Under the pieces are notes generated by a model. It worked only from the letters and a program-made list of their open reading frames with translations, was not told the DNA's origin and did not search any database. Both the position numbers and the translations under genes were made by a program. From assembly GCF_000429785.1 (NCBI RefSeq), contig NZ_KE386952.1, forward strand, positions 148,917 through 212,916: 64,000 nucleotides of DNA, in the 5' to 3' direction. Source of the DNA: Chitinibacter tainanensis DSM 15459. GTDB taxonomy: Bacteria; Pseudomonadota; Gammaproteobacteria; Burkholderiales; Chitinibacteraceae. This document shows positions 1 to 64,000 of the stretch, piece by piece; within the stretch, counting starts at the first letter, position 1, and each line of letters opens with the position of its first letter.

Positions 1-36
1 TTCGGCTTCGGCTTCGGCTTCGGCTTCGGCTTCGGC
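1..36. repeat. TTCGGC hexamer repeat coding for a Glu-Ala tract
   Basis: Six perfect head-to-tail copies of TTCGGC, cut by the window edge. On the minus strand they encode alternating Glu and Ala in a linker of PilL. The unit is two codons, so copy-number change would alter linker length without shifting the frame. Confidence 0.9.
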
Positions 37-2745
37 AAATGCTGGCACAACCTCAGTATCAAATGCCAGAGCTGCAGGTGCGGCATCGGCAGCGATTTCC
101 TCGCCATCGAGCGAGAGTTCGGCGCCACTTGCCTGCAATTCGCTCAACCGCGCCACTAAGCCCGGTGCAGTTGGTGGCACTTGCTGGTTGAAAATCATGC
201 TCAGCATGATGTCGAGGGTGTTTACGGCATCGGCAAACAGGTCTTTATGCTCACCGGCTTCGGCACCCAGATTTTGCAGGCCATGCTCAACGGCGTAGGC
301 CAGCTCACCCTGGGGGCGGAAGCCCGCTGTCGAAGCGATACCGCCCAGAGTATGGGCGGCTAGAATAAACTGTGGCTCGGTTTGATTGGTTTCCGCCAGC
401 ACGGCCACGCCATGCTGCAAGGCTGCGAGGTGTTTTTTGGCCTCATCGCAGAAGATGCCGAACAACACAGGCGACACAGCCACCACGCCAATTTGGATGT
501 CGGTGTTTTCTTCGCTGAGCGCGGGCTCCTCGAGTGTTACTTCAGCCGCCGGCGCAGGCGCTTCATCTTCACCCGCTTCAGCCATACTCCGCAGGGTATT
601 GGCCTCCAGCTCAATTGCGCTGCTCTCTACCGAGACATGCCCCTCTTTTTGCAACTGTTGTATCCAGTTACCAAAAGCGGTGTGGGTCAACTCCAGCAAG
701 GCCAAGAGGCGTGGCGTGACTGGTTTTTCCAGCTGTAGCCATTTGTTCATCACCTGCTCGATCGACCAGGCCACTTCACCCAGTTGGAACAGTCCAACCA
801 TGCGGCCACTGCCCTTCAGGGTGTGGAAACTACGGCGGATGGTGGTGATGGCTTCGTGCTGCTGTGGATCGGTGCGCAGCACGTCAATATTCTGCTCAAT
901 GGCCGCCAGCACTTCGACCGCCTCTTCGAGATAGACCTCCAAGAGTTCGGCATCCATCGCCGCTTCAGAGACCGGCAGTGGTTTATTTTCAAGCACCGGC
1001 TCTGGCGCTTTCACTGCGACTGGCGCCTCAACAATACCCTGCACTTCCGGCTCGGCTTCCAGCGCCGCCAACGGGGCTTCTTCGATCAGAGCGGGCTGAT
1101 CCTGCTCGCCTTGCAAGCGATGCAGCATCGGCAGCAATTGATTCTCTTCATCCCGTTTTTGCGCAAGATCATCGACATAGAAGCCCAATGCGGACAGCGC
1201 CTCAGCAAGCTCTTCGAGTTTGCTTTGTTCTGGCAGCTCTTCGGCTTCCATATAACTGGTGATCCGCAACAGACATTGATGGCATAGCTCAACCGCCTGC
1301 GGGCGATCCAGCATCATCAGTGCGCCTTGCACCTGATGCAGCATCGGCTCGATTTGCTCAAGCTGGTGGCGCTGCGCCGGGTCACGGAAGAATGCATCCA
1401 GAATTTCTTCGATGCTTTGCAGATTGCTGCGGATTTCATTCGACAGCTGACCCAGCAACATCCGCTCCTGAGCTTCGCGGCTCACTTCATCCAGCTGCGG
1501 TAATTCGTGGCTAGCCGCGGGGTCTTGCAAGCGTGCGAGCAGCGCATGAACTTGCTCGCTGAAATCTTCGGCCTGACTTGGGTAAATCAGCAGCGCATTT
1601 TCGGCCAGCAAGAGCCCGGTGGCGATTTCCAGCGCCAAGGTGTCGGCCGCTTGCGGGCTATCGCTTGCCGTTAGCAAACCTTGCAACAAACCTGCAAAGC
1701 CATCAATTTGCAGCGCTTCGCTCTTGGCCAACACTTGGCGCAAATGATGCTGCACTTGGCTGCGTTTTTCTTGATTACCGCTGGCTACCCGCGCCCACAG
1801 ATCTTTGGCTTGGCCCAATTCGTCGCGCAAACTGCGCGCGAGCTGTTGCCCAGCAACGCTTTCGGCCGAGATGACGTCCTGCTCATTCGGCAGCATGGCC
1901 GCCAATTCAAACTGCTGCGCAAGACCTTTTGCCAGCGCGCTATCGGTATCGAGCTGGACCAGTACATACAGCAAATCACGGAATAAGCGCTCGGCCACCT
2001 TGCTTGAGCCATCGGCCAAACGCCGAATTTGCAAATTCAAGCGCAGCAGGAGCTGCTTAGGCTCAAGATCCAGCCCGGCGCGGTTAGTACCCAGGCCATC
2101 AATTACCGCCGCCGCGGTCCACCAGAAAGCACGCGGAATACTTGATGATTGGGCTTTGGCCAGCTCCGCCAAAGCGGCGGCCATCACTGGAGTAACCTGA
2201 TTTTGCCCTTTCAGCCAGCGCAGCAGGCCGCTCTCATAGCGTTTGCGCTGCTCGCGGATCAGCGCGGTAAGCGCTTCGGCCGCCAGCGGATTGCTGGGCA
2301 AGCCCACGGGCAAATCCAGCATCAGTTGCGGAAAAAACAATTCCGCCCCTGAGGCACTGCCTTTGCGCAACTGTGCCAGCAGCCGGAAGGTTGGCAGCAG
2401 GCTCAGTGGAATATTCGGCATGCCAGCCATCAGCCGTTGCAGATACTGATTGATATCGGCCAGGCCTTGCTCAATGGTGGGCAAGCTTTCGGCGGTGAGA
2501 TCGCCGCGCTCAAGGGCAAAAATCACCTGCTCAATTTCTTCGCAGAATCGCGCCACCCCAGTCAGCTCAACCAGCTCTAGCGCACCATAGGCTTGGTGCA
2601 AATAACTAGCGGCATGTTTGAGATGGGAAGCATCGGATTTATCCTTGAATTGCTGCAAGGATTGCCGGGCCTGAGCCAGCGTATTCTCGATTTCTGCGTT
2701 CACCCACAGCAACGAGCTTTTATCGAATTCAGTATGCATGCTCAT
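1..2745 (-). CDS. pilL: PilL/ChpA-type chemotaxis histidine kinase, N-terminal part (cut by the window edge)
   Basis: Open frame of about 915 codons with no stop before the left edge. It is the last gene of the pilG-H-I-J-L series. The part seen is the long N-terminal region of histidine-phosphotransfer (Hpt) domains found in ChpA/PilL. A canonical Hpt motif HTLKGSG lies near residue 640 (about 812-826). A second, AHTLGG, lies near residue 795 (about 341-359) and has Gly in place of the usual Lys. Both are followed by acidic or Ala/Glu-rich linkers. The kinase, CheW and receiver domains expected of the family would lie left of the window. ATG at 2745 is chosen because it opens the conserved N-terminus; the RBS is weak. 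By family knowledge the protein receives signal from PilJ and phosphorylates PilG and PilH to control type IV pili. Confidence 0.88.
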   Translation of the reverse strand, partial: MSMHTEFDKSSLLWVNAEIENTLAQARQSLQQFKDKSDASHLKHAASYLHQAYGALELVELTGVARFCEEIEQVIFALERGDLTAESLPTIEQGLADINQYLQRLMAGMPNIPLSLLPTFRLLAQLRKGSASGAELFFPQLMLDLPVGLPSNPLAAEALTALIREQRKRYESGLLRWLKGQNQVTPVMAAALAELAKAQSSSIPRAFWWTAAAVIDGLGTNRAGLDLEPKQLLLRLNLQIRRLADGSSKVAERLFRDLLYVLVQLDTDSALAKGLAQQFELAAMLPNEQDVISAESVAGQQLARSLRDELGQAKDLWARVASGNQEKRSQVQHHLRQVLAKSEALQIDGFAGLLQGLLTASDSPQAADTLALEIATGLLLAENALLIYPSQAEDFSEQVHALLARLQDPAASHELPQLDEVSREAQERMLLGQLSNEIRSNLQSIEEILDAFFRDPAQRHQLEQIEPMLHQVQGALMMLDRPQAVELCHQCLLRITSYMEAEELPEQSKLEELAEALSALGFYVDDLAQKRDEENQLLPMLHRLQGEQDQPALIEEAPLAALEAEPEVQGIVEAPVAVKAPEPVLENKPLPVSEAAMDAELLEVYLEEAVEVLAAIEQNIDVLRTDPQQHEAITTIRRSFHTLKGSGRMVGLFQLGEVAWSIEQVMNKWLQLEKPVTPRLLALLELTHTAFGNWIQQLQKEGHVSVESSAIELEANTLRSMAEAGEDEAPAPAAEVTLEEPALSEENTDIQIGVVAVSPVLFGIFCDEAKKHLAALQHGVAVLAETNQTEPQFILAAHTLGGIASTAGFRPQGELAYAVEHGLQNLGAEAGEHKDLFADAVNTLDIMLSMIFNQQVPPTAPGLVARLSELQASGAELSLDGEEIAADAAPAALAFDTEVVPAFAEAEAEAEAEAE

Positions 2746-2806
2746 GGCAGAATCCCATGAAAGAAGGGTTGAACCAATGGTTCAACCCTGTCAGATCAGA
2801 AAAAAA

Positions 2807-4984
2807 TCAAGACAGCTTGAAGCCGGCCACCGAAGACTTCAGCTCAGAGGCCAGGCCAGTCAGCTCACCAACCGCTTCAGCCGACTGTTTGGTACCTTGG
2901 GTGGTTTGTTCAGTAATGGCCAAAATGTCACGCATGGTGTCGGTTACTTTGGCCGCCAGTGCAGTTTGACCCTCAGTTTCGTGGGCAATCGATTCAATCA
3001 GACGAGCCAGTTCACGTGATACGCGACCGATCTCTGCCAGCGCCGTACCGGCCGAGTCAGATAGTTTCGCCCCTTCCACTACCCCTTGCGTCGACACTTC
3101 CATCGCCGCTACCGCATCGTGGGTATCGGCCTGAATTGTTTTCACAATCGCGCCGATCTGTTTCGTTGCTTCACCAGAGCGCTCCGCCAGTCGCTGAACC
3201 TCTTCCGCTACCACCGAGAAGCCACGGCCAGCTTCGCCGGCGGCGGCAGCCTGAATCGCTGCATTCAAAGCCAGTACGTTGGTCTGTTCGGTAATGTCGG
3301 AGATCAACTCTACGATCTCACCAATCTCTTGCGACGATTCGCCCAGACGTTTAATCCGTTTTGCAGTTTCCTGAATCTGCTCGCGAATCTCGTTCATCCC
3401 TTTAATTTGGTTATTTACCGCATCCGCACCCTGCTCTGCGGCTTGCAGCGAGGTTTGGGCTACATCTGCCGATTGGGCGGCGGTGGATGATACGTCCTGA
3501 ATCGACTGTACGATCTGCTCAACATTACGGTTAGTGGTTTCAATCTCGCGCGATTGACGCTCAGCGGCTTGCAGCAGCTGCTCAGAAATTTGCTGCGCCT
3601 GGGCGGTCGAAGAATTTACCTTGTCCGTCGCACGGTTAATCCCCGTAATCAGCGTCCGCAGCTCTTCAATCGTAAAGTTAATCGAGTCAGCAATCGCACC
3701 GGTCAGGTCCTCGGTTACCGAGGCACGAATCGTCAGATCACCATCGGCCAAGTCACCCATTTCATTCAGCAAGCGCAAAATCGCGTCCTGATTTTTGCGG
3801 TTCTCTGCCTCGGAGGCCAAACGACGTTTTACCGACTCTTGGTTGAATACCCGCACCAGTAACAGCAATGAGCCCAAAGCCAAACCAATCAACACCAGCT
3901 CCAAAGCACCCACAATAAAACCACCGGTTTTATTGTCATACTGGGTTGCAAGTTCAGCGGTATCGGTCAGCAGCTTATCCGAATCGCGCACAATCGCCTG
4001 ATTAGCCAAGCGAGTATTCACCAAGGGCTGCATATTGGTAGAGAACGAAGCAACCACCACTTCAAAATCTTTAAACAGACTTTGAATCTGTTCGATTTTC
4101 TCTGCCAGTGCGGTGGTTTCTACCGCGCGAATTTGCAGCTCTTGATTGCCTTCGGCAAAGCCTTTCAGGATTTCTTTGAACGTCGATACGTCTTTACCCA
4201 AAAGGAATACCACCTCAGGGTTGATCAGCTCAGAAGCCAGCATCGCATTGGCGTTTTTCGACATCCGCTGCGACAACATCGACAGCTGATTGGCGTAATC
4301 AAGCTCCCGCGCGTTAGCACCGCCATCGGCCAGCATCGAAGTCAGCTGCTGGGTTTGCTCGAGTAGCTTGGCATCATTGACGTTAATACCATCCACACTC
4401 TTACCGATGGTAATCAGCTGGGGTTTTTGCTTAAGAATCGTATCTACCGTTGGCCGGCTTGGATTAGGGCGGTAAGACGCATTCCAAGTTTCGGTAATCT
4501 TGCCGATGAGCTCAGAGCCAGAAACTTGAAACAAATTCCAAGAGCCTTGGGCATCGGTCAGTTCGGTCAAGTTGGCATCGAACTTGGTATAGGCGTCTTG
4601 CAAAATGCCGAACGCTTCTTCATTACCTTGCACCGCCTGATTGGAAGCCCGTGCCAAACGCTGCGAAAGCATCTGCATTTCCGTCGCAATCGCTTGGTGG
4701 TTGGCATTGGTTTCCGCTGAGCGGAAAGACAAAAATGCGGTCAGTGCAAACAGCAGCAAACTGAGCACCATCACCAGCAGCAAGATGGCCATCTGTTGCC
4801 GTGATGGTAGATGCCCGATCAGCGGCAGCGGCTTAGCCAGCTGTGAAGTATCACCTTCCGGCAGGCGGATTTTGTCCAAGATCCACGTTGTTCTCGACGG
4901 ATCGAACGATTGCTTTTTCGGTTCGGCCTTTCCAGCCTGATCGCTACCCGAAAAGAGCCCCTTGATTTTATCCACCACTCCCAT
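2807..4984 (-). CDS. pilJ: PilJ, methyl-accepting chemotaxis protein of the Pil-Chp system
   Basis: A 725-residue inner-membrane chemoreceptor for twitching motility. After a cytoplasmic N-terminus come a membrane segment at about 65-87, a periplasmic region with type IV pili sensor-like helices, a second membrane segment at about 355-380, a HAMP region and a C-terminal signalling coiled coil. The hairpin tip reads [20 protein letters not shown] then [11 protein letters not shown]; the Ala-rich variant is typical of PilJ rather than ordinary receptors. ATG 4984 is preferred over the upstream TTG at 5008 because GGGAGG stands just before it. It lies between pilI (36 bp upstream) and pilL (61 bp downstream). 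Confidence 0.95.
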
Positions 4985-5020
4985 TGCTGCCTCCCAAACC
5001 ACACCCAATAGTGATCGTTT

Positions 5021-5536
5021 TTATGCAATACCTGTTTGCAAAAAGCTTGGCTGTTTCGCCAGCTCTTCAATAATTAGTGTTTTCCATTCTGCCCCTGCCG
5101 CATCTCGATACCGATCACCCAGCCAAGGTGGCGCATCGGTCGCCGCAGGCTCAGCGCTAAAATCGGCCAAGTGTTTCAAGCCCAGCATTTTATTGACTAG
5201 GATTGCCGCATGCGGCAAATGCCGAGGCTGCAACATTACCAGCCGCGACATATTGTTAAACCCAGGATGGCTCAAACCCAAAAACGCGGGCAGGTCAGTT
5301 ACGCTGACCAAATTCCCGCGCACATTGGCGATACCCTTAAACCAAGGATGAGCCAGCGGCACCCCCGCGACCAAGGGCAGCGGCATCACTTCAGCGACGT
5401 CACCTAAATCCACCAGCCAGTTTTCCGTACCGATCTGAATCCCCAAGCGCGCATCGACCTGAGCCACTGCGGCAGCAGATTGCAAGCGGTCCATTACCCC
5501 TTGCTGGTACTCTCGCAAACTAATCCGTTTTGCCAT
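5021..5536 (-). CDS. pilI: PilI, CheW-like adaptor
   Basis: A 171-residue single CheW-domain protein that couples the PilJ receptor to the PilL kinase. The segment with LPLVAGVPLAHPWFKGIANV followed by RGNLVSVTDL matches the CheW core, in which a conserved GIxNxRG(N/x)xxxVxDL stretch precedes the receptor/kinase contact surface. It starts at ATG 5536 with a purine-rich AGGTAGGG upstream, follows pilH by 18 bp and precedes pilJ by 36 bp. Position in the operon supports the assignment more than the sequence of this divergent family does. Confidence 0.93.
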   Translation of the reverse strand: MAKRISLREYQQGVMDRLQSAAAVAQVDARLGIQIGTENWLVDLGDVAEVMPLPLVAGVPLAHPWFKGIANVRGNLVSVTDLPAFLGLSHPGFNNMSRLVMLQPRHLPHAAILVNKMLGLKHLADFSAEPAATDAPPWLGDRYRDAAGAEWKTLIIEELAKQPSFLQTGIA

Positions 5537-5554
5537 GCTGAGCCCTACCTAGAA

Positions 5555-5917
5555 TTACAGACTGGCAATTTTGCTAAGCAACTCTTGCGAATCCACAGGT
5601 TTTACTACGTACTCAACCGCTCCCTGGCGCTTCGCCCAGACCATATCGGTTTCTTGATTTTTCGAGGTACACATGATGATGGGGATATGCTTAGTCGCTT
5701 CATCGCGGCTGATGGTACGGGTAGCTTGAAAGCCATTCATGCCCGGCATTACCACATCCATCAGGATCAAATCAGGCATCAGGTCTTTGGTCTTGGCAAC
5801 GGCTTCTTCACCCGATTCCAAAGTCATAATCTGAAAACCGTTTTTCGTTAGCAATTCACCCAAGAAATGACGTTCGGTTGGAGAATCATCAACGATCAGG
5901 ATTTTTTTGATGGCCAT
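5555..5917 (-). CDS. pilH: PilH, single-domain response regulator
   Basis: A 120-residue stand-alone receiver domain. The acidic pair is in KILIVDDS, the phospho-acceptor Asp is in LILMDVVMPGMNGFQ, the Thr/Ser switch is in MCTS and the Lys is in YVVKPVD. In the Pil-Chp system PilH is known as the second receiver, thought to act on retraction or as a phosphate sink. It lies 35 bp after pilG. No output domain is present. Confidence 0.94.
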   Translation of the reverse strand: MAIKKILIVDDSPTERHFLGELLTKNGFQIMTLESGEEAVAKTKDLMPDLILMDVVMPGMNGFQATRTISRDEATKHIPIIMCTSKNQETDMVWAKRQGAVEYVVKPVDSQELLSKIASL

Positions 5918-5952
5918 TTCGGTTTATCCACAAAGTAAATTCAATCAACAAA

Positions 5953-6336
5953 TTAGGCTAAGCCAGCGTGTGAGCGCACCGCAGTCAACAGGCTGTCTTT
6001 GGTAAATGGTTTGGTGAGGTATTCGTCAGAGCCCACCATGCGCCCACGTGCACGGTCAAACAAGCCATCCTTAGAAGACAGCATCACCACTGGGGTTGAC
6101 TTAAAGCGCGGGTTCTTTTTGATCAAGGCGCAGGTCTGATAACCATCCAGACGCGGCATCATAACATCGACAAAAATGACATGCGGATGATGATCGGCAA
6201 TTTTGGCCAAGGCATCAAACCCATCTTCAGCCAAGATCACTTCACATCCGGCCTGCCCTAGGAAGATCTCGGCACTGCGGCGGATGGTGTTGCTATCATC
6301 AATCACCATCACTTTAACACCCGCTAAACTCGACAT
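5953..6336 (-). CDS. pilG: PilG, single-domain response regulator
   Basis: A 127-residue receiver domain, first gene of the Pil-Chp operon. It shows VMVIDDSNTIRRSAE, the acceptor Asp in VIFVDVMMPRLDGYQT and the Lys in YLTKPFTKDSL. ATG 6336 is chosen because GGGGAGGTTGAG stands directly upstream; the longer frame up to 6396 has no RBS and adds non-conserved residues. By family knowledge PilG promotes pilus extension. Confidence 0.94.
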   Translation of the reverse strand: MSSLAGVKVMVIDDSNTIRRSAEIFLGQAGCEVILAEDGFDALAKIADHHPHVIFVDVMMPRLDGYQTCALIKKNPRFKSTPVVMLSSKDGLFDRARGRMVGSDEYLTKPFTKDSLLTAVRSHAGLA

Positions 6337-6445
6337 CTCAACCTCCCCGATTCCATTGCCGCGCGCGGCACACGGCTGACACTGCAACGATAGCACAGGC
6401 GCTTTAAAGCGCGTGTTATCTAGTTGATTTTCTATTAAGGCTAAA

Positions 6446-6475
6446 ATCTTATGCTGGCGGGAAGGATTTAGACAA
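6446..6475 (-). promoter_or_regulatory. Candidate sigma-70 promoter of the pil operon
   Basis: On the minus strand TTGTCT (6470-6475) and TAAGAT (6446-6451) are separated by 18 bp and lie about 110 bp upstream of the pilG start. This is read by eye only. The leader also carries the palindrome GCGCTTTAAAGCGC at 6399-6412, which could be an operator. Confidence 0.35.
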
Positions 6476-6492
6476 GGCTAATACAGAAAGCG

Positions 6493-6535
6493 TAGAAAAA
6501 AAGAAACCCCAGCCGAAATTATCCTTGACTGGGGC
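6493..6535 (-). terminator. Rho-independent terminator after engB
   Basis: On the minus strand a CCCCAG/CTGGGG stem is followed by a run of T broken by one C (plus-strand 6493-6506). It lies about 105 bp beyond the engB stop. Confidence 0.7.
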
Positions 6536-6640
6536 CACATAGATGCTCCAAACGGAGCCCCGCTCAGGGAGGAAAAGCGGGAGGTGCAGGGGCGCACCTA
6601 GAGTTCAAAATAGCCGGACTGACTCATTAAGCAAGGAAAT

Positions 6641-7270
6641 TTATTCCCCGTCCATCGGCTCTTTATCCTGCTCGGCTGCCATCGCAGCTGCAAACCAAGC
6701 CCCCACCACTTGCTCGACTTCATCAACACCCTGTTTTTTCAAACTAGAAAACAGCTGCACCGTGATATGCGGGTAATCGGCGAATTCTTTTTTCACCGTG
6801 CGCAGCGCTTGGGTTTTCTCTTGGTTATTGAGCTTATCAGCCTTGGTCAGCACGCAATGAATCGGTTTGCCGGTCGGCATAAAAAAATCGAGCATCAGCC
6901 GATCCAGCTCGGTCAACGGGCGGCGGCTATCCATAATCAGCACGAGGCCAATTAGATTCGGGCGGGTTTCCAGGTATTTACCCAAAAGTCCCTGCCAATG
7001 CAGGCGGATTTTTTCAGGCACAGCAGCATAACCATAGCCGGGCAAGTCCACCAGTCGCCGCAACTGGCCAAAATCGAAGTAATTGATATGCTGAGTACGA
7101 CCTGGTGTTTTTGAAACATATGCAAGCCGAGTGTGATTGGCCAGCGTATTGATTGCACTGGATTTACCAGCATTAGAACGACCAGCAAAGGCCACTTCTA
7201 GCCCGTCGGGTGGAAGTGCTTTTAAATCATTGACGGTAGTGAGAAAAGTAAGGCCTTGAAATAGGGACAT
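6641..7270 (-). CDS. engB: EngB/YsxC ribosome-biogenesis GTP-binding protein
   Basis: A 209-residue TRAFAC GTPase required for 50S assembly. The P-loop GRSNAGKSS is at residues 30-38, G2 falls in the [10 protein letters not shown] stretch, G3 is DLPGYGYA, G4 is TKAD (in VLTKADKLN) and G5 is in the C-terminal FSSLKKQGV segment. MSLFQGLTF at 7270 is taken as the start because the longer frame adds a non-conserved leader. It diverges from cytochrome c4, an arrangement common in betaproteobacteria. Confidence 0.96.
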
Positions 7271-7403
7271 CTGAAAGCGCCATAGTGGTTTGTATCGGGG
7301 TCTTGCTATAGAATACCAGCATTTGATAGACCATCGTCGGCAACAACCGGACAAAAGTCCACCCAAAGCACCGACAAATACGCACAATTACGGGAGCGGA
7401 TTT

Positions 7404-8018
7404 ATGCGCAGCACGACTGTAGCAATCAAGCTAGCAGCACTTTTGATGATGGCGCCGGCAGTTTTCGCCGCCGGCAGCAAAGGCGACCCCAGCAAGGGCA
7501 AAGTGATCGTCGATCAAGTTTGTGCCGCCTGTCACGGCGTTGATGGCAACAGTGTCGCAAGTGCAAACCCGCGTCTGGCTGGCCAGCACCCAGAATACAT
7601 TGTGAAGCAGCTACATGAATTCAAGACCCAAAAGCGTAAAAATGCCGTGATGCTGGGTATGGCTACCCCGCTGTCAGATGCCGATATGGCCAATGTGGCC
7701 GCTTATTTCAGCCAGCAAAAACCGAAAGCTCAAGGCGCTTCAAATAAAGAGTTGATCGAAGCCGGTAAGAAAATCTACCGCGGCGGCGTTGCCAGCAAAA
7801 ACGTACCTGCCTGTATGGCCTGTCACGGCCCAGCAGGTTCAGGTATTCCTGGCCAATACCCACGCCTGAGTGGTCAACATGCGGCTTACACTGCGGCCCA
7901 GCTGACTGCATTCCGTGTCGGCGAGCGTAACAACAACCAGCCGATGAGCGAAATCGCCGCCAAATTGTCTGATCAAGAGATCAAAGCGGTTTCTGAGTAC
8001 ATTCAGGCACTTCATTAA
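7404..8018 (+). CDS. Cytochrome c4, dihaem periplasmic electron carrier
   Basis: A 204-residue protein with a cleavable signal peptide ending AVFA|AGS at about residue 22. Two haem-attachment motifs follow, CAACH at residues 40-44 and CMACH at 137-141, each opening a class I cytochrome domain with later Met ligands. The pattern and length match cytochrome c4, which passes electrons from the bc1 complex to terminal oxidases. ATG 7404 follows GGGAGCGGA. It is upstream of resB and ccsA, which would attach its haems. The earlier in-frame start at 7290 would place the signal peptide internally and is rejected. Confidence 0.94.
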   Translation: MRSTTVAIKLAALLMMAPAVFAAGSKGDPSKGKVIVDQVCAACHGVDGNSVASANPRLAGQHPEYIVKQLHEFKTQKRKNAVMLGMATPLSDADMANVAAYFSQQKPKAQGASNKELIEAGKKIYRGGVASKNVPACMACHGPAGSGIPGQYPRLSGQHAAYTAAQLTAFRVGERNNNQPMSEIAAKLSDQEIKAVSEYIQALH

Positions 8019-8057
8019 TCATTCGCGCAGGAACTTGCGGTTCCTGTTGCTTACCAA

Positions 8058-8095
8058 GAGGGGTCAAGGTCAGCACGACCTCTGCCCCTTTTTTA
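8058..8095 (+). terminator. Terminator or attenuator between cytochrome c4 and resB
   Basis: A GGGGTCAAGGTC / GACCTCTGCCCC imperfect stem is followed by TTTTTT. The T-run ends about 5 bp before the resB ATG, so the hairpin occupies the place where the resB RBS should be. Confidence 0.75.
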
Positions 8096-8099
8096 GTTT

Positions 8100-10145
8100 A
8101 TGACCCAAGCTTCCCGCCATTTGCCCTTCCGCCGCGCCTTGTTTGACCTGCTGTCATCCATGCGCTTTGCCATCAGTCTGCTCACCATTCTGGCCATTGC
8201 GTCCATCATCGGCACCGTTTTAAAACAGAACGAGCCCTATGTGAATTACCGGGTGGAATTTGGTGAGTTCTGGTTCAGCATTTTCCAGCCTTTGGGGCTG
8301 TTTGATGTTTACCACGCCAGCTGGTTTCTGGTTATTCTGACCTTCCTCGTGGTATCGACCAGCTTATGCATCTGGCGTCACTGGCCGGGCGTTGTGCGCG
8401 ACTTCAAAGGCTATCGCGAAAAAGCCAGCTTAAATTCGCTGCGCCTCATCAGCCACCACGCGGAACAAGCGAAGCGCCTAGAAACCAGCGCCGTTGAAAG
8501 TTACCTGCAACGCGAAGGTTATCGTTACAAAATCCGCCACGAGGGCGATACCACCCTGCTGGCGGCTAAAAAAGGCAGCTGGCAAAAACTGGGCTATCTT
8601 TTTGCCCACTTGGCGATTGTGGTGATTTGTATTGGTGGCTTGATGGATGGCAATTTGCCATTAAAACTACTGGAAACCTTTGGCCTGAAAGCCCCGGAAG
8701 TACGGGATATTCCACAAAGCCAGATTCCAGCCATCAGCCGGCTCGAGAGCAATAATCTGTCTTTCCGTGGCAATGTCACCTTAAGCGAAGGGAGCAGTGC
8801 TTCAGTCGTGTTTCTGAATGCCGGCAATGGCTATTTTGTGCAAGAGCTGCCCTTCGCGCTCAAACTCAAGAAATTCCATATCGAGCACTACTCCACCGGA
8901 ATGCCCAAGCTGTTTGCCAGCGATATTGATGTGCTGGATCTACAAAGTGGCAAAGTCATCCAAAGCGGCACGGTGAAAGTGAATCACCCGCTGATCGTTG
9001 ATGGGGTAGCCATCTATCAGGCCAGTTTTGGCGATGGCGGCTCGGGCCTGGAATTTATGCAATGGGATCTGGCCAGCGGCAAAACCAGCCCACTCAATAC
9101 TCGCTCGCAAACCAATCAAGCCCTCACCTTAGCTGGCCGCAAATATCAACTGGAAGTCGGCGATCTGCGGCCGTTCAATATCGAAGATCTTGGCAAACCC
9201 GCCGAAGGCAGCACTTCGGCCGTCGCGGTGGATAAACTGCAAGAGCGGCTCGCCAGCGCGCAAGCCGTCACCAGCAGCAAAAATCTGCGCAACCTTGGCC
9301 CTATGGTGCAATTCAAATTGCGCGATGACACCGGCCAAGCGGTGGAATATCAAAATTATATGACTCCGTTTTTTGAAAATGGCGCCAGCTACTTTGTGAC
9401 GGGTATACGTCGGGAAGTATCAGCACCATTTAGTTTCGTGCGTATACCCCTAGATAGCGACAATCAGATTGCCAGCTTTATCCGCCTGCGCCAAACCTTG
9501 CTCGACTCAAGCCTGCATGCCGAGATCGCTCGCCGCACCGCGGCCAAAGCCCAAGCGGGTGGAGGCGTGTCGGCACAAAGCCAAGCTCAGTTTGCCGAAG
9601 TCACCCAAACGGTACTCAGCCAATTTGCGCAAGGCGGCCTGCCAGCGATTGATCGCTTCTTGGCCGAAAAAGTCCCCGATGACAAACGCCAAGCCGTGGC
9701 GCAAACCTATTTAAAAGTCCTGCAGGGTGCGGTGATTGATGCCATGGATGTGGCCACCGGCCGCGCGGGCCTGCCACAGTTGCCGATGAATGAAGCCAAC
9801 TATCGCTTTCTGATGGATAGCTTGGTGGCCACCAGCCAGCTGTTTGATTACGGCAGCCCGATTATCCTGCAACTGAATGGCTTTAACGAGGTCAAAGCCA
9901 GCGGCTTCCAGCTCACCCGCTCACCCGGCAAGAACGTGGTGTATCTGGGTTCGCTGCTGCTGATTCTGGGCGTATTCTGCATGTTCTACATCCGGGAAAA
10001 CCGGCTGTGGGTGCATCTGAGCGAGCAAGGTACCTTGCTGGCGATGAGCAGCAATCGCAAAACCCCGGATCTGGATCGCGAATTTGCCCGCCACCAGCAA
10101 CAACTGCTGGGGCAGAAACCTACCGAGCAAGAGTCTGACGCATGA
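8100..10145 (+). CDS. resB: ResB/CcsB, cytochrome c biogenesis System II
   Basis: A 681-residue membrane protein. Two membrane segments lie near residues 22-44 and 80-100, a third near 165-185, then a long periplasmic domain, and a last segment near 625-650 (VVYLGSLLLILGVFCMFYI). This matches ResB (CcsB), which with ResC (CcsA) carries haem across the membrane and ligates it to CxxCH motifs. The stop overlaps the ccsA start by four bases (ATGA), so the two are translationally coupled. The start is unusual: no RBS is visible because a terminator hairpin ends only a few bases upstream. ATG near residue 21 is an alternative but also lacks an RBS. Confidence 0.92.
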   Translation: MTQASRHLPFRRALFDLLSSMRFAISLLTILAIASIIGTVLKQNEPYVNYRVEFGEFWFSIFQPLGLFDVYHASWFLVILTFLVVSTSLCIWRHWPGVVRDFKGYREKASLNSLRLISHHAEQAKRLETSAVESYLQREGYRYKIRHEGDTTLLAAKKGSWQKLGYLFAHLAIVVICIGGLMDGNLPLKLLETFGLKAPEVRDIPQSQIPAISRLESNNLSFRGNVTLSEGSSASVVFLNAGNGYFVQELPFALKLKKFHIEHYSTGMPKLFASDIDVLDLQSGKVIQSGTVKVNHPLIVDGVAIYQASFGDGGSGLEFMQWDLASGKTSPLNTRSQTNQALTLAGRKYQLEVGDLRPFNIEDLGKPAEGSTSAVAVDKLQERLASAQAVTSSKNLRNLGPMVQFKLRDDTGQAVEYQNYMTPFFENGASYFVTGIRREVSAPFSFVRIPLDSDNQIASFIRLRQTLLDSSLHAEIARRTAAKAQAGGGVSAQSQAQFAEVTQTVLSQFAQGGLPAIDRFLAEKVPDDKRQAVAQTYLKVLQGAVIDAMDVATGRAGLPQLPMNEANYRFLMDSLVATSQLFDYGSPIILQLNGFNEVKASGFQLTRSPGKNVVYLGSLLLILGVFCMFYIRENRLWVHLSEQGTLLAMSSNRKTPDLDREFARHQQQLLGQKPTEQESDA

Positions 10146-11446
10146 ATGCACTTACCCCCGCCCGCAACTGGGCCGACTATGGTTACGCGGCACTAATTGT
10201 GCTGGCTGGCTGCCTGACTTGGCAGCTCTATCACGGCTATCTGGATTATTACGAGCAAGGCATCTTGCTGGGGTCGGCCGCAGGCCTGATCTGGCTGGGC
10301 TGGTTCTGGAAACCCATGCGCTGGTACTTCCCGCTCACGGCCTTGCTGGCACTGGCGGCCATTGGCTTGTATCAGGGCGAGCTTGCCCGTGGGCAGAGCG
10401 CTTTCTGGCTCAAGTACATCCTGTCTAGCCAATCGGCGGTGATGTGGATGTGCGTGCTGTTTTTCTTGGCAATGTTTGTTTACTGGCTGGGCCTTTTTAA
10501 ACGCTCGGCCACCGCGCTGCGGGTTGCCACTGGCCTAACCTGGGCCGCCGCCGTCATGGCCATGACTTCCAAGCTGGTACGCTGGTATGAAAGCTATTTG
10601 ATCGGTGCCGACATTGGGCATATTCCGGTCTCGAACCTTTACGAAGTATTTATCCTGTTCTGCCTGATCACCGCGCTGATGTATCTGTATTACGAAGCGA
10701 AATTTCAGGCTCGCTCCATGGGCGCGTTTGTATTGCCGATTATCTGTGCGGCCGTCGCCTTTATCATCTGGTACACCTTTGATCGGCAGGCGCATGAAAT
10801 TCAGCCGCTGATTCCGGCACTGCAATCGTGGTGGATGAAGATCCACGTGCCAGCGAACTTTGTTGGCTATGGTGCGTTCGCGATCGCCGCCATGTTGGGC
10901 ATTGCTTGGCTGTTGGCCAGCCCGAAAGCCATCCAGCCCGCCACTCGCAAAGGCCTGCTGCTGGGCTCGCTGGCCGTGTTTGCACTCACGCTGCTTGCCC
11001 ACCTGAATGCCGCCAGCCTCGCTAGCGACCCAAATAACCTCACCGGCGTTGGCTTTGCGGCGAAATTTGGCTATAGCATTGCCGGCCTGCTGCTGGTTGC
11101 CGCCAACCGTGGCCGCCTGCAACATGTCTTCCCTAAGCCCGACATGCTGGAAGAAGTGTCATACCAGGCCATTGCCGTCGGTTTTCTGTTTTTCACCATC
11201 GCCACCGTGCTGGGTGCAATGTGGGCGGCAGATGCCTGGGGCGGCTACTGGAGCTGGGATCCGAAAGAAACCTGGGCCCTAATCGTGTGGCTGAATTACG
11301 CCACCTGGCTGCATATCCGGCTGGTGAAAGGCTGGCGCGGTGAAGTGCTGGCTTGGTGGTCGGTGGTCGGGCTGTTTATTACCACTTTTGCCTTTATTGG
11401 CGTGAATATGTTCCTCTCCGGCCTGCACTCCTACGGCGGGCTGTAA
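10142..11446 (+). CDS. ccsA: CcsA/ResC, cytochrome c haem lyase subunit (System II)
   Basis: A 434-residue polytopic membrane protein of the haem-handling protein family. The tryptophan-rich WWD signature is present as WGGYWSWDPKETWAL (near 11240-11280) with conserved flanking His residues, and the length fits cytochrome c-type biogenesis CcsB/ResC proteins. It forms the haem channel and synthase with ResB, encoded directly upstream with an ATGA overlap. A strong terminator follows. Confidence 0.94.
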   Translation: MNALTPARNWADYGYAALIVLAGCLTWQLYHGYLDYYEQGILLGSAAGLIWLGWFWKPMRWYFPLTALLALAAIGLYQGELARGQSAFWLKYILSSQSAVMWMCVLFFLAMFVYWLGLFKRSATALRVATGLTWAAAVMAMTSKLVRWYESYLIGADIGHIPVSNLYEVFILFCLITALMYLYYEAKFQARSMGAFVLPIICAAVAFIIWYTFDRQAHEIQPLIPALQSWWMKIHVPANFVGYGAFAIAAMLGIAWLLASPKAIQPATRKGLLLGSLAVFALTLLAHLNAASLASDPNNLTGVGFAAKFGYSIAGLLLVAANRGRLQHVFPKPDMLEEVSYQAIAVGFLFFTIATVLGAMWAADAWGGYWSWDPKETWALIVWLNYATWLHIRLVKGWRGEVLAWWSVVGLFITTFAFIGVNMFLSGLHSYGGL

Positions 11447-11466
11447 ACCAGAACCATTTGACGCCA

Positions 11467-11493
11467 ACAGGCCACCCGCGGGTGGCCTGTTTC
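11467..11493 (+). terminator. Terminator after ccsA
   Basis: Near-perfect inverted repeat AACAGGCCACCCGC / GGGTGGCCTGTTT followed by a short T-rich stretch, 20 bp past the ccsA stop. Confidence 0.7.
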
Positions 11494-11707
11494 CATTTTG
11501 CAACAATCGTTTGAAACTGCCCGCCAGCCAAAAGCGCCAGCAAATCAGCGCAAAAGCCTTGTTAATACAGGCTTTGCATCATCATTTGCTTATTCTTGCG
11601 CCGCCGCAACATACCCCGGTAACATTTCCACACACCCACGGGTGCAAGGTCGGCGATAACATGTTCGCTCGCTATGCTGCTACGCCACAAAAAGGCATGT
11701 TTACACC

Positions 11708-12241
11708 ATGGATAACAACACGCTATTCATCCGCACGGAACTCGGTAACCACGAGCTGCAAAACCGCTCGGCCGGCTTCCCGATCAAGCAGCGTCAACTG
11801 CTGTTTCTGATTGATGGCCAGAACCGGATCGCTGATCTGGCCGCTTTTAGCCCAAATCTAGAAGAGCTCAAACTCCGGCTGGTTAAGCTGATGGAGCTGG
11901 GTCTGATCGTTGAAGAAGGCGCGCGCCAGCCACCTGAGCGCCTGCCCAGCATCTTCGATCCAACGGTACAACCCACGATTCCACCGCCCGGCTCAACCCC
12001 GCTCAAAGGCCTGCCCAGCGCCAAAGCGCTACAGAATGTGCGCCGGATCATCAGCATGACCGACCAGACCTATCTGGGCGGCAAGCTGGAATTTATGCTG
12101 CAGGATGTATTTGATGTGATGAGCACACCGGAAGAGCTGCAGTTTTGTATTGACCGCTGGCAGCGCACCATGCGCGACGCCGGCCTCAACGACATGGCCG
12201 ATTCGTATATGTGGCAGGTGCGCAGCGCGCTGAGCGATTAA
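11708..12241 (+). CDS. Hypothetical protein, 177 aa
   Basis: I do not recognise this protein. It has no signal peptide or membrane segment. Residues about 20-75 are predicted helical and resemble a small winged-helix fold (KQRQLLFLIDGQ, then LKLRLVKLMELGLIVEEG). A proline-rich linker (PSIFDPTVQPTIPPPGS) follows, then a helical C-terminal region with FMLQDVFDVMSTPEELQFC. Coding character and base use match the neighbours. It converges with the COG0523 GTPase gene, with only 3 bp between the two stop codons. The preceding 261 bp contain the ccsA terminator and no other ORF I trust. The RBS is weak (AAGG). Confidence 0.75.
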   Translation: MDNNTLFIRTELGNHELQNRSAGFPIKQRQLLFLIDGQNRIADLAAFSPNLEELKLRLVKLMELGLIVEEGARQPPERLPSIFDPTVQPTIPPPGSTPLKGLPSAKALQNVRRIISMTDQTYLGGKLEFMLQDVFDVMSTPEELQFCIDRWQRTMRDAGLNDMADSYMWQVRSALSD

Positions 12242-12244
12242 CGT

Positions 12245-13303
12245 TTAGCGACGCGGCGTCATGATCGCCGCCAAGAGTTGTGCTTCCAACAGCGCCCAAT
12301 CGGGCGCTGTTGTGCTTTCTACGATCACCTCAAATCGACTATCGCGACGGTAGGCGCTAGGCGCGGCCCCCACCATTCCTTCCACCCAGTCAAAGCGATA
12401 CCAGTCGCGCTCGGTCTGAAACACCCCTTTGGCCCGGCTCAAGCCCACCAGCCCAAGGTTATCGGGGGCTTGCAGCGCTTCAAACAAGCCCGCCACCTGA
12501 GCACTGGCAAACCAAGTCTCGGGCGAGAAAATCCAGCCGCAGCTATGCGAGCCAAGGCTGGATTGCGTTTTGCGCACCGGCCACACGAGGGGCTGCTCGC
12601 TGGCATCCGCAGCTGGAGCTGCCTTGCGGCGCGGCAGCAAACGATGCCCCTGCGGCGCTGCCACGGGCTCTGCTGGCCAGCGCTCGGGGTGCAATTCCAG
12701 ATCCAACAAATCAGCCGCAAAAACGCCCTGCCGCGCTCGCTGTACAGCCAGTTTGGGCGGAAACTGGGCGGCCGCCATCTGCTCGGCCGCCGTGATTTGC
12801 GCCTCATCGGCCAGATCACATTTATTCAGCACCAGCACATCGGCCAATTGCAGCTGATCGCGCCACGTTTCGTGCGTGGTATAGCGGCTATCGGCCAGAT
12901 GCCGCGGATCAAGCAAAGTGACAATCGCACGCAATTCAAAGGCGCTAGCGAGCATTGGGTCGCGCAATAAATCCACAATACCCGCGGGGTGTCCCAGCCC
13001 AGAAGGCTCGATTAATAAGCGCTGCGGACGAATACCCCTAGCTAACTTGGTGAGTGTGACCCGCAGCTGCGGGCTGGTGGTACAGCAAATACAGCCGCCA
13101 GGCACTTCCGCCACCTGCAAGCCCTCGCCCGCCGCCGACAGGCTCGCGCCATCAATCCCGACCTCACCAAATTCGTTCACCACAATGGCCCAATATTCAT
13201 CGGCCGGTTTATTCGCCAGCAAATGCATGAGGGCGGTAGTTTTACCCACCCCGAGAAAACCGGTAACGATGTTGACAGGGATTGGGGCAGCGGTAGTGGA
13301 CAT
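12245..13303 (-). CDS. CobW/COG0523-family GTPase, putative metal chaperone
   Basis: A 352-residue G3E GTPase. The P-loop GFLGVGKTTAL is near residue 14, a metal-binding GGCICCTTS motif (CxCC) is near residue 70, the G4 motif NKCD follows DVLVLNKCDLAD, and a C-terminal CobW_C domain is present. COG0523 proteins move Zn or other metals, or act in cobalamin synthesis; neighbours do not reveal which, and no Zur site or cobalamin gene is visible. It is 14 bp downstream of pth on the same strand, so it is probably co-transcribed. Confidence 0.88.
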   Translation of the reverse strand: MSTTAAPIPVNIVTGFLGVGKTTALMHLLANKPADEYWAIVVNEFGEVGIDGASLSAAGEGLQVAEVPGGCICCTTSPQLRVTLTKLARGIRPQRLLIEPSGLGHPAGIVDLLRDPMLASAFELRAIVTLLDPRHLADSRYTTHETWRDQLQLADVLVLNKCDLADEAQITAAEQMAAAQFPPKLAVQRARQGVFAADLLDLELHPERWPAEPVAAPQGHRLLPRRKAAPAADASEQPLVWPVRKTQSSLGSHSCGWIFSPETWFASAQVAGLFEALQAPDNLGLVGLSRAKGVFQTERDWYRFDWVEGMVGAAPSAYRRDSRFEVIVESTTAPDWALLEAQLLAAIMTPRR

Positions 13304-13317
13304 AGCAGGCTCGGTGT

Positions 13318-13932
13318 TTATTCGGATTTCGGGGCCGGTTTGTGTTCGCGTTTCTTGCTTTCATCGGTATGCAAGAGGCTCATCGCTTGGCCACTTTGCC
13401 CGGCCAACAGCTTGGGCAACACGCTCAAGGCCTTGATCACGGCCTTATCGATTTCTTCCTGCTCTTCGCGCCGCGGCGGTTTCAGCACAAAATTAGCCAC
13501 CTCGGCCTTATTGCCCGGATGCCCGATACCTAAGCGCAGGCGCCAGTAATTGGGCGTACCCAGATGGGCCTGAATATCGCGCAGACCATTGTGCCCGCCG
13601 TGGCCGCCGCCTTGCTTGAGCTTGGCCAGGCCAGGCGCCAGATCCAGCTCATCGTGTACGACCAAGATCTCGTCAGGCAGAATTTTATAAAACTGCGCCA
13701 GTGCCACCACCGCCAGGCCACTGCGATTCATATAGGTTTGCGGCTGCAATAGCCAAACATCATGGCCAGCCAGATTCACCCGCCCCACTTGGCCGTGAAA
13801 CTTGCTGTCCTGTCGCAGCATAATTTTGCCGTCGCGGGCTAGCTCATCCACCAGCCAGAAGCCCGCATTGTGACGGGTGGCCGCGTATTCGGCGCCCGGG
13901 TTGCCCAGGCCCACAATCAATTTGATGCTCAT
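13318..13932 (-). CDS. pth: Peptidyl-tRNA hydrolase
   Basis: A 204-residue Pth releasing tRNA from stalled peptidyl-tRNA. The N-terminus [25 protein letters not shown] (positions 13932 down) carries the catalytic His in TRHNAG. YMNRSG, the Asp in HDELDL and the GGHNGLRD motif are all present. A basic tail ([10 protein letters not shown]) extends the C-terminus. Start at 13932; the longer frame to 14043 runs through the rplY terminator and is rejected. prs-rplY-pth is a conserved order in betaproteobacteria. Confidence 0.96.
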
Positions 13933-14001
13933 GATTTCATACTCTTTGCACAGCCCGCCATCATAGCGCGAAGCGCCACGGCTCGCGATGCGAGCGAACA
14001 T

Positions 14002-14026
14002 AAAAAAACCCCGCCGAGGCGGGGTG
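14002..14026 (-). terminator. Terminator after rplY
   Basis: On the minus strand a CCCCGCC-tcg-GCGGGG-type stem is followed by TTTTTTT. It lies between the rplY stop and the pth start, so pth needs read-through or its own promoter. Confidence 0.8.
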
Positions 14027-14054
14027 GGTTTGGCTACTGCCAACGGAGAAAAGC

Positions 14055-14630
14055 TTAGCCTTTCGCGCCGTTCAGCAGAGAAACCGCCAGGTCTGCACCG
14101 CGCAGCAGTGAAACCAGTTGTACGCCTTCTGGCAGAACCAGATCTGACAAGTGTACAGACAGGTTGCCTACAGCCAGGTTGGCTTGGTCAACAGTGATGT
14201 ACTCTGGCAGTTTAGAAGCAGCACAACGAACCATTACTTCTTTCAGTACGTTGCTGATGCTACCGCCTTGCAGTTTAACGCCTTGGCAAGTATCGCCATT
14301 CACGAAGTGCAGAGGTACTTTCAGCTCAACAACGGTGTCGCTGTTTACGCGCTGGAAGTCAACGTGCAGTACTTGCTGTTTGAACGGGTGGTATTGCACC
14401 GCGCGCAGCAGAACTTGCTGAGCCGCTGCACCGTCAACTGACAGGTTGATCAGGGCAGTGTGGAATTTCTCGTCTTGCAGCGTGTAGTACATGCTGTTGT
14501 GATCGAGGGCGATAGCTTGAGGCTCGCCTGCACCGTAAACGATGGCTGGCAGTTGGCCAGCTTTACGCAGGCGGCGGCTCGCACCAGTACCCTGCAGTTC
14601 ACGGGCTTTAGCTTGAATTTCGAAAGTCAT
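14055..14630 (-). CDS. rplY: 50S ribosomal protein L25 (general stress protein Ctc type)
   Basis: A 191-residue long-form L25. The N-terminal 5S-rRNA-binding domain begins [20 protein letters not shown] and contains [14 protein letters not shown]; the C-terminal TL5/Ctc domain runs from about residue 95. The chosen ATG has GGAG eight bases upstream. Codons lean to T-ending, highly expressed forms more than in neighbouring genes, as expected of a ribosomal protein. It sits between prs and pth. Confidence 0.96.
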
Positions 14631-14694
14631 TTTTAAAACTCCAGTTTGGATAACAACATACGCCCCCCGCGACCAGAGAAGCATATGATTCAGA

Positions 14695-14743
14695 GGGTAT
14701 ATCCTCAGAATGCTTTTACTACAAAGCCTGCAGGGCAATACCT
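14695..14743. repeat. 49-bp end-conserved element, copy 1
   Basis: Begins GGGTAT and ends ATACCT, 49 bp in all, 18 bp after the prs stop and before the rplY leader. An internal GCTTT / AAAGC pair flanks the centre. See the finding on this family. Confidence 0.8.
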
Positions 14744-14761
14744 ACAGGCTGTATAAATCAA

Positions 14762-15712
14762 TTAATCAACGAACAGGCTAGACACCGACTCTTCGTTATT
14801 GATGCGGCGCATGGTTTCCGCCAAGAGGCCCGCAATCGAAACAACGCGTACACGGCCGCTGGCTTGCGCTTCTTCCGACACCGGAATGGTGTCAGTCACT
14901 ACGACTTCATCCAGCGCCGACTGCAAGATGCGCTCTACCGCCGCGCCCGAGAATACCGGGTGAGTGGCATAAGCCATGACCTTTTTCGCGCCGAATTTTT
15001 TCAGTGCTTCAGCGGCTTTACACAGGGTATTGGCGGTATCGATCATGTCGTCGATGATGATACAGGTGCGATCTTTCACATCACCGATGATGTGCATCAC
15101 CTCAGCCACATTGGCTTTCGGGCGACGCTTGTCGATGATGGCCATATCCACACCCAGCTGTTTCGCCATCGCACGCGCGCGCAATACACCGCCCACGTCA
15201 GGAGAAACAATCATCAGGTCTTCGTGGTTTTTCGCGCGGATATCAGCCAGCAATACCGGTGTGGAATAAATATTATCCACCGGAATATCGAAGAAGCCTT
15301 GAATCTGGTCGGCGTGAACATCGACCGTCAACACGCGATCAACGCCGGCCACTTGCAGCATATTGGCTACGACTTTAGCCGAAATCGGTACCCGGGCTGA
15401 GCGCGGACGACGATCCTGGCGGGCATAACCGAAATAAGGGATAGCGGCGGTAATCCGGCCGGCCGAAGCCCGTTTCAGCGCATCCACCATCAGCATCATT
15501 TCCATGATGTTGTCGTTGGTCGGCACACAAGTGGATTGCAATACAAATACGTCACGACCACGGACGTTTTCCAGCAACTCCACCGTCACTTCTCCATCCG
15601 AGAAGCGGCCAACAGTGGCGCGCCCCAGAGAGATGTCCAGGTGATTCACTACACGCTCAGCAAGCCTTGGGTTGGCATTGCCGGTAAAAACCATGAGGCT
15701 GTCGTAAGCCAT
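14762..15712 (-). CDS. prs: Ribose-phosphate pyrophosphokinase (PRPP synthetase)
   Basis: A 316-residue class I PRPP synthetase making phosphoribosyl pyrophosphate from ribose 5-phosphate and ATP for nucleotide, His and Trp synthesis. It shows [16 protein letters not shown] near residue 38, the catalytic stretch [20 protein letters not shown], the Mg-binding [12 protein letters not shown] segment and the PRPP loop [12 protein letters not shown]. Length and all motifs are standard. It is preceded by tRNA-Gln with a hairpin between them and followed by rplY. Confidence 0.97.
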
Positions 15713-15725
15713 TTTCGATTCCTGA

Positions 15726-15770
15726 AAAACGAAAAGCGTGTAACCGGTGATTACACGCTTTTCTTTTTAT
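15726..15770. terminator. Bidirectional hairpin between tRNA-Gln and prs
   Basis: GAAAAGCGTGTAA and its complement TTACACGCTTTTC flank a 6-base loop, with T-rich sequence on both sides. It could end the ispE/tRNA transcript or be a processing/attenuation structure in the prs leader, since the prs ATG is only about 14 bp away. Confidence 0.7.
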
Positions 15771-15773
15771 AGG

Positions 15774-15850
15774 TGGCAGGGGAAGAAGGATTCGAACCTT
15801 CGCATGCCGGAATCAAAATCCGGTGCCTTAACCAACTTGGCGACTCCCCT
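15774..15850 (-). tRNA. tRNA-Gln (anticodon TTG)
   Basis: Cloverleaf on the minus strand. Acceptor AGGGGAG pairs with TTCCCCT (one G-U). The anticodon stem CCGGA/TCCGG encloses loop TTTTGAT, giving anticodon TTG. The T-arm is GAAGG-TTCGAAT-CCTTC. CCA is encoded at 15774-15776. It lies 18 bp after ispE, the usual place for tRNA-Gln in betaproteobacteria. Confidence 0.95.
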
Positions 15851-15868
15851 AACGAATTTGCCGCTGAC

Positions 15869-16780
15869 TTAGTCAGTCGCAAAATCGAGTAACTGGTGCT
15901 GACTTATTGAAGAGCAGGTAAACCCGGTCATCCCTTCAAGAAGGCAGGATATTACTGCATCCGCCTGATTTTGTGAAGCGTTTTTTTGCGCACTTTGCCG
16001 CGCAAACGCTGCAAACACACAACTGCCCGACCCCGTCATTCTAGCGGGCGCAAACTGATTGAGCCAGTCTAACTGCGCGCCAATCAGAGGGAATTTTGCC
16101 ACCGCAACGGCTTGCAAATCGTTGTGCAATTGCATCCAGTCGACTTCACCTGCCAGTAGCGCCGCCTTCACCGAGGCCGTATTCCGCGGCAAATCCGGGG
16201 CGCCGAAAATCGCGGGAGTGGGAACATGCACGGCCGGGTGCAGCACCACGAATTGCTGCTCGGGCACCGCTATCGGCGTCATAATTTCGCCAATGCCTTC
16301 TACCAGCGCCGTGCGCCCAAACAGAAAAAACGGCACATCAGCGCCCAGCTGCACGCCCAGCGCCATTAAGGCCGCGCGGGATAAATTCAGCTGCCAGAGC
16401 CGATTGAGCGCCAGCAACACCGTGGCCGCATCGGAGCTGCCGCCGCCCATGCCACCGCCCATCGGCAGCACTTTATCCACCCGCAGATCCACCCCTAACT
16501 GACAGCCCGTGTGTTGCTGCAACAGGCGCGCCGCGCGCACGGTGAGATCACTCTCGGCCGGCACCCCCGGCAGTGGGTTGTGATGCACTACGGCAGTATC
16601 GGGCCGCACGCGCAGCCAGATCGTGTCTTGCCGATCAACCAGCTGAAAAATCGATTCCAGCAAATGATAACCATCGGCGCGACGCCCAGTGACGTGCAAA
16701 AACAGGTTTAACTTGGCAGGGGCCGGATAGGCCTGAAAGCCCGCCGCATCAACGACGGGAAGATAAGAAGCTGTGCTCAT
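15869..16780 (-). CDS. ispE: 4-diphosphocytidyl-2-C-methyl-D-erythritol kinase
   Basis: A 303-residue GHMP kinase of the MEP isoprenoid pathway. PAPAKLNLFLHVTGRRADGYH is at residues about 28-48, and the ATP-binding GHMP loop PMGGGMGGGSSDAAT near residue 105. The C-terminal ARMTGSGSCVFAAF motif is present. ATG 16780 overlaps the lolB stop (ATGA), which fixes the start and indicates translational coupling. The tail after about residue 283 is somewhat longer than in E. coli IspE. Confidence 0.96.
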   Translation of the reverse strand: MSTASYLPVVDAAGFQAYPAPAKLNLFLHVTGRRADGYHLLESIFQLVDRQDTIWLRVRPDTAVVHHNPLPGVPAESDLTVRAARLLQQHTGCQLGVDLRVDKVLPMGGGMGGGSSDAATVLLALNRLWQLNLSRAALMALGVQLGADVPFFLFGRTALVEGIGEIMTPIAVPEQQFVVLHPAVHVPTPAIFGAPDLPRNTASVKAALLAGEVDWMQLHNDLQAVAVAKFPLIGAQLDWLNQFAPARMTGSGSCVFAAFARQSAQKNASQNQADAVISCLLEGMTGFTCSSISQHQLLDFATD

Positions 16781-17337
16781 GGTTGTGCGGCGACGCTCGC
16801 CTGCTGCCATTCATTGATCAAAACGCGGATTTTAATCGCATCCTGCGCGCTGTCGAGCCGTTGTAACTCGATCCGATAGGGCCATTGGCCGCCCCGGTAA
16901 TCGCTAGGGCTAATCCGCCAGCCAGCCTGCACGAGGGTGTCGCCCTCGCGGCTAAATGCTGCCGTGGGCGCAGGCAAGCCACGCAACCACCAGCGCATAC
17001 CACTAACTGGCAACTGTACGCCGGTCAATTCCAGCAATAATGCTTCAGGGTCGCGAGCCGTGCGGCGCTCGGTGCCGCGATCGAGCTCAGCCTCGACCAC
17101 CACATCACGCTCATAGCGCAAACGCAACTCGGCTAGGGTATTACCCAACGGGGTATTCAGCGCCAGCGTGTCACGCTCGGCGCTGGCCTGCCAGACAAAC
17201 TGCACGGTATCCGCCCGCTCTGCCTGGCGAATATTCACCCGCCCACTGGCGGCAAAGCCTTGCGATGGCGGCGCCAGCGGCGTCGAACTACAGGCTGCCA
17301 AGCACAAAGCCAGCAGCGCCAATCCTAGTTCTTTCAT
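16777..17337 (-). CDS. lolB: LolB, outer-membrane lipoprotein receptor
   Basis: A 186-residue lipoprotein. The start MKELGLALLALCLAACSS gives a signal peptide with lipobox LAAC; the mature protein begins at Cys 16. The LolB fold accepts lipoproteins from LolA and inserts them in the outer membrane. Identity rests on length, lipobox and the lolB-ispE-tRNA-Gln-prs synteny, with supporting stretches such as FAASGRVNIRQ and GMRWWLRGLP. It begins 4 bp after the TPR lipoprotein gene and overlaps ispE by 4 bp. Confidence 0.9.
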   Translation of the reverse strand: MKELGLALLALCLAACSSTPLAPPSQGFAASGRVNIRQAERADTVQFVWQASAERDTLALNTPLGNTLAELRLRYERDVVVEAELDRGTERRTARDPEALLLELTGVQLPVSGMRWWLRGLPAPTAAFSREGDTLVQAGWRISPSDYRGGQWPYRIELQRLDSAQDAIKIRVLINEWQQASVAAQP

Positions 17338-17341
17338 CCGC

Positions 17342-19084
17342 TCAAAGCCCCAGGCGCTGGCGAGTTTCCAGCGCAACCTCATCATCCGGCTGGCGCGCCA
17401 GCGCTTCATCCAGCAGCGCTTTGGCACGCGCGGTGTCGCCTTGCTGCGCCAGCACTTCAGCCAGGTGGGCGGCGACTTCAGCATCCGGCATCTGCCGGTA
17501 GGCGCGCTCTAATAATTGCTGCGCCTCGGCCACCTTACCCTGCTTAAAGCGCAACCAGCCCAGCGAATCCAGAATCACCGGATTATCCGGCTGCATCGCA
17601 ATGGCTTGCCCCAGGTAGGTATCCGCTTCAACGAGACGATCAGTACGGTTCGCCAGGATATACCCCAGGGCATTGAGCCCATTCACGCTATTGGGCTGCT
17701 GGCGCAGAAATTCGCGCAAATCCGCTTCTGCTCCGGCGTAATCGCCAGCTAGATCACGATACAGCGAGCGATCATAAAATAGCTCGGCCTCATCGGGCTG
17801 CGCCGCAACGGCTTTATCCAGCGCGGCCAATGCTTTATTCAGTTGCCGGCGCTCGCGCCAAACCTGCGCCTCGATTTGCGCTTTGCTGGCCTGCTCTTTC
17901 GCGGTGGCGACCGGTAGCGCCGCCAGCGCCTGATCGGCCTTGGCCTGCTGGCCGAGCTTGGCATACAGCCGCGGCAAGCGTGGCTGCAGCAAGGCTTGCT
18001 TATCGGCGCCCGCTTTCAAATACCAATCCACCGCATCTTGATATTGGTGTTGCTGCTCGGCCACCTGCCCCAGATACGGGGCCAGCTGGCTGGTGGCCGC
18101 GGGGTTGAGCGTGACCGAGCGCAGCAGGCTGCGCTGCGCCTTAGCCACTTCATTGAGTTGCATGGCCACCAAACCATGGCCGATCAGCGCTTCGAGCTGA
18201 TCCGGGTTTTTCGCCAGCACTTGCTCGTAGGCGCTCAGGGCCGGCACTAATTCGCCACTATCTGCCGCCAAGCGCGCTTGCGCGAGTACCACGCCCAGCG
18301 ATTGCGGATTATTTTTTGCAGCCTGCGCCAGTAGTTGGGCTGAGGCTTGCGGGTCTTTGCCTTCCAGCAGCTGCACTTTATACAGCACCGCTGGCTCCCA
18401 ATCTGGCCGCTGCTTCAGGGCCAGATTCAGCTCGGCCAGCGCCGGGTCGATTTGCTTGGCGCCACCATAGCCAACCGCGCGCGCAAAATGCGCCTCGGGC
18501 AGATTATCGTAGCGTGCAGTTAGCTCGAGCGTGAGATCGAGTACGGCTTGGCGATCCACTTCTTTGGGCCACAGCTGATGCATTTGCAGGAAAAAGGGCG
18601 CCACTTCGCTGGGCTTAGCTGCAAACATCGCTTGCAGATGCGGCTTGGCTTCAATCAGCCGGCCACTACGCAGTAATAAGCTCACCATCAGCTGCCGTGC
18701 CGCGAGCGCCTCGGGGGCGGCGGCAATCCAGATTTCGGTCGCTTCCTGTGCCAACACCAATTGCCCCGACGCCACGGCAAGCTGAGCCGCTCGCTGCGCC
18801 ACGCGTGGGTCTTTGGATTTGCGCGCCAGATCCACCCAGGCTTCGGCGGCGAGGCCAAATTGACCACGTTGCGCTGCGATATCACCCACTAGGAAGCGCA
18901 ACATCAGCTCATCGCTCATTTCCAGCTTGGGTAGCTGCGCTTCGCTGTATTGGGGCAGCGCATCGGCATCATTATCGGCGGCAGCCGGCGTCGGGCTGGG
19001 GGTGGCCGCTGGCGGCAAGGTACTGGCGCAGCCACCCAGCCATAAACTCAGGGAAACCAGGACAGCACGAAGGGGGAAAGTCAT
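17342..19084 (-). CDS. TPR-repeat lipoprotein
   Basis: A 580-residue protein with a lipoprotein signal (MTFPLRAVLVSLSLWLGGC, Cys 19), a Pro/Ala-rich linker, then roughly a dozen tetratricopeptide-type helix pairs rich in Ala, Leu and Gln. Clear TPR units near the C-terminus include LNALGYILANRTDRLVEAD and ILDSLGWLRFKQGKVAEAQ. Such proteins commonly precede lolB in betaproteobacteria, but the specific role is unknown to me; a scaffold at the cell envelope is the likely function. ATG 19084 gives the lipobox; the 9-residue longer frame has no better RBS. Confidence 0.88.
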   Translation of the reverse strand: MTFPLRAVLVSLSLWLGGCASTLPPAATPSPTPAAADNDADALPQYSEAQLPKLEMSDELMLRFLVGDIAAQRGQFGLAAEAWVDLARKSKDPRVAQRAAQLAVASGQLVLAQEATEIWIAAAPEALAARQLMVSLLLRSGRLIEAKPHLQAMFAAKPSEVAPFFLQMHQLWPKEVDRQAVLDLTLELTARYDNLPEAHFARAVGYGGAKQIDPALAELNLALKQRPDWEPAVLYKVQLLEGKDPQASAQLLAQAAKNNPQSLGVVLAQARLAADSGELVPALSAYEQVLAKNPDQLEALIGHGLVAMQLNEVAKAQRSLLRSVTLNPAATSQLAPYLGQVAEQQHQYQDAVDWYLKAGADKQALLQPRLPRLYAKLGQQAKADQALAALPVATAKEQASKAQIEAQVWRERRQLNKALAALDKAVAAQPDEAELFYDRSLYRDLAGDYAGAEADLREFLRQQPNSVNGLNALGYILANRTDRLVEADTYLGQAIAMQPDNPVILDSLGWLRFKQGKVAEAQQLLERAYRQMPDAEVAAHLAEVLAQQGDTARAKALLDEALARQPDDEVALETRQRLGL

Positions 19085-19167
19085 GAATGCTCCAACAGTG
19101 AGCGGCGACAAACGGAATGTCGATATTAGGTAAACTAGGCAGCAAAGTCCAACTGCAGGCCCTGCCC

Positions 19168-19983
19168 ATGCCCGAACTCCCCGAAGTAGAAACCACCCGC
19201 CGCGGAATTGAGCATCATCTTTTACAGCAAACCATTGCTGACATCATAGTGCGCAACCCGCGGCTACGCTGGCCTGTGCCGGCCGAGCTGGCGCAGATTT
19301 TGCCCGGGCAAACGATTTTATCGGTGCGCCGGCGTGCCAAATATTTACTACTCGAAGTAGAGCGCGGCACCGTGCTCATTCACCTCGGCATGTCGGGCAA
19401 TCTGCGGGTATTAACCGAAAACTATCCGGCCGAAAAACACGACCATATCGATCTGATGCTCGCTAATGGCCATTTGCTGCGCTATCGCGACCCTCGGCGT
19501 TTTGGTGCCTGGCTGTGGCTAACTGGCGATCCGCTGCTGCACCCGCAGCTCGCGGCACTCGGCCCCGAGCCACTAAGTGCAGCGTTTGATGCCACTTATC
19601 TGGCTAGCCAGCTTGCCAATAAGCGCACCCCGATCAAACCCAATTTGATGGATAACCACATCGTGGTCGGCGTCGGCAATATTTATGCCTCCGAATCACT
19701 GTTTCGCGCCCGCATCAACCCGCAGCGCCCGGCCAACAGCCTGACCGCAGCCGAAATCAGTCGCCTAGTAAATGAGATCAAGCACACACTTACCGAGGCG
19801 ATTACTGCTGGCGGCAGCACTTTAAGGGATTATGTGGATACCGATGGCAAGGCCGGATACTTCATGATTAATAGCTATGTCTATGGCCGCGCGGGCCAAC
19901 CTTGCCGGGTGTGTAGTACTGCAATTACAACAATCCGGCAGGCGCAGAGGGCGACTTTCTATTGTCCGCGCTGCCAAGATTGA
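19168..19983 (+). CDS. mutM: Formamidopyrimidine-DNA glycosylase (Fpg)
   Basis: A 271-residue bifunctional base-excision enzyme removing 8-oxoguanine. The catalytic N-terminal Pro follows the initiator Met ([13 protein letters not shown]), with Glu 3 beside it. H2TH-domain motifs ([20 protein letters not shown] region) and the C-terminal zinc finger CRVC-x16-CPRC are intact. The start is fixed by the need for Pro 2; the upstream in-frame Met at 19117 would destroy the active site. It diverges from the TPR lipoprotein gene over about 83 bp. Confidence 0.97.
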
Positions 19984-20061
19984 CAAGCGCCAGAGGGCGC
20001 GGCATAAACAGAGAATAATTAAGGCAAGCTGCCAGATGCGCCCGGCGCACAAGGGGACAAA

Positions 20062-22056
20062 ATGAGCACCGATTATCTGCACCAGGAAGAAGTCGCGGCC
20101 AACGATCATCTGATCGCCAATTTTCAGGCCTATAGCCAATGGCGCGGCACGCTGACGCATTCGATTGCCCAGCTGTCCCGCTGGCTGAGCGATCAAGACC
20201 TGAATGACACGCAAACCACGCTGCGCATTCAGGCCATGATTGAGCGGCTGAAAGAAGACAAACTCAATATCGCCTTCGTGGCCGAGTTTTCGCGCGGGAA
20301 ATCCGAGCTGATTAACGCGATCTTCTTTGCCCATTATCGCAAGCGGATTTTGCCATCCAGCGCTGGCCGGACCACCATGTGTCCGACCGAGCTGCTGTTT
20401 GATGCCAGCAAACCACCTTGCCTGCAGCTACTGCCGATTGAAACCCGCGCCGATAACGTCACCACGGTGGAATACCGCCGCTATCAAGACGAATGGCACA
20501 CCATCGCGCTGAATATCGACGATGCCGATTCGATGCAGGAAGCCTTCAAAGAAATCGGCCGCACCCAGCGCGTCAACATCGAAACCGCCAAGAAATTCGG
20601 CCTGTACGATGAAAACGACCCGGATCAGGTGATTACGGTTGACCAACGTGGTGAAGTAGAAATCCCCTGCTGGCGCCACGCGGTGATTAACTTCCCGCAC
20701 CCGCTGCTGGAGCAAGGTCTGGTCATTCTCGATACCCCAGGGCTGAACGCCATCGGTACCGAGCCTGAGCTGACGCTGAACCTGCTGCCTAACGCCCACG
20801 CTATTCTGTTTATTCTGGCTGCCGATACTGGCGTCACCAAATCGGATATCGAAGTATGGCGCAACCACATTGTGCGCAACCAGAGCGGCAAACGTGGTCG
20901 CTTGGTCGTGCTGAACAAGATTGATGGCCTGTGGGACGACCTGAAAACCAGCGCCGAAATCGAGCAGGAAATCGCCAAACAGGTTAAAACCACCGCGGAT
21001 CTACTGAGCCTGCCACCGCAGCAGGTGTACCCTGTGTCAGCACAAAAAGCGCTGGTGGCCAAAGTTCAGAACGATGACGCCCTGCTGGTGCAATCCCGCC
21101 TCACCGCGCTAGAAAAAGCGCTTTCGGATGATCTGCTGCCCGGCAAGCAAGATATCGTGCGCGATGCCACGCAAAGCGAAGTGGAAGACGTGGTCTCTGC
21201 CGTGCGGGCGATTTTGCAAGCCCGCCAGGAAGGCGTGAGCGAACAGCTCACCGAGCTCACCGGGCTGCGCGGCAAGAACCAAGATGTCATCTTGCAGATG
21301 ATGGACAAAGTACAACTGGATAAAAAACAGTTCGAGCAAGGCTTGGTGCGCTTTCAAGCGCTGCGCTCGGTCTTTACCCAGCAAACCAACAAGCTGTTTT
21401 CGCTCTTGGGCAAAGACGCACTGAAAGCCGAAATCGACCGCATTCGCGACCAGATGGAGCGCAGCCTGTTCTCGTTTGGGGATGGCGGCTTGTCGGCCAC
21501 GATGGATAAATTCTTTATCGATGTGAATGGTTCGATTTCCAAATCTGCGGAGCAGATCGCCGAAATTCAGGCCATGATGGCCGCGATGTATAAGAAATTC
21601 AGCGAAGAACACGGCTTGGGCACCGCCACGCCGCCACCGTTCTCAACCCTGAAATACCACAAAGAGTTGGCCCGCCTCGAGAAATCATTCCGCGAGCATT
21701 TCAATACCGTGGGCAATCTGCTCACCACCAGCCGTGGTCGCCTCACGCATAAATTCTTTGAAACGGTGGCCAGCCGGGTGGTGTATGTGTTTGAAGTGGC
21801 CAATCGCGACGTGGAAAACTGGCTGAAAGCCGTGATGGCACCGATGGAAACGCAGGTACGCGAGCATCAATTGCAGCTGCGCCGCCGGCTGGAATCGATC
21901 AAACGCATCCACAAAGCTACCGACACGCTGGAGGATCGTATCCTCGAGCTAGAAGAAATCGATCGCCAGTTGGCCGAGCAAATGGGTGAGCTCAACGGCC
22001 AATTGCGAAATGTTTACACTGCGCTGCAGGCCGAAATGCAGAGCAAAGTGGCATAA
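20062..22056 (+). CDS. Dynamin-like large GTPase
   Basis: A 664-residue protein with a variant P-loop EFSRGKSEL near residue 75, a DxPG switch II (ILDTPGLNAIG, about 222-232) and the NKxD motif VVLNKIDGLW near 283. The C-terminal half is long-helical and coiled-coil rich (about 340-660) without a membrane span. This fits bacterial dynamin-family GTPases that act at membranes; the particular family has no function I can name. The spacing of 78 bp after mutM and its own RBS (AGGGG) suggest co-transcription is possible. A strong terminator follows. Confidence 0.8.
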   Translation: MSTDYLHQEEVAANDHLIANFQAYSQWRGTLTHSIAQLSRWLSDQDLNDTQTTLRIQAMIERLKEDKLNIAFVAEFSRGKSELINAIFFAHYRKRILPSSAGRTTMCPTELLFDASKPPCLQLLPIETRADNVTTVEYRRYQDEWHTIALNIDDADSMQEAFKEIGRTQRVNIETAKKFGLYDENDPDQVITVDQRGEVEIPCWRHAVINFPHPLLEQGLVILDTPGLNAIGTEPELTLNLLPNAHAILFILAADTGVTKSDIEVWRNHIVRNQSGKRGRLVVLNKIDGLWDDLKTSAEIEQEIAKQVKTTADLLSLPPQQVYPVSAQKALVAKVQNDDALLVQSRLTALEKALSDDLLPGKQDIVRDATQSEVEDVVSAVRAILQARQEGVSEQLTELTGLRGKNQDVILQMMDKVQLDKKQFEQGLVRFQALRSVFTQQTNKLFSLLGKDALKAEIDRIRDQMERSLFSFGDGGLSATMDKFFIDVNGSISKSAEQIAEIQAMMAAMYKKFSEEHGLGTATPPPFSTLKYHKELARLEKSFREHFNTVGNLLTTSRGRLTHKFFETVASRVVYVFEVANRDVENWLKAVMAPMETQVREHQLQLRRRLESIKRIHKATDTLEDRILELEEIDRQLAEQMGELNGQLRNVYTALQAEMQSKVA

Positions 22057-22076
22057 TCAACCCACGCATTGACCCC

Positions 22077-22103
22077 AACGCCGCAGCAATGCGGCGTTTT
22101 TTA
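22077..22103 (+). terminator. Terminator after the dynamin-like gene
   Basis: ACGCCGCA-gcaa-TGCGGCGT perfect stem followed by TTTTT. A second small hairpin GGGCGC-tc-GCGCCC at 22105-22118 precedes the cutC RBS. Confidence 0.85.
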
Positions 22104-22134
22104 TGGGCGCTCGCGCCCACACGAGGAGGAACGC

Positions 22135-22893
22135 ATGGATGATCTGCAACTGGAAATTTGCGCCGGCTCGGTCACATCGTGTCTAGCGGCACAGGAAGGC
22201 GGCGCGCACCGGGTCGAATTTTGCGACAACCTACTTGAAGGTGGCACCACGCCCTCTTATGGCCAGCTGGCAGCCGCGCGCGATCGGCTCTGGATCACGC
22301 TGAATGTTATTATCCGCCCACGCGGCGGCGATTTCCTGTACAGCGATCTGGAATTCGAAGTGATGGAGCGCGATGTGCTGATGTGCAAGAAGATAGGGGT
22401 GGATGGTATTGTCATCGGGCTCTTAAACGCCGATGGCTCCGTCGATATACCCCGTACTCAGCGCCTGGTTGAATTGGCCGGGCCGTTGCCGGTGACCTTC
22501 CATCGTGCCTTTGATGTTGCGCGCGATCCGCAGCAAGCGCTGGAAGACATTATCCGCTGCGGCTGCACCAAACTGCTGTCGAGTGGGCAAGCGCCCACGG
22601 CGCTGGAAGGCGCGGCATTGCTACGCGAATTACAGCTGCAGGCTGGCACGCGCCTGCAGGTCATGCCGGGGGCGGGCGTGCGGGCCCACAATATTGCCGA
22701 GCTGGTGCGCGCCACCGGCTGCCGCGAATTTCATAGCTCCGGCCGCGCCGCCGCTGCCAGTGGCATGCAGTATTTCAACCCGCAGGTCAAAATGGGCGCA
22801 CCGGGCCAAGATGAATACAGCCTAGTGGAAACCCGCGCCGATCTGGTACGCGAATTACTCGCCAATGCGCGCAGCGCGCTGAGCGCCGCCTAA
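22135..22893 (+). CDS. cutC: CutC family protein
   Basis: A 252-residue TIM-barrel protein. Family signatures are EICAGSVTSCLAAQEGGAHR at the N-terminus, NVIIRPRGGDFLYS, the HRAFDVARDPQQALEDI stretch and a late MPGAGVRAHNI / HSSGR segment. CutC was named for copper homeostasis in E. coli, but the biochemical role remains unsettled. The start is fixed by GAGGAGGA immediately before ATG 22135. It converges with the downstream oxidoreductase gene with only 3 bp between stop codons. Confidence 0.93.
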   Translation: MDDLQLEICAGSVTSCLAAQEGGAHRVEFCDNLLEGGTTPSYGQLAAARDRLWITLNVIIRPRGGDFLYSDLEFEVMERDVLMCKKIGVDGIVIGLLNADGSVDIPRTQRLVELAGPLPVTFHRAFDVARDPQQALEDIIRCGCTKLLSSGQAPTALEGAALLRELQLQAGTRLQVMPGAGVRAHNIAELVRATGCREFHSSGRAAAASGMQYFNPQVKMGAPGQDEYSLVETRADLVRELLANARSALSAA

Positions 22894-22896
22894 ACC

Positions 22897-23958
22897 TTAA
22901 ATTACGGCGATGCGGCGCCCTTCGGCGCTGCTTTGCCGAGCCAGATCGAGGATATGCATCACCTCACGGGCTTGATGCCCGGGCACCGGATTAGGCGCCT
23001 CGCCCAGAATCGCCTGGCGGATCTGGCGGTAGTAGGCCAGATAATCGCCGGCCGGCAATGGCAATTTATCTACCAGGGTATCGTCGCCTGAGGCTTGTAG
23101 AATATCGGCCTGGCGCGTATCCCTACCCCAGGTATCTTGATCTGGCCGGGCGCCGTCTTTGAGCCAGCCTTCCTGATGGTCAAGACCATTGACCTTAAAT
23201 GCCGCCTGACTACCCTGCACCAAAAAGCGCGGGGTACCGCCATGCACCAAGGTACCGGCCGAGAGCACGGCGCGCATGGTCTTGTAATGCAGCACCACGT
23301 GAAAATCATCGACCGTGAGCGCGCCTTCACGGCGCAAGCTTAAGTCGGCGCTCACCGCCTCGGGGGGGCCAAATAATTGCAGCGCCTGATCCACCAGATG
23401 CGGGCCTAAGTCATACCAAAGCCCGGCGCCCGGCACATCGGCCTCGCGCCAGCGCGACCGCACCTGTGGGCGGAAACGATCAAAATGGCTGGTAAACGAG
23501 ACAATATGCCCCAAGCGACCCGCCCGTACGCAGGCGGCCAACGCCAGATAATCGCTATCCCAACGGCGATTGTGAAACACCGACAGCAAGAGTCCGGCGG
23601 CATCGGCTCGCGCCACCAGATCATCGGCTTCGCGCAAATCCAGCGTAAATGGCTTATCGATCACCACATGCTTGCCCGCCGCCAGTGCGGCGCGAGCCAG
23701 CGGATAATGGGTTTCATTGGGGGTGGCAATCACAATCAGATCGAGCCCCGGATGCGTAATCAGGCGATCGGGCTCGGTTTTGATCACGCAATCGGGCCAG
23801 TCGGCGATCACATCGGCGGGGCGGGAGCTGGCAATCGCCGTGAGCTGCAAACCGGGGCAACTATCAATCAGCGGCGCGTGGATCGTTTTTCCGGCATAGC
23901 CATAGCCAATCAATCCGACTTTCAATACTGCGGCATCCGTCACAGCCAACTCCTGCAT
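22897..23958 (-). CDS. YdgJ-type Gfo/Idh/MocA oxidoreductase
   Basis: A 353-residue NAD(P)-binding oxidoreductase. The Rossmann motif GLIGYGYAGKTIHAPLI opens the protein; IDKPFTLDL carries the conserved Lys of the EKP-type motif; SVFHNRRWDSDYL, HFDRFRPQVRSRWRE and GLWYDLGPHLVDQA closely follow E. coli YdgJ as I recall it. The substrate is unknown, presumably a sugar or polyol. ATG 23958 gives the usual N-terminus; the longer frame to 24027 is unlikely. Confidence 0.92.
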   Translation of the reverse strand: MQELAVTDAAVLKVGLIGYGYAGKTIHAPLIDSCPGLQLTAIASSRPADVIADWPDCVIKTEPDRLITHPGLDLIVIATPNETHYPLARAALAAGKHVVIDKPFTLDLREADDLVARADAAGLLLSVFHNRRWDSDYLALAACVRAGRLGHIVSFTSHFDRFRPQVRSRWREADVPGAGLWYDLGPHLVDQALQLFGPPEAVSADLSLRREGALTVDDFHVVLHYKTMRAVLSAGTLVHGGTPRFLVQGSQAAFKVNGLDHQEGWLKDGARPDQDTWGRDTRQADILQASGDDTLVDKLPLPAGDYLAYYRQIRQAILGEAPNPVPGHQAREVMHILDLARQSSAEGRRIAVI

Positions 23959-24129
23959 CAAAACAGCCGCCACTGTATAGCGATTCAGGGCGTGTGTCAG
24001 TAAGGTGTTTACGGTGTTTTGCTGCACCGCAACCCCTCTTCAAACCCGCAATGTGATGTAGTTCAAACAAAAACAAGGCTTTAGCTTTCTTTACAATCAC
24101 AAGCAATGCCAAGCAAAGCTTACGCCACG

Positions 24130-24594
24130 TCAGGATTTCATCGCCTCGGACTCGCGCAGCATATCCACATGCTCAATGCCATCTTCATCGTAAAGCGCCG
24201 AAATCGTCACAAAACCATGCCGACCATAAAAACCTTGCAAGTGGGCTTGCGCGCCGATTCGATTGCCTTGCCCCGGATAGCGCTGGGCAGCAAAACGCAG
24301 CCCTTCGGCGATCAGCGCGTGGCCAGCGCCAGTGCCGCGCCAAGCCGGGGCCACCACCACGCGCCCCAGGGAAGGCTCGGCAAATTTCTCGCCAGGCGGC
24401 ACTAGCCGCAAGCAGGCGGCCAGCTGCTCACCATCCCACCCCAGCAAATGATCTGCACTCAGATCGAGCGCATCCAAGTCGGGGTAGGCGCAGGCCTGCT
24501 CCACCACAAACACGGCCTGACGAAGTTGCAAATAGTGATAGAGGGTTAGCGAATCGAACTCAGGCCAGCGTCGCCATTGCCATTGCAAATCCAT
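24130..24594 (-). CDS. ElaA-type GNAT N-acetyltransferase
   Basis: A 154-residue acetyltransferase. YLQLRQAVFVVEQACAYPD, the acetyl-CoA loop VVVAPAWRGTGAGHAL and AQAHLQGFYGRHGF with YDEDGIEHVDM match the ElaA family. The acyl acceptor is not known. It starts 54 bp after the histidine kinase gene on the same strand, so the two may share a transcript, although a functional link is not evident. Confidence 0.88.
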   Translation of the reverse strand: MDLQWQWRRWPEFDSLTLYHYLQLRQAVFVVEQACAYPDLDALDLSADHLLGWDGEQLAACLRLVPPGEKFAEPSLGRVVVAPAWRGTGAGHALIAEGLRFAAQRYPGQGNRIGAQAHLQGFYGRHGFVTISALYDEDGIEHVDMLRESEAMKS

Positions 24595-24648
24595 CTCGCG
24601 CTCCGGGCAAAAGGCTTATTCTACGCGGGTGGCGCCGCTGCCGCAGCC

Positions 24649-26868
24649 TTAGTGTGCGCGTTGCGGGGCGGCCACCGGCAAGCGCAGGATAAAGCGGGTG
24701 CCCTCACCCAGCGTACTTTCCACCCGGATATCGCCACCGAGCACCGAATGCACAATGTTGTAGACAATATTCAGCCCGAGGCCCGACCCCCCTTGCCCCA
24801 GTTTGGTGGTAAAGAAGGGCTCGAAAATCCGTGAAAGATGCTCGGCGGGGATGCCACAGCCATTGTCCGCCACCACCATTTCCAGCTCGCTAGGGCTCAC
24901 CCGCCGCGCCGTCACCGTCACCCTGCCATCATCGCGGCCGGCAAAGGCGTGGTTTTCGGCATTGGCGATCAGGTTATTCAGCACCTGCGCCAGTGCCCCG
25001 GGGTAGCTATCCAGCCACAATTCGGCCGGCACTTCGCTAGACAGCCGCTCGGCCGAATACAGCACGCTCATGGTTTGCATCACCTGCTGCACAGATTCGG
25101 CCAGCTCGAAGCGCCGACGCTGATCGCTGGTTTGATCCACCGCCACCTGCTTAAAGCTACTGACCAATTGCGCCGCCTGCTGCAGATTGCGCATCAAGAT
25201 CTGCAAGCCCTGCTCGGTAACCTCAACATATTCGGTGAGGGCTGCTTTGCGCAGCGTTTGCTGCGACAGCTGCTCGGCCAGCTCGCGATTTTTCTCCTGC
25301 AAGGTTGAGCCCATGGTGACCCCGACCCCAATCGGGGTATTGAGCTCATGCGCCACCCCGGCCACCAGATTGCCCAGCGCGGCCATTTTCTCTGATTCCA
25401 CCAGCATGCGCTGGGTGGCTTTGAGCTGGGCGATGGTGTCTTGCAAGACAGCATTGGCCTCGACCAGCTCCCGCGTGCGCTGGGCGACAGTTTCTTCCAG
25501 ATGCTCGGCATGGTGAGTGACCGCATGCAGATAGCTGGCCCGCTCGCGAGCCGTGGCTGCCACTTGGTGAAAACTATCCTGCCAAGCTCGCGACACGGAT
25601 GGCGCTTCGCTGTCGGGCGCGTTTTGTACCCGCCCCACAAAATCCACCAACCGTAGTGCCGGCCAGGCAAAAAAGTAAGAAATCGCCCACGCTGCACACA
25701 ACAGCAAGGCCAGTAGCCCCACCATCACCAGCGAGGTGGCTTGCTGGGTGCGGGCATTGGCTTGCTGCAATTCCAGCGCCGAAAAATACACCAGCAGATG
25801 CCATTGCTTGCCCTTCACCGGCAGCCCCAGCCAATACCAGTTACCGGCCTGCTGAAAGCTGCTGCGCTTGCCAGCCACTAGGCTAGCCAGCGGAATCTGC
25901 CGCAAATCCGCCGGGAGTATATCGCCCAACTTGAGGATATCCTTGGCATTCAGCACCATACCCTCATCATCGGCCAGTACATTGCCCACCGAATCAACGA
26001 CCAGCGCGTGCCCGAGCAGGTTTTGCTCATGCCGCAACACATTGGCGAACATCTTGAGCGTGACATCGGTGCCCACCACCCCGGCATACTGCTGCTCGAC
26101 GTACAGCGGGTGCAATAAGCTCACCATCGCGCCCTTGCCGCCCGCATCGTAATACGGCGTCGTCCAGCGCATTTCGCGGTTGGGATTGCGGGTGGGCGAC
26201 ATCAGCTGGACCGGGCGAGTGCCACCGGCATCAAACACCACTTTGAGCATGCTGGCGGTATCTTTGGTGCCTGTGGCCTGCCATAGCTCAGGCTCGGCGA
26301 TATGCGGATAAATTGAAGAAAAATCTTCGCGTGGCGAGTAGTAATACGACCACTGAAAAAAGGGGTGAGCCTGATGCGTCGCATGCATCAGCGCAAAGGC
26401 GCTCATGGCGGCGTCTACTTCCCGCGCCAACTGCGGCTGGCTAAGCGCTTGTGGCGCCACCAGCGCCTCACCCAGTCGTTCACGCCACCAGGGTTTGAGC
26501 TTTTCCCCAATCAACGCCCCGCTACCACTGCGGCGCACCCCCTGGCTGCTGAGCTCTTGCCACACAGCGGGCGACCAGCCGAGCGCGGGCTTTTGCAACA
26601 CATCGGTCATTTGCTGACCCAAGCGCTGCAAATGACTGGTGGCCACCTCGGTTAGCTGCTCGAACGACAGCCGTTGCTGCTCGGCCCGCGCCTGCGTCAG
26701 CGCCAGTAGCCGCGCCTCGCCGGCGGCTTCGGTGTGTTGCTGGTAATACCACAGGCCTGCCAGCACGGGCAGTACCATCGCCAGCAAAGAGAGCACAAAT
26801 TGCCGCTGCAAGCGCCGCAACGGCCGGCCGCTGGCCGGGGCAATGGCAGGAGAGGAAGGGGTATGCAT
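24649..26868 (-). CDS. Membrane sensor histidine kinase with dCache domain
   Basis: A 739-residue kinase. One membrane segment is at about 25-45, followed by a periplasmic double-Cache-type sensor at about 46-370 (MVSLLHPLYVEQQYAGVVGTD is typical) and a second segment at about 378-402. A coiled region then carries the H-box GVAHELNTPIGVGV (His near 506). The ATPase domain shows an N-box NAENHAF, a G1 box DNGCGIPAEH, an F-box FEPFFTTK and a G2 box GSGLGLNIV. Cache sensors bind small molecules such as amino or organic acids. No response regulator lies beside it, so it is an orphan kinase here. The C-terminus lacks a receiver. Confidence 0.92.
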   Translation of the reverse strand: MHTPSSPAIAPASGRPLRRLQRQFVLSLLAMVLPVLAGLWYYQQHTEAAGEARLLALTQARAEQQRLSFEQLTEVATSHLQRLGQQMTDVLQKPALGWSPAVWQELSSQGVRRSGSGALIGEKLKPWWRERLGEALVAPQALSQPQLAREVDAAMSAFALMHATHQAHPFFQWSYYYSPREDFSSIYPHIAEPELWQATGTKDTASMLKVVFDAGGTRPVQLMSPTRNPNREMRWTTPYYDAGGKGAMVSLLHPLYVEQQYAGVVGTDVTLKMFANVLRHEQNLLGHALVVDSVGNVLADDEGMVLNAKDILKLGDILPADLRQIPLASLVAGKRSSFQQAGNWYWLGLPVKGKQWHLLVYFSALELQQANARTQQATSLVMVGLLALLLCAAWAISYFFAWPALRLVDFVGRVQNAPDSEAPSVSRAWQDSFHQVAATARERASYLHAVTHHAEHLEETVAQRTRELVEANAVLQDTIAQLKATQRMLVESEKMAALGNLVAGVAHELNTPIGVGVTMGSTLQEKNRELAEQLSQQTLRKAALTEYVEVTEQGLQILMRNLQQAAQLVSSFKQVAVDQTSDQRRRFELAESVQQVMQTMSVLYSAERLSSEVPAELWLDSYPGALAQVLNNLIANAENHAFAGRDDGRVTVTARRVSPSELEMVVADNGCGIPAEHLSRIFEPFFTTKLGQGGSGLGLNIVYNIVHSVLGGDIRVESTLGEGTRFILRLPVAAPQRAH

Positions 26869-26929
26869 GGCCAGCTCACCAGTGACGGGTCGAACAGCTC
26901 AGTTATAGACCGCCCACCTGCCGCGGCCA

Positions 26930-26956
26930 ATAAAAAACCCGGCCAAGGCCGGGTTG
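26930..26956 (-). terminator. Terminator after argH
   Basis: On the minus strand AACCCGGCC-tt-GGCCGGGTT is followed by a T-run, 19 bp past the argH stop. Confidence 0.85.
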
Positions 26957-26974
26957 GTCGCACAAGGCATCAGC

Positions 26975-28363
26975 TTAGCCGCCAATGCGCTCGCGCCATT
27001 TAGCGACTTGCACCAAGACCTGGAATGGCGCAGTACCGCCCACGTGGTTGCGGGCGTCGAGCGAGCCTTGCAACGTCAGCACTTGCTGCACGTCGTCTTC
27101 GATCAGTGGCGAGAAGGATTTAAGCTCCACCAAGGTCAGATCAGCCAAATCTTTTTTCTTCTCTTCGGCATACCGCACCGCCAGTGCAACCGCTTCGTGC
27201 GCGTCACGGAATGGCAGGCCGCGTTTCACCAGGTAATCGGCCAGGTCAGTTGCGGTGGCAAAGCCTTGTTTCGCAGCGCGTTCCATCGCTTCCGGTTTCA
27301 CAGTAATGCCACGCATCATGTCGGCGTAAATACGCAATGTGTCGGTCAGCGTATCAACGGTGTCAAACAGACCTTCTTTGTCTTCCTGATTGTCTTTGTT
27401 ATACGCCAGCGGCTGGCCTTTCATCAGCGTGAGCAAGGCAATCAAATGGCCATTTACACGGCCAGTTTTCCCGCGCACGAGCTCAGGCACGTCGGGGTTT
27501 TTCTTTTGCGGCATGATCGAGCTGCCGGTACAGAAACGATCAGCAATATCGATAAAGCCGTAGCGTGGGCTCATCCACAAAATCAATTCTTCTGACAGGC
27601 GCGACAAATGCGTCATGATCAGTGCGCCAGCGGCGGTAAATTCAATCGCGAAGTCACGATCTGACACAGCATCGAGCGAGTTTTCGCAAATGCCTTCAAA
27701 GCCCAGCAATTTCGCGGTAATGCTGCGATCGATCGGGAAAGTGGTCCCTGCCAGTGCCGCAGAGCCCAACGGCATGCGGTTCACGCGTTTGCGCGCGTCG
27801 GCCAAACGCTCAGCATCACGGCCCAGCATCTCAACATAGGCGAGCATATGGTGGCCAAACGTCACCGGCTGCGCTACCTGCAAATGGGTAAAACCGGGCA
27901 TAACGGTGCTGGCGTTTTTCTCGGCCAGATCCACCAATGAGTGCTGCAGATCACGTACCAAGCCCAAAATCAAATCAATCGCGCCGCGCAGATACAGGCG
28001 GATATCGGTGGCCACTTGGTCATTGCGGGAACGGCCAGTGTGCAGGCGTTTACCAGCGTCGCCGATTTTATCGGTCAGGCGGCGCTCGATATTCATGTGC
28101 ACGTCTTCCAGATCCAGGCTCCACTCGAAGCGGCCGGCGCGGATATCATCCAGAATGTCGGCCATGCCGCTTTGGATGGCGCGCAGATCTTCATCCGACA
28201 ACACGCCCACCTGATTAAGCATGCCGGCGTGCGCCAGTGAGCCCTGAATATCGACTTCCGCCATGCGGTTATCAAAAAAGACCGACGCGGTATAGCGTTT
28301 CACCAGCTCAGAAACGGGCTCGTTAAAACGGCCAGACCAGGTTTTATTGGCGGAATCAGACAT
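26975..28363 (-). CDS. argH: Argininosuccinate lyase
   Basis: A 462-residue enzyme of the fumarase/aspartase superfamily that splits argininosuccinate into arginine and fumarate, the last step of arginine synthesis. [10 protein letters not shown] opens the protein. [13 protein letters not shown], the catalytic [13 protein letters not shown] segment and the signature [12 protein letters not shown] are all present. The start at 28363 is chosen because upstream in-frame codons to 28498 overlap an intergenic repeat and have no family match. It is a single gene with its own terminator. Confidence 0.97.
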
Positions 28364-28482
28364 TGCAAGGTTTCCGGAAAATAGATATGAGAAATCAGTG
28401 GCGATTATACGGGAAAATCCTGCCCCTCGCGCAGCCGGCGCAGTACGCGCCCATGCCGACGTGTCGACACCAATACTGCCAC

Positions 28483-28531
28483 AGGTATTAAGCTGCAAAG
28501 CAAGATAATCATAGCCTTGGCAGCAATACCC
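28483..28531. repeat. 49-bp end-conserved element, copy 2
   Basis: AGGTAT...ATACCC, 49 bp, ending exactly one base before the complement of the TAG stop of the RsuA-type gene, and about 120 bp upstream of argH. Confidence 0.85.
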
Positions 28532-29251
28532 CTAGCCCTGCCGTTGCAAAATCGCCAGCTCGGCCTCGGAGAGAAAACGCCATTCGCCCTCGGCCAGATC
28601 AAGATCGGCCAGCTGCAGCTCGCCAATCGCGGTACGCGTCAGCGCCGCACAGTGATTGCCCGCGGCGGCCAGCATGCGTTTCACCTGATGATATTTGCCT
28701 TGTTCGAGCACGATTTCAATCTCGAACTCGCCCAGCTGGCGCGCGCTCAGCGCCGCAATTGGCGCGGGCTCGTCAATCAGTTGCACGCCTTTCAGTAGGC
28801 TTTGCACGAGTGTCTCATCCACCGGGCGGGCGGTGGTGGCGCGGTAGGTTTTCGGCTGATGGCGCTTGGGCGAGCTTTGCGCATGAATAAACGCGCCATC
28901 GTCTGATAGCAGCAACAGCCCAGTGGTGTCGTGATCCAGCCGGCCTACTGGCTGCACATCGCGCCATTCCATGTTTTCGGGAAACAAATTCAAAATCGGC
29001 GGGTGATGGCTGGGCTTGCGCGAACATTCGTAACCGCTGGGCTTATTGAGCACCAGATACACTTGCGCGCGGTATTCCCACTCTTCGTCAAACACGGTGA
29101 ATTTCAGCCCTTCGGGGATAAATTCGGTTTTCCAGCTGGTGACCGTTTCGCCATTTACGGTGACTTCACCGTCTTCGATCAGCTCACGACAGCCTTTGCG
29201 CGAACCAAAGCCCTGGCTTTGCAAAATCCGGTCTAAGGAAAGTTTTTTCAT
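28532..29251 (-). CDS. rsuA: RsuA-family 16S rRNA pseudouridine synthase
   Basis: A 239-residue protein: an S4 RNA-binding domain at about 1-60 (LSLDRILQSQGFGSRKGCRE, ELIEDGEVTVNG), then the synthase domain with catalytic Asp in VGRLDHDTTGLLLLS and the later GKYHQVKRMLAAAGNHC motif. By family it makes pseudouridine 516 of 16S rRNA; RluB/E/F-type paralogues are possible alternatives. ATG 29251 opens the conserved S4 domain; the longer frame to 29464 is antisense to the next gene's leader. The TAG stop abuts a 49-bp element. Confidence 0.9.
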   Translation of the reverse strand: MKKLSLDRILQSQGFGSRKGCRELIEDGEVTVNGETVTSWKTEFIPEGLKFTVFDEEWEYRAQVYLVLNKPSGYECSRKPSHHPPILNLFPENMEWRDVQPVGRLDHDTTGLLLLSDDGAFIHAQSSPKRHQPKTYRATTARPVDETLVQSLLKGVQLIDEPAPIAALSARQLGEFEIEIVLEQGKYHQVKRMLAAAGNHCAALTRTAIGELQLADLDLAEGEWRFLSEAELAILQRQG

Positions 29252-29389
29252 ACCCTGCATCCTGAATAGTCTGCCGCCATTGTAAAGCAGCCACGCGTGG
29301 CTTACGACCACGCCGATCGGGGTGATCCCGACTGGTCTGGCGGCGCCGCGCCGCTTAGACTGAGGCTTTGCCGATTCAGCGAGTGCACC

Positions 29390-29911
29390 ATGCCGGTAGT
29401 TCACTGCACCCTTGAGCGCCATGGCGCCGCCATTTTGGCCATTTTGAACGACGCCATCCTGCACAGTACGGCGCTGTATGACTATCAGCCGCGCAGCAGC
29501 GAGCAGATGGCCAGCTGGTTTGCCGCCAAAATCGCCGGCGGCTATCCGGTATTGGGGCTGGAAAACAGCGCTGGCGAATTACTGGGCTTTGCCAGCTATG
29601 GGCCGTTTCGGGCTTTTCCGGCGTTTAAATACACGGTAGAGCACGCGATTTATGTGGCGCCCGGGCAGCGTGGGCAAGGCATCGGCGAGCAATTATTGCG
29701 GCTGATTATCGCCGCTGCCGAAGCCGACCAGCGCCACACCCTGATCGGCGCAATCGATGCCGCGAACCACGCCAGCCTCGCGTTGCATCAGAAACTGGGC
29801 TTTGTCGAAACTGGGCGCCTGCCGCAGGTGGGGTTTAAATTTGGCCGCTGGCTCGATCTGGTGTTGTGCCAGCTCACACTCAGCACCCCGGCGCAGCCGC
29901 AAGACGGTTAA
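29390..29911 (+). CDS. GNAT acetyltransferase of the phosphinothricin/methionine-sulfoximine type
   Basis: A 173-residue acetyltransferase. ILNDAILHSTALYDYQPRS near the N-terminus, GFASYGPFRAFPAFKYTVEH in the middle and the acetyl-CoA loop VAPGQRGQGIGEQLL match the Pat/MddA family, whose members acetylate phosphinothricin, methionine sulfone or methionine sulfoximine. LGFVETGRLPQVGFKFGRWLDL (29797-29862) is a typical C-terminus. The biological substrate is not deducible. It diverges from the RsuA-type gene. Confidence 0.88.
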   Translation: MPVVHCTLERHGAAILAILNDAILHSTALYDYQPRSSEQMASWFAAKIAGGYPVLGLENSAGELLGFASYGPFRAFPAFKYTVEHAIYVAPGQRGQGIGEQLLRLIIAAAEADQRHTLIGAIDAANHASLALHQKLGFVETGRLPQVGFKFGRWLDLVLCQLTLSTPAQPQDG

Positions 29912-29995
29912 ATATCACGAAAGCATATTGAAATCGTGGCGCAATCTCTGCATGCTATCAGGTTGTTTGTGAGAAAACCTGCAGGACACCCTAGC

Positions 29996-30229
29996 ATGCC
30001 GCACCCCACGCGCCGCTGGCATCCAAAAAAATTGCTACGCAGCAAATGGACCGCCGTACAGCCGAAAGAAAAAGAGAAGCACTTTATCGTTGTGCGGGTC
30101 GAAACCGACCCGAATAATATCCAGCGCATGACCGACATTACGCTGGAGGCGGTGTTTACCCGCCGGCACTTTACCGTGCACTGGAGCGAGCTGAGCAACA
30201 CCGAGCACTGGAAGGTAGGCTGGGTATAA
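29996..30229 (+). CDS. Small conserved protein of the TIGR02450 type
   Basis: A 77-residue basic protein: KLLRSKWTAVQPKEKEKHF, then DITLEAVFTRRHFTVHWSEL and a final W-x-x-GW. This pattern recalls the TIGR02450 family found beside diverse genes in proteobacteria; its role is unknown. ATG 29996 has AGGA upstream. Its stop codon (GTA-TAA) lies inside a 49-bp element that begins at 30222, so the element supplies the end of the gene. Confidence 0.8.
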   Translation: MPHPTRRWHPKKLLRSKWTAVQPKEKEKHFIVVRVETDPNNIQRMTDITLEAVFTRRHFTVHWSELSNTEHWKVGWV

Positions 30230-30270
30230 GCCCATCGGCCTTTAAAATAAAAGCCTAGAGGCCTATACCC
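30222..30270. repeat. 49-bp end-conserved element, copy 3
   Basis: GGGTATA...TATACCC, 49 bp. The inner arms GGC and GCC are symmetric about the centre, with an A/T-rich middle. It contains the stop codon of the preceding small gene and ends 15 bp before the ppiC-type stop. Confidence 0.88.
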
Positions 30271-30285
30271 TCAACACAAGATAGC

Positions 30286-30564
30286 TTAGCCGCGGGTTTC
30301 CACGATCAGCAAGTGGTAGCCAAACTGGGTTTGCACCGGGCCTTGTACTTCATTCAGCGGCGCGCTAAACACCACTTTATCGAATTCCGGCACCATCATC
30401 CCCGGGCCAAATGAGCCCAGATAGCCGCCTTGGGCGCTAGATGGGCAGCTAGAATGCTCGCTGGCCACCGCGGCAAAATCCGCCCCGGCCAGAATTTGCT
30501 CTTTCAGCGCCAGACATTGGGCTTCGGTATTCACCAGCAGGTGACGGGCGGTAGCTTGAACCAT
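30286..30564 (-). CDS. ppiC: Parvulin-type peptidyl-prolyl isomerase
   Basis: A 92-residue stand-alone parvulin, the size of E. coli PpiC. ARHLLVNTEAQC carries one active-site His, SEHSSCPSSAQGGYLGSFG is the signature loop, MVPEFDKVVFSAP follows, and QTQFGYHLLIVETR carries the second His. It is cytoplasmic, with no signal peptide. RBS AGGAG is seen before ATG 30564. A 49-bp element lies 15 bp beyond the stop. Confidence 0.94.
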   Translation of the reverse strand: MVQATARHLLVNTEAQCLALKEQILAGADFAAVASEHSSCPSSAQGGYLGSFGPGMMVPEFDKVVFSAPLNEVQGPVQTQFGYHLLIVETRG

Positions 30565-30676
30565 GAAATACTCCTGAGTAGATAGAAAAACAGCGGCACA
30601 AGGCCGCTGCGGTTAGGGAATGTATATGGGCGCAGGGCGGTTTTTCAAGCCAAGGCGCGCCTAGGCGCAGTGCGGC

Positions 30677-31021
30677 TCAAACAAATTCATCGGGCTCAAT
30701 GGCCGGATCGAAATGATGCAGCACCAGATAATCATCCCAGCCCTCATCACCCTGGGCGATCGCCATGCTGGCACGCTGCAGCTGAAAAGCCAGCAGCGAA
30801 CCATCATAAATACTGCTTTTCACCTCATCCCACAGCGCCGCCAGATCGTCGGTTTTGTATTCAAAATTCAGATACGGGCCTTCTTCTTCGCCCTCGGTGA
30901 CCCGCGAGCCACGCACCAGCGGGTGCTGCGCCAGCTTGGCAAAAGCCGCCCGCGCCTGCTCCAGATTCAGCGTTGGCACGCGCTGCGGGTGAAGTTGAAT
31001 CAGCAAAATGCGGGGTTCCAT
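30677..31021 (-). CDS. Conserved hypothetical protein, 114 aa
   Basis: I do not recognise a named family. The protein is acidic and soluble: a short beta-rich start (EPRILLIQLHPQRVPT), an amphipathic stretch (LEQARAAFAKLAQHPL), an acidic EGEEEGPYLNFEYKTDD segment, and a C-terminus rich in Asp and His (DDYLVLHHFDPAIEPDEF). The start at 31021 has AAGGA upstream. It diverges from the CinA-like gene over about 115 bp. Confidence 0.75.
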   Translation of the reverse strand: MEPRILLIQLHPQRVPTLNLEQARAAFAKLAQHPLVRGSRVTEGEEEGPYLNFEYKTDDLAALWDEVKSSIYDGSLLAFQLQRASMAIAQGDEGWDDYLVLHHFDPAIEPDEFV

Positions 31022-31136
31022 GAGGCATCCTTGGCGGGCGAAGCAAAACCGACATCCTACCCCAAGCCGCCATCGCTGTGCTTGCCGCCGCGCCGCGCGC
31101 ATCGCAGAATAAGCCGCATCAATCCGGGAGCAAGCC

Positions 31137-31892
31137 ATGGCACAGTTTCAGTTTTTCATCATTGGGGATGAAATCCTCAGCGGCCGTCGCCAAGACCAAC
31201 ATTTTACTCAGGGGCTACAGGCGCTCCAGCGCCATGGCCATCAGCTGGCGGGTGCGCGCTATTTGCCCGATGATCCGGCCGTGATCGAGGCGGCCTTTGC
31301 CGCCACGCTGGCCTCCGGGGCCAATGTAATCAGCTTTGGCGGTATTGGCGCCACCCCCGATGACCACACCCGCGCGGCGCTGGCCCGCGCCGCTGGCGTA
31401 GCGCTCAGCCCGCAACCCGAAGCAGTAGCGCTGATTGAGGCGCGCTTTGGCAGCGACGCCTACCCGCATCGCATCCGCATGGCCGAGTTTCCGGCTGGCA
31501 GTAGCCTGATTCCCAATCCGGTCAATCAGGTTGCCGGGGCGTGGTTTCGCCAGCATGCCTTGCTACCGGGGTTTCCCAGCATGGCCTGGCCGATGCTGGA
31601 ATGGGTGCTGAGCACGCATTTCAGTGATGGCGAGCTGGCCACCGTGTGTAGCGTGGTCGTGCCCGATGCGCGCGAGGGCGATCTGATTACCCTGATGGAA
31701 GAATGGGTGCAGCGATATCCGGCGCTGGGCTTTAGCAGCCTGCCCAGCTTTGGCAATGCGCGCCACCCTAGCCCGCATATCGAATTCAGCTTTAGCGGGC
31801 CGGCCGAGCAAGCCGAAGCGGCGCTGGCGAGCTGGTGTGAGGCGCTGGATGCGCGTGGCCTGGCCTGGTTCCGGCCGGCCCCGGCGCAATAG
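31137..31892 (+). CDS. CinA/MoaB-like molybdopterin-binding domain protein
   Basis: A 251-residue protein with the CinA N-terminal (MoCF_biosynth) domain: FFIIGDEILSGRRQDQHF at the start, then FGGIGATPDDHTRAALARA, and VCSVVVPDAREGDL later. It lacks the C-terminal CinA deamidase domain, so it is the short COG1058-type form. Members have been linked to nicotinamide-nucleotide or ADP-ribose pyrophosphatase activity, but the function here is not settled. GGGAG precedes ATG 31137. Confidence 0.87.
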   Translation: MAQFQFFIIGDEILSGRRQDQHFTQGLQALQRHGHQLAGARYLPDDPAVIEAAFAATLASGANVISFGGIGATPDDHTRAALARAAGVALSPQPEAVALIEARFGSDAYPHRIRMAEFPAGSSLIPNPVNQVAGAWFRQHALLPGFPSMAWPMLEWVLSTHFSDGELATVCSVVVPDAREGDLITLMEEWVQRYPALGFSSLPSFGNARHPSPHIEFSFSGPAEQAEAALASWCEALDARGLAWFRPAPAQ

Positions 31893-32022
31893 CGCTGCCC
31901 ATGTTTCCAACTTGGGCTATTCGTTTTTGCCCCTTCTGCGATGGGGGGCAAGGGGAATTAAAGCCCTCATCCATCGGCGAGGCATGAATCAACACGGGTG
32001 GATTACATCACTAACAATCAGT

Positions 32023-32071
32023 GGGTATCCAGCCACAAGCCTTATAGTTAAAAGCGTAGCCGCGCATACCC
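32023..32071. repeat. 49-bp end-conserved element, copy 4
   Basis: GGGTAT...ATACCC, 49 bp, in the 267-bp gap between the CinA-like and patatin-like genes, 130 bp past the former's stop. It is the copy farthest from a stop codon. Confidence 0.85.
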
Positions 32072-32158
32072 GAGCCCAATAGCACCACTTCACACGGATT
32101 TCATTTGTGCATCGCAGCACATAGGCTTACAGTCAGCTTTTTACTTGCAGAGAACATC

Positions 32159-33190
32159 ATGTCAGCCCCCCATGCCAAACGTGCCCTGATCATCAGCGGC
32201 GGTGCGCCCAATGCCACACTGGTGGCGGGGGCACTGGAAGCCTTTTATGAGCTGGGGGTGCAATTTGATGTGATTTCGATGGCCGGCGCGGGCGCGCTAT
32301 TGGGCCTGATGTATACCGCGCCGAAAAACGGCGACCCGGTCAGCACTCTGCGCGGGCTGCAGGAAATGGGCATTGCCGACTGGCTATACCGTGCGTTTCC
32401 GGTCAATTTCAAAGTCTTTAACAAACCCGGCCCAATGGCGGCGTGGTATCGCTCGCTATTAAGCAGCAACCCTTTTCTGCAAGCCGCCCAGCATTGGCCG
32501 ACCAGCGATCCGCTGAGCCAGCTGGCCAAAGACAGCGCCAACCTCATGCTCGCCAGTGCCTGCCCCAGCGATCTCACGCCCAATTCGCTGGGCCTGTGCG
32601 CCCATGTGCCCTTCGCCGAGCAGCTGATCGATTTTAGCCAGCTGGCGAAGAGTCCCACCGCCTTGTGGATCAATGCCTACAACCTGAGCCAGCGGCGGAT
32701 GGAAAACTGGTCGCAGATGGAAATCGACCCACCGCGCCTGCAGGCGGCGCTGTCCTTCCCGCTGATTTATCCGCCCACCCAGCTGGGGGATGATTTTTAC
32801 ATCGAGGGCGCGGCGATTGATTGCCTGAATTTCAAAGCGCTGATCGAGCATTACCCCGGCGGCATTGATGAGATTGTGATTTTTGATTTACTCGGCGCCG
32901 AGCAACTATTGCGCCAGCCGCGCGATTTGTACGATGCGTGGGTGATGTCGATCATCACCCCGCTGGTGGAAATCGCCCGCGATGATGTGAAGCTCTTTGA
33001 AGCGCTACACAACCCGCACGGGCAGATTCGCCTGCATAAGGTGCCGCTGCTGGAAGCGATTGCGCCACAAGATTTGCCGGATGTGTTTGACTGGTCGCGC
33101 AGCAACCTCAGCCGCCTGTATCAAACGGGCTATGCCACCGCCAAGCAATACGCGCAGGCGCAGCTTAGCCACGCTATGACACCGCTTTAA
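32159..33190 (+). CDS. Patatin-like protein with replaced catalytic residues
   Basis: A 343-residue protein with the patatin fold outline. ALIISGGAPNATLVAGALEAF corresponds to the glycine-rich oxyanion region (32183-32245), FDVISMAGAGALLGLMY to the nucleophile elbow, and DDFYIEGAAIDCLNF to the DG[GA] segment. The elbow lacks the expected GxSxG serine (Gly in its place) and the catalytic Asp position reads Glu. It may therefore be a non-hydrolytic relative, or use other residues. The start at 32159 follows GAGAACATC. Its 3-prime end overlaps the convergent MFS gene by 17 bp. Confidence 0.78.
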   Translation: MSAPHAKRALIISGGAPNATLVAGALEAFYELGVQFDVISMAGAGALLGLMYTAPKNGDPVSTLRGLQEMGIADWLYRAFPVNFKVFNKPGPMAAWYRSLLSSNPFLQAAQHWPTSDPLSQLAKDSANLMLASACPSDLTPNSLGLCAHVPFAEQLIDFSQLAKSPTALWINAYNLSQRRMENWSQMEIDPPRLQAALSFPLIYPPTQLGDDFYIEGAAIDCLNFKALIEHYPGGIDEIVIFDLLGAEQLLRQPRDLYDAWVMSIITPLVEIARDDVKLFEALHNPHGQIRLHKVPLLEAIAPQDLPDVFDWSRSNLSRLYQTGYATAKQYAQAQLSHAMTPL

Positions 33191-34379
33191 TCCGCGCCGC
33201 GATCCAGATGCCCACCAGCCCAGCCAGACAGCTCAGCAGCCCTACCCAGCCGTAGTGGGCCAGATAGCCATTGGGCTGCTGGGTAATGATCAGCCCGGCC
33301 AACAGCGAAGCGCAGCCCGAGGCGAAATTTTGCACGGCCGAATTAAATGCCATCAGCCGGCCGCGTAAATGCGGCCGTGTGGCGCCGGTAACCAGCGCCG
33401 TGGCCGGGATAAAGCGCCCGCTCACAAACACAAAAAACAGCAAGCTAATCGCCAGATGCCAGCCCAGTGGCGCATGGAAAGATTGCGTCACCAGCACAAT
33501 CGGCAAGAAGCTCAGCACAATTAACGCGGCCACCACATGCCGCTTGGGGTAGCGATCACTCAGGCGACCAATCAGCGGGCGGCTGAAAATCGTGCCCGCG
33601 CCACCTACCAAATACACAAACATCAGCTCGCTTTGCGCGATACCGCTGTTGGCAATCATCGTGGGTGCGATAAAGGGGATCACCAGAAAGCCGGACACCA
33701 TCAGCATCGCGGTGAGCCCCACGGCCCACCAGTGATTGATATCGGCCAACAGCTCACGGTAGTTATCCAGCCAGTTGGCATTCGGGTCGAGCCGGGCCAG
33801 ATGAGCGCGCACCGGCGGCACCCACACCAGCGCCGCCAGCAACACCACAACACAAATCCCCGCCAGCGCATAAAACGGCAAACGCCAGCCCGCATGCGCT
33901 GCCAGCCACAGGCCCAGCGGCACGCCAGCAACGGCCGAAAGTGAAAAACCCAGCATCACCCAGCTCATAGCCTGCCCGCGCCGCTCGGGCGGAATCACAT
34001 CGCCCACAATGGCCATACAGATCGAGCCGAGTACCCCACCAAAAATCCCGGCCAGCACTCGCGCCAACAAGAGCCAGTGAAAGTCGGTCGCCAAACCGCA
34101 GGCCAGCGTGGCCACAATCAGCCCGGCATAGCAGCCGAGCAAGCTATGGCGACGATCAAAACGATCGGCCTGCGACGAGGCCAGCAAAGACGAGGCCCCC
34201 GCGGCCAGCGAATAGGCCGAAACCAGCAAACCAAATTGCGCGGTGCTGATTTTCAGTTCGGCCATCAGGTAGGACGCCAGCGGCATCATGATCATGAAGT
34301 CGGCAATGCAGGTAAACATCACCAGCATCAGCACCAGCAAGAGGCCCAGCTCTTGGCGCGCATTCATCGGTCTTGGCAT
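33174..34379 (-). CDS. Major facilitator superfamily transporter
   Basis: A 401-residue protein with about 12 membrane segments. The family A-like loop after helix 2 is SSQADRFDRRHSLL, and its counterpart in the second half is GRLSDRYPKRHVV. It resembles arabinose-efflux/DHA1-type drug or sugar exporters, but the substrate cannot be read. ATG 34379 has AGGAG six bases upstream. A 49-bp element lies in its leader, downstream of the paeA-type gene. Confidence 0.88.
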   Translation of the reverse strand: MPRPMNARQELGLLLVLMLVMFTCIADFMIMMPLASYLMAELKISTAQFGLLVSAYSLAAGASSLLASSQADRFDRRHSLLGCYAGLIVATLACGLATDFHWLLLARVLAGIFGGVLGSICMAIVGDVIPPERRGQAMSWVMLGFSLSAVAGVPLGLWLAAHAGWRLPFYALAGICVVVLLAALVWVPPVRAHLARLDPNANWLDNYRELLADINHWWAVGLTAMLMVSGFLVIPFIAPTMIANSGIAQSELMFVYLVGGAGTIFSRPLIGRLSDRYPKRHVVAALIVLSFLPIVLVTQSFHAPLGWHLAISLLFFVFVSGRFIPATALVTGATRPHLRGRLMAFNSAVQNFASGCASLLAGLIITQQPNGYLAHYGWVGLLSCLAGLVGIWIAARIKAVS

Positions 34380-34403
34380 CGCGTACTCCTGATGAGGTTG
34401 GCA

Positions 34404-34452
34404 GGGTATCTTAACAGAAGCCAATCAGATTAAAGATTACAAGGGCATACTA
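34404..34452. repeat. 49-bp end-conserved element, copy 5 (degenerate right end)
   Basis: GGGTAT at 34404 and ATACTA ending at 34452, 49 bp. Only the right end departs from consensus. It is 25 bp beyond the stop of the paeA-type gene and 24 bp before the MFS start. Confidence 0.6.
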
Positions 34453-34477
34453 CTTGGATGTATCGGAGGCTAGCTGA

Positions 34478-35767
34478 TCAAGACTGCCTTGGATCCAAGC
34501 GAGTGACCAAGAGCTGATCAATGCGGTGCTGATCAATATCGACCACCTCGAATTTAAACCCGGCATGCTCAACCGCATCGGTACGCTTGGGCACTTTGCG
34601 CAGCATATACATCATAAAACCGGCGATGGTTTCGTATTGCTCGTCATCGGGAAAATCGATCATCAATACCCGTTCCAGATCGCCAATCGCGGTCACCCCA
34701 TCCACCAGCCAAGAGTGCTGATCACGCTGCACGATCAGCTCTTCATCCAGCGCCACGCGCTGATCGCCCATGATGGCGCCGGTGACATCATTGAGGGTAA
34801 TCAGCCCCACCACCAGCGCATATTCATTGATGATGACGGCAAAGTCTTCTTTGGCGGCACGCAGCTGGGTCAGGATTTCGGCCAGCGACAGTGCCTCGGG
34901 CAGCACCAGCACATTGCGCAGCAAACCATCGCCGCGCAGGGTAATGGGCTGGCCTTCCAAGAGGCGTTGCAAGATATCGCGCGAATCCACATAGCCCAAA
35001 ATCTGGTCAATCTGCCCCAGACACACCGGGTATTTATCATGCGGATGACTCAAGAGCTTGCGCTTGATGGTTTCTTCGCTGTCTTGGCGGTCAAACCAGA
35101 TAATGCTGTCGCGCACGGTCATGGTCGATGGCGCGGTGCGCTCTTCCAGTTCGAACACGTTTTCGATCAGCTGCTGCTCTTGCGCCGCCACCCGACCGGT
35201 TTTGGCGCCTGCCGCCGCCATGGCCAGAATATCATCGGCGGTAATGTCATTGCCGCGCGCGGCCGGTAAGCCCAGCAAACCCATTACCCGGTTGGCCAGG
35301 CCATCAAAAATGATAATCAGCGGCCGCAAGAGCCAGACGCACCATAAAATCGGCCGCACCACCCGCACCGCCATTTGCTCGGAAATCACCATGCCGATGC
35401 GTTTGGGCAGCAAATCGGCCAGCAGTACAAAACCGGCGGTGACCAGCAAAAAGGCCCCCAGCGAGCCAAACGTTTGTGCCTGCTCGGCGGGTAAAAACTG
35501 CCCGAACCAGCGGGTGAAGGTGGCCGAATACACGCTCTCGCCCAAGACACCGGCCAAAATCGCCACGGCGTTCACACCGATCTGTACCGCAGTAAAAAAG
35601 TGCCCGGGTTGAGCCAAGAGCTCGAGCACTTGCGCGGCGCGTGGGTCGCCCTCATCGCGCATTTGCTCCAGTTTGACTTTACGACTGGCGGCCAGTGAAA
35701 TTTCGGCCACCGAAAAAAACGCGCTGCAGCTAATCAGCAGCAAAATAATCAGGGTGCTTCCCAGCAT
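34478..35767 (-). CDS. paeA: PaeA/YtfL-type CNNM-domain membrane protein
   Basis: A 429-residue protein. An N-terminal DUF21/CNNM transmembrane domain at about 1-190 contains SAFFSVAEISLAASRKVKLEQ and FFTAVQIGVNAVAIL. A CBS pair at about 205-330 and a C-terminal CorC_HlyC transporter-associated domain (FMMYMLRKVPKRTDAVEHAGF) follow. The match to E. coli YtfL, reported as the polyamine exporter PaeA, is close along its whole length. Cation or polyamine efflux is therefore the likely function. The symbol is by homology only. Confidence 0.88.
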   Translation of the reverse strand: MLGSTLIILLLISCSAFFSVAEISLAASRKVKLEQMRDEGDPRAAQVLELLAQPGHFFTAVQIGVNAVAILAGVLGESVYSATFTRWFGQFLPAEQAQTFGSLGAFLLVTAGFVLLADLLPKRIGMVISEQMAVRVVRPILWCVWLLRPLIIIFDGLANRVMGLLGLPAARGNDITADDILAMAAAGAKTGRVAAQEQQLIENVFELEERTAPSTMTVRDSIIWFDRQDSEETIKRKLLSHPHDKYPVCLGQIDQILGYVDSRDILQRLLEGQPITLRGDGLLRNVLVLPEALSLAEILTQLRAAKEDFAVIINEYALVVGLITLNDVTGAIMGDQRVALDEELIVQRDQHSWLVDGVTAIGDLERVLMIDFPDDEQYETIAGFMMYMLRKVPKRTDAVEHAGFKFEVVDIDQHRIDQLLVTRLDPRQS

Positions 35768-35830
35768 GAGTCAGACTCAGTAATGACGATGCTTTCAGCA
35801 TACCGCAGCGATGATGGCTTTTCTGTGTAA

Positions 35831-36115
35831 TTAGTCCAGCGGCACCAAGGTCAATGGGGGCTTGACGCTAGCCTGCGCCAGCGGGCGCAGCTGCAATAGC
35901 ATCCGCTCATAGCAGGCGCGCAGCGGGCAATCAGGCGCCAGCCGCGCCATCAACCGGCATAATTGGGCCACAAATTCTTCGCGGCTCAGCTCGCGCACAT
36001 CTACCGCGCGCTCATCACCCCACGGATCGCGCGCAGGGCGCACGGGGGCCACAGTTTGCGGGCCTTGCAACGGTTCATCATCACCCGCCAGTAATTTATC
36101 GAGCCAGGTACGCAT
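35831..36115 (-). CDS. Hypothetical protein, 94 aa
   Basis: I do not recognise it. It is a small soluble protein with a Pro/Arg-rich stretch (VAPVRPARDPWGDERAVDV) and a helical C-terminal half holding two Cys (MARLAPDCPLRACYERM). The RBS is modest (GGAAA). It lies 63 bp upstream of the paeA-type gene on the same strand and may be co-transcribed. Confidence 0.65.
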   Translation of the reverse strand: MRTWLDKLLAGDDEPLQGPQTVAPVRPARDPWGDERAVDVRELSREEFVAQLCRLMARLAPDCPLRACYERMLLQLRPLAQASVKPPLTLVPLD

Positions 36116-36301
36116 GGGTTCATTTCCAGTTTTTTCTGTTTATCCCCAAGATGTTAACCAAGCTCGCCGCCCACGACTGTCAACAATTGTCATCGCCTAG
36201 CGCAAGAAAAAGCCGCCGCCGGGGTAGTCAGCCGGCGGGTGGCCTGCTACACCAAAAGAGAGGCAGCCCGCAGAGCTTGCCCTATCTGCCAGGAGAACAT
36301 C

Positions 36302-36679
36302 ATGACCCAGCCGCATGGCCGTATTACCATTTCTTCCCGTATCGATTTTGTCCGGCTGGCCTCGGAACAAATCAGCGATACCATCTTGGTGCTGCTGTAC
36401 GACGTCACCGACGAGCGGACCAGCAAAGGGCGCAGCACCTTGGTGACCTATCTGAAAGACATCGGCATGAATACCGTAGCCGAAGCGATTGAAGCGCATA
36501 AATCGATTGTGATGTTTGAGCTGGCCGCCGAGGCGGTGAATGTGTGGCAACAGATCAATGACCACACCAATGCTATTGGCGCACATATCTTCTGGCGCGG
36601 CCTGCAAGACGACGCCGTGCATCATGCGCTGCTGCAAGCGCGGCCAAAGGAAATCAGCCCATTGGTGCATGCCCATTAA
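36302..36679 (+). CDS. Hypothetical protein, 125 aa
   Basis: No family recognised. It is a soluble, mostly helical protein with an Ile/Ser start (ITISSRIDFVRLASEQ) and two Trp in the C-terminal part. AGGAG precedes ATG 36302. It diverges from the 94-residue gene over 186 bp. Ten bp past its stop a 49-bp element begins, and a terminator-like hairpin follows at 36766. Confidence 0.72.
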   Translation: MTQPHGRITISSRIDFVRLASEQISDTILVLLYDVTDERTSKGRSTLVTYLKDIGMNTVAEAIEAHKSIVMFELAAEAVNVWQQINDHTNAIGAHIFWRGLQDDAVHHALLQARPKEISPLVHAH

Positions 36680-36689
36680 TACCCCTGCC

Positions 36690-36738
36690 GGGTATTAACC
36701 CCACAGGGCGTACTGACAATCCCCAGCTGACAATACCC
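36690..36738. repeat. 49-bp end-conserved element, copy 6
   Basis: GGGTATT...AATACCC, 49 bp, 10 bp after the stop of the 125-residue gene. A further stray AATACCCC lies just before it. Confidence 0.85.
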
Positions 36739-36765
36739 TTGTAAGGTAGCAAGATGCAGCATTCT

Positions 36766-36798
36766 CAACAGGGTGAGCGATCACCCTGTTGTCATTTT
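36766..36798 (+). terminator. Perfect hairpin with T-run upstream of the POT transporter
   Basis: CAACAGGGTGA-gcga-TCACCCTGTTG is an 11-bp perfect stem followed by tcaTTTTT. It most simply ends the preceding transcript; an operator for the transporter is the alternative. Confidence 0.7.
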
Positions 36799-36926
36799 TG
36801 CCGCTGATGAACGTGTCATTGTTACTTCACCAGTTGTACATCCACCCCGTACGCTATTACACAAGGTTGCAATAGCGATCGTTCTTTTCATCCACGCGCC
36901 GGCGCTGGCCGGAAAGCAGGTTAACC

Positions 36927-38297
36927 ATGCTGAAAGCACACCCCCGCGGGCTTTATCTTTTGTTTGCCACCGAAATGTGGGAGCGTTTTTCCTACTACGG
37001 CAATCGTGCCCTGTTAACGCTCTTTATGCTGTCGGCCCTTTCGTTCGACAAACACTTCACCGCCGCCCTGTATGGCCAATACACCGGGCTGGTTTTTCTC
37101 ACCCCGCTGATCGGTGGCTATATCGCCGACCGTTTCTGGGGAAACCGCCGCTCGATTATGGTGGGCGGGATTTTAATGGCCGCCGGCCAGTTTTCGCTGT
37201 TTGCCGCCGGTAGCGTTTACCAGCAGCTCAATCTCGCCATCCCGCTGTTTTATCTGGGCTTGGGGCTGATTATTCTGGGCAATGGCCTGTTCAAACCCAA
37301 TATTTCCACCATGGTCGGCCAGTTGTATAGCGCGCAAGATCAGCGCAAAGACGCGGCCTACACCATTTTTTATATGGGGATTAATCTGGGCTCGTTTATG
37401 GCACCGCTGATTTGCGGCACGCTGGGCGACACGGGCAATCCGGCGGATTTCCGCTGGGGCTTTTTCGCCGCCGGCACCGGGATGCTGCTGAGCCTGCTGA
37501 TCTTTGGTCTGCTGCAAAATCGCTATCTGCGCGACCCGGAAGGCCACGCCATTGGGATGGCGCCAGCCCAACGCAGCCAAACACAAACCGCCAACCATCA
37601 AGAGCCACTCACCCGTGCCGACTATGATCGGATGCTGGTGATCGGGGTAATTTCCTTCTTTGTGATCTTCTTCTGGGCCGCATTTGAGCAGGCTGGGGTA
37701 TCACTGACTTTCTTTGCCAATGAAAGCCTGGACCGCGAGATTATGGGCTGGACCGTCCCCACCTCATGGTTCCAATCGCTGAACCCGGTGTTTGTCCTGC
37801 TGTTTGCGCCTTTGCTGGCGCAGCTGTGGGTGAAGCTGGCCAAACACGATCGCGAGCCGGCCTCGCCGACCAAAATGGCCTATGGTCTGTTGCTGCTGGC
37901 TGCGGGTTTTCTGGTGATTGCGCAAGCGGTTGATCATGTCGGGCCGGGGGTTAAAATTTCGCTGTTCTGGTTGGTAGCGATGTACTGGCTGCATTCGATG
38001 GGTGAGCTGTGCCTGTCACCGATTGGCCTATCTTTGGTCAATAAACTTGCCCCAGCCAAATTTGCCTCGCTGCTGATGGGGGTGTGGTTTCTCTCCACCG
38101 CGGCCGCGAACTGGTTTGCCGGTGTATTGGCTGGGTTCTATCCAGAAGCCGGCAAAGCCGCACCGAGCTTTTTGGGTTGGGAAATTCACTCGCTGAATGA
38201 TTTCTTTATGCTGTTTGTGATTATGTCGTTCACCGCCGGGGCGCTGCTGCTGCTGACCACCGGCCAGCTGCAAAAACGCATGCACGGCGTAAACTAA
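36927..38297 (+). CDS. POT-family proton-dependent oligopeptide transporter
   Basis: A 456-residue inner-membrane transporter. The proton-coupling ExxER motif is in EMWERFSYYGNRALL, and the PTR2 signature is GGYIADRFWGNRRS with FYMGINLGSFMAPLICG later. About 12-14 membrane segments are expected. It imports di- or tripeptides with protons; DtpT/DtpA-type members are the nearest relatives by motif. It has a 129-bp leader after the hairpin at 36766. Confidence 0.93.
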   Translation: MLKAHPRGLYLLFATEMWERFSYYGNRALLTLFMLSALSFDKHFTAALYGQYTGLVFLTPLIGGYIADRFWGNRRSIMVGGILMAAGQFSLFAAGSVYQQLNLAIPLFYLGLGLIILGNGLFKPNISTMVGQLYSAQDQRKDAAYTIFYMGINLGSFMAPLICGTLGDTGNPADFRWGFFAAGTGMLLSLLIFGLLQNRYLRDPEGHAIGMAPAQRSQTQTANHQEPLTRADYDRMLVIGVISFFVIFFWAAFEQAGVSLTFFANESLDREIMGWTVPTSWFQSLNPVFVLLFAPLLAQLWVKLAKHDREPASPTKMAYGLLLLAAGFLVIAQAVDHVGPGVKISLFWLVAMYWLHSMGELCLSPIGLSLVNKLAPAKFASLLMGVWFLSTAAANWFAGVLAGFYPEAGKAAPSFLGWEIHSLNDFFMLFVIMSFTAGALLLLTTGQLQKRMHGVN

Positions 38298-38321
38298 GCC
38301 GCGCCAGCGGTAATCTTCCCG

Positions 38322-38363
38322 GCAGGGGCGGGTACTATGTCACGGCATAGCCCCCGCCCCTGC
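38322..38363 (+). terminator. GC-rich hairpin after the POT gene
   Basis: GCAGGGGCGGG and its complement CCCGCCCCTGC flank a 20-base loop. It has no T-run, so it may be a weak or factor-dependent terminator, or only a 3-prime stabiliser. Confidence 0.45.
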
Positions 38364-38377
38364 GGCATTATCGGGGT

Positions 38378-38614
38378 ATGCGCGCCGTTCTATTGACCCT
38401 CCTTCTGCTCACTCTGCCTGCCGCCGCGCAGGCCAGCTGCAAAGCCTTGCACGGGCGAGATTTCCGCCTGAGCAATGGCATCCTTTTAAGCCATTTGCAC
38501 GGTGATTTGTTTCGCGCCCCGGGTTTAAGCGCCGACACCTATAACGTCCAAATCAAGTCGCGCAAATATGTGTTGATGCGGGTGAGCTACGAACAGTTCA
38601 AGTGCTTTGACTAA
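38378..38614 (+). CDS. Small exported hypothetical protein, 78 aa
   Basis: A signal peptide is visible: MRAVLLTLLLLTLPAAAQA then SCKAL, with cleavage near residue 19. The mature part of about 59 residues has two Cys, one near each end (CKALHG and QFKCFD), suggesting a disulfide. The family is not recognised. ATG 38378 overlaps a GGGGT purine stretch that can serve as RBS. Confidence 0.65.
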   Translation: MRAVLLTLLLLTLPAAAQASCKALHGRDFRLSNGILLSHLHGDLFRAPGLSADTYNVQIKSRKYVLMRVSYEQFKCFD

Positions 38615-38706
38615 TCATCTTTCGGTTATATCGACATAACCAATCCGTCTAATTCCATCTAAAGACTCTGGCTATACTGCGCAGCATTGCTTTGCGAGCC
38701 CTAGCC

Positions 38707-39684
38707 ATGAAAATCCGCCACCCCGATTTACGCGATACCGCCGAAAACCGCGAACACGCCGCACTCGGCCTACCACCGCTGGATACCGCCATCGAAGTAG
38801 AGCGCCGTTTCTGGCAGAGTAAGCGCTACCTTGGTCTGGCTTTACTGATTCTCGTGAGCCTGATCGGCTACACCCTGCAGCACGCCGAATTAGGCTGGCA
38901 AACCAGCTTTGCCAGCGGTGCCGAGCGGGTGCTGACCTCGCCCATGTTCTGGGCGGCGGTGGGGGTTGGCTTTGCCGCGCAGGCCATCGATGGCGCGCTG
39001 GGCATGGCTTATGGGATTAGCTCGAATACATTTTTGATCGGCATTGGCGCCACGCCTGCCTCGGCCTCGGCGGCCGTGCATGTGGCCGAAGTCTTCACCA
39101 CTGGTTTTTCCGGGCTGTCGCACCTTAAATTTGGCAATATCGATCGGGCGCTGTTTAAGCGGCTGGTCATCCCCGGCGTACTGGGCGGCGTATTTGGCGC
39201 CTACCTGCTCACCAGTATTGATGGCAAGGCCATCAAACCTTTTATTGCAGCGTATTTGCTGCTGATGGGGCTGTATATCCTGCGCAAAGCATGGCTAGCG
39301 GCCAAGCCGAAAGCCAGCTCCGGCGAAATCCGTCATGTGAGCAAACTGGCGCTGCTAGGCGGTTTTGTTGATGCGGTTGGGGGTGGCGGCTGGGGGCCGG
39401 TTGTAACCAGCACCCTGGTGGGCCGTGGCAACGATCCGCGCCGCACCATCGGCACCGTAAATGCCGCCGAGTTTTTCATTGCCTTTAGCACGGCCGGTGC
39501 ATTTTTGCTGTGGGCCGAGATGGATCATTGGCTGCTGGTGGCCGGCCTGATCGTGGGCGGCCTGTTTGCCGCGCCATTTGCCGCTTGGCTATGCCACAAG
39601 CTGCCTGCCCGCAGCCTGCTCTGGCTGGTGGGTACGCTGATTTCTGCGCTGAGCGTGTTTAATCTGTATCAGGCGCTGCGCTAA
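38707..39684 (+). CDS. TSUP-family (TauE/SafE) membrane transporter
   Basis: A 325-residue protein with about 8-9 membrane segments. GFAAQAIDGALGMAYGISSN (38967-39026) and ALLGGFVDAVGGGGWGPVVTS (39349-39411) are the two family repeats. TauE/SafE proteins move sulfite, sulfoacetate or other small organic acids; the cargo cannot be inferred here. ATG 38707 is preferred over an upstream TTG. Its end overlaps the convergent CWC gene by 26 bp. Confidence 0.9.
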   Translation: MKIRHPDLRDTAENREHAALGLPPLDTAIEVERRFWQSKRYLGLALLILVSLIGYTLQHAELGWQTSFASGAERVLTSPMFWAAVGVGFAAQAIDGALGMAYGISSNTFLIGIGATPASASAAVHVAEVFTTGFSGLSHLKFGNIDRALFKRLVIPGVLGGVFGAYLLTSIDGKAIKPFIAAYLLLMGLYILRKAWLAAKPKASSGEIRHVSKLALLGGFVDAVGGGGWGPVVTSTLVGRGNDPRRTIGTVNAAEFFIAFSTAGAFLLWAEMDHWLLVAGLIVGGLFAAPFAAWLCHKLPARSLLWLVGTLISALSVFNLYQALR

Positions 39685-39853
39685 GCGGCACGGGCGAGCG
39701 GGCGGCCAGCTCGGCAGCCAAACAGGCGGGGCACCAACAGCTTGCCGCTGCGCTAGGCACCGCCAGCACCGGTGGATATTGCTGGCACCAGCATGGCTGC
39801 TCCGCTACGACCCCACAGCTAAACTCCGCCCCGCAGCGGCTACACTCGCTCAC
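39659..39853 (-). CDS. Cysteine-rich CWC-type protein
   Basis: A 64-residue protein with Cys pairs arranged CSRCG, then EQPCWCQQYP, then CWCPACL, which matches the small cysteine-rich CWC family and probably binds zinc. The start is a GTG overlapping the stop of the nucleosidase gene (GTGA), so translation is coupled. The 3-prime end overlaps the TSUP gene on the other strand. Confidence 0.8.
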   Translation of the reverse strand: MSECSRCGAEFSCGVVAEQPCWCQQYPPVLAVPSAAASCWCPACLAAELAARSPVPLSAAPDTD

Positions 39854-40455
39854 TGGCCGGCCTCAGCAAGTAAATCATCCACTAGCTGAGTAACTGCGCC
39901 GGTCAAGGCCTGGATCGAACCGGCAAAATCCCAGGCCTCGTCACTGATTGCGACCGGATTGGATACCGCCCGCAGCTCAAAAAAACGCACCTGCTCTGCC
40001 AAGCAAACCTGAAAAAAAGCCGCGCCTTCCATGTTTTCTAAATCAACCCCGCTCGTCTTCACAAACGGCGCCATCGCGGCATTGAGCGAATTACTGTGCG
40101 CTAGAGGCCAGCGCGGCTGCGGCGGCTGATGTGGCGACACCCAGCGCGGCATACGGATGAAATCCATCTCTAGGGGCAGATCGGCCAACTGCATAAAGCC
40201 TTGTGGGGTAAAAAAGCCCAAGTCGGCCTCACATTCACTCTGCACCAGCGCCACTTCGCCCAGCTGCAAAGCCGAGACCGGGTACACCCCAGCAATCCCC
40301 GCCAAAATCAGGCAATCGGGCTGTGCACGCATAATTACCCGCAGCGTATTGGCCGCTGCCGCACTATGGCCCACCCCGCAAATCGCGACGTCCACCCGAG
40401 AGTCGGCAAAAAACTGCGCCTCGGTGGCAGTGGGAAACAAAACCGTGATTTTCAT
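39850..40455 (-). CDS. Nucleosidase of the MTA/SAH/futalosine family (MqnB-like)
   Basis: A protein of about 201 residues from the purine/uridine phosphorylase superfamily. It shows ICGVGHSAAAANTLRVI, AGIAGVYPVSALQLGEVALV and the nucleoside-binding DLENMEGAAFFQVC. The EAQFF start and ECEADLG stretch recall futalosine hydrolase (menaquinone synthesis), but no other mqn gene is in the window, so adenosylhomocysteine-type nucleosidase activity is possible. The start is uncertain: ATG 40455 or GTG 40464. Confidence 0.8.
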   Translation of the reverse strand: MKITVLFPTATEAQFFADSRVDVAICGVGHSAAAANTLRVIMRAQPDCLILAGIAGVYPVSALQLGEVALVQSECEADLGFFTPQGFMQLADLPLEMDFIRMPRWVSPHQPPQPRWPLAHSNSLNAAMAPFVKTSGVDLENMEGAAFFQVCLAEQVRFFELRAVSNPVAISDEAWDFAGSIQALTGAVTQLVDDLLAEAGQ

Positions 40456-40618
40456 GCTGAGCACACCTTGGCAAGGCTATTGCGAGAGCTGCATTTTAAC
40501 GAGACGGCTTGCTGCGCAGCAAACGCAACAAGCGTGCGACATTCATCAGAAAAAAGTAATTATTAAGAAATCTTTAACGTAAGATAAGCGGTACTAAGCA
40601 ATAACCCTAGGTGTGCGT

Positions 40619-41122
40619 ATGGATCGGAAAGCCGCGTTGCAGGATTTTTTTGAAGCATTTGGGCTGGCCTACTCGGCCTTGAATGTGGAGGCCACCTGTG
40701 CCACCTTTGTGATGCCATTTACCACCAATGTGCAAGGCGATATCACGCACTGGAGCGAATTCGAGCCGCTGCGACAAACCACCGAAGCGCTGTTCATGTG
40801 GTACTACCAGCAAGGCTTTCGCAGTGCGCGCTACAAGGTGCTAGAGCAGGTGATGGTGGGCAGCGATCACGCCACCGTGCAATTGCGCTGGTATGTGGCG
40901 CGTGAAGATCGTCATTACTGGGTGCACGAAACCGGCTACCAGCTGCGCTGGGTGAATGAGGGCTGGAAAATCTGCGGCATTATGCAAATCACCAGCCCCG
41001 AGCGCAGCGACCTACTGCTGGATGAACAAACCGCCGAAGCCTGGAGCCCACTCGCGCTAGCCGATGAAGCCATTGGCGGCCATCTACCCATCCCGGGCCG
41101 CGAAATCAATCAGCTGCAATAG
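40619..41122 (+). CDS. NTF2/SnoaL-like hypothetical protein, 167 aa
   Basis: A soluble protein with a pattern of an N-terminal helix pair followed by strongly beta sequence: TVQLRWYVAREDRHYWVHE and YQLRWVNEGWKICGIMQIT. This resembles the cone-shaped NTF2/SnoaL fold, a recognition by pattern only. No function is claimed. ATG 40619 has AGGTG six bases upstream; GTG 40613 is an alternative. Confidence 0.72.
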   Translation: MDRKAALQDFFEAFGLAYSALNVEATCATFVMPFTTNVQGDITHWSEFEPLRQTTEALFMWYYQQGFRSARYKVLEQVMVGSDHATVQLRWYVAREDRHYWVHETGYQLRWVNEGWKICGIMQITSPERSDLLLDEQTAEAWSPLALADEAIGGHLPIPGREINQLQ

Positions 41123-41160
41123 CGCGGCCTTGGCGTAAAAAAACGCAGTCATACCCGCCT

Positions 41161-41209
41161 AGGTATTGCTGCGTAACGCGCATTGAGTAAGGGCTGTGGC
41201 CTTATACGC
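41161..41209. repeat. 49-bp end-conserved element, copy 7 (degenerate right end)
   Basis: AGGTATTGC at the left and ATACGC at the right, 49 bp. It lies between convergent genes and contains the TAA stop of the minus-strand 96-residue gene (GTA-TAA, as in copy 3). Confidence 0.65.
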
Positions 41210-41492
41210 TATCGCTAGTGCCTAGCGCAGTTAGAATCGTCTCGGGCGATTCATGCTCGATCAGCACTTCGCGCAAACGATTAAAAGCGCGGGCGGCTTC
41301 CTCTGGGTATTTGCCAAACGAAGTCAGGTTGCTGTGCTTCCAGCCGGCGGCATGCAAGACCTGATTGCGAAACTTTGGCCCATCCATCCGTCCCTCGGCC
41401 ATCTGTAGCAGCGCCCGCTCGATCAGCACATGGGGAAAGGGGTCGCGCGAAATGGTGCTGAAATGTTGTGGCAGAACTTCATTGAATTGCAT
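41202..41492 (-). CDS. Hypothetical protein, 96 aa
   Basis: No family recognised. It is a soluble helical protein with LLQMAEGRMDGPKFRNQVLH and a C-terminal AFNRLREVLIEHE helix. AAGGTG precedes ATG 41492. The stop lies inside a 49-bp element. Confidence 0.7.
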   Translation of the reverse strand: MQFNEVLPQHFSTISRDPFPHVLIERALLQMAEGRMDGPKFRNQVLHAAGWKHSNLTSFGKYPEEAARAFNRLREVLIEHESPETILTALGTSDSV

Positions 41493-41585
41493 ACGGCACC
41501 TTCGTGGATTCAGTGAACTGGTTTATCCATCTAAGGCGATATGGCGCACTTTTGCCAGCCGATTTGCAAATAAATCATCCGAATC

Positions 41586-42542
41586 TTACATTTTGTCCTG
41601 TGGCCAACGCCAAGCCAGCAAGCGGCTGACTTTTTGCCCCTGACTCATTGGCAACACCCGGACTTCGGCCGCGCTATGCAGCGCGCGCTGTAGGGCAGGT
41701 AAATGCTCGCTTTTTGCCACCAGCGTGGTAAACCAGCCCACTTGGCGGGCAAATTGCCGGCTCTCTTCGATCATCCGGCCAATAAAGGCCAGCTCGCCCC
41801 CGGCGCACCACAGCTCATTGCTCTGGCCGGCAAAATTTAGCGGCGCGGCGCCCGCCTTGGTCTGCTCCAAATTGCGCACTTTGCGCGCCGTCCCGGCATT
41901 GGCTTCGGCGGCATTGCGGTGAAACGGCGGGTTGCAGAGGGTAAAGGCAAAATACTCGCCGGGCTCAATCACGCCCCGGAAGATCTGCTTGGGCTCACGT
42001 TGCCAGCGGGTGACTAAGCCATCCGCCAGCACCGGATTCGCGGCAAAGATGCGCGCCGCATTACTGAGCGCCGCGCGATCGATATCAGCGCCGACAAACG
42101 ACCAGCCATAGCTCACGCGCCCTAAGAGGGGATAAATGGCATTGGCCCCTACGCCGACATCCAGCACCCGCACCGTTGGGCCGCGTTGCGGCTTGCCAGC
42201 AGAATCCAGCAATAGATCAGCCAGGGTATGGATGTAGTCAGCGCGACCAGGAATGGGTGGGCACAGATACCCCGGGGGGATATCCCATTCGCCAATCCCG
42301 TAATGCAGCGCCAGCAAGGCGCGGTTGAGGGTCTTTACGGCATTCGGGTCGGCAAAATCTATGGTCGGCTCCCCGCGCGGATTGGTGCGCACCAGCGCGG
42401 CGAGCTCGGGTAGGCAGGCGGTGAGCGCAGCAAAGTCATAGCGCCCTTGATGCGGATTGCGTGGATGCAGCTGCCCTTTGGGTGCAGAGCGGGCCGACAG
42501 TGGAGCCCGCGAACGGGGCTTGGGGGCAGTGGAGCGAGACAT
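41586..42542 (-). CDS. rlmF: 23S rRNA (adenine(1618)-N6)-methyltransferase RlmF
   Basis: A 318-residue SAM-dependent methyltransferase. A basic N-terminus with LHPRNPHQGRYDF is followed by DIPPGYLCPPIPGRADYIH, the SAM-binding LDVGVGANAIYPLLG and the catalytic NPPFHRN motif (N-P-P-F type for adenine N6). These all match RlmF, which methylates A1618 of 23S rRNA. ATG 42542 is preferred over TTG 42551. Confidence 0.95.
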   Translation of the reverse strand: MSRSTAPKPRSRAPLSARSAPKGQLHPRNPHQGRYDFAALTACLPELAALVRTNPRGEPTIDFADPNAVKTLNRALLALHYGIGEWDIPPGYLCPPIPGRADYIHTLADLLLDSAGKPQRGPTVRVLDVGVGANAIYPLLGRVSYGWSFVGADIDRAALSNAARIFAANPVLADGLVTRWQREPKQIFRGVIEPGEYFAFTLCNPPFHRNAAEANAGTARKVRNLEQTKAGAAPLNFAGQSNELWCAGGELAFIGRMIEESRQFARQVGWFTTLVAKSEHLPALQRALHSAAEVRVLPMSQGQKVSRLLAWRWPQDKM

Positions 42543-42700
42543 GAATACCAACCAGAAAAACCCGTTACGGGCACAGCTGCCGCCAGCCTAGCAGAAAAAC
42601 CACGCCCGCCGGCCAATTCTTGCGCCAAAACACACACACGCCGCAGCGGTGCTGCTAGACTTGCCGGCTTGAATTGATTGTCTTGCAGGAAACTCACATC

Positions 42701-43996
42701 ATGCGCAGCACCCGTGTTTTAACCGGCATTACCACCACCGGCACCCCGCATCTGGGCAACTATGTGGGCGCGATTCGCCCGGCCATCGAGGCCAGCCGCA
42801 ATCCCAACACCGATGGTTTCTTTTTCCTTGCCGATTACCACGCCCTGATCAAATGTGACGACCCTGCCCGCATCGAACGCTCGCGCCTCGAAATCGCCGC
42901 CACCTGGCTGGCCGCCGGGTTGGATACCGAGCGCGTTACGTTCTATCGCCAATCGGATATCCCGGAAGTCAGCGAGCTCAATTGGCTGCTGACCTGTGTG
43001 ACCGCCAAAGGCCAGATGAACCGGGCTCACGCCTACAAAGCCAGCACCGATGCCAACGAAGCCGCTGGCGAAGATCTGGATCATGGCGTGACCATGGGGC
43101 TCTTTTGCTACCCGATCCTGATGGCGGCCGATATTCTGCTGTTTAATCCGCACTTGGTGCCGGTAGGCCGCGATCAGATTCAACACATCGAAATGGCCCG
43201 CGATGTGGCCGCGCGCTTTAATCATCTCTTTGGCGCCGGCAAAGAGCTATTTGTGCTGCCCGAAGCGCACATCGAAGAACACGTGGCCACCCTGCCGGGG
43301 CTGGATGGCCGCAAGATGAGCAAGTCCTACGACAACACCATTCCGCTGTTTGAAGGCGGGCCGAAAGGGCTGAAAGACGCTGTTGCCCGCATTGTTACCA
43401 ACAGCCTGCTGCCGGGCGAACCGAAAGACCCAGATTGCCATCTGGTTACCATTTACGAAGCGTTTGCCAGCGCCGAGCAGGCCAAACAGTTCCGCGCCGA
43501 TCTGGTTGCGGGCCTGGGTTGGGGCGACGCCAAGAAGCAACTGGTGGAGCTGATCGAAGCCCACGTGGGCCCAATGCGCGAGCGCTATGCCGAGCTGATG
43601 GCCCACCCAGAACGCATCGAAGAATTGCTGCAAGCCGGTGCAGCCAAAGCCCGTGCCACCGCCACCCCTTTCATCCAAGAGCTGCGCGAAGCCGTCGGCT
43701 TGCGCCGCATGGTGGCGATTGCCCAGCCAGCAGCCAAAGCCGCCAAAACCAAAGTGGCCTTGCCGCTGTTTAAGCAATACCGGCTGGCCGATGGCCTGTT
43801 CTACTTCAATTTCAGCGATGCCAATGGCCGTTTGCTGCTGGAAAGCCAAGGCTTTGCGCAGGGCAAAGAAGCCGGCCAATGGATTGGCCAGCTCAAACGC
43901 GAGGCCAGCATTCCCGCCGACGCACCGCTGCAACTGGCCGAGGGCGTCAGTGCCGCCGAGGTGATCGCCGCACTACAGGCACTGCAGGCTGAATAA
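42701..43996 (+). CDS. trpS: Tryptophanyl-tRNA synthetase
   Basis: A 431-residue class Ic synthetase. The HIGH-type motif is [10 protein letters not shown] and the KMSKS motif is [11 protein letters not shown]. It is longer than the roughly 335-residue E. coli enzyme because of a C-terminal extension of about 90 residues after the usual core ([15 protein letters not shown] onward). Long TrpRS forms of this kind are known in beta- and gammaproteobacteria. The start at 42701 has CAGGA eleven bases upstream. A 49-bp element begins 9 bp after the stop and no other terminator is seen. Confidence 0.96.
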
Positions 43997-44005
43997 ACAG
44001 TAGCC

Positions 44006-44054
44006 GGGTATCTACCCCAAAGCCCTAATTAGAAAGGCACGCGACCAGATACCC
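44006..44054. repeat. 49-bp end-conserved element, copy 8
   Basis: GGGTATCT...AGATACCC, 49 bp, with an 8-bp perfect terminal inverted repeat. The inner GCC/GGC pair is symmetric about the centre (positions 17-19 and 31-33). It begins 9 bp after the trpS stop. Confidence 0.88.
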
Positions 44055-44137
44055 ACCCCTTAGCGCCGAACACTGAAAACCCGTACAGCAAAACGCACCG
44101 GGCAGGTCTAGATTGTCGACAGGTACCGGAGGGGAAT

Positions 44138-44869
44138 ATGCTGGGGCGCAGCTGGCTACTGATTTGCTACTTCAGCGGTTTGGCGGCCAGCCAAGCCGCC
44201 GAGCCACTGCGAGTGGCGATGGGGATCAGCAAAATGCCCTATGTGTCGATGGAAGCGCAAAACGGCATCGAATACGAGCTGATTACCCGCCCTCTGCTGG
44301 CCGCCGGCTATACGCTGGATGTGCAGCACATGCCCAACAAACGCGCCCAAACCCTGCTCGAGCGCGGCGAGCTTGATGCCGTGATCAGCCTGAGCGGCAA
44401 CTATCTTTCCCAGCCCTATATTCGCTACCAGAACATGGCCATTAGTCGCTGCGCCAATCAGGTCAAGCTACCTGACATAGCCGCGCTAAGCCGCTATCAG
44501 GTGGGGGCATTTCACGGGGCGAGCCGTTTTCTGGGGCCGGAGCTGGCTCAAATCGCAGAAAACCGTTTGCGCTATCAGGAATTGGCCGATCAGAAACTAC
44601 TAAACCGGATGCTGGCGATTGGCCATCTGGATGTCGTGATTAGCGATATCAACATCTTCCGGCATTTTGAAGCGGGCGTGCAGCCCACAGGGCCGATTTG
44701 CCCAGTAGCGCTGTTTGCCCCCACCGACTACCGGCTGGCCTTTCGCCAGGCACCAGTGCGAGATGCATTTGATCGGGAGCTGGCCAAGCTGCGCCGGCAA
44801 GGCCTGTATGAAGAACTGAACTGGCGCTATTTGCGCAGCAAAGATGCCGCGCCATTCAAACCCCAATAA
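44138..44869 (+). CDS. Periplasmic solute-binding protein, family 3-like
   Basis: A 243-residue exported protein: signal peptide MLGRSWLLICYFSGLAASQAA, then EPLRVAMGISKMPYVSME at the ligand-domain start, as in family 3 (amino-acid type) binding proteins. RAQTLLERGELDAVISLSG and MLAIGHLDVVISD are typical elements. No permease or ATPase gene is adjacent, so it is an orphan and may serve a sensor or a distant transporter. GGAGGGG precedes ATG 44138. Confidence 0.85.
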   Translation: MLGRSWLLICYFSGLAASQAAEPLRVAMGISKMPYVSMEAQNGIEYELITRPLLAAGYTLDVQHMPNKRAQTLLERGELDAVISLSGNYLSQPYIRYQNMAISRCANQVKLPDIAALSRYQVGAFHGASRFLGPELAQIAENRLRYQELADQKLLNRMLAIGHLDVVISDINIFRHFEAGVQPTGPICPVALFAPTDYRLAFRQAPVRDAFDRELAKLRRQGLYEELNWRYLRSKDAAPFKPQ

Positions 44870-44872
44870 CCG

Positions 44873-44921
44873 GGGTATGGCGCGTCAGCACTGAATAGAT
44901 ATCGCACTCAGGGCAATACCT
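44873..44921. repeat. 49-bp end-conserved element, copy 9
   Basis: GGGTAT...CAATACCT, 49 bp, starting 3 bp after the stop of the binding-protein gene. Another GGGTAT stands 4 bp beyond its right end but has no partner at the right distance. Confidence 0.8.
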
Positions 44922-44965
44922 AATGGGGTATTTGGCTTAGACCACCAAAATGGCAGCACAGAAAC

Positions 44966-44995
44966 GGAAAAAGCCCAGCACTAGGCTGGGCTTTT
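44966..44995. terminator. Terminator of tRNA-Thr (bidirectional hairpin)
   Basis: AAAAGCCCAGC-actag-GCTGGGCTTTT-type perfect stem with A-run and T-run on either side, 8 bp beyond the 3-prime end of the tRNA on the minus strand. Confidence 0.85.
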
Positions 44996-45002
44996 CGGAT
45001 CT

Positions 45003-45078
45003 TGGTGCCGACGGCAGGAATCGAACTCGCGACCCCCTGATTACAAGTCAGGTGCTCTACCAACTGAGCTACATCGGC
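45003..45078 (-). tRNA. tRNA-Thr (anticodon TGT)
   Basis: Cloverleaf on the minus strand. Acceptor GCCGATG pairs with CGTCGGC (one G-U). The D-arm is GCTC-AGTTGGTA-GAGC. The anticodon stem CCTGA/TCAGG holds loop CTTGTAA with anticodon TGT. The T-loop is TTCGATT and CCA is encoded. No integrated element or att-like duplication is seen next to it. Confidence 0.95.
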
Positions 45079-45279
45079 GTCAGAAGCTGCGCATTTTACC
45101 AGAGCCGTTTGAATCTGCAAGCCCCTTGTGCGAAATTTTAGCCTCCCCCTGTTTGTGCCAAAAAACACAGCCCCGCTGCACAGCGGCGCGGCTGGCCAAG
45201 TATTCGGCTGGACAAGCCCCGCCCGCAGGGAGAGAATCACGCCTCAGTAGTTTTTCCACGGTTCGCGCACGGAGATAGT

Positions 45280-45960
45280 ATGAGCCGCGACATGAAGTCG
45301 AGTCGAAACAATTCACGCAGCAGCAGCGCCCCCAAAAGTGGCGGCAGCTCAATGCTCACCGGCCTCTTGGTCGGGCTGTTTGTTGGGATCGCCATTGCCA
45401 TCGCAGTGGCGCTGTTTTTAAACGCGCGTGGTAATCCCTTCGCCAAAGATCAAACAGTACCTAGCGATGCTCTCGCCAGTGGGCCGGAAACCACCACCAG
45501 CGGCCCGGAAATCCTGCAGCCGGGCAATGGTAAAGACGCAGTGCCGGTGATCACAACGCCGCCCAAAGCCTCTGCCGCCAGCGCGGTCGCCAAGCCAGAG
45601 AGCGCCAACGCCAGCGAAGACCGTTTTGATTTCTATAAAGTCTTGCCCGAAGCTGGGGAAAAAGGCCCTGCGGCCACTCCAACTAGCAAACCTAAACCCA
45701 GCAGCAGCCCAGTGCCCGATGCAAGCAAACCAGGCTTACTGCAAGTGGGCGCCTTTCAGAATGAAAACGATGCCGACAATCTGAAAGCCAAGCTGGCGCT
45801 GATCGGGATTGAATCGCGCATTCAAACCACCGAAGTGGCCGATAAAGGCGTGTGGCACCGCGTGCGCGTAGGGCCTTTCCACGATCAAAGTGAACTTGAA
45901 CGCATTCGTGCGGTCTTGAAAACCAACGGGATTGACAGCACGATCGTCAAAGTCAATTAA
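45280..45960 (+). CDS. SPOR-domain membrane protein (FtsN-like)
   Basis: A 226-residue protein with a short basic cytoplasmic N-terminus, one membrane segment at about 25-47 (MLTGLLVGLFVGIAIAIAVA), a Pro/Ser/Ala-rich periplasmic linker and a C-terminal SPOR domain from about 148 (LLQVGAFQNENDADNLKAKL). SPOR domains bind denuded septal peptidoglycan, so a role in cell division is likely. It stands 48 bp before dsbA, a pairing common in betaproteobacteria. CGGAGA precedes ATG. Confidence 0.92.
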   Translation: MSRDMKSSRNNSRSSSAPKSGGSSMLTGLLVGLFVGIAIAIAVALFLNARGNPFAKDQTVPSDALASGPETTTSGPEILQPGNGKDAVPVITTPPKASAASAVAKPESANASEDRFDFYKVLPEAGEKGPAATPTSKPKPSSSPVPDASKPGLLQVGAFQNENDADNLKAKLALIGIESRIQTTEVADKGVWHRVRVGPFHDQSELERIRAVLKTNGIDSTIVKVN

Positions 45961-46008
45961 TAATACCTGCTGGCCGCCCGCCGCCAGGGATAGAGGAGCT
46001 GAAACCAG

Positions 46009-46668
46009 ATGTTGAAACAATGGATTAAAACCTGCCTGTTGACTGCCACCTTGCTCGCTGCTGGCACGGCCAGCGCCGCCATCACCGAAGGCAAAGAATA
46101 CAAAGCCCTCGCCAAGCCACAACCGGTGGCTGTAGCGGGCAAACAAGAAGTGATCGAGTTTTTCTGGTACGGCTGCCCACACTGCTTTGCCATCGAGCCG
46201 CATGTGGAAGCGTGGGAAGCCAAGCTGCCGAAAAACGTGAATTTCCGCCGTGTGCACGTGATGTGGGATGGCCGCAATGATCTGGAAGGCCACGCCAAAA
46301 TCTTCCTCGCACTGGAAGCCATGGGCCTGACCCGCAAGCACCAGATGGCCGTATTCAAAGCCATTCAGCAAGATCGCATCGAGCTGCGCCGCGAAGAAGC
46401 CCTGTTTGAGTGGATCGGCAAGCAAGGCATTGATGTGAATAAATTCAAAGCCAATTACAACGGCTTCTCCACCAAAGCTCAGCTGAACAAACTGAGCGCA
46501 ATGAGCCGTGATTACAATGTGGATGGCGTACCGATGTTTGTCGTGAATGGCAAATGGGTGACCAGCCCATCGATGGTGGGTAAAGAAGACGACACCATTA
46601 CCAAGGTGATCAACGAGCTGCTGGCCAAAGACAAAACCGCGCCAAAATCAGCTCCGGCTAAAAAATAA
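46009..46668 (+). CDS. dsbA: DsbA thiol:disulfide interchange protein
   Basis: A 219-residue periplasmic oxidoreductase. The signal peptide ends GTASA|AI near residue 24. The active-site CPHC lies in FFWYGCPHCFAIEP (about 56-59), and the cis-Pro loop is in VDGVPMFVVNGKW. It introduces disulfides in exported proteins, including type IV pilins. GAGGAG stands about 10 bases upstream. A strong terminator follows. Confidence 0.95.
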   Translation: MLKQWIKTCLLTATLLAAGTASAAITEGKEYKALAKPQPVAVAGKQEVIEFFWYGCPHCFAIEPHVEAWEAKLPKNVNFRRVHVMWDGRNDLEGHAKIFLALEAMGLTRKHQMAVFKAIQQDRIELRREEALFEWIGKQGIDVNKFKANYNGFSTKAQLNKLSAMSRDYNVDGVPMFVVNGKWVTSPSMVGKEDDTITKVINELLAKDKTAPKSAPAKK

Positions 46669-46687
46669 GCCCAAGCTCACGCCAAAC

Positions 46688-46713
46688 AAAAGCCACCGCA
46701 TGCGGTGGCTTTT
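46688..46713. terminator. Palindromic terminator after dsbA
   Basis: AAAAGCCACCGCATGCGGTGGCTTTT is a full palindrome with a T-run, placed between the convergent dsbA and cyclase genes and able to act in both directions. Confidence 0.85.
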
Positions 46714-46744
46714 GTGTTTTCAGGCTCACGGCAAGAGCCTTGAC

Positions 46745-47533
46745 CTATACCTCGCGGTAGGTTTTCTTATCAGCCGATTTCATTTTTTCGTATTCATTGC
46801 GCAAGATGCACACCAGCTCGCCCTCACCGATCCCCCGCACTGTCACTTCGCGGGTTAACAGGTAATCGGTAAAAAACGGTGTGGTACGCTCATCATCCAG
46901 ATCAAAACCGCGGCGATTAAAGGCAAAGGTAATACCGGGTAGCTTTTGCAGCCGCGCAGCCATATTGATGCACGAGCCCACATAATCATTGCCTTCCCCG
47001 ACCGAATACACAGTGCCTCGCGCTAAACCGACACGCAAGCGGTGCGGTGGCTCGGCTACTTTGGATTTCAGATTGGGCAGAAATTCGTGATGGTATTTTT
47101 TGCAAATACTGTAGCTACTGGCAACCACATTGCGCATGGCCGCTTGCGAGAGGCCACGGCAGCCCCATAAAACCAGCAGGCCATCGCCCAGAAACTTGGT
47201 AAAGAACGGCAAGGGGCACCACAGCGCCACGCCTTCGGCCTCATCTTTTTGCTTCATTTCATTGCGCAGCTCATTCATCAGCCAGCTGAGAAACGGGTGC
47301 AAGAAACTGGGTACGGATAAGTGTGGGTCAATCTGGTTGCAGAATTGGGTAAAGCCTTCCAGATCAAACACCGCCGCGATCGCGTCGGTGGATTTAGATT
47401 CCAGCGACAAATCGCCCAAGCCCAGCATCGAGGCATTAAATTGCTCGAAAGATTCATGCTTCAGCAGTTTACGCCGCTGGCCATCAATCTCGGTGCGGAC
47501 ATAATCACTGCTGCGGGGCTTGTAGGTGGGCAT
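46745..47533 (-). CDS. Class III nucleotidyl cyclase domain protein
   Basis: A 262-residue protein whose bulk is a cyclase homology domain. VFDLEGFTQFCN carries the first metal Asp, FTKFLGDGLLVLWG the second Asp, and VGSCINMAARLQ the transition-state Asn/Arg pair. It lacks any membrane segment or known sensor domain, so it is a cytoplasmic single-domain enzyme of adenylate or guanylate cyclase type, possibly degenerate. Substrate specificity is not clear. The N-terminal 50 residues are unrecognised. Confidence 0.82.
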   Translation of the reverse strand: MPTYKPRSSDYVRTEIDGQRRKLLKHESFEQFNASMLGLGDLSLESKSTDAIAAVFDLEGFTQFCNQIDPHLSVPSFLHPFLSWLMNELRNEMKQKDEAEGVALWCPLPFFTKFLGDGLLVLWGCRGLSQAAMRNVVASSYSICKKYHHEFLPNLKSKVAEPPHRLRVGLARGTVYSVGEGNDYVGSCINMAARLQKLPGITFAFNRRGFDLDDERTTPFFTDYLLTREVTVRGIGEGELVCILRNEYEKMKSADKKTYREV

Positions 47534-47674
47534 AGCAGATCATGCAGAACGTGTAACAGCCGTTGATGATAAAGCCTGCGCAGCGGAATCGAAAGTCATT
47601 CCAGCGCACTGTGCTAAACACCTGCACCGCTGAATGCCACGAAGCCACCGCGGCGATGGCCAGCTTGGCAAATA

Positions 47675-47723
47675 GGGTATTGCCCCCTAAACATTATTTG
47701 ATAATAGCTAGCGAGCGATACCC
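47675..47723. repeat. 49-bp end-conserved element, copy 10
   Basis: GGGTAT...ATACCC, 49 bp, with ATTAT-ttg-ATAAT symmetric about the centre. It begins 14 bp beyond the stop of the Ser-rich gene on the minus strand. Confidence 0.88.
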
Positions 47724-47737
47724 TGCCATACACTCAC

Positions 47738-48334
47738 CTAAACCTGCGTCTCAACCATATTGCCACGGGGGCCGCCGGTAGGCAGCTGGCTTTGAAAAGC
47801 GGAGAGGAAATCCTGCAACGAAGCCTGGCTACTATCGCCTCCCAAGGCCTGCACCAGCGCACTAAAGCTGCTTTGCAACTCACTCACGCTGTCGTCGCTA
47901 CTGCCCGCGCTTACCTTTTGCAGCAGGCTTTGCAGATCAGCCGCCATATCGGGCTTGCCGCCCCCCATTCTGCCCGCCACGGACATCGAGTCGCCCTCCG
48001 CCTCTGCGCCTTGGCTTTGTGCGCGCATCGACTGCATCAGCGTTTGCATAAACTGCCCCAGCGCCTGCTGGACGCTGCTGGTGGCGCTACTGCTGTCGGT
48101 GCTGTCACTACTGCTGGCAGCACTGGTGGAGCTACTGGTACTGCTGGCCCCATCCAGATTCAGCCCCAACTGCTGTAGCGCCGAACTAATGGCCGACTGC
48201 AGCTTGCCGCCCCGCTCGCCCGCCGGCGGTGGGCCGGGTGGGGGTGCTGGGCGGGAGCCACGGGTTTCACTGCTGCTACTGACCGAACTGAGCTGACTTA
48301 GCCAGCTACTATTACTCACACTGGAGATACTCAT
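47738..48334 (-). CDS. Ser/Gln-rich hypothetical protein, probable Cpx-like regulon member
   Basis: A 198-residue low-complexity protein that I do not recognise. A Ser-rich start (MSISSVSNSSWLSQLSSVSS) is followed by a proline block (RPAPPPGPPPAGERGG), a long Ser/Ala/Thr stretch, and two helical repeats near the end (DLQSLLQKVSAGSSDDSVSE and SLQDFLSAFQSQLP). There is no clear signal peptide or membrane span. GGGAG precedes ATG 48334. A three-part CpxR-type repeat lies 111-135 bp upstream, matching that beside the response-regulator gene. Confidence 0.7.
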   Translation of the reverse strand: MSISSVSNSSWLSQLSSVSSSSETRGSRPAPPPGPPPAGERGGKLQSAISSALQQLGLNLDGASSTSSSTSAASSSDSTDSSSATSSVQQALGQFMQTLMQSMRAQSQGAEAEGDSMSVAGRMGGGKPDMAADLQSLLQKVSAGSSDDSVSELQSSFSALVQALGGDSSQASLQDFLSAFQSQLPTGGPRGNMVETQV

Positions 48335-48444
48335 GATGAACTCCCAAAAAATAAACACAGCCCGCCGGGCATGGCCGCCCGGCCTAGGCAGCCAGGCCTA
48401 AGCAAATCATCGGCCAAAACCTGCCAAATTCAGCCCTGCAAGGT

Positions 48445-48469
48445 GTAAAAGCGGGTAAAGCTGGGTTAA
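48445..48469. promoter_or_regulatory. CpxR-type direct repeat upstream of the Ser-rich gene
   Basis: GTAAA (48445-48449), N5, GTAAA (48455-48459), N5, GTTAA (48465-48469). The first two units fit the known E. coli CpxR consensus GTAAA-N5-GTAAA exactly. Read by eye. Confidence 0.6.
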
Positions 48470-48645
48470 GGTCACGCGGCCTGCTCCTGTTTGGGCCGGG
48501 CATAATCTGCTACGACGCCCGTTCAAACCGCTATTTCAGGCCCATGCTGCGGCGCTAGCCCGCCCGCGGCAGCAAGGCGGCAAGGCGGAGCGGCAACTTT
48601 GCCGCCCCGTCTACCCCAGCGCCAACAGCGCTTGGCCCGCCGAAA

Positions 48646-48677
48646 TAAAAAAAGCAGCGGCAAAATTCACCGCTGCC
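48646..48677 (-). terminator. Terminator after the Spy-like gene
   Basis: On the minus strand GCAGCGG and its complement CCGCTGC form a stem with an A/T-rich loop, followed by TTTTTTT. Confidence 0.8.
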
Positions 48678-48724
48678 CAAGGTCGCCAAGCGACCACACG
48701 AAGAAAACCAGCCCTGCCGACGTA

Positions 48725-49159
48725 TCAATGCCCGCGCGCTTGTGGCGGGCGCGCCAAATTGGCACGGGCTTGCTCTTGCTGCGCGGGGGTCAGCAAGGCA
48801 TAAATCTGCTGCTCTAGCGCCAGATGAGCCAGCATGGCCCCGGCCTGCTTGGCTTGGTGCTGGGCGATCAGCACCCGCGCTGCCTGCGAATCGAATTGGG
48901 GTGCGATAATGAGCGCGGTCAGCTCTGGGTTGGGTTGCGGTTTGGCTGGCGGCTGCTGCTTGGCCAGCAAGGCCTGTAACTGACTTTGCTGGCTGGCGCT
49001 GAGTACGATGCCATGCAGCAGCGGGCTGCGTGGTGGGTGCATCTGCCCTTGAGCGGGCGGCTCGGGCGGCATGGCCAGCGCCGAAGTGGGGGTCGCCACG
49101 GCACTTAAGGTGGTCAGCAAGACCGATAACAGGGCAGTACGGGAAGTAGAAACAGGCAT
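48725..49159 (-). CDS. Spy/CpxP-like periplasmic protein
   Basis: A 144-residue exported protein. The signal peptide (from MPVSTSRTALLSVLL) ends near TSALA. A Pro/Met/His-rich linker (PPEPPAQGQMHPPRSP) follows, then two LTxxQ-like motifs, LSASQQSQLQALL and LLTPAQQEQA, separated by a helical ISQH-type segment. This is the Spy/CpxP layout: chaperones that restrain the CpxA sensor or guard unfolded envelope proteins. GGAG precedes ATG 49159. It diverges from the response regulator gene over about 157 bp carrying CpxR-type sites. Confidence 0.82.
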   Translation of the reverse strand: MPVSTSRTALLSVLLTTLSAVATPTSALAMPPEPPAQGQMHPPRSPLLHGIVLSASQQSQLQALLAKQQPPAKPQPNPELTALIIAPQFDSQAARVLIAQHQAKQAGAMLAHLALEQQIYALLTPAQQEQARANLARPPQARGH

Positions 49160-49234
49160 GATGAGCTCCAGACTGCGTTCCGGCCCCTGCCGGATCACGT
49201 GTACTTAGTCTGCGTGGCTCGCACGTTAATGGCG

Positions 49235-49260
49235 GTTAAAGAGATGTAAAAAGCCGTAAA
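49235..49260. promoter_or_regulatory. CpxR-type direct repeat in the divergent spy-like / cpxR-like promoter region
   Basis: GTTAAA (49235), GTAAA (49246-49250), N5, GTAAA (49256-49260). The last two match the CpxR consensus exactly. The placement predicts joint control of the chaperone gene and autoregulation of the two-component pair. Confidence 0.65.
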
Positions 49261-49316
49261 GGTCGGCAAAGGCCGCGCATAAATCCGCTATCCTGAGCAC
49301 AAACAAGGGGAACACC

Positions 49317-50000
49317 ATGCCAGCCGCCGTGTTATTAGTGGATGATGATGTCGAGCTAGTCAGCCTGCTGCGCGAATATTTGCAGCAAGAGGGTTTTCGC
49401 GTAGGCGTGGCCCATGATGGCCTCAGTGGCGCGCAGGCCGCGCTATCGGGCGAGTATGCAATTGCCGTGCTGGATATCATGATGCCGCAGCTCAACGGCA
49501 TCGAGACGCTACGCAAAATTCGCAGCCTGAGTAATCTGCCGGTGATCTTACTCACCGCGATGGGCGACGACGCCGACCGGATTATTGGCCTCGAGCTTGG
49601 CGCGGATGATTATGTGCCCAAGCCCAGCTCAGCCCGCGAAATCACCGCCCGCATTCGAGCGATTTTGCGCCGTAGCCAGCAAACCGCCAGCCCGACGGTG
49701 CTCAAAATTGGCCAGCTGGAAATCTGGCCGGGCGAGCGCCGGGCCAGCTGGGCGGGTCAGCCACTGGCGCTCACCAGCACCGAATACAGCTTGCTGGAAG
49801 TACTCGCTCAGCATGCCGGCCGGCCGGTGAGCAAAGAGCAGCTATCGCAACTGGGCTTGGGCCGACCGCTGGCGCGTTTTGATCGCAGCATTGATGTGCA
49901 CCTCAGCAGCATCCGGCAAAAACTGGGGCTGTTGCCCGATGGCCGCTCCTGCATCCAGACCGTGTACCGGCAGGGCTATCAGCTGCTGCGGGAGGCCTAA
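49317..50000 (+). CDS. CpxR-like OmpR-family response regulator
   Basis: A 227-residue regulator. The receiver has acidic residues in LLVDDDVELV, the acceptor Asp in AVLDIMMPQLNG, LLTAMG and the Lys in DDYVPKPSS. The C-terminal winged helix has LTSTEYSLLEVLAQHAGRPV, and the recognition region is FDRSIDVHLSSIRQKLG. It is followed by the kinase gene with a TAATG overlap. Its adjacency to a Spy-like gene and CpxR-type boxes supports a Cpx-like role. Confidence 0.9.
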   Translation: MPAAVLLVDDDVELVSLLREYLQQEGFRVGVAHDGLSGAQAALSGEYAIAVLDIMMPQLNGIETLRKIRSLSNLPVILLTAMGDDADRIIGLELGADDYVPKPSSAREITARIRAILRRSQQTASPTVLKIGQLEIWPGERRASWAGQPLALTSTEYSLLEVLAQHAGRPVSKEQLSQLGLGRPLARFDRSIDVHLSSIRQKLGLLPDGRSCIQTVYRQGYQLLREA

Positions 50001-51097
50001 TGGGGCGGCTATTTTGGAAGTTTTTCGGCTTTTTATTTCTGGCGCAGCTGATCACCATTTTTGCGGTGGGCCTCACTTTCTGGCTGCGCGCACCAGCCGA
50101 CTGGCGACACCCGCCGCCACCCGCCGCCCATGCTGGCAGCGATCACCCCCAGCCTCCGCCACCGCCACCGCCAGCGAGACCACCGCATCGGGTACCGCTG
50201 GAAGCCATGATCGGCGGCGTACTCACCAGCCTGCTGTCGGCGGCGCTGCTCGCGCGCTATGTCGCCAAGCCGATTCGCGCCCTGCGCGAAGCCTTTGCCA
50301 ATGCCGCCGCCGGCGAGCTGAACTTGCGCATCGGCGGGCCACTGGCACGGCGAAATGATGAATTGGCTGATCTGGCGCGTGATTACGACCAGATGGCCGA
50401 GCAACTACAAGCCCTGCTCAGCGGCCAACGCCGCTTGCTGCACGATGTATCGCACGAGTTGCGCTCGCCGCTCGCGCGGCTACAGCTGGCCATCGGGCTG
50501 GCGCAACAAAACCCAGCGCGGCAGGCCGACGCACTGCCGCGCATCGAGCGGGAAGCCCAGCGCATGAATCAATTGCTGGGCGAATTGCTCACCTTATCGC
50601 GACTGGAAGCACGCGTGAGCGAGCCACGCCAATGGCTGGATTGGCAGCAGCTGCTGAATGAATTGATTGAAGACGCCCGCTTTGAGGCCCAGGCCAAGGC
50701 GCAGATGATCGAGTGGCACAGCAGCGGGGCTGCGGGGGTGTGGGGTGATCCGGAGTTGCTGCGCCGGGCAGCGGAAAATATTTTGCGTAATGCGATACGC
50801 TATAGCCCGCCGGAAAGCGTGATTCAGGTGAATTTGCAGGCGGTAGCCGGCGGCCATCAGCTCAGCATTAGCGATCAAGGCCCGGGTGTCACGCCCACTC
50901 AGCTCGCGCAAATTTTTGCACCGTTTTACCGCACCGAAGCCGGCCAGACTAGCGGCTTTGGCCTAGGGCTCGCGATTGCCGAGCGGGTAGTAACCGCTCA
51001 TGGCGGGCAAATCTGGGCCGAGAATGCCACCATCACGGGTTTGATCGTGCACATTCGTTTGCCGGCGGCTGCGCCGGCGAGCGAGGTAGATACATAG
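50000..51097 (+). CDS. CpxA-like sensor histidine kinase with a short Pro/His-rich sensor loop
   Basis: A 365-residue kinase. Membrane segment 1 is at about 8-30. A periplasmic loop of only about 40 residues is dominated by Pro and His (residues about 36-68, with PPPPPPPARPPHR). Membrane segment 2 is at about 71-92, then HAMP. The H-box is DVSHELRSPLARLQ (His near 152). The ATPase has NILRNAIRYSPPES, DQGPGVTPTQL and GFGLGLAIAERV. E. coli CpxA has a much larger folded sensor. The loop might bind metal or partner proteins. It is coupled to the regulator gene by TAATG. Confidence 0.9.
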   Translation: MGRLFWKFFGFLFLAQLITIFAVGLTFWLRAPADWRHPPPPAAHAGSDHPQPPPPPPPARPPHRVPLEAMIGGVLTSLLSAALLARYVAKPIRALREAFANAAAGELNLRIGGPLARRNDELADLARDYDQMAEQLQALLSGQRRLLHDVSHELRSPLARLQLAIGLAQQNPARQADALPRIEREAQRMNQLLGELLTLSRLEARVSEPRQWLDWQQLLNELIEDARFEAQAKAQMIEWHSSGAAGVWGDPELLRRAAENILRNAIRYSPPESVIQVNLQAVAGGHQLSISDQGPGVTPTQLAQIFAPFYRTEAGQTSGFGLGLAIAERVVTAHGGQIWAENATITGLIVHIRLPAAAPASEVDT

Positions 51098-51100
51098 GCT

Positions 51101-51149
51101 AGGTATCAAGCTGAAACCATTATTTAGCAATGGTTTTAACGTAATACCC
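51101..51149. repeat. 49-bp end-conserved element, copy 11
   Basis: AGGTAT...ATACCC, 49 bp, 3 bp after the kinase stop. The inner arms AAACCATT and AATGGTTT are an 8-bp perfect inverted repeat exactly symmetric about the centre. Confidence 0.9.
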
Positions 51150-51151
51150 AT

Positions 51152-51182
51152 AAAAAAAGCCCTGCAGCGCAGGGCTTTTTTT
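51152..51182. terminator. Bidirectional terminator after the CpxA-like gene
   Basis: AAAAAAAGCCCTGC-agc-GCAGGGCTTTTTTT perfect palindrome, between the convergent kinase gene and the 75-residue gene. It directly follows a 49-bp element. Confidence 0.92.
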
Positions 51183-51187
51183 ATCGC

Positions 51188-51415
51188 TTAGTGCAGTACC
51201 ACATCTTCGTCGATGCGCACCAGATCATTCAGGTATTCGTAGGTTTTTTCGCCTTTAGGCCAGCAGACCCGTGCGCGGTCGCCTTCGATTTTCAGCACGC
51301 GGCCATCGTAGCGTTCGGCGGTAAAGCGGCCGGCGAGGTTAACGCGAGCATTCACTGGCAGCTCGTTTGCCACGCCGGAAAATCGTTCGATCAGTGATGA
51401 GATCAGCATTAACAT
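51188..51415 (-). CDS. Hypothetical protein, 75 aa
   Basis: I do not recognise it. After a short hydrophobic start (MLMLISSLIERFSG) the sequence is beta-rich, with ARVNLAGRFTAERYDGRVLK and ARVCWPKGEKTYEYLNDLVR, resembling a small SH3-like or Tudor-like barrel. AGGAG precedes ATG 51415. Upstream, GTAGTTGA (51451-51458) and TCAACTAC (51491-51498) form an 8-bp inverted repeat spaced by 32 bp, perhaps an operator. Confidence 0.72.
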   Translation of the reverse strand: MLMLISSLIERFSGVANELPVNARVNLAGRFTAERYDGRVLKIEGDRARVCWPKGEKTYEYLNDLVRIDEDVVLH

Positions 51416-51584
51416 GATGGGCTCCTGGGTAGTCGGTGACGACTGTTTGTGTAGTTGATGCACGTATATTATGCGCATTTACTACGTAACTCAACTACAT
51501 TTTATTGTCATTTTTACCCAGATGACCAACGGCGCTATGGCGCATACTGCTTGGATCACTTCTTCAGCCCTCTCCTGCGAGGTT

Positions 51585-52748
51585 TCATTCCGCCTGCTGT
51601 AGTGATTCCTGCAAATGCTGAATGATGCCGCTCAAGCGATTTTGCAGCCCGCTTTCATCGCTATAGCTGGTGGCGATTTGCTCCCAGGTATCGCGCACGA
51701 TATTCAGTAGCACCGCCTCTTGCGCATCGCTTAGACCCAGCCCGGCAAAGGCGCGTTCCAGCTGCATCATGCCGTTACTAAAACTGATACCGCGGTTTTG
51801 ATTCGATAAGCGCTGTTGCTGATCGAGGCTATCAAGCGCGGCGGTCAGCGATTGAATCGAGCGCAGCACTGTTTCTTGGCGGCGCAAGGCGGTTTGGGTG
51901 ATATCGATGGCTTTCAAGCTGGTATCGGCAGCCTCAATCAGGATGGCCAGATTGTCGCGCAAGCGGCCGCAGCGCTCGGTATCGTCGGTAGGCAGATTAT
52001 TGATGATAAGCCGCACCTGCTGAAAATGGATGGAGAGCCGGTTACTAAATTGCACTACCCGCTCCATCGAAGACATCCGCTGCAAAATCGCGGTTTCCAG
52101 CTGGCTGGCCGGGCCATGCATATTCAGGGCATACAATTGCTGCCGATCCATCACCCCCACGACGGCTTCAAGCTCAAAGCCGCGAATCGCCTCGATAATC
52201 TGCCGGCACAAGGCCTGCGGAGTGCGGGCACTGTTAAAGGCTTTCAGCGCCTGCAGCAGTGCGCCGGTTTCGCCGACGCTGCTCATGGCGGTAAAGGCAG
52301 TTTGAGTGGCAAATTGCAGCTGCGACTGCATCAGCGCCCGATCGGTGGATTGCTGCAGCATGTGCGCGAGCTGGGTTTTCAGCAATTTGGGATCGAGCGG
52401 TTTGGTGATAAAGCTTTGCCCCCCCACGTCGTACACTTGCAGCAGCTCATCCAGATATTCGCTGCCGGACATCATCATCACCGGAATCGCCTGCCAGCGT
52501 GGATCGGCGCGCATGGCCTGACAAAGACCCAAGCCGTCGAGGATCGGCATTTTGATGTCGGTGAGCACCGCCGCGACCGGCTCTTGCTCCAACACCGCCA
52601 AAGCCAGCTGACCATGCTTGGCGGTGAGCACCCGATATTCGCTGCTGAGGTATTCCTGCACCAGCTGCAAGATCAGCCGATCATCATCCACCACCAGCAC
52701 CAGCGGCAATGGCTCTGCCGCGCCACCCTGCTCCAGAAACAAATCCAT
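51585..52748 (-). CDS. Response regulator with unrecognised C-terminal output region
   Basis: A 387-residue protein: receiver domain at about 15-130 (LVLVVDDDRLILQLV, acceptor in VLTDIKMPILDGLG, MMMSGS, FITKPLDP), then a long helical region. Its middle (GFELEAVVGVMDRQQLYAL) looks like a compact alpha/beta, perhaps GAF-like, sensor, and its end is coiled coil (LTAALDSLDQQQRLSNQNRG). No DNA-binding, GGDEF or kinase motif is present. AGGGG precedes ATG. Regulation may be by protein interaction. It lies downstream of the radical SAM gene. Confidence 0.82.
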   Translation of the reverse strand: MDLFLEQGGAAEPLPLVLVVDDDRLILQLVQEYLSSEYRVLTAKHGQLALAVLEQEPVAAVLTDIKMPILDGLGLCQAMRADPRWQAIPVMMMSGSEYLDELLQVYDVGGQSFITKPLDPKLLKTQLAHMLQQSTDRALMQSQLQFATQTAFTAMSSVGETGALLQALKAFNSARTPQALCRQIIEAIRGFELEAVVGVMDRQQLYALNMHGPASQLETAILQRMSSMERVVQFSNRLSIHFQQVRLIINNLPTDDTERCGRLRDNLAILIEAADTSLKAIDITQTALRRQETVLRSIQSLTAALDSLDQQQRLSNQNRGISFSNGMMQLERAFAGLGLSDAQEAVLLNIVRDTWEQIATSYSDESGLQNRLSGIIQHLQESLQQAE

Positions 52749-52847
52749 GCTGCGCCCCTTGTTGAATCAGTGCTTTCAGCCTAGACCATGCCTAGGTGAA
52801 GGATAGGTCGATGTTGCAATGCGGCAGACCCAAGGGCGTAAAATGCA

Positions 52848-52882
52848 AAAAGCCTAGAGGTATATCCCTCTAGGCTTTTCTA
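52848..52882. terminator. Bidirectional hairpin overlapping a 49-bp element
   Basis: AAAAGCCTAGAGG and CCTCTAGGCTTTT flank a short loop, with A-run and T-run at the two sides, between the radical SAM gene and the response regulator gene. The left end of element copy 12 lies in its loop. Confidence 0.75.
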
Positions 52883-52906
52883 AACATTGGATAGCAAGCA
52901 ATACCC
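52858..52906. repeat. 49-bp end-conserved element, copy 12
   Basis: AGGTAT...ATACCC, 49 bp. It ends one base before the complement of the TAG stop of the radical SAM gene. CTAG occurs on both sides in this copy only, so it is not a general target duplication. Confidence 0.88.
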
Positions 52907-54808
52907 CTAGTATTGATTCAGCGCCTTCGCGATAAAATGTTTGGGCACAGTCGGGCGCGGCACGCGGATTTCGAACCAGCTGCGCACGTCTTCATCCAGC
53001 AGATTGCCATGCATATAGTTGTACAGCGCTTTATTCAGGCCACGCCCCATCAGATCGTGATCAATCGGGGTGCGATCGATAAAGCCCACATCGTTTTTGG
53101 CGAAAGTGACTTTGGGCAGCGGCACCAGCTCAACGCCGTATTCTTCCGGGTTTTGCCCCACTGGCGAATGCACGGTACAGGCAAAGCGGTGAAAGAAGCC
53201 CGACTGAATACAGCCGGCGGCAAACAGCTGGCGCACGTATTCCAGCGCATCCACGGTGTCTTGCACCGTTTGGGTCGGAAAGCCGTACATCAAATAGGCA
53301 TGCACTAGGATACCGGCCTGCGCAAAGCCATAGGTCACGCGCGCCACCTGATCAACCGAGACGCCTTTTTTCATTAATTTCAGCAGGCGATCCGAGGCCA
53401 CTTCCAGCCCGCCCGAAATGGCAATGCAGCCACTATCGGCCAAGAGTTGGCATAGCTCCGGGGTAAAGGATTTTTCAAAGCGGATATTGCCCCACCACGA
53501 AATCGTGACATTGCGCCGCAACAGCTCTTCGGCCAGCGCTTTAAGCATTTTGGGTGGCGCCGCTTCATCCACGAAATGAAAGCCGGTTTGCCCGGTTTCG
53601 GCGATGATGGCCTCGATACGATCCACCAGCATTTCGGCGGTGGTGGTTTCGTAGCGGGAAATATAATCCAGCGTAACATCGCAAAAGCTGCACTTTTTCC
53701 AGTAACAGCCATGCGCGATGGTGAGTTTATTCCAGCGCCCATCGCTCCACAGCCGGTGCATGGGGTTGAGCATATCCAGCAGCGACAAATACTGATGAAT
53801 CGGCAGGCCATCCCACGTAGGCGTGCCGACCTCGCTAAAAGGCACATCCGGCTCGGGCCAATTGATGTATTCCACTTTGCCAGCCGCATTGCGGATAAAG
53901 GTACGCACCAAGCGCTGCGCGCTGCGCTCGCCACGCAAATGCGCCAGCAAGGCCAGCAAGGGGCGCTCGCCATCATCCAGCGTAACAAAATCAAAGAAAT
54001 CAAACACGGCTGGCTCGGCCAGCTCGCGCAGCTCGGTATTCACAAAGCCGCCACCCAGGGCGATTTTCACCTGTGGGGCATGCTGGCGGATCGTTTGCGC
54101 AATCCGGAAAGCCGCGTACACCGCGCCGGGAAAAGGTACCGACAGCAGCACCAGCGTCGGCTGATGCCGCGCCAGCGCGGCCAGAGTCAGCGCCTGCAAA
54201 GTTTGGTCAACCAGATTGACGGGGGCCGCCAGTGCGGCGGCCAGCGGCGCAAAGCTGGGCTGCGACATCGCCAGCGATTCGGCATAGCGGACAAACTCAA
54301 AGCGCGGATCAATCGCTTCGCGCACCACGTCGGCCAGATCATTCAGATACAAAGTGGCCAAATGCCGCGCGCGATCGTAGCTGCCCAGCGCACCAAAGGC
54401 CCAATTGAGCGGATCACCCGAGCCATCGTCCACATAGCTTTCCAGCGCGGCAAAGCGCGCGCCTTCGGGCAGATAGGTGCGATTGGCAATCCGGTGCGCC
54501 AGTGTATTGTCACGCCCCTGCAAAAAGGCCATGACTGGGTCAATGGTGCTGTCGTAATGGCTGAAATTGAGCAAGAAATGCTGTACGGCCAGGCTACGCT
54601 GCTTGCGCGGTAGCTTTTCGCATTCACGGCGAATCTCGCTGAGCCCCACGCGGGAAAACAGCCTGAGCACCAGCGCCAACGCCAGATCTTCCTGCACCGC
54701 AATTTCTTGATTCGCTCGCAAAAAGCCGGTGATATACGCCGTGGATGGGTACGGCGTATTGAGCTGCGTCATCGGCGGAATCAGCGAAAGAATGCGAAGT
54801 TCAGACAT
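52907..54808 (-). CDS. B12-binding-domain radical SAM protein
   Basis: A 633-residue protein. The N-terminal half (about 180-310) has a cobalamin-binding-like Rossmann segment (TLVLLSVPFPGAVYAAF, KIALGGGFVNTEL). The radical SAM core follows with Cys 368, 373 and 376 in GCYWKKCSFCDVT, that is CX4CX2C rather than the common CX3CX2C. ISGGLEVASDRLLKLMKKGV and YLMYGFPTQTVQDT are typical later core motifs. The substrate is unknown. No partner peptide or biosynthetic genes lie beside it. Its TAG stop abuts element copy 12. Confidence 0.87.
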   Translation of the reverse strand: MSELRILSLIPPMTQLNTPYPSTAYITGFLRANQEIAVQEDLALALVLRLFSRVGLSEIRRECEKLPRKQRSLAVQHFLLNFSHYDSTIDPVMAFLQGRDNTLAHRIANRTYLPEGARFAALESYVDDGSGDPLNWAFGALGSYDRARHLATLYLNDLADVVREAIDPRFEFVRYAESLAMSQPSFAPLAAALAAPVNLVDQTLQALTLAALARHQPTLVLLSVPFPGAVYAAFRIAQTIRQHAPQVKIALGGGFVNTELRELAEPAVFDFFDFVTLDDGERPLLALLAHLRGERSAQRLVRTFIRNAAGKVEYINWPEPDVPFSEVGTPTWDGLPIHQYLSLLDMLNPMHRLWSDGRWNKLTIAHGCYWKKCSFCDVTLDYISRYETTTAEMLVDRIEAIIAETGQTGFHFVDEAAPPKMLKALAEELLRRNVTISWWGNIRFEKSFTPELCQLLADSGCIAISGGLEVASDRLLKLMKKGVSVDQVARVTYGFAQAGILVHAYLMYGFPTQTVQDTVDALEYVRQLFAAGCIQSGFFHRFACTVHSPVGQNPEEYGVELVPLPKVTFAKNDVGFIDRTPIDHDLMGRGLNKALYNYMHGNLLDEDVRSWFEIRVPRPTVPKHFIAKALNQY

Positions 54809-54821
54809 CAGGACACACCAG

Positions 54822-54846
54822 TAAAAACGCCGCCAGCTGGCGGCGG
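54822..54846 (-). terminator. Terminator after the phnA-type gene
   Basis: CGCCGCCAGCTGGCGGCG palindrome followed on the minus strand by TTTTT, 23 bp past the phnA-type stop. Confidence 0.8.
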
Positions 54847-54868
54847 GATTGTTGCCACAGCGCGGCCA

Positions 54869-55210
54869 TTAGGCCTTTTTCACAAATTCGGATTTGAGCT
54901 GCATCGCGCCAAAGCCGTCGATTTTGCAATCGATATCGTGGTCACCTTCGATCAGGCGAATGTTTTTCACCTTGGTACCCACTTTCACCACCGAGGACGA
55001 GCCTTTGATCTTCAGGTCTTTGATCACGGTGACCGAATCGCCATCTTGCAGCACATTACCGTTCGCGTCTTTCCAAACTTTCGCGACTTCAGCGCTGGCG
55101 GCGGTATCGGCCGGATTCCATTCGTGCGCGCACTCTGGGCAAATCAGCAGGCTGCCATCTTCATACGTGAACGCCGAGCCACAGGCCGGACAGGGGGGCA
55201 AAGCAGACAT
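54869..55210 (-). CDS. yjdM: PhnA/YjdM-type zinc-ribbon protein
   Basis: A 113-residue protein. The N-terminal zinc ribbon is CPACG-x13-CPEC ([21 protein letters not shown]). The conserved [20 protein letters not shown] and [18 protein letters not shown] segments are diagnostic of the family formerly called PhnA. It is not a phosphonoacetate hydrolase; its function is unclear. AAGGA precedes ATG 55210. Confidence 0.94.
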
Positions 55211-55283
55211 GCTGATTCCTTGTACAATAATAAAGAGTTCGCCACATTATACCCCGAGCAGGCACAACCTCAGGAGCTAAGCG

Positions 55284-55493
55284 ATGGGCATCAATTCCGC
55301 CAAGCAAGACGCCAAACGCCTGAAACGCGATCATCAGGAAGCCGGCCACCATGAAGATGAGCTGACCAACGAGGCGCGCCGTACCGCGCTCAATGATTGG
55401 CTAAGCCAGCGCAAACAAGATGGCCGCGCCGCCGCGGCACAGCGCCATCTCGATAAACAGGCACTGCAACAGTTACAGCGCAAAAAGAAATAA
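55284..55493 (+). CDS. Small highly charged hypothetical protein, 69 aa
   Basis: A very hydrophilic, helical protein rich in Lys, Arg, Gln and Asp (AKQDAKRLKRDHQEAGHHED; DKQALQQLQRKKK). AGGAG precedes ATG 55284, which supports it being real. The family is not recognised; a nucleic-acid or ribosome-associated role would fit the charge but is a guess. A 49-bp element begins 3 bp after the stop. Confidence 0.72.
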   Translation: MGINSAKQDAKRLKRDHQEAGHHEDELTNEARRTALNDWLSQRKQDGRAAAAQRHLDKQALQQLQRKKK

Positions 55494-55496
55494 GCA

Positions 55497-55545
55497 GGGT
55501 ATTGCCGCGTAGACCTTACCTATTAACGAGTACAGAGCTATACCC
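55497..55545. repeat. 49-bp end-conserved element, copy 13
   Basis: GGGTAT...TATACCC, 49 bp, filling nearly the whole 54-bp gap between two convergent genes: 3 bp from one stop and 2 bp from the other. GTA/TAC and TTA/TAA inner pairs are symmetric about the centre. Confidence 0.9.
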
Positions 55546-55547
55546 CA

Positions 55548-57026
55548 CTAGCGCGCCATCAACTGCTCGGCCAGCTCACGCAAATCCAGCACGCTCAGCA
55601 AGCGTGTTTGGCTGCCTTGCCCGGCCATTACGCTTTTCCAGTTTTGTGCCTGTGGGTTCGCGTGCAGACGCTGATGGCCACTCTCAAACGCATGCCCATC
55701 TTGCGGCGGCCACTCGGCTTCATCAATACTCATCAGCCGCGCCACGCCAAAGCCGATCAGCGTATCGCCGCATTCCACCACCAGCACACTGGCTGTTGGG
55801 GTGAGCGTGGGTGGCTCTAGGCCTAGCACCTGCGCGAGTGAATAAGTCGCAATCGCTCGCCCGCGGTGCACCACCAGCCCGCCGGCGTAATCGCCGCCAC
55901 CCATCATTTGCTCCTGATGCTGCCAGGGCAAAATCTCCACAATCTGCTCGATCGGGGTACCGACTTCGGCGCATAAATCATAAGTGAGCATCTGGCAGGT
56001 GGGGCGCTGTTGGCGGCTACCCACCAGCCCGATTTCACCTTCGCTGCGCATATTCATCCGGCCCAGCCCCTGCAGATCGGTAGCGGCCTGCAATGCCGCC
56101 ACATCCAGCATCAGGTAATAACCCAGCGCGCGGGTTTGCGCCGAGGTATTGTGCTCGGGTAACTGCCGGCTATCGAGCACCCCGGCCAAATAGCGCTGCT
56201 GCGCAAATGAATGCGCGGGAATCGGCGCCAGCGACAGATCATAGGTCGGCACCACATCGTTGATCTCATCCACCAGAAAGGCCACCAGCCCAGCCGGAAA
56301 CTGCACCAGAAAGGCCTGCTGATTGGCGTGGCGCAATTGGCTATTCAGCCCCAGCATGCGATACAAATCCACGGCCGGAATACTGCTGCCCGCGTGCTCC
56401 AGCACGCCAAGGCAAAACCCGCTGGCGAGCGCCGAATCGCGGTCGATATTCGGCGTGAGTATGGTAGTAAACACCGCATCGGAAGGCATGGCCAGAGGCA
56501 CACCCCCGCAGCGCATCAGCATGACATAGCTCAGCTCCGCCGCGCGGCCCTCGCCCAGCCCGGCGGCCGTTTCAGCGGGCAACACCATCGGTAAATCCGG
56601 CAGACGGCTCAAGGCCGCCGGATCGAGCACGCTCACCAAAGCCTGGACATCCCGCCGCTGAAAGCTACCGGCCAGCAAATGCAGCTGGCCTGTTTGCGCA
56701 CTGACCGGCTGAAAATCACGCTCCTCGGGCTGAAACACTCCTTGTACGCCATGTGCCAAAAGGCCGATCAACTGGCCTTCGTGCGCCATGATCACCACGC
56801 TTTGCGCAGGCAACTCGGGCGTGCTCAGGCCGAGCACCCGGCGCAAATCCAGCACCGGGATTAAAGCGCCACGCAGATCGATTGCACCGATAATCCCGCG
56901 GGCAGCCGAGGGGTATTCACGCAAACCAAGGCAGGGCGTCACCTCGCGCAAAGCTTGCAAGGGCAAAGCCAGCTGCATCTCATTCAGCAGAAAAACGCCG
57001 AATACCCGTTCCAGCTCATTGTTCAT
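55548..57026 (-). CDS. Triple CheW-domain chemotaxis scaffold protein
   Basis: A 492-residue protein built of three CheW-like domains in series: about 8-150 ([33 protein letters not shown]), about 165-315 ([28 protein letters not shown]) and about 340-490 ([25 protein letters not shown]). No kinase domain is present. It starts within the last codons of the six-PAS receptor gene (11-bp overlap), so the pair should be made together and act together, probably bridging the receptor to a CheA encoded elsewhere. Confidence 0.9.
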
Positions 57027-59868
57027 GGTATTTCACACTGCGCTGCAGCTCGTCGATCAGCCGCGCCACCACGGTGGCCATTTGCTGTTGTTGCTCGGCG
57101 GCTTTGGCAATCTCGCCCGCGCTGCTGCTGCTGCTGTGCACGCTTTGCATAATGCCTTCAAAGTGGCTGGCCGCCACTCGGCTCACTTGCGCCCCCTGAT
57201 CGACTTGTTGATTCGATTGCTCGATCAGCTGGGTAATTTCTTTCGCGGCCTCCGAGCTACGCTCGGCCAGCTTGCGTACCTCGGCAGCCACCACTGAAAA
57301 GCCGACGCCATATTGCCCAGCGCGCGCGGCCTCAATCGCGGCATTAAAGGCCAGCAGATTGGTTTGATTGGCAATCTCGCCAATCACCCGCACGATCTCA
57401 CCCACTTTGTGCGAGCTGTGCTGAATGCGGTCGATGGCTTCAATTGATTTTTGCACCGATTCAAAGCCGGCCTCGGCCGAATGCGCCGACTCTTGGGCCA
57501 ACATCGAGGCGGTGGCTGAATTCTCGGCCACCCCGCTAATCCCACCAAGAAGCTGCTGCAATTGCATCGCCATTTCTTTGGTTTTACTGGCGATTTGTAG
57601 CTCTAGCTGCACTTCATCGGTGATGTCGAAGGCATATTTAACGATTTTGGCGACCTGACCATTCAAATCAAGAATCGGGTTATAGGTAGCCTGAATCCAC
57701 ACATCGCGGCCAAATTTACCCACCCGCTGAAAACGCCCGGATTTGATCTTGCCTTCGTTTAGATCCAGCCAGAATTCGCGATACTCTTTGCTCTGCACAT
57801 ATTCGGGTGCACAAAATACCGAATGGTGATGCCCCTGAATTTCCCGCAGAGTGTAGCCCATGGTGGCGAGGAAATTACGATTGGCTGTGAGCACATTACC
57901 ATCCAGATCAAACTCCACCACTGCTTGCCCACGGCTGATCGCATCGACTTTGGCTTTGTACTCGGAGTTTTCCAGCTTGGCCGTGGTGATATCACTGGCA
58001 AACTTCACCACCTTCACCGGCTTACCGAGCGGATTAAAGATGGGGTTGTAGCTGGCCTGCAGCCAGACTTCCTTGCCCCCCTTACCAATCCGCTTGTATT
58101 CACCGGCCTCATATTCACCGCGCTCCAGTCGCTCCCAAAAGGCCTGGTATTCCGCACTGGCCGCGTGCTGCGGATCGACAAACATGCGATGGTGATGGCC
58201 ACGAATTTCATCGAGCTGATAGTTCATCAGCTGCAGGAAGTTCTGGTTGGCGGTGAGCACACGCCCACTTAAATCGAATTCAATAATCGCATCCGCACGA
58301 TCAATGGCGCTGATTTTGCCCTCGGCATCCAGCTGCTGCAGTTTGGTGGCCGTGATATCGCTGGTGATCAAAAGTACCTTTTGCAGGCTGCCATCCAAGG
58401 CCATGATCGGGCTCATACTGCCGGTGAGCCAGACTTCACGCCCGCCCAGCGCCTGCAAACGAAACTCCACGCTCACCGCGCGCCCGTCGCGCAGGCTACG
58501 CCAGCTTTCCTGATAGCGTGGGGATTCAATATCCTCGGCAAACATGAATTCACGTTCGGTTTTGCCCACCACTTCTCGCTGCGAATGCCCAAGCACTTTC
58601 AGCATATTCTCGTTGCAGGCGGTGATGACGCCATCACGGTCTAGTTCTGCCGTGCAATTACTCAGTGAAATGGCTTCGATCCGCGCGGTGACTTCTTGCG
58701 CCGCCGATTTACGCTCGGTGATATTGGTGCAAAATTTCACCACTTTCACGACATGACCATCGATATCAAAAATTGGGTTGTAACTGGCCTGCAGCCAGAC
58801 CCGGCGCCCGGCTTTGCCAAAGCGCTGATATTCGCCGGTCTCGAATTGCCCTTTGCCCAAGCGTTGCCAGAAGGTGCGATAGGCGGCGCTTTGCACTTCT
58901 TCATGCTCGACAAACAGGCTGTGATGCTGTTGCAGCACCTCATCCAGCGTGTAACCCATGATCTGCAGAAAATTCTGATTGGCATGCAACACATGCCCGC
59001 CCAGATCGAATTCCACCACCCCTTGCGAGCGACTGATAGCCGCCACTTTGCCATCGTCTTCCATTGATTTTTGCTTGGCTGGGGTGATGTCGGTGGCGAA
59101 TTTCACGATTTTTACCACCGCGCCATCCGGCCCCTGCACCGGGGTGTAGGTGGCCTGTAGCCAGACCGAGTGGCCTTTGTGATGCACCCGGCGGTATTCC
59201 CCGCGCTGGGCCATGCCGGCTTGCAGATTATTCCAGAAGGTCTGGTATTCCTCGCTCTCGGCATACTCCGGCAAACAGAATATCCGGTGGTTTTGCCCCA
59301 TCACCGCCGGCAAACTGTAGCCCATGGTGGCAAGAAAAATCGGATTGGCCGCCAGCACATCGCCCTGCGGGGTGAATTCGATGACGGCTTGCGAGTTGTA
59401 AATGGCCTGAATTTTGGCATCGTCTTCCGCCGATTTGGTTTTGGTGGCGGTGATGTCATTCGCAAGCTTGATGACCTTATACGGCTTACCGGCTTTATCT
59501 TTCACCGGTGTATAGGTGGCCTGCAACCATACAGGAACGCCCTCTTTAGTGAGCCGCACAAATTCACTCTGGTGGTATTCGCCTTTGTGGAGCTTGGCCC
59601 AGAATTCTTTGTAATCATCGCTTTCTACAAAGCGCGGATAACAAAACATACTGTGGTGCTTGCCCACCAGATCGTCCAGCTCATACCCCAGCAGGTTCAG
59701 AAACACCGGGTTGGCATCCAGAATCACCCCATCTAGATCAAATTCGATAATCGCCTGATTGCGATTGAGCGCCACCAACAGCTCGGCCAACTCGATCGCG
59801 TATTGCTGTTGATTGGCCTGATTTTCAAGTTGCTGCAGGATGGCTTCGTGAGTTTGATTTAACAGCAT
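57016..59868 (-). CDS. Cytoplasmic chemoreceptor with six PAS domains
   Basis: A 950-residue methyl-accepting protein without membrane segments. Six tandem PAS-PAC units of about 122 residues fill residues 30-760. Each shows an EFDLDGxxLxAN-like start, a WLQA(T/S)Y(T/N)P strand and a DIT-x-x-K end; the fourth is the most divergent ([22 protein letters not shown]). The signalling domain follows with tip [20 protein letters not shown]. The repeated BdlA/Aer2-like layout suggests internal redox, oxygen or ligand sensing, possibly with haem or flavin. GAGGAA precedes ATG 59868. It overlaps the triple-CheW gene. Confidence 0.93.
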
Positions 59869-60215
59869 GGCGAGTTCCTCAATGGGGTGTCTGATTCACT
59901 ATAAATCAGCGCGCCAAAATTGCTGCACTGCATACACGCCCAGTTTTGCGACAAAACAAACTTAGCCAAACACGGCGCCAAGCCCCAAATACCCCACCTA
60001 AGTAATTGCTTGCAAGCCTGTCTAGTAATTGCTCATATTGGCATACCCAAGGAAAAAATCATGCGAAGTGGGCAGTTACACCAGCTACTTAACCGCTATC
60101 GCCTCCCACTGCGGGTTATTTTTATTCATCACTACCTTGCATTACAAAGTAGCTTGTTTTACTCTAAACATATCGCCGGATGATGCCGATCTCATCCGCC
60201 CTACAGCGAGGACGC
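59869..60215. other. Divergent regulatory region between the six-PAS receptor and padR
   Basis: About 347 bp. It holds CTGATT/AATCAG (59891-59909, inverted), a 10-bp direct repeat AGTAATTGCT at 60001-60010 and 60024-60033, the palindrome GCTTGCAAGC between them, and ATACCC at 59989 and 60043 without proper partners. A 40-codon ORF at 60061-60183 is listed separately. The A/T-rich part near 60120-60170 probably contains the padR promoter. Confidence 0.5.
60061..60183 (+). CDS. Possible 40-residue peptide upstream of padR
   Basis: ATG 60061 is preceded by AAGGA at good spacing, and the frame ends 32 bp before the padR start. The product would be basic, with a hydrophobic middle (LPLRVIFIHHYLALQ). 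It might be a leader peptide or chance; there is no homology argument. Confidence 0.2.
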   Translation: MRSGQLHQLLNRYRLPLRVIFIHHYLALQSSLFYSKHIAG

Positions 60216-60560
60216 ATGAAAACGCAATTACGCAAAGGCACATTAGAGATGTGCGTGCTGGCGGTGCTGGCGCAGCAAGATAGCTATGTGTATGAGCTGG
60301 TGGGCCGACTATCGGCCAGCATGGAAATCAGCGAGGGCACGATTTATCCGCTGATGCGCCGCCTGCAGGCCGATGCCTGGGTGAGCACTTATCTCACCGA
60401 ATCCAGTAGCGGCCCGGCCCGCAAGTACTACCGGCTCACCCCGGCAGGGCAAACCGCGCTGGCGCAAATGCAGCAGGAATGGGCAAGTTTTGTGAGTGAA
60501 ATCAATCAGGTGCTGCACGCTCATGCCGCACCGCAAGGAGTGGATCATGCAACAAACTGA
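60216..60560 (+). CDS. PadR-family transcriptional regulator
   Basis: A 114-residue winged-helix repressor. QLRKGTLEMCVLAVLAQQDSY is the PadR N-terminus, EISEGTIYPLMRRLQADAW the recognition helix and wing, and RKYYRLTPAGQTAL the beta-wing/dimer region. GAGG precedes ATG 60216. It overlaps the following HAAS-domain gene by 14 bp, a pairing widespread in bacteria in which PadR controls the operon. The direct repeat at 60001-60033 is a candidate site. Confidence 0.92.
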   Translation: MKTQLRKGTLEMCVLAVLAQQDSYVYELVGRLSASMEISEGTIYPLMRRLQADAWVSTYLTESSSGPARKYYRLTPAGQTALAQMQQEWASFVSEINQVLHAHAAPQGVDHATN

Positions 60561-61380
60561 GTTTCTGAATCAGCTGGAAGCCGCTTTGCAGGCCTTGCCA
60601 GCAGCCGAGCGAGCTGAAATTTTGGCCGATTACCGCGCTTATTTTGCCGATGGGCTGGCCGATGGCCGCAGCGAGGCGGAAATTGCCATGGCGCTGGGCG
60701 ATCCGGCGCGGCTGGCGCGTGAGCTATTGGCCGAACGATGCCTGCAAAGCTGGGAAGCACATAAATCCCCGCGCAATCTGTGGGGAGCGCTGGTGGCGCT
60801 GGGCGGTCTTGGGATCATTAATGTGCTGCTGGCGCTGCCGTATTTGCTGATGCTCACGGTGTTGTCGAGTTTATGGCTGGGCGCACTGGGGATTACATTC
60901 GCCGGTTTACTACTCACCGGCACTTGGGCCACGCAAACCGTGTTTGGCTGGCCCAGCCTTAACCACAGCTGGGCCACGGTGGCGCAGGATGAAACCGGCT
61001 GGCCATGGGCGGGCCGGCAAGCGGGTGAAATTTGGGCCAGCGGCCCGGCCGGTGAATCGGTGCATATTCAGCGACAAAGCGATGGCCAGGTAATTATTCA
61101 GGCCACCGATGGCGACGATGAACTGCATATCCGCCGGGATGCCAGCGGCGCGGTGCAGGAGATTCGCGCCAGCGATGGAGAAAACGTACTGAATATTGGC
61201 GGCTGGATGGGGCCAACGCCGGGGGCGCTGCTGGCCACCGGCTTGGGTCTACTGCTGTTGGGTGGTTTTGGTGTGGTGGTCGGTGGATTGATTTTGCGCG
61301 CCATCTGGCGTGGTACCGGGCGCTGGCTCCGCTGGCAAGCCGAGTTGGTGAGCGGGCAAACGACTCAATCAGCAGTCTAA
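60547..61380 (+). CDS. HAAS-domain (DUF1700-like) membrane protein
   Basis: A 277-residue protein. The N-terminal HAAS-type helical domain (about 1-65) shows FLNQLEAALQALPAAERAEI and DGRSEAEIAMALGDPARLAREL. A membrane segment or pair lies at about 80-135, a beta-rich external part contains ASGPAGESVHIQRQSDGQVI, and a last membrane segment is near 220-250. AAGGAG precedes ATG 60547 inside padR. HAAS proteins pair with PadR regulators and are thought to signal at the membrane; the ligand is unknown. Confidence 0.87.
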   Translation: MQQTEFLNQLEAALQALPAAERAEILADYRAYFADGLADGRSEAEIAMALGDPARLARELLAERCLQSWEAHKSPRNLWGALVALGGLGIINVLLALPYLLMLTVLSSLWLGALGITFAGLLLTGTWATQTVFGWPSLNHSWATVAQDETGWPWAGRQAGEIWASGPAGESVHIQRQSDGQVIIQATDGDDELHIRRDASGAVQEIRASDGENVLNIGGWMGPTPGALLATGLGLLLLGGFGVVVGGLILRAIWRGTGRWLRWQAELVSGQTTQSAV

Positions 61381-61392
61381 AACTTGAATGCA

Positions 61393-61441
61393 GGGTATAT
61401 AGCCACAGCCATTGATTTAAAAAGGCTGCAGGCATATACCC
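61393..61441. repeat. 49-bp end-conserved element, copy 14
   Basis: GGGTATAT...ATATACCC, an 8-bp perfect terminal inverted repeat in 49 bp. Inner AGCC (15-18) and GGCT (32-35) are symmetric about the centre, with an A/T core. It fills the gap between convergent genes and its last base is the first base of the minus-strand TAG stop complement. Confidence 0.9.
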
Positions 61442-62274
61442 TATTTATTTTTATGCACCCACGCTGACCAGCCACTAAACAGGCTTGGCGTACGGGCGGC
61501 AATGGCGCTGCGGTGCCAAGGATTTTCTTCCCAGTAGCTGTCATGAAATAGGCAGCCAACTTCACCGCCGGCTTCCAGCAAGATCAACACCCCGGCCGCG
61601 TAATCCCAGAGTTTTTGTGCGCCATGCAGCATGACATCGGTGCGGCCAGCGGCCAGCCAGCACCAGTCGATGGTGGAGGCGCCAAAATTGCGGTGGCTGT
61701 GATAGGGGTTTACCGTCACCACCCGCGTGGCCAGATGGCCTGACAGCCATTTGGTTTCGATGGAGGCCATGGCTTGCTTCAGCGGTTTGTCGTCTTGCAC
61801 TAGCGGTAGCCGATCATCATTTAGCCAAGCGCCGGCGCCCGCTTCGGCGGCAAAACACTCATCCAGCACCGGCAGATACACCACCGCCAACACCGGACGC
61901 TGCTGCTGAAACAAGGCAATCGAGACGGCAAAATACGGTAAGCCATGGGCGAAATTACTGGTGCCATCAATCGGGTCGACAATCCACAAGCCATCGGCGT
62001 GCGCCGCCCACAGCGCTTCTTGCTGATCCTGACTCATTTCCTCACCCAATACCGGACAATCGACTAACTGTGGCAGCAGGCGTTGCAAGGCGGTTTGCGC
62101 GGCCAGATCGGCTTCGGTAAACAGGCTGCCATCGTGTTTGATCTCGGCCGCTACTTTACGAAAACGTGGCATCACTTCGGTGGCGGCGACTTCGCGGGCG
62201 ATCTGGATCAGGGCTTGCAGCCTTGCACTGGGCTGGGCAGAGGTAGACTTCACGGGCAGGTTTTCCACAGGCAA
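61441..62274 (-). CDS. Inositol-monophosphatase-family phosphatase
   Basis: A protein of about 277 residues with the IMPase motifs: LGEEMS (metal Glu), WIVDPIDGTSNFAHG (motif 1) and KLWDYAAGVLILLEAGGEV (motif 2). Substrates in the family include inositol phosphate, fructose 1,6-bisphosphate and PAP; which one applies here is not known. The start is uncertain: the longest frame opens with TTG 62274, and GTG codons a few residues on are alternatives with no clear RBS. It is downstream of the phosphoketolase gene, separated by a terminator. Its TAG stop abuts element copy 14. Confidence 0.9.
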   Translation of the reverse strand: MPVENLPVKSTSAQPSARLQALIQIAREVAATEVMPRFRKVAAEIKHDGSLFTEADLAAQTALQRLLPQLVDCPVLGEEMSQDQQEALWAAHADGLWIVDPIDGTSNFAHGLPYFAVSIALFQQQRPVLAVVYLPVLDECFAAEAGAGAWLNDDRLPLVQDDKPLKQAMASIETKWLSGHLATRVVTVNPYHSHRNFGASTIDWCWLAAGRTDVMLHGAQKLWDYAAGVLILLEAGGEVGCLFHDSYWEENPWHRSAIAARTPSLFSGWSAWVHKNK

Positions 62275-62313
62275 TCAGCGAATACAACAAAGGCTCATTG
62301 TATGCCAAAAACG

Positions 62314-62345
62314 TAAAAAACCCGCGCTGCTTTCGTCAGCGCGGG
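62314..62345 (-). terminator. Terminator after the phosphoketolase gene
   Basis: On the minus strand CCCGCGCTG-acgaaag-CAGCGCGGG is followed by TTTTTT. Confidence 0.9.
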
Positions 62346-62395
62346 CTAGGGTATTTCCCAGCGGCGGCGGGCACCGCTGGTCACCGGTCACTGGC

Positions 62396-64000
62396 TTAGT
62401 AAGGCCATTTCCAGTTTTTAACTTCTGGCATGTCATCGCCCACTTGAGAGATGTACTGTTCGTGCTCAACCAGTTTGTCCACCAGTTTTTGGCGAACATG
62501 GGCACCGATTTTTTGCAGTTTAGGTACACGGTCGATCACGTCGATAGCCAGGTTGAAGCGGTCCAGCTGATTCACTACCACCATATCGAATGGCGTAGAA
62601 GTTGAACCTTCTTCGATGTAACCACGAGCATGGATGTTGCTATGGCCGTTGCGACGATAAGTCAGACGGTGGATCAGCCATGGGTAACCGTGGAAGGCAA
62701 ACATCACTGGCTTGTCAGTGGTGAAGATCGCGTCGAATTCGCGGTCTGACAGGCCGTGTGGGTGCTCTTCTTTCGGTTGCAGCGTCATCAGGTCACACAC
62801 GTTCACAAAGCGGATCTTCAGATCTGGGAAGTGTTGACGCAGGATGTCGGTCGCAGCCAGGGCTTCCATGGTCGGGATTTCACCGGCGCACGCCATTACT
62901 ACATCTGGCTCGCCGCCTTCATCGTTAGATGCCCAGTCCCAAATACCCAGACCTTTGGTCGCGTGTTTGATCGCTTGATCCATAGTCAGGTATTGCAGTG
63001 CTGGCTGTTTACCGGCCACGACCACGTTCACATAGTGACGTGAGCGCAGAACGTGATCAGTTACAGACAGCAAGGTGTTCGCATCAGCTGGCAGGTAAAC
63101 GCGGATCACTTCAGCTTTTTTGTTCACCACGTGATCGATAAAGCCTGGATCTTGGTGAGAGAAGCCGTTGTGGTCTTGACGCCATACGTGTGAAGTCAGC
63201 AGATAGTTCAGTGACGGAATCGGTTTACGCCAGTTGATGTGGCGAGTGGTTTTCAGCCATTTCGCGTGCTGGTTAAACATCGAATCGATCACGTGGATGA
63301 ACGCTTCGTAGCAGCTAAAGAAGCCGTGACGACCGGTCAGGTTGTACGCTTCGAGCCACCCTTGGCAAGTGTGCTCAGACAGAATTTCCATCACACGACC
63401 ATCTTGTTTCAGATTGTCGTTGTTGTTCACACCGTCCACTTCGAAGTGGTTAGCCAGCCAGTTTTTACCTGAGTACTCAATGGTGGCGTTCCAGCGATTC
63501 GATGCAGTTTCATCTGGGCCGAAGATACGGAAGTTTTTCTCGGCTTCGTTTTCTTTCATCACGTCAGCCAGGAAGTTACCCATGACACGGGTCATTTCCG
63601 CATTCACAGTACCTGGTTTGTCAAACTTCACTTCGTAGTTACGGAAGTCTGGCATTTTCAGGTCTTTCGACACTTGGCCGTGCACGACTGGGTTGCTACC
63701 GATCCGTTTCTGACCTTTAGGTGCAATCGCTACCAGCTCTTCTTTCACCGTACCGTCTTCATTGAAGAGGGTATTGATTTGGTAAGATTTCAGCCAAGTT
63801 TCCAGGTTTTGAACGTTTTCGCCATCGATATCAGAGAATGGCACTTGGTGGCTGCGCCAGTAATCTTCTACTTTCTTGCCTTTGATTTCTTTCGGGCCAG
63901 TCCAGCCTTTTGGCGTACGCATGATGATCATTGGCCAACGTGGGCGAGTGATCATTTTGCCGGCTGCCACTTCTTCTTTGGCTTTAGCGCGAATCGCGGC
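62396..64000 (-). CDS. xfp: Phosphoketolase (Xfp), C-terminal two-thirds, cut by the window edge
   Basis: An open frame of 534 codons from the right edge to a stop at 62396; about 260 N-terminal residues lie outside. [53 protein letters not shown] and [19 protein letters not shown] are Xfp signatures. This thiamin-diphosphate enzyme splits xylulose 5-phosphate (and often fructose 6-phosphate) to acetyl phosphate and a sugar phosphate. Codon choice is biased toward a highly expressed pattern. No ack or pta gene is visible in the window. The apparent GTG start at 63970 is internal and not the true start. Confidence 0.95.

Follow-up and report, generated by a model that had tools for sequence, protein, structure and literature searches.

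Form and number of the sites

The 64-kb window analysed here, i.e. the whole stretch of DNA presented above, carries a series of 49-bp segments with fixed and mutually inverted ends, which raises the question of what such segments are for. The original prediction listed 14 of them under the pattern RGGTAT-N37-ATACCY. All 14 positions hold the element, 12 strictly and two, at 34404 and 41161, with the degenerate right ends ATACTA and ATACGC, respectively. The claim that this number is far above chance is borne out by 15 strict matches in the window versus 0 in 100 dinucleotide shuffles; these are the 12 already listed plus three at 9401, 17617 and 42224, all inside called genes.

The length of the element is exact. 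Across 857 kb, the two ends form 109 pairs at a gap of 37, four at a gap of 38 and one at a gap of 36, while each of the remaining gaps from 0 to 199 gives 0 to 2 pairs. Over the whole genome the pattern has 398 matches versus 0 for the reversed-pattern control. A weight matrix detected 267 sites in the 857 kb and 0 in the reversed control, i.e. one site per ~3.2 kb, which extrapolates to a total of ~1,000 sites per genome. The predicted family of exactly 49-bp, dyad-symmetric elements with free interiors hence stands, and it is larger than first stated.

Each half-site starts with RGGTAT, of which GTAT is the core; a weaker A-R-N-C motif lies roughly one helical turn further in, and beyond it comes an A/T-rich centre. 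The two GTAT cores are 43 bp apart, and flexible steps are phased at roughly one turn. The site carries 29.5 bits of information, compared with the 11.6 bits needed for the number of sites in the genome.

Sites in the window and their positions relative to genes

In the window, 23 sites reach a weight-matrix score of at least 10 bits. Exact sites lie between tandem genes at 14695-14743 (matrix score 41.1, among the copies first listed), 28483-28531 (35.1, abutting the stop of the gene at 28532), 32023-32071 (31.6), 36690-36738 (28.9), 44006-44054 (30.3) and 47675-47723 (41.3); the positions of 36690 and 47675 are both kept in the congener G005, the former with a diverged interior. Convergent genes flank the exact sites at 30222-30270 (38.9), 51101-51149 (41.1), 55497-55545 (39.1, filling its gap, with the stops 3 and 2 bp away) and 61393-61441 (43.0), as well as the degenerate one at 41161-41209 (one mismatch, 26.1). 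The other degenerate listed copy, at 34404-34452, scores 26.8. Another exact site starts 3 bp past a stop codon (44873-44921, 30.8), and the one with the top score of the window, 47.3, lies at 52858-52906, at the stop of gene 52907-54808, which was assigned to the radical-SAM proteins by a Pfam search run on ten window proteins.

That none of the elements lies within a gene, as first proposed, is true for the 14 listed copies, of which those at 30222, 41161 and 61393 clip called gene ends by 8, 8 and 1 bp, but not for the family. Three exact sites that are new relative to the first list lie at 9401-9449 (23.7) in called gene 8100-10145, at 17617-17665 (25.5) in 17342-19084 and at 42224-42272 (18.5) in 41586-42542; the last has its ends kept in G002, G003 and G005, to which protein constraint may contribute. 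Sites with one end mismatch occur at 594-642 (23.2) in a called gene starting before the window, 22404-22452 (18.0) in 22135-22893, 23076-23124 (24.4) in 22897-24027 and 25915-25963 (25.1) in 24649-26868, and degenerate ones at 12989-13037 (20.4) in 12245-13303 and, between divergent genes, at 60000-60048 (31.5).

The sites prefer gene 3' ends but are not restricted to them, so that this part of the original prediction is only half right. We assigned gene-context classes to 108 of the 109 exact and 266 of the 267 matrix sites, one of each being dropped for having no called gene on one side. Convergent gaps are favoured (29 sites vs 10.8 expected), divergent gaps are avoided (4 vs 14.3), and the distances from sites to stop codons are often small. 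However, 41 of the 108 exact and 132 of the 266 matrix sites are in genes. The 35 exact sites deep inside genes are found on either strand and in each of the three phases, and intragenic sites share the interior base preferences of the others. With about half of the sites in coding sequence, selection there seems unrelated to the encoded proteins.

Duplex site or RNA stem

Judged from its patterns of base change, the 49-bp element is a double-stranded dyad site and not a stem. One-sided mismatches of the ends are enriched, with 86 observed vs 5.6 expected (none at base 3, where chance would give 1.0). Changes of both ends at one and the same position occur about as often as expected by chance, whether they pair (4 vs 2.3 expected) or not (5 vs 2.25), and double changes at differing positions number 28 vs 21.6 expected. 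The enriched one-sided mismatches, together with paired double changes near chance, suggest that two half-sites are read in the duplex. Compensatory change, to which the symmetric inner arms had been ascribed, is hence not the rule, since interior bases facing each other across the dyad pair roughly as often as independent bases would, and end changes are one-sided. The strongest couplings are those between neighbouring bases, and the sole cross-dyad pair in the top 40 is 17-33 with z 2.8.

A transcription 3'-end element, i.e. a hairpin terminator, a processing site or a protein roadblock between genes, would agree with the enrichment in convergent gaps, the nearby stops and those intergenic sites that occupy an entire gap, e.g. 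55497. It would also agree with the slightly raised arm pairing of intergenic sites (8.31 vs 7.85 of 15, z 3.1) and with the arm pairing in G044 and G046, whose z of 5.1 counts some loci twice. We consider such an element improbable as the main explanation. There is no excess of arm pairing in intragenic sites (z -0.1), the deep intragenic sites lie on both strands in three phases, and hairpin terminators are not known for a fixed length. The many intragenic sites, the lack of compensation at the ends and the absence of a T-run on the transcript side (T fraction 0.275 downstream vs 0.287 on the other side, in 125 contexts) indicate that a role at RNA 3' ends or in RNA processing is not primary, and a minority of intergenic copies may also serve in this way. 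An intrinsic (Rho-independent) terminator was rejected on three grounds: no compensatory change keeps an RNA stem, there is no T-run after it, and the sites are not confined to positions after genes, 41 of the 108 exact ones being in genes. No window site reached the gathering score of any Rfam 15 family, and the permissive Rfam matches touching 51101 were far under the cut-off (positions 28000-62000 searched).

Conservation and origin of the sites

The ends of the sites are conserved at the DNA level between close species. In the comparison of G044 with G046, all 11 alignable sites (of 14 in G044) are kept, with identities of 131 of 132 letters in the ends, 86% in the interior and 90-92% in the flanks. 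At one locus the interior has drifted without insertions or deletions. In congeners, many of the window sites are either missing or cannot be aligned, which suggests that single sites turn over.

The origin of a site can be followed in a MATE transporter gene, where 9 of 13 carrier loci and 0 of 17 non-carrier loci have one. The copies with the site and the site-free homologues differ by substitutions only, with no change in length; as read from this alignment of 30 loci of one gene, substitutions in place gave rise to the site. All nine sites use the rare ATA codon, which makes up 2.5% of Ile codons. The aligned row of G056 is void because of a wrong frame, and its site scan is unaffected.

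Many copies with inverted ends could also be expected of a dispersed mobile element such as a MITE, a REPIN or an integron attC-like element. We find this barely credible, as the interiors have no copy-like common sequence and drifted without indels at the locus above, the site in the MATE gene was built of ordinary codons by substitution at unchanged length (one locus), and no constant target-site duplication had been found in the first reading.

Clade limits and DNA compartments

The sites are confined to three genera, all 15 genomes of which are carriers, while each of the other 28 genomes of the family has 0 to 5 matches. No copy was found in 1.36 Mb of named genomes around 80 argH relatives. 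The family is probably Chitinibacteraceae, to judge from its gene content and from the betaproteobacterial argH relatives. No comparable dyad of another sequence turned up in sister genera when inverted 5- and 6-mers at gaps of 12-99 were scanned in five non-carrier genera, with one region of 80-120 kb taken from each. Pairs of A-runs and T-runs, probably terminators, top the lists of dyads in three of these five genera. When the pattern was tightened and run on viral contigs, it matched 15 stretches once each, which we took for chance.

Within carriers, the sites belong mainly to the chromosome proper. A prophage-like region of 20 kb has 0 sites, plasmid-like contigs have 2 sites in a total of about 122 kb, both being small samples, and DNA of low GC content is poorer in sites (Spearman correlation of 0.48 with GC).

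These limits could also suit a self-recognition signal like the DNA uptake sequences. By analogy with those, a candidate competence receptor or a defence or repair enzyme might read the site, and DNA carrying it might be taken up, spared or repaired preferentially so that sites accumulate. The ~1,000 copies, their origin in place, their presence in genes as well as at 3' ends, the sharp clade limits and the few sites in prophage-like, plasmid-like and low-GC DNA are all in its favour. The information content points the same way, because 29.5 bits is far above the 11.6 bits needed, an excess more in keeping with a site that must be told apart from foreign DNA than with an architectural mark of internal use only. 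We nevertheless regard this main alternative as rather unlikely, since the site is a strict 49-bp dyad whereas uptake sequences are not palindromes (PMC1939737). The spacing of the sites, described below, is a second point against it.

Spacing along the chromosome

The sites are more evenly spaced than expected by chance. The coefficient of variation (CV) of the intervals between matrix sites is 0.72 vs 1.10 +/- 0.07 under class-matched placement. On a 735-kb piece only 1 of 226 intervals is shorter than 500 bp vs 45.6 expected, the smallest being 398 bp, and intervals of 10-20 kb number 4 vs about 12 expected. Even spacing was seen again in G005, G044 and G046, and in G014 by the CV on 13 sites; the test omits one stretch of G005 (L239) in which seven sites follow each other at 795-bp steps. 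Exact sites taken alone show no regularity (CV 1.02). In the pooled pieces of G001-G004, intervals below 500 bp are about as common as chance predicts (10 of 67 vs 11.5 expected), and the shortest congener interval is 53 bp, in G002. Copies of the uptake sequence USS10, by the figure given in PMC7811141, lie within 100 bp of another in 23% of the cases, as against the minimum of 398 bp on the 735-kb piece, though the G002 interval is to be set beside this comparison.

A preference site of a topoisomerase or gyrase relieving supercoils downstream of genes would account for the even spacing, the preference for 3' ends, the avoidance of promoters and the phasing of flexible steps at roughly one turn. 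Gyrase is universal in bacteria, however, while the sites are clade-limited. In addition, the odd length of the site puts the dyad through a base pair, whereas a cut with a 4-base stagger implies an even dyad. We therefore think that such a preference site is very improbable.

A putative network of protein sites

Our analysis suggests that the sites could form a chromosome-wide network for one DNA-bending dimer or tetramer that acts on the whole chromosome, a reading to which we give slightly less than even weight. The sites are duplex, dyad-symmetric and distributed over the chromosome, as the sites of a nucleoid protein would be. From their form we infer that a single sequence-specific protein would bind the dyad, most probably as a dimer or a dimer of dimers, and bend or wrap about 50-70 bp of DNA. 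The ~1,000 mutually spaced sites would then span the chromosome proper of the three related genera as a network, on which the protein might act chromosome-wide, for example through regularly placed architectural or segregation anchors. The excess of information in the site, the short intervals in the pooled G001-G004 pieces, the lack of regularity among exact sites taken alone and the turnover of single sites all speak against this reading.

For a broader formulation the chances seem evenly balanced. A predicted clade-specific protein would read half-sites 43 bp apart on bent DNA, and the ~1,000 evenly spaced sites, kept between close species, would mark the cell's own chromosome, either as loop or segregation anchors or as a self-mark versus phage and plasmid DNA. 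Selection would be strong enough to retain them within coding sequence, where at least one gene uses a rare codon for the site, and the system would be one not described previously.

No cognate protein was found among candidates judged by their presence across 43 family genomes. The occurrence of H-NS and KfrA in these genomes does not track the sites cleanly. The HU/IHF family has 4-5 members in the 15 carriers, 3 in 15 of the 28 non-carriers and 4-6 in the other non-carriers. An extra HU-type paralogue is present in 15 of 15 carriers but does not track the sites cleanly either. In the site-free genus g7, 7 of 9 genomes have it at full length, one of these copies containing a stop codon, and an eighth genome has a fragment of it. 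No matching dyad was found in 80 kb of the g7 genome G051. By-eye inspection of the genes adjoining divergent sites gave no clear autoregulated DNA-binding protein.

If a binding protein does organise the chromosome, the sites would be an anchor map at a pitch of about 3 kb, making regular organisation directly testable, with the site-free sister genera as natural controls. If the sites are a self-recognition signal, they would represent an uptake system or self-mark of new architecture.

Relation to known systems

We know of few bacterial DNA signals that are as long, numerous and evenly spaced, and no account of the present 49-bp element was among the papers listed in our searches of an open-licence library. 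The sites matS, parS and those of SlmA are palindromic and bound by a chromosome-level protein, but they are about 12-16 bp long with tens of copies or fewer, while the half-sites here are 43 bp apart and the copies ~1,000. REP and BIME elements are palindromic hairpins found at gene 3' ends in hundreds of copies, with a common sequence and a link to transposases; the 49-bp site resembles them in symmetry, 3'-end location and numbers, and differs in its free interior and arms that hardly covary. HIP1 of cyanobacteria, a highly iterated contiguous 8-bp palindrome of unsettled function, likewise occurs in and between genes but is not a bipartite dyad.

According to PMC1939737 and PMC7811141, the DUS of Neisseriaceae and the USS of Pasteurellaceae amount to some one to two thousand copies, of which a large part lies in genes, and are clade-limited and underrepresented in newly acquired DNA. 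The 49-bp sites are similar in having ~1,000 copies, in arising in place (one gene) and in being depleted in acquired DNA (small samples). Unlike these short and, in those accounts, non-palindromic sequences, they are bipartite dyads with an exact gap, and unlike the USS, which those accounts show often close together, they avoid each other in the larger samples, with close pairs occurring in the G001-G004 pieces.

Using statistics, Tong et al. 2017 (PMC5217627) detected motif pairs with fixed spacers. Among these are GAATCCAT(N)23ATGGATTC with 52 copies near gene 3' ends in Bradyrhizobium and CCTAC(N)19TAGGT with 57 copies partly between convergent genes, both of unknown function, as well as CGAAA(N)19TTTCG, widespread in Mycobacterium genes. 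The pairs share with the 49-bp site the fixed-length spaced dyad and, in the first two cases, the location near gene 3' ends or between convergent genes. They differ from it in sequence and spacer, in having at most 125 copies (section 13) and in that 0-16% of the pairs of Table 7 are in genes.

Number and exact length of the 49-bp sites

The window holds 15 matches to the pattern RGGTAT-N37-ATACCY, against none in 100 dinucleotide shuffles. A 49-bp element stands at each of the 14 positions of the original prediction, including the two copies that it had called degenerate. Its claim that none lies within a gene holds for these 14 but not for three further strict matches (9401, 17617 and 42224), which sit in called genes. 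The whole genome (3.43 Mb in 17 contigs) has 398 strict matches and none to the backward pattern, and the count thus exceeds its control as had been anticipated. The predicted excess at exactly 49 bp is also seen: in 857 kb of this genome 109 RGGTAT/ATACCY pairs have a gap of 37, four a gap of 38 and one a gap of 36, with zero to two pairs at each other gap from 0 to 199. The length of the site is exact. A symmetric weight matrix, iterated on 79 columns, detects 267 sites in the same 857 kb, whereas the reversed sequence yields none and reversed pieces of other site-rich genomes give zero to two hits. Extrapolated to the whole genome, this density corresponds to about 1,000 sites.

Strict matches number 217-452 per genome in 15 of 15 genomes of the genera g1, g10 and g11 (the carriers), zero to five in all 28 family genomes from eight other genera (the non-carriers), and zero to four in the 145 genomes outside the family in an order-wide draw of 150. 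In pieces L188-L209 of non-carrier genera, fixed-gap A-run/T-run pairs (gaps of about 16-21) rank first among inverted pairs in three of the five genera and are probably intrinsic terminators. The carriers G044 and G046 have a second inverted pair, GCGGGA with a gap of 60, at four copies per 200-kb piece (L210-L229).

A duplex site with two half-sites

Were the two ends to pair in RNA or single-stranded DNA, changes at one of them should be accompanied by complementary changes at the other. In the 857 kb, 86 pairs combine an exact end with an end carrying one mismatch, against 5.6 expected from hexamer counts; 66 of these 86 changes fall at bases 1 and 2 and none at base 3, where chance alone would give 1.0. 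Double end changes at the same position number four when they still pair (2.3 expected) and five when they do not (2.25 expected), and those at different positions number 28 (21.6 expected). Partners across the dyad in the interior pair about as under independence, only 7-43, 8-42 and 14-36 reaching z of 2.5-2.7. The strongest couplings are between neighbouring bases, e.g. 29-30, 28-29, 20-21, 37-38 and 13-14, with 17-33 the sole cross-dyad pair in the top 40 (z 2.8). The inner arms had been read as compensatory change, which these data do not bear out as the rule, and the one-sided end changes speak against an RNA or single-stranded DNA stem and for a duplex site. Since the partners are nearly independent and the strongest couplings link neighbours, the interior symmetry is mostly a preference common to the two half-sites.

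Arms pair slightly more often than expected at intergenic sites (8.31 vs 7.85 of 15 pairs, z 3.1), whereas intragenic sites show no such excess (z -0.1). The z of this excess is 0.3 to 1.9 in other carriers; it reaches 5.1 when G044 and G046 are taken together, two genomes with many orthologous sites in common. The site interiors of G014 (genus g10) look more alike than those of g1, with AGCCATTT/AAATGGCT arms.

Among the matrix sites bases 3-6 (GTAT) are near-invariant and GG prevails at bases 1-2; 72% have A at position 15 and 58% have C at position 18, positions 20-21 are A/T-rich, and a weak base preference extends 10 bp beyond the site. Pyrimidine-purine steps peak at 4-5, 6-7, 12-13, 14-15 and 21-22. 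We infer from these sequences that the DNA may be bent and contacted at intervals of roughly one helical turn, with cores near 4 and 46 and weaker contacts near 14.5 and 35.5. That the sites serve a topoisomerase appears highly improbable. The degenerate end base seems to track replichore skew. Of 86 sites on contig C1 of this genome, 23 have T at position 49 and 2 have A at position 1, while the 15 sites in the window include 4 with A at position 1 and 2 with T at position 49.

Position relative to genes

Genes were called with a simple in-house caller (776 genes), by which 108 of the 109 exact sites and 266 matrix sites were classified. The proposed location at gene 3' ends stands in part: convergent gaps hold 29 exact sites against 10.8 expected for uniform placement over the intergenic room, but 41 of the 108 lie in genes. 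A further 34 lie between tandem genes, and divergent gaps hold four against 14.3 expected on the same basis. The matrix sites divide into 132 in genes, 77 tandem, 47 convergent and 10 divergent. With so many exact sites intragenic and so few divergent, the family is not bound to gene ends, and divergent (promoter) regions are avoided. Among the intragenic sites, the 35 deep ones are found on either strand and in every phase, and they keep the interior preferences (59% have A at position 15 and 1% at position 10). No T-run was found after the 49-bp sites, and we consider a role at transcript 3' ends improbable.

Even spacing

A 735-kb piece has 227 sites with a mean spacing of 3.2 kb and a CV of 0.72, against 1.10 +/- 0.07 in 2,000 simulations of class-preserving random placement. 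Intervals shorter than 500 bp number one against 45.6 expected, and those of 10-20 kb four against about 12. Compared with uniform placement, such short intervals number zero vs 5.9 expected in another piece of this genome, three vs 12.9 in G005 and zero vs 3.6 in G044, and even spacing repeats by CV in G046 (35 sites) and G014 (13 sites). The eight sites of G015 show no significant evenness, and in the pooled syntenic pieces of G001-G004 the short intervals are not significantly rare (10 vs 11.5; CV p 0.05). Exact sites alone have ordinary spacing (CV 1.02), as a thinned subset would. In G005 seven sites follow each other in exact 795-bp steps (L239, 10376-15146), and each unit of a long repeat seems to carry one of them; the longest period of the tandem-repeat finder used there, 500, is too short to show such a unit.

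Turnover, origin and acquired DNA

G044 and G046, whose DNA is about 92% identical, have 14 and 18 strict sites in the pieces compared. Every one of the 11 G044 sites that could be aligned also matches the strict pattern in G046. Conversely, 15 G046 sites could be aligned, of which 11 match it in G044 and four differ there by a change in one of the first two bases of one end. The two agree at 131 of 132 end letters, 86% of interiors and 90-92% of flanks. In the 40-52 kb fetched from each of the congeners G001-G005, a majority of the window's 15 strict sites could not be found, and 5-14 had no aligned place; strict aligned copies number 0, 2, 1, 1 and 3, respectively. The sites at 36690 and 47675 in G005, and that at 55497 in G002 and G003, kept their place with an interior hard to align.

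In a MATE transporter gene, a strict site is present in six of six g1, three of seven g11 and none of 17 non-carrier genomes (30 loci from 43 genomes, the two g10 carriers not included). The aligned codons of the gene differ only by substitutions between site-bearing and site-free homologues (the non-carrier row G056, misread in frame, is void). At the right end of the site, the nine site-bearing genes write Ile as ATA, a codon used for 2.5% of the Ile residues in called genes; the four site-free g11 genes have ATT (Ile), and non-carriers have mostly Leu, some Val or Ala. The substitution-only alignment argues against insertion at this one locus and, together with the ATA codon, suggests selection on DNA within a gene there. 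All 13 carriers, but none of the 17 non-carriers, have a second matrix site near the gene end; one non-carrier, G011, has a hit elsewhere in the locus.

A prophage-like stretch of 20 kb in G005 (L235, 900-920 kb), whose products read as phage capsid and portal proteins, has no sites. The plasmid-like contigs G044:C2, G044:C3, G002:C2 (33 of 43 kb) and G002:C3, so classed by size and by kfrA genes in three of them, hold two sites of at least 10 bits in about 122 kb, against about 35 expected at the densities of the sampled chromosomal pieces (195 and 385 per Mb, the latter from a single 52-kb piece and perhaps high). G002:C4 has six sites in 29 kb and may be chromosomal. Three kfrA matches of equal score in 13.5-kb steps on G002:C2 (L302, L303) suggest a plasmid assembled as a concatemer. 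The site number per 10-kb bin increases with GC (Spearman 0.48, p 2e-5).

Possible function and candidate protein

A function at the level of the whole chromosome is suggested by the number of sites, their even spacing and mutual avoidance, and their confinement to the chromosome. We speculate that they could form an architectural or segregation network of the chromosome, a reading held tentatively, at close to an even chance. Their information content of 29.5 bits, somewhat high as the matrix was trained on thresholded sites, exceeds the 11.6 bits needed for this many sites, and this excess favours self-recognition, e.g. an uptake signal. The even spacing and mutual avoidance favour the chromosomal network over such self-recognition, which we regard as rather unlikely. 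Of the Haemophilus USS10 copies, 23% are reported within 100 bp of another (PMC7811141). One author describes uptake sequences as less even than compaction would require, in a text that also cites Karlin et al. for their significant even spacing (PMC1939737).

From its form, the site is predicted to be read by a protein that has two identical heads set a fixed distance apart. No cognate protein was found among the HU-type, KfrA and H-NS candidates in the family genomes; KfrA and H-NS were rejected because their presence does not follow the sites. A stand-alone HU-type paralogue (C6:38866-39162 of this genome, L251) has orthologues 53-90% identical in the other 14 carriers. It also occurs in the site-free genus g7, full-length at 61-62% identity in seven of nine genomes (one with a stop codon) and as a fragment in an eighth, and may be taken as a lead rather than a solution.

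No description of the 49-bp element was found in the open-licence literature searched. The general kind is already known, since Tong et al. (PMC5217627) report other fixed-gap motif pairs, including one widespread in Mycobacterium genes. None of the pairs in their section 13 exceeds 125 copies, and several of these are palindromes located at gene 3' ends. The 49-bp site differs from the pairs described there in size, copy number and even spacing.

Other features of the window

The minus strand at 6499-6584 matches the Rfam family RF02837 (anti-hemB, Burkholderia RNA 7) with 50.5 bits, the gathering score being 49.5. For the argininosuccinate lyase gene at 26975-28363 (minus strand), many of the best named matches are betaproteobacterial, and the top named match (75%) is an unclassified gammaproteobacterial MAG.
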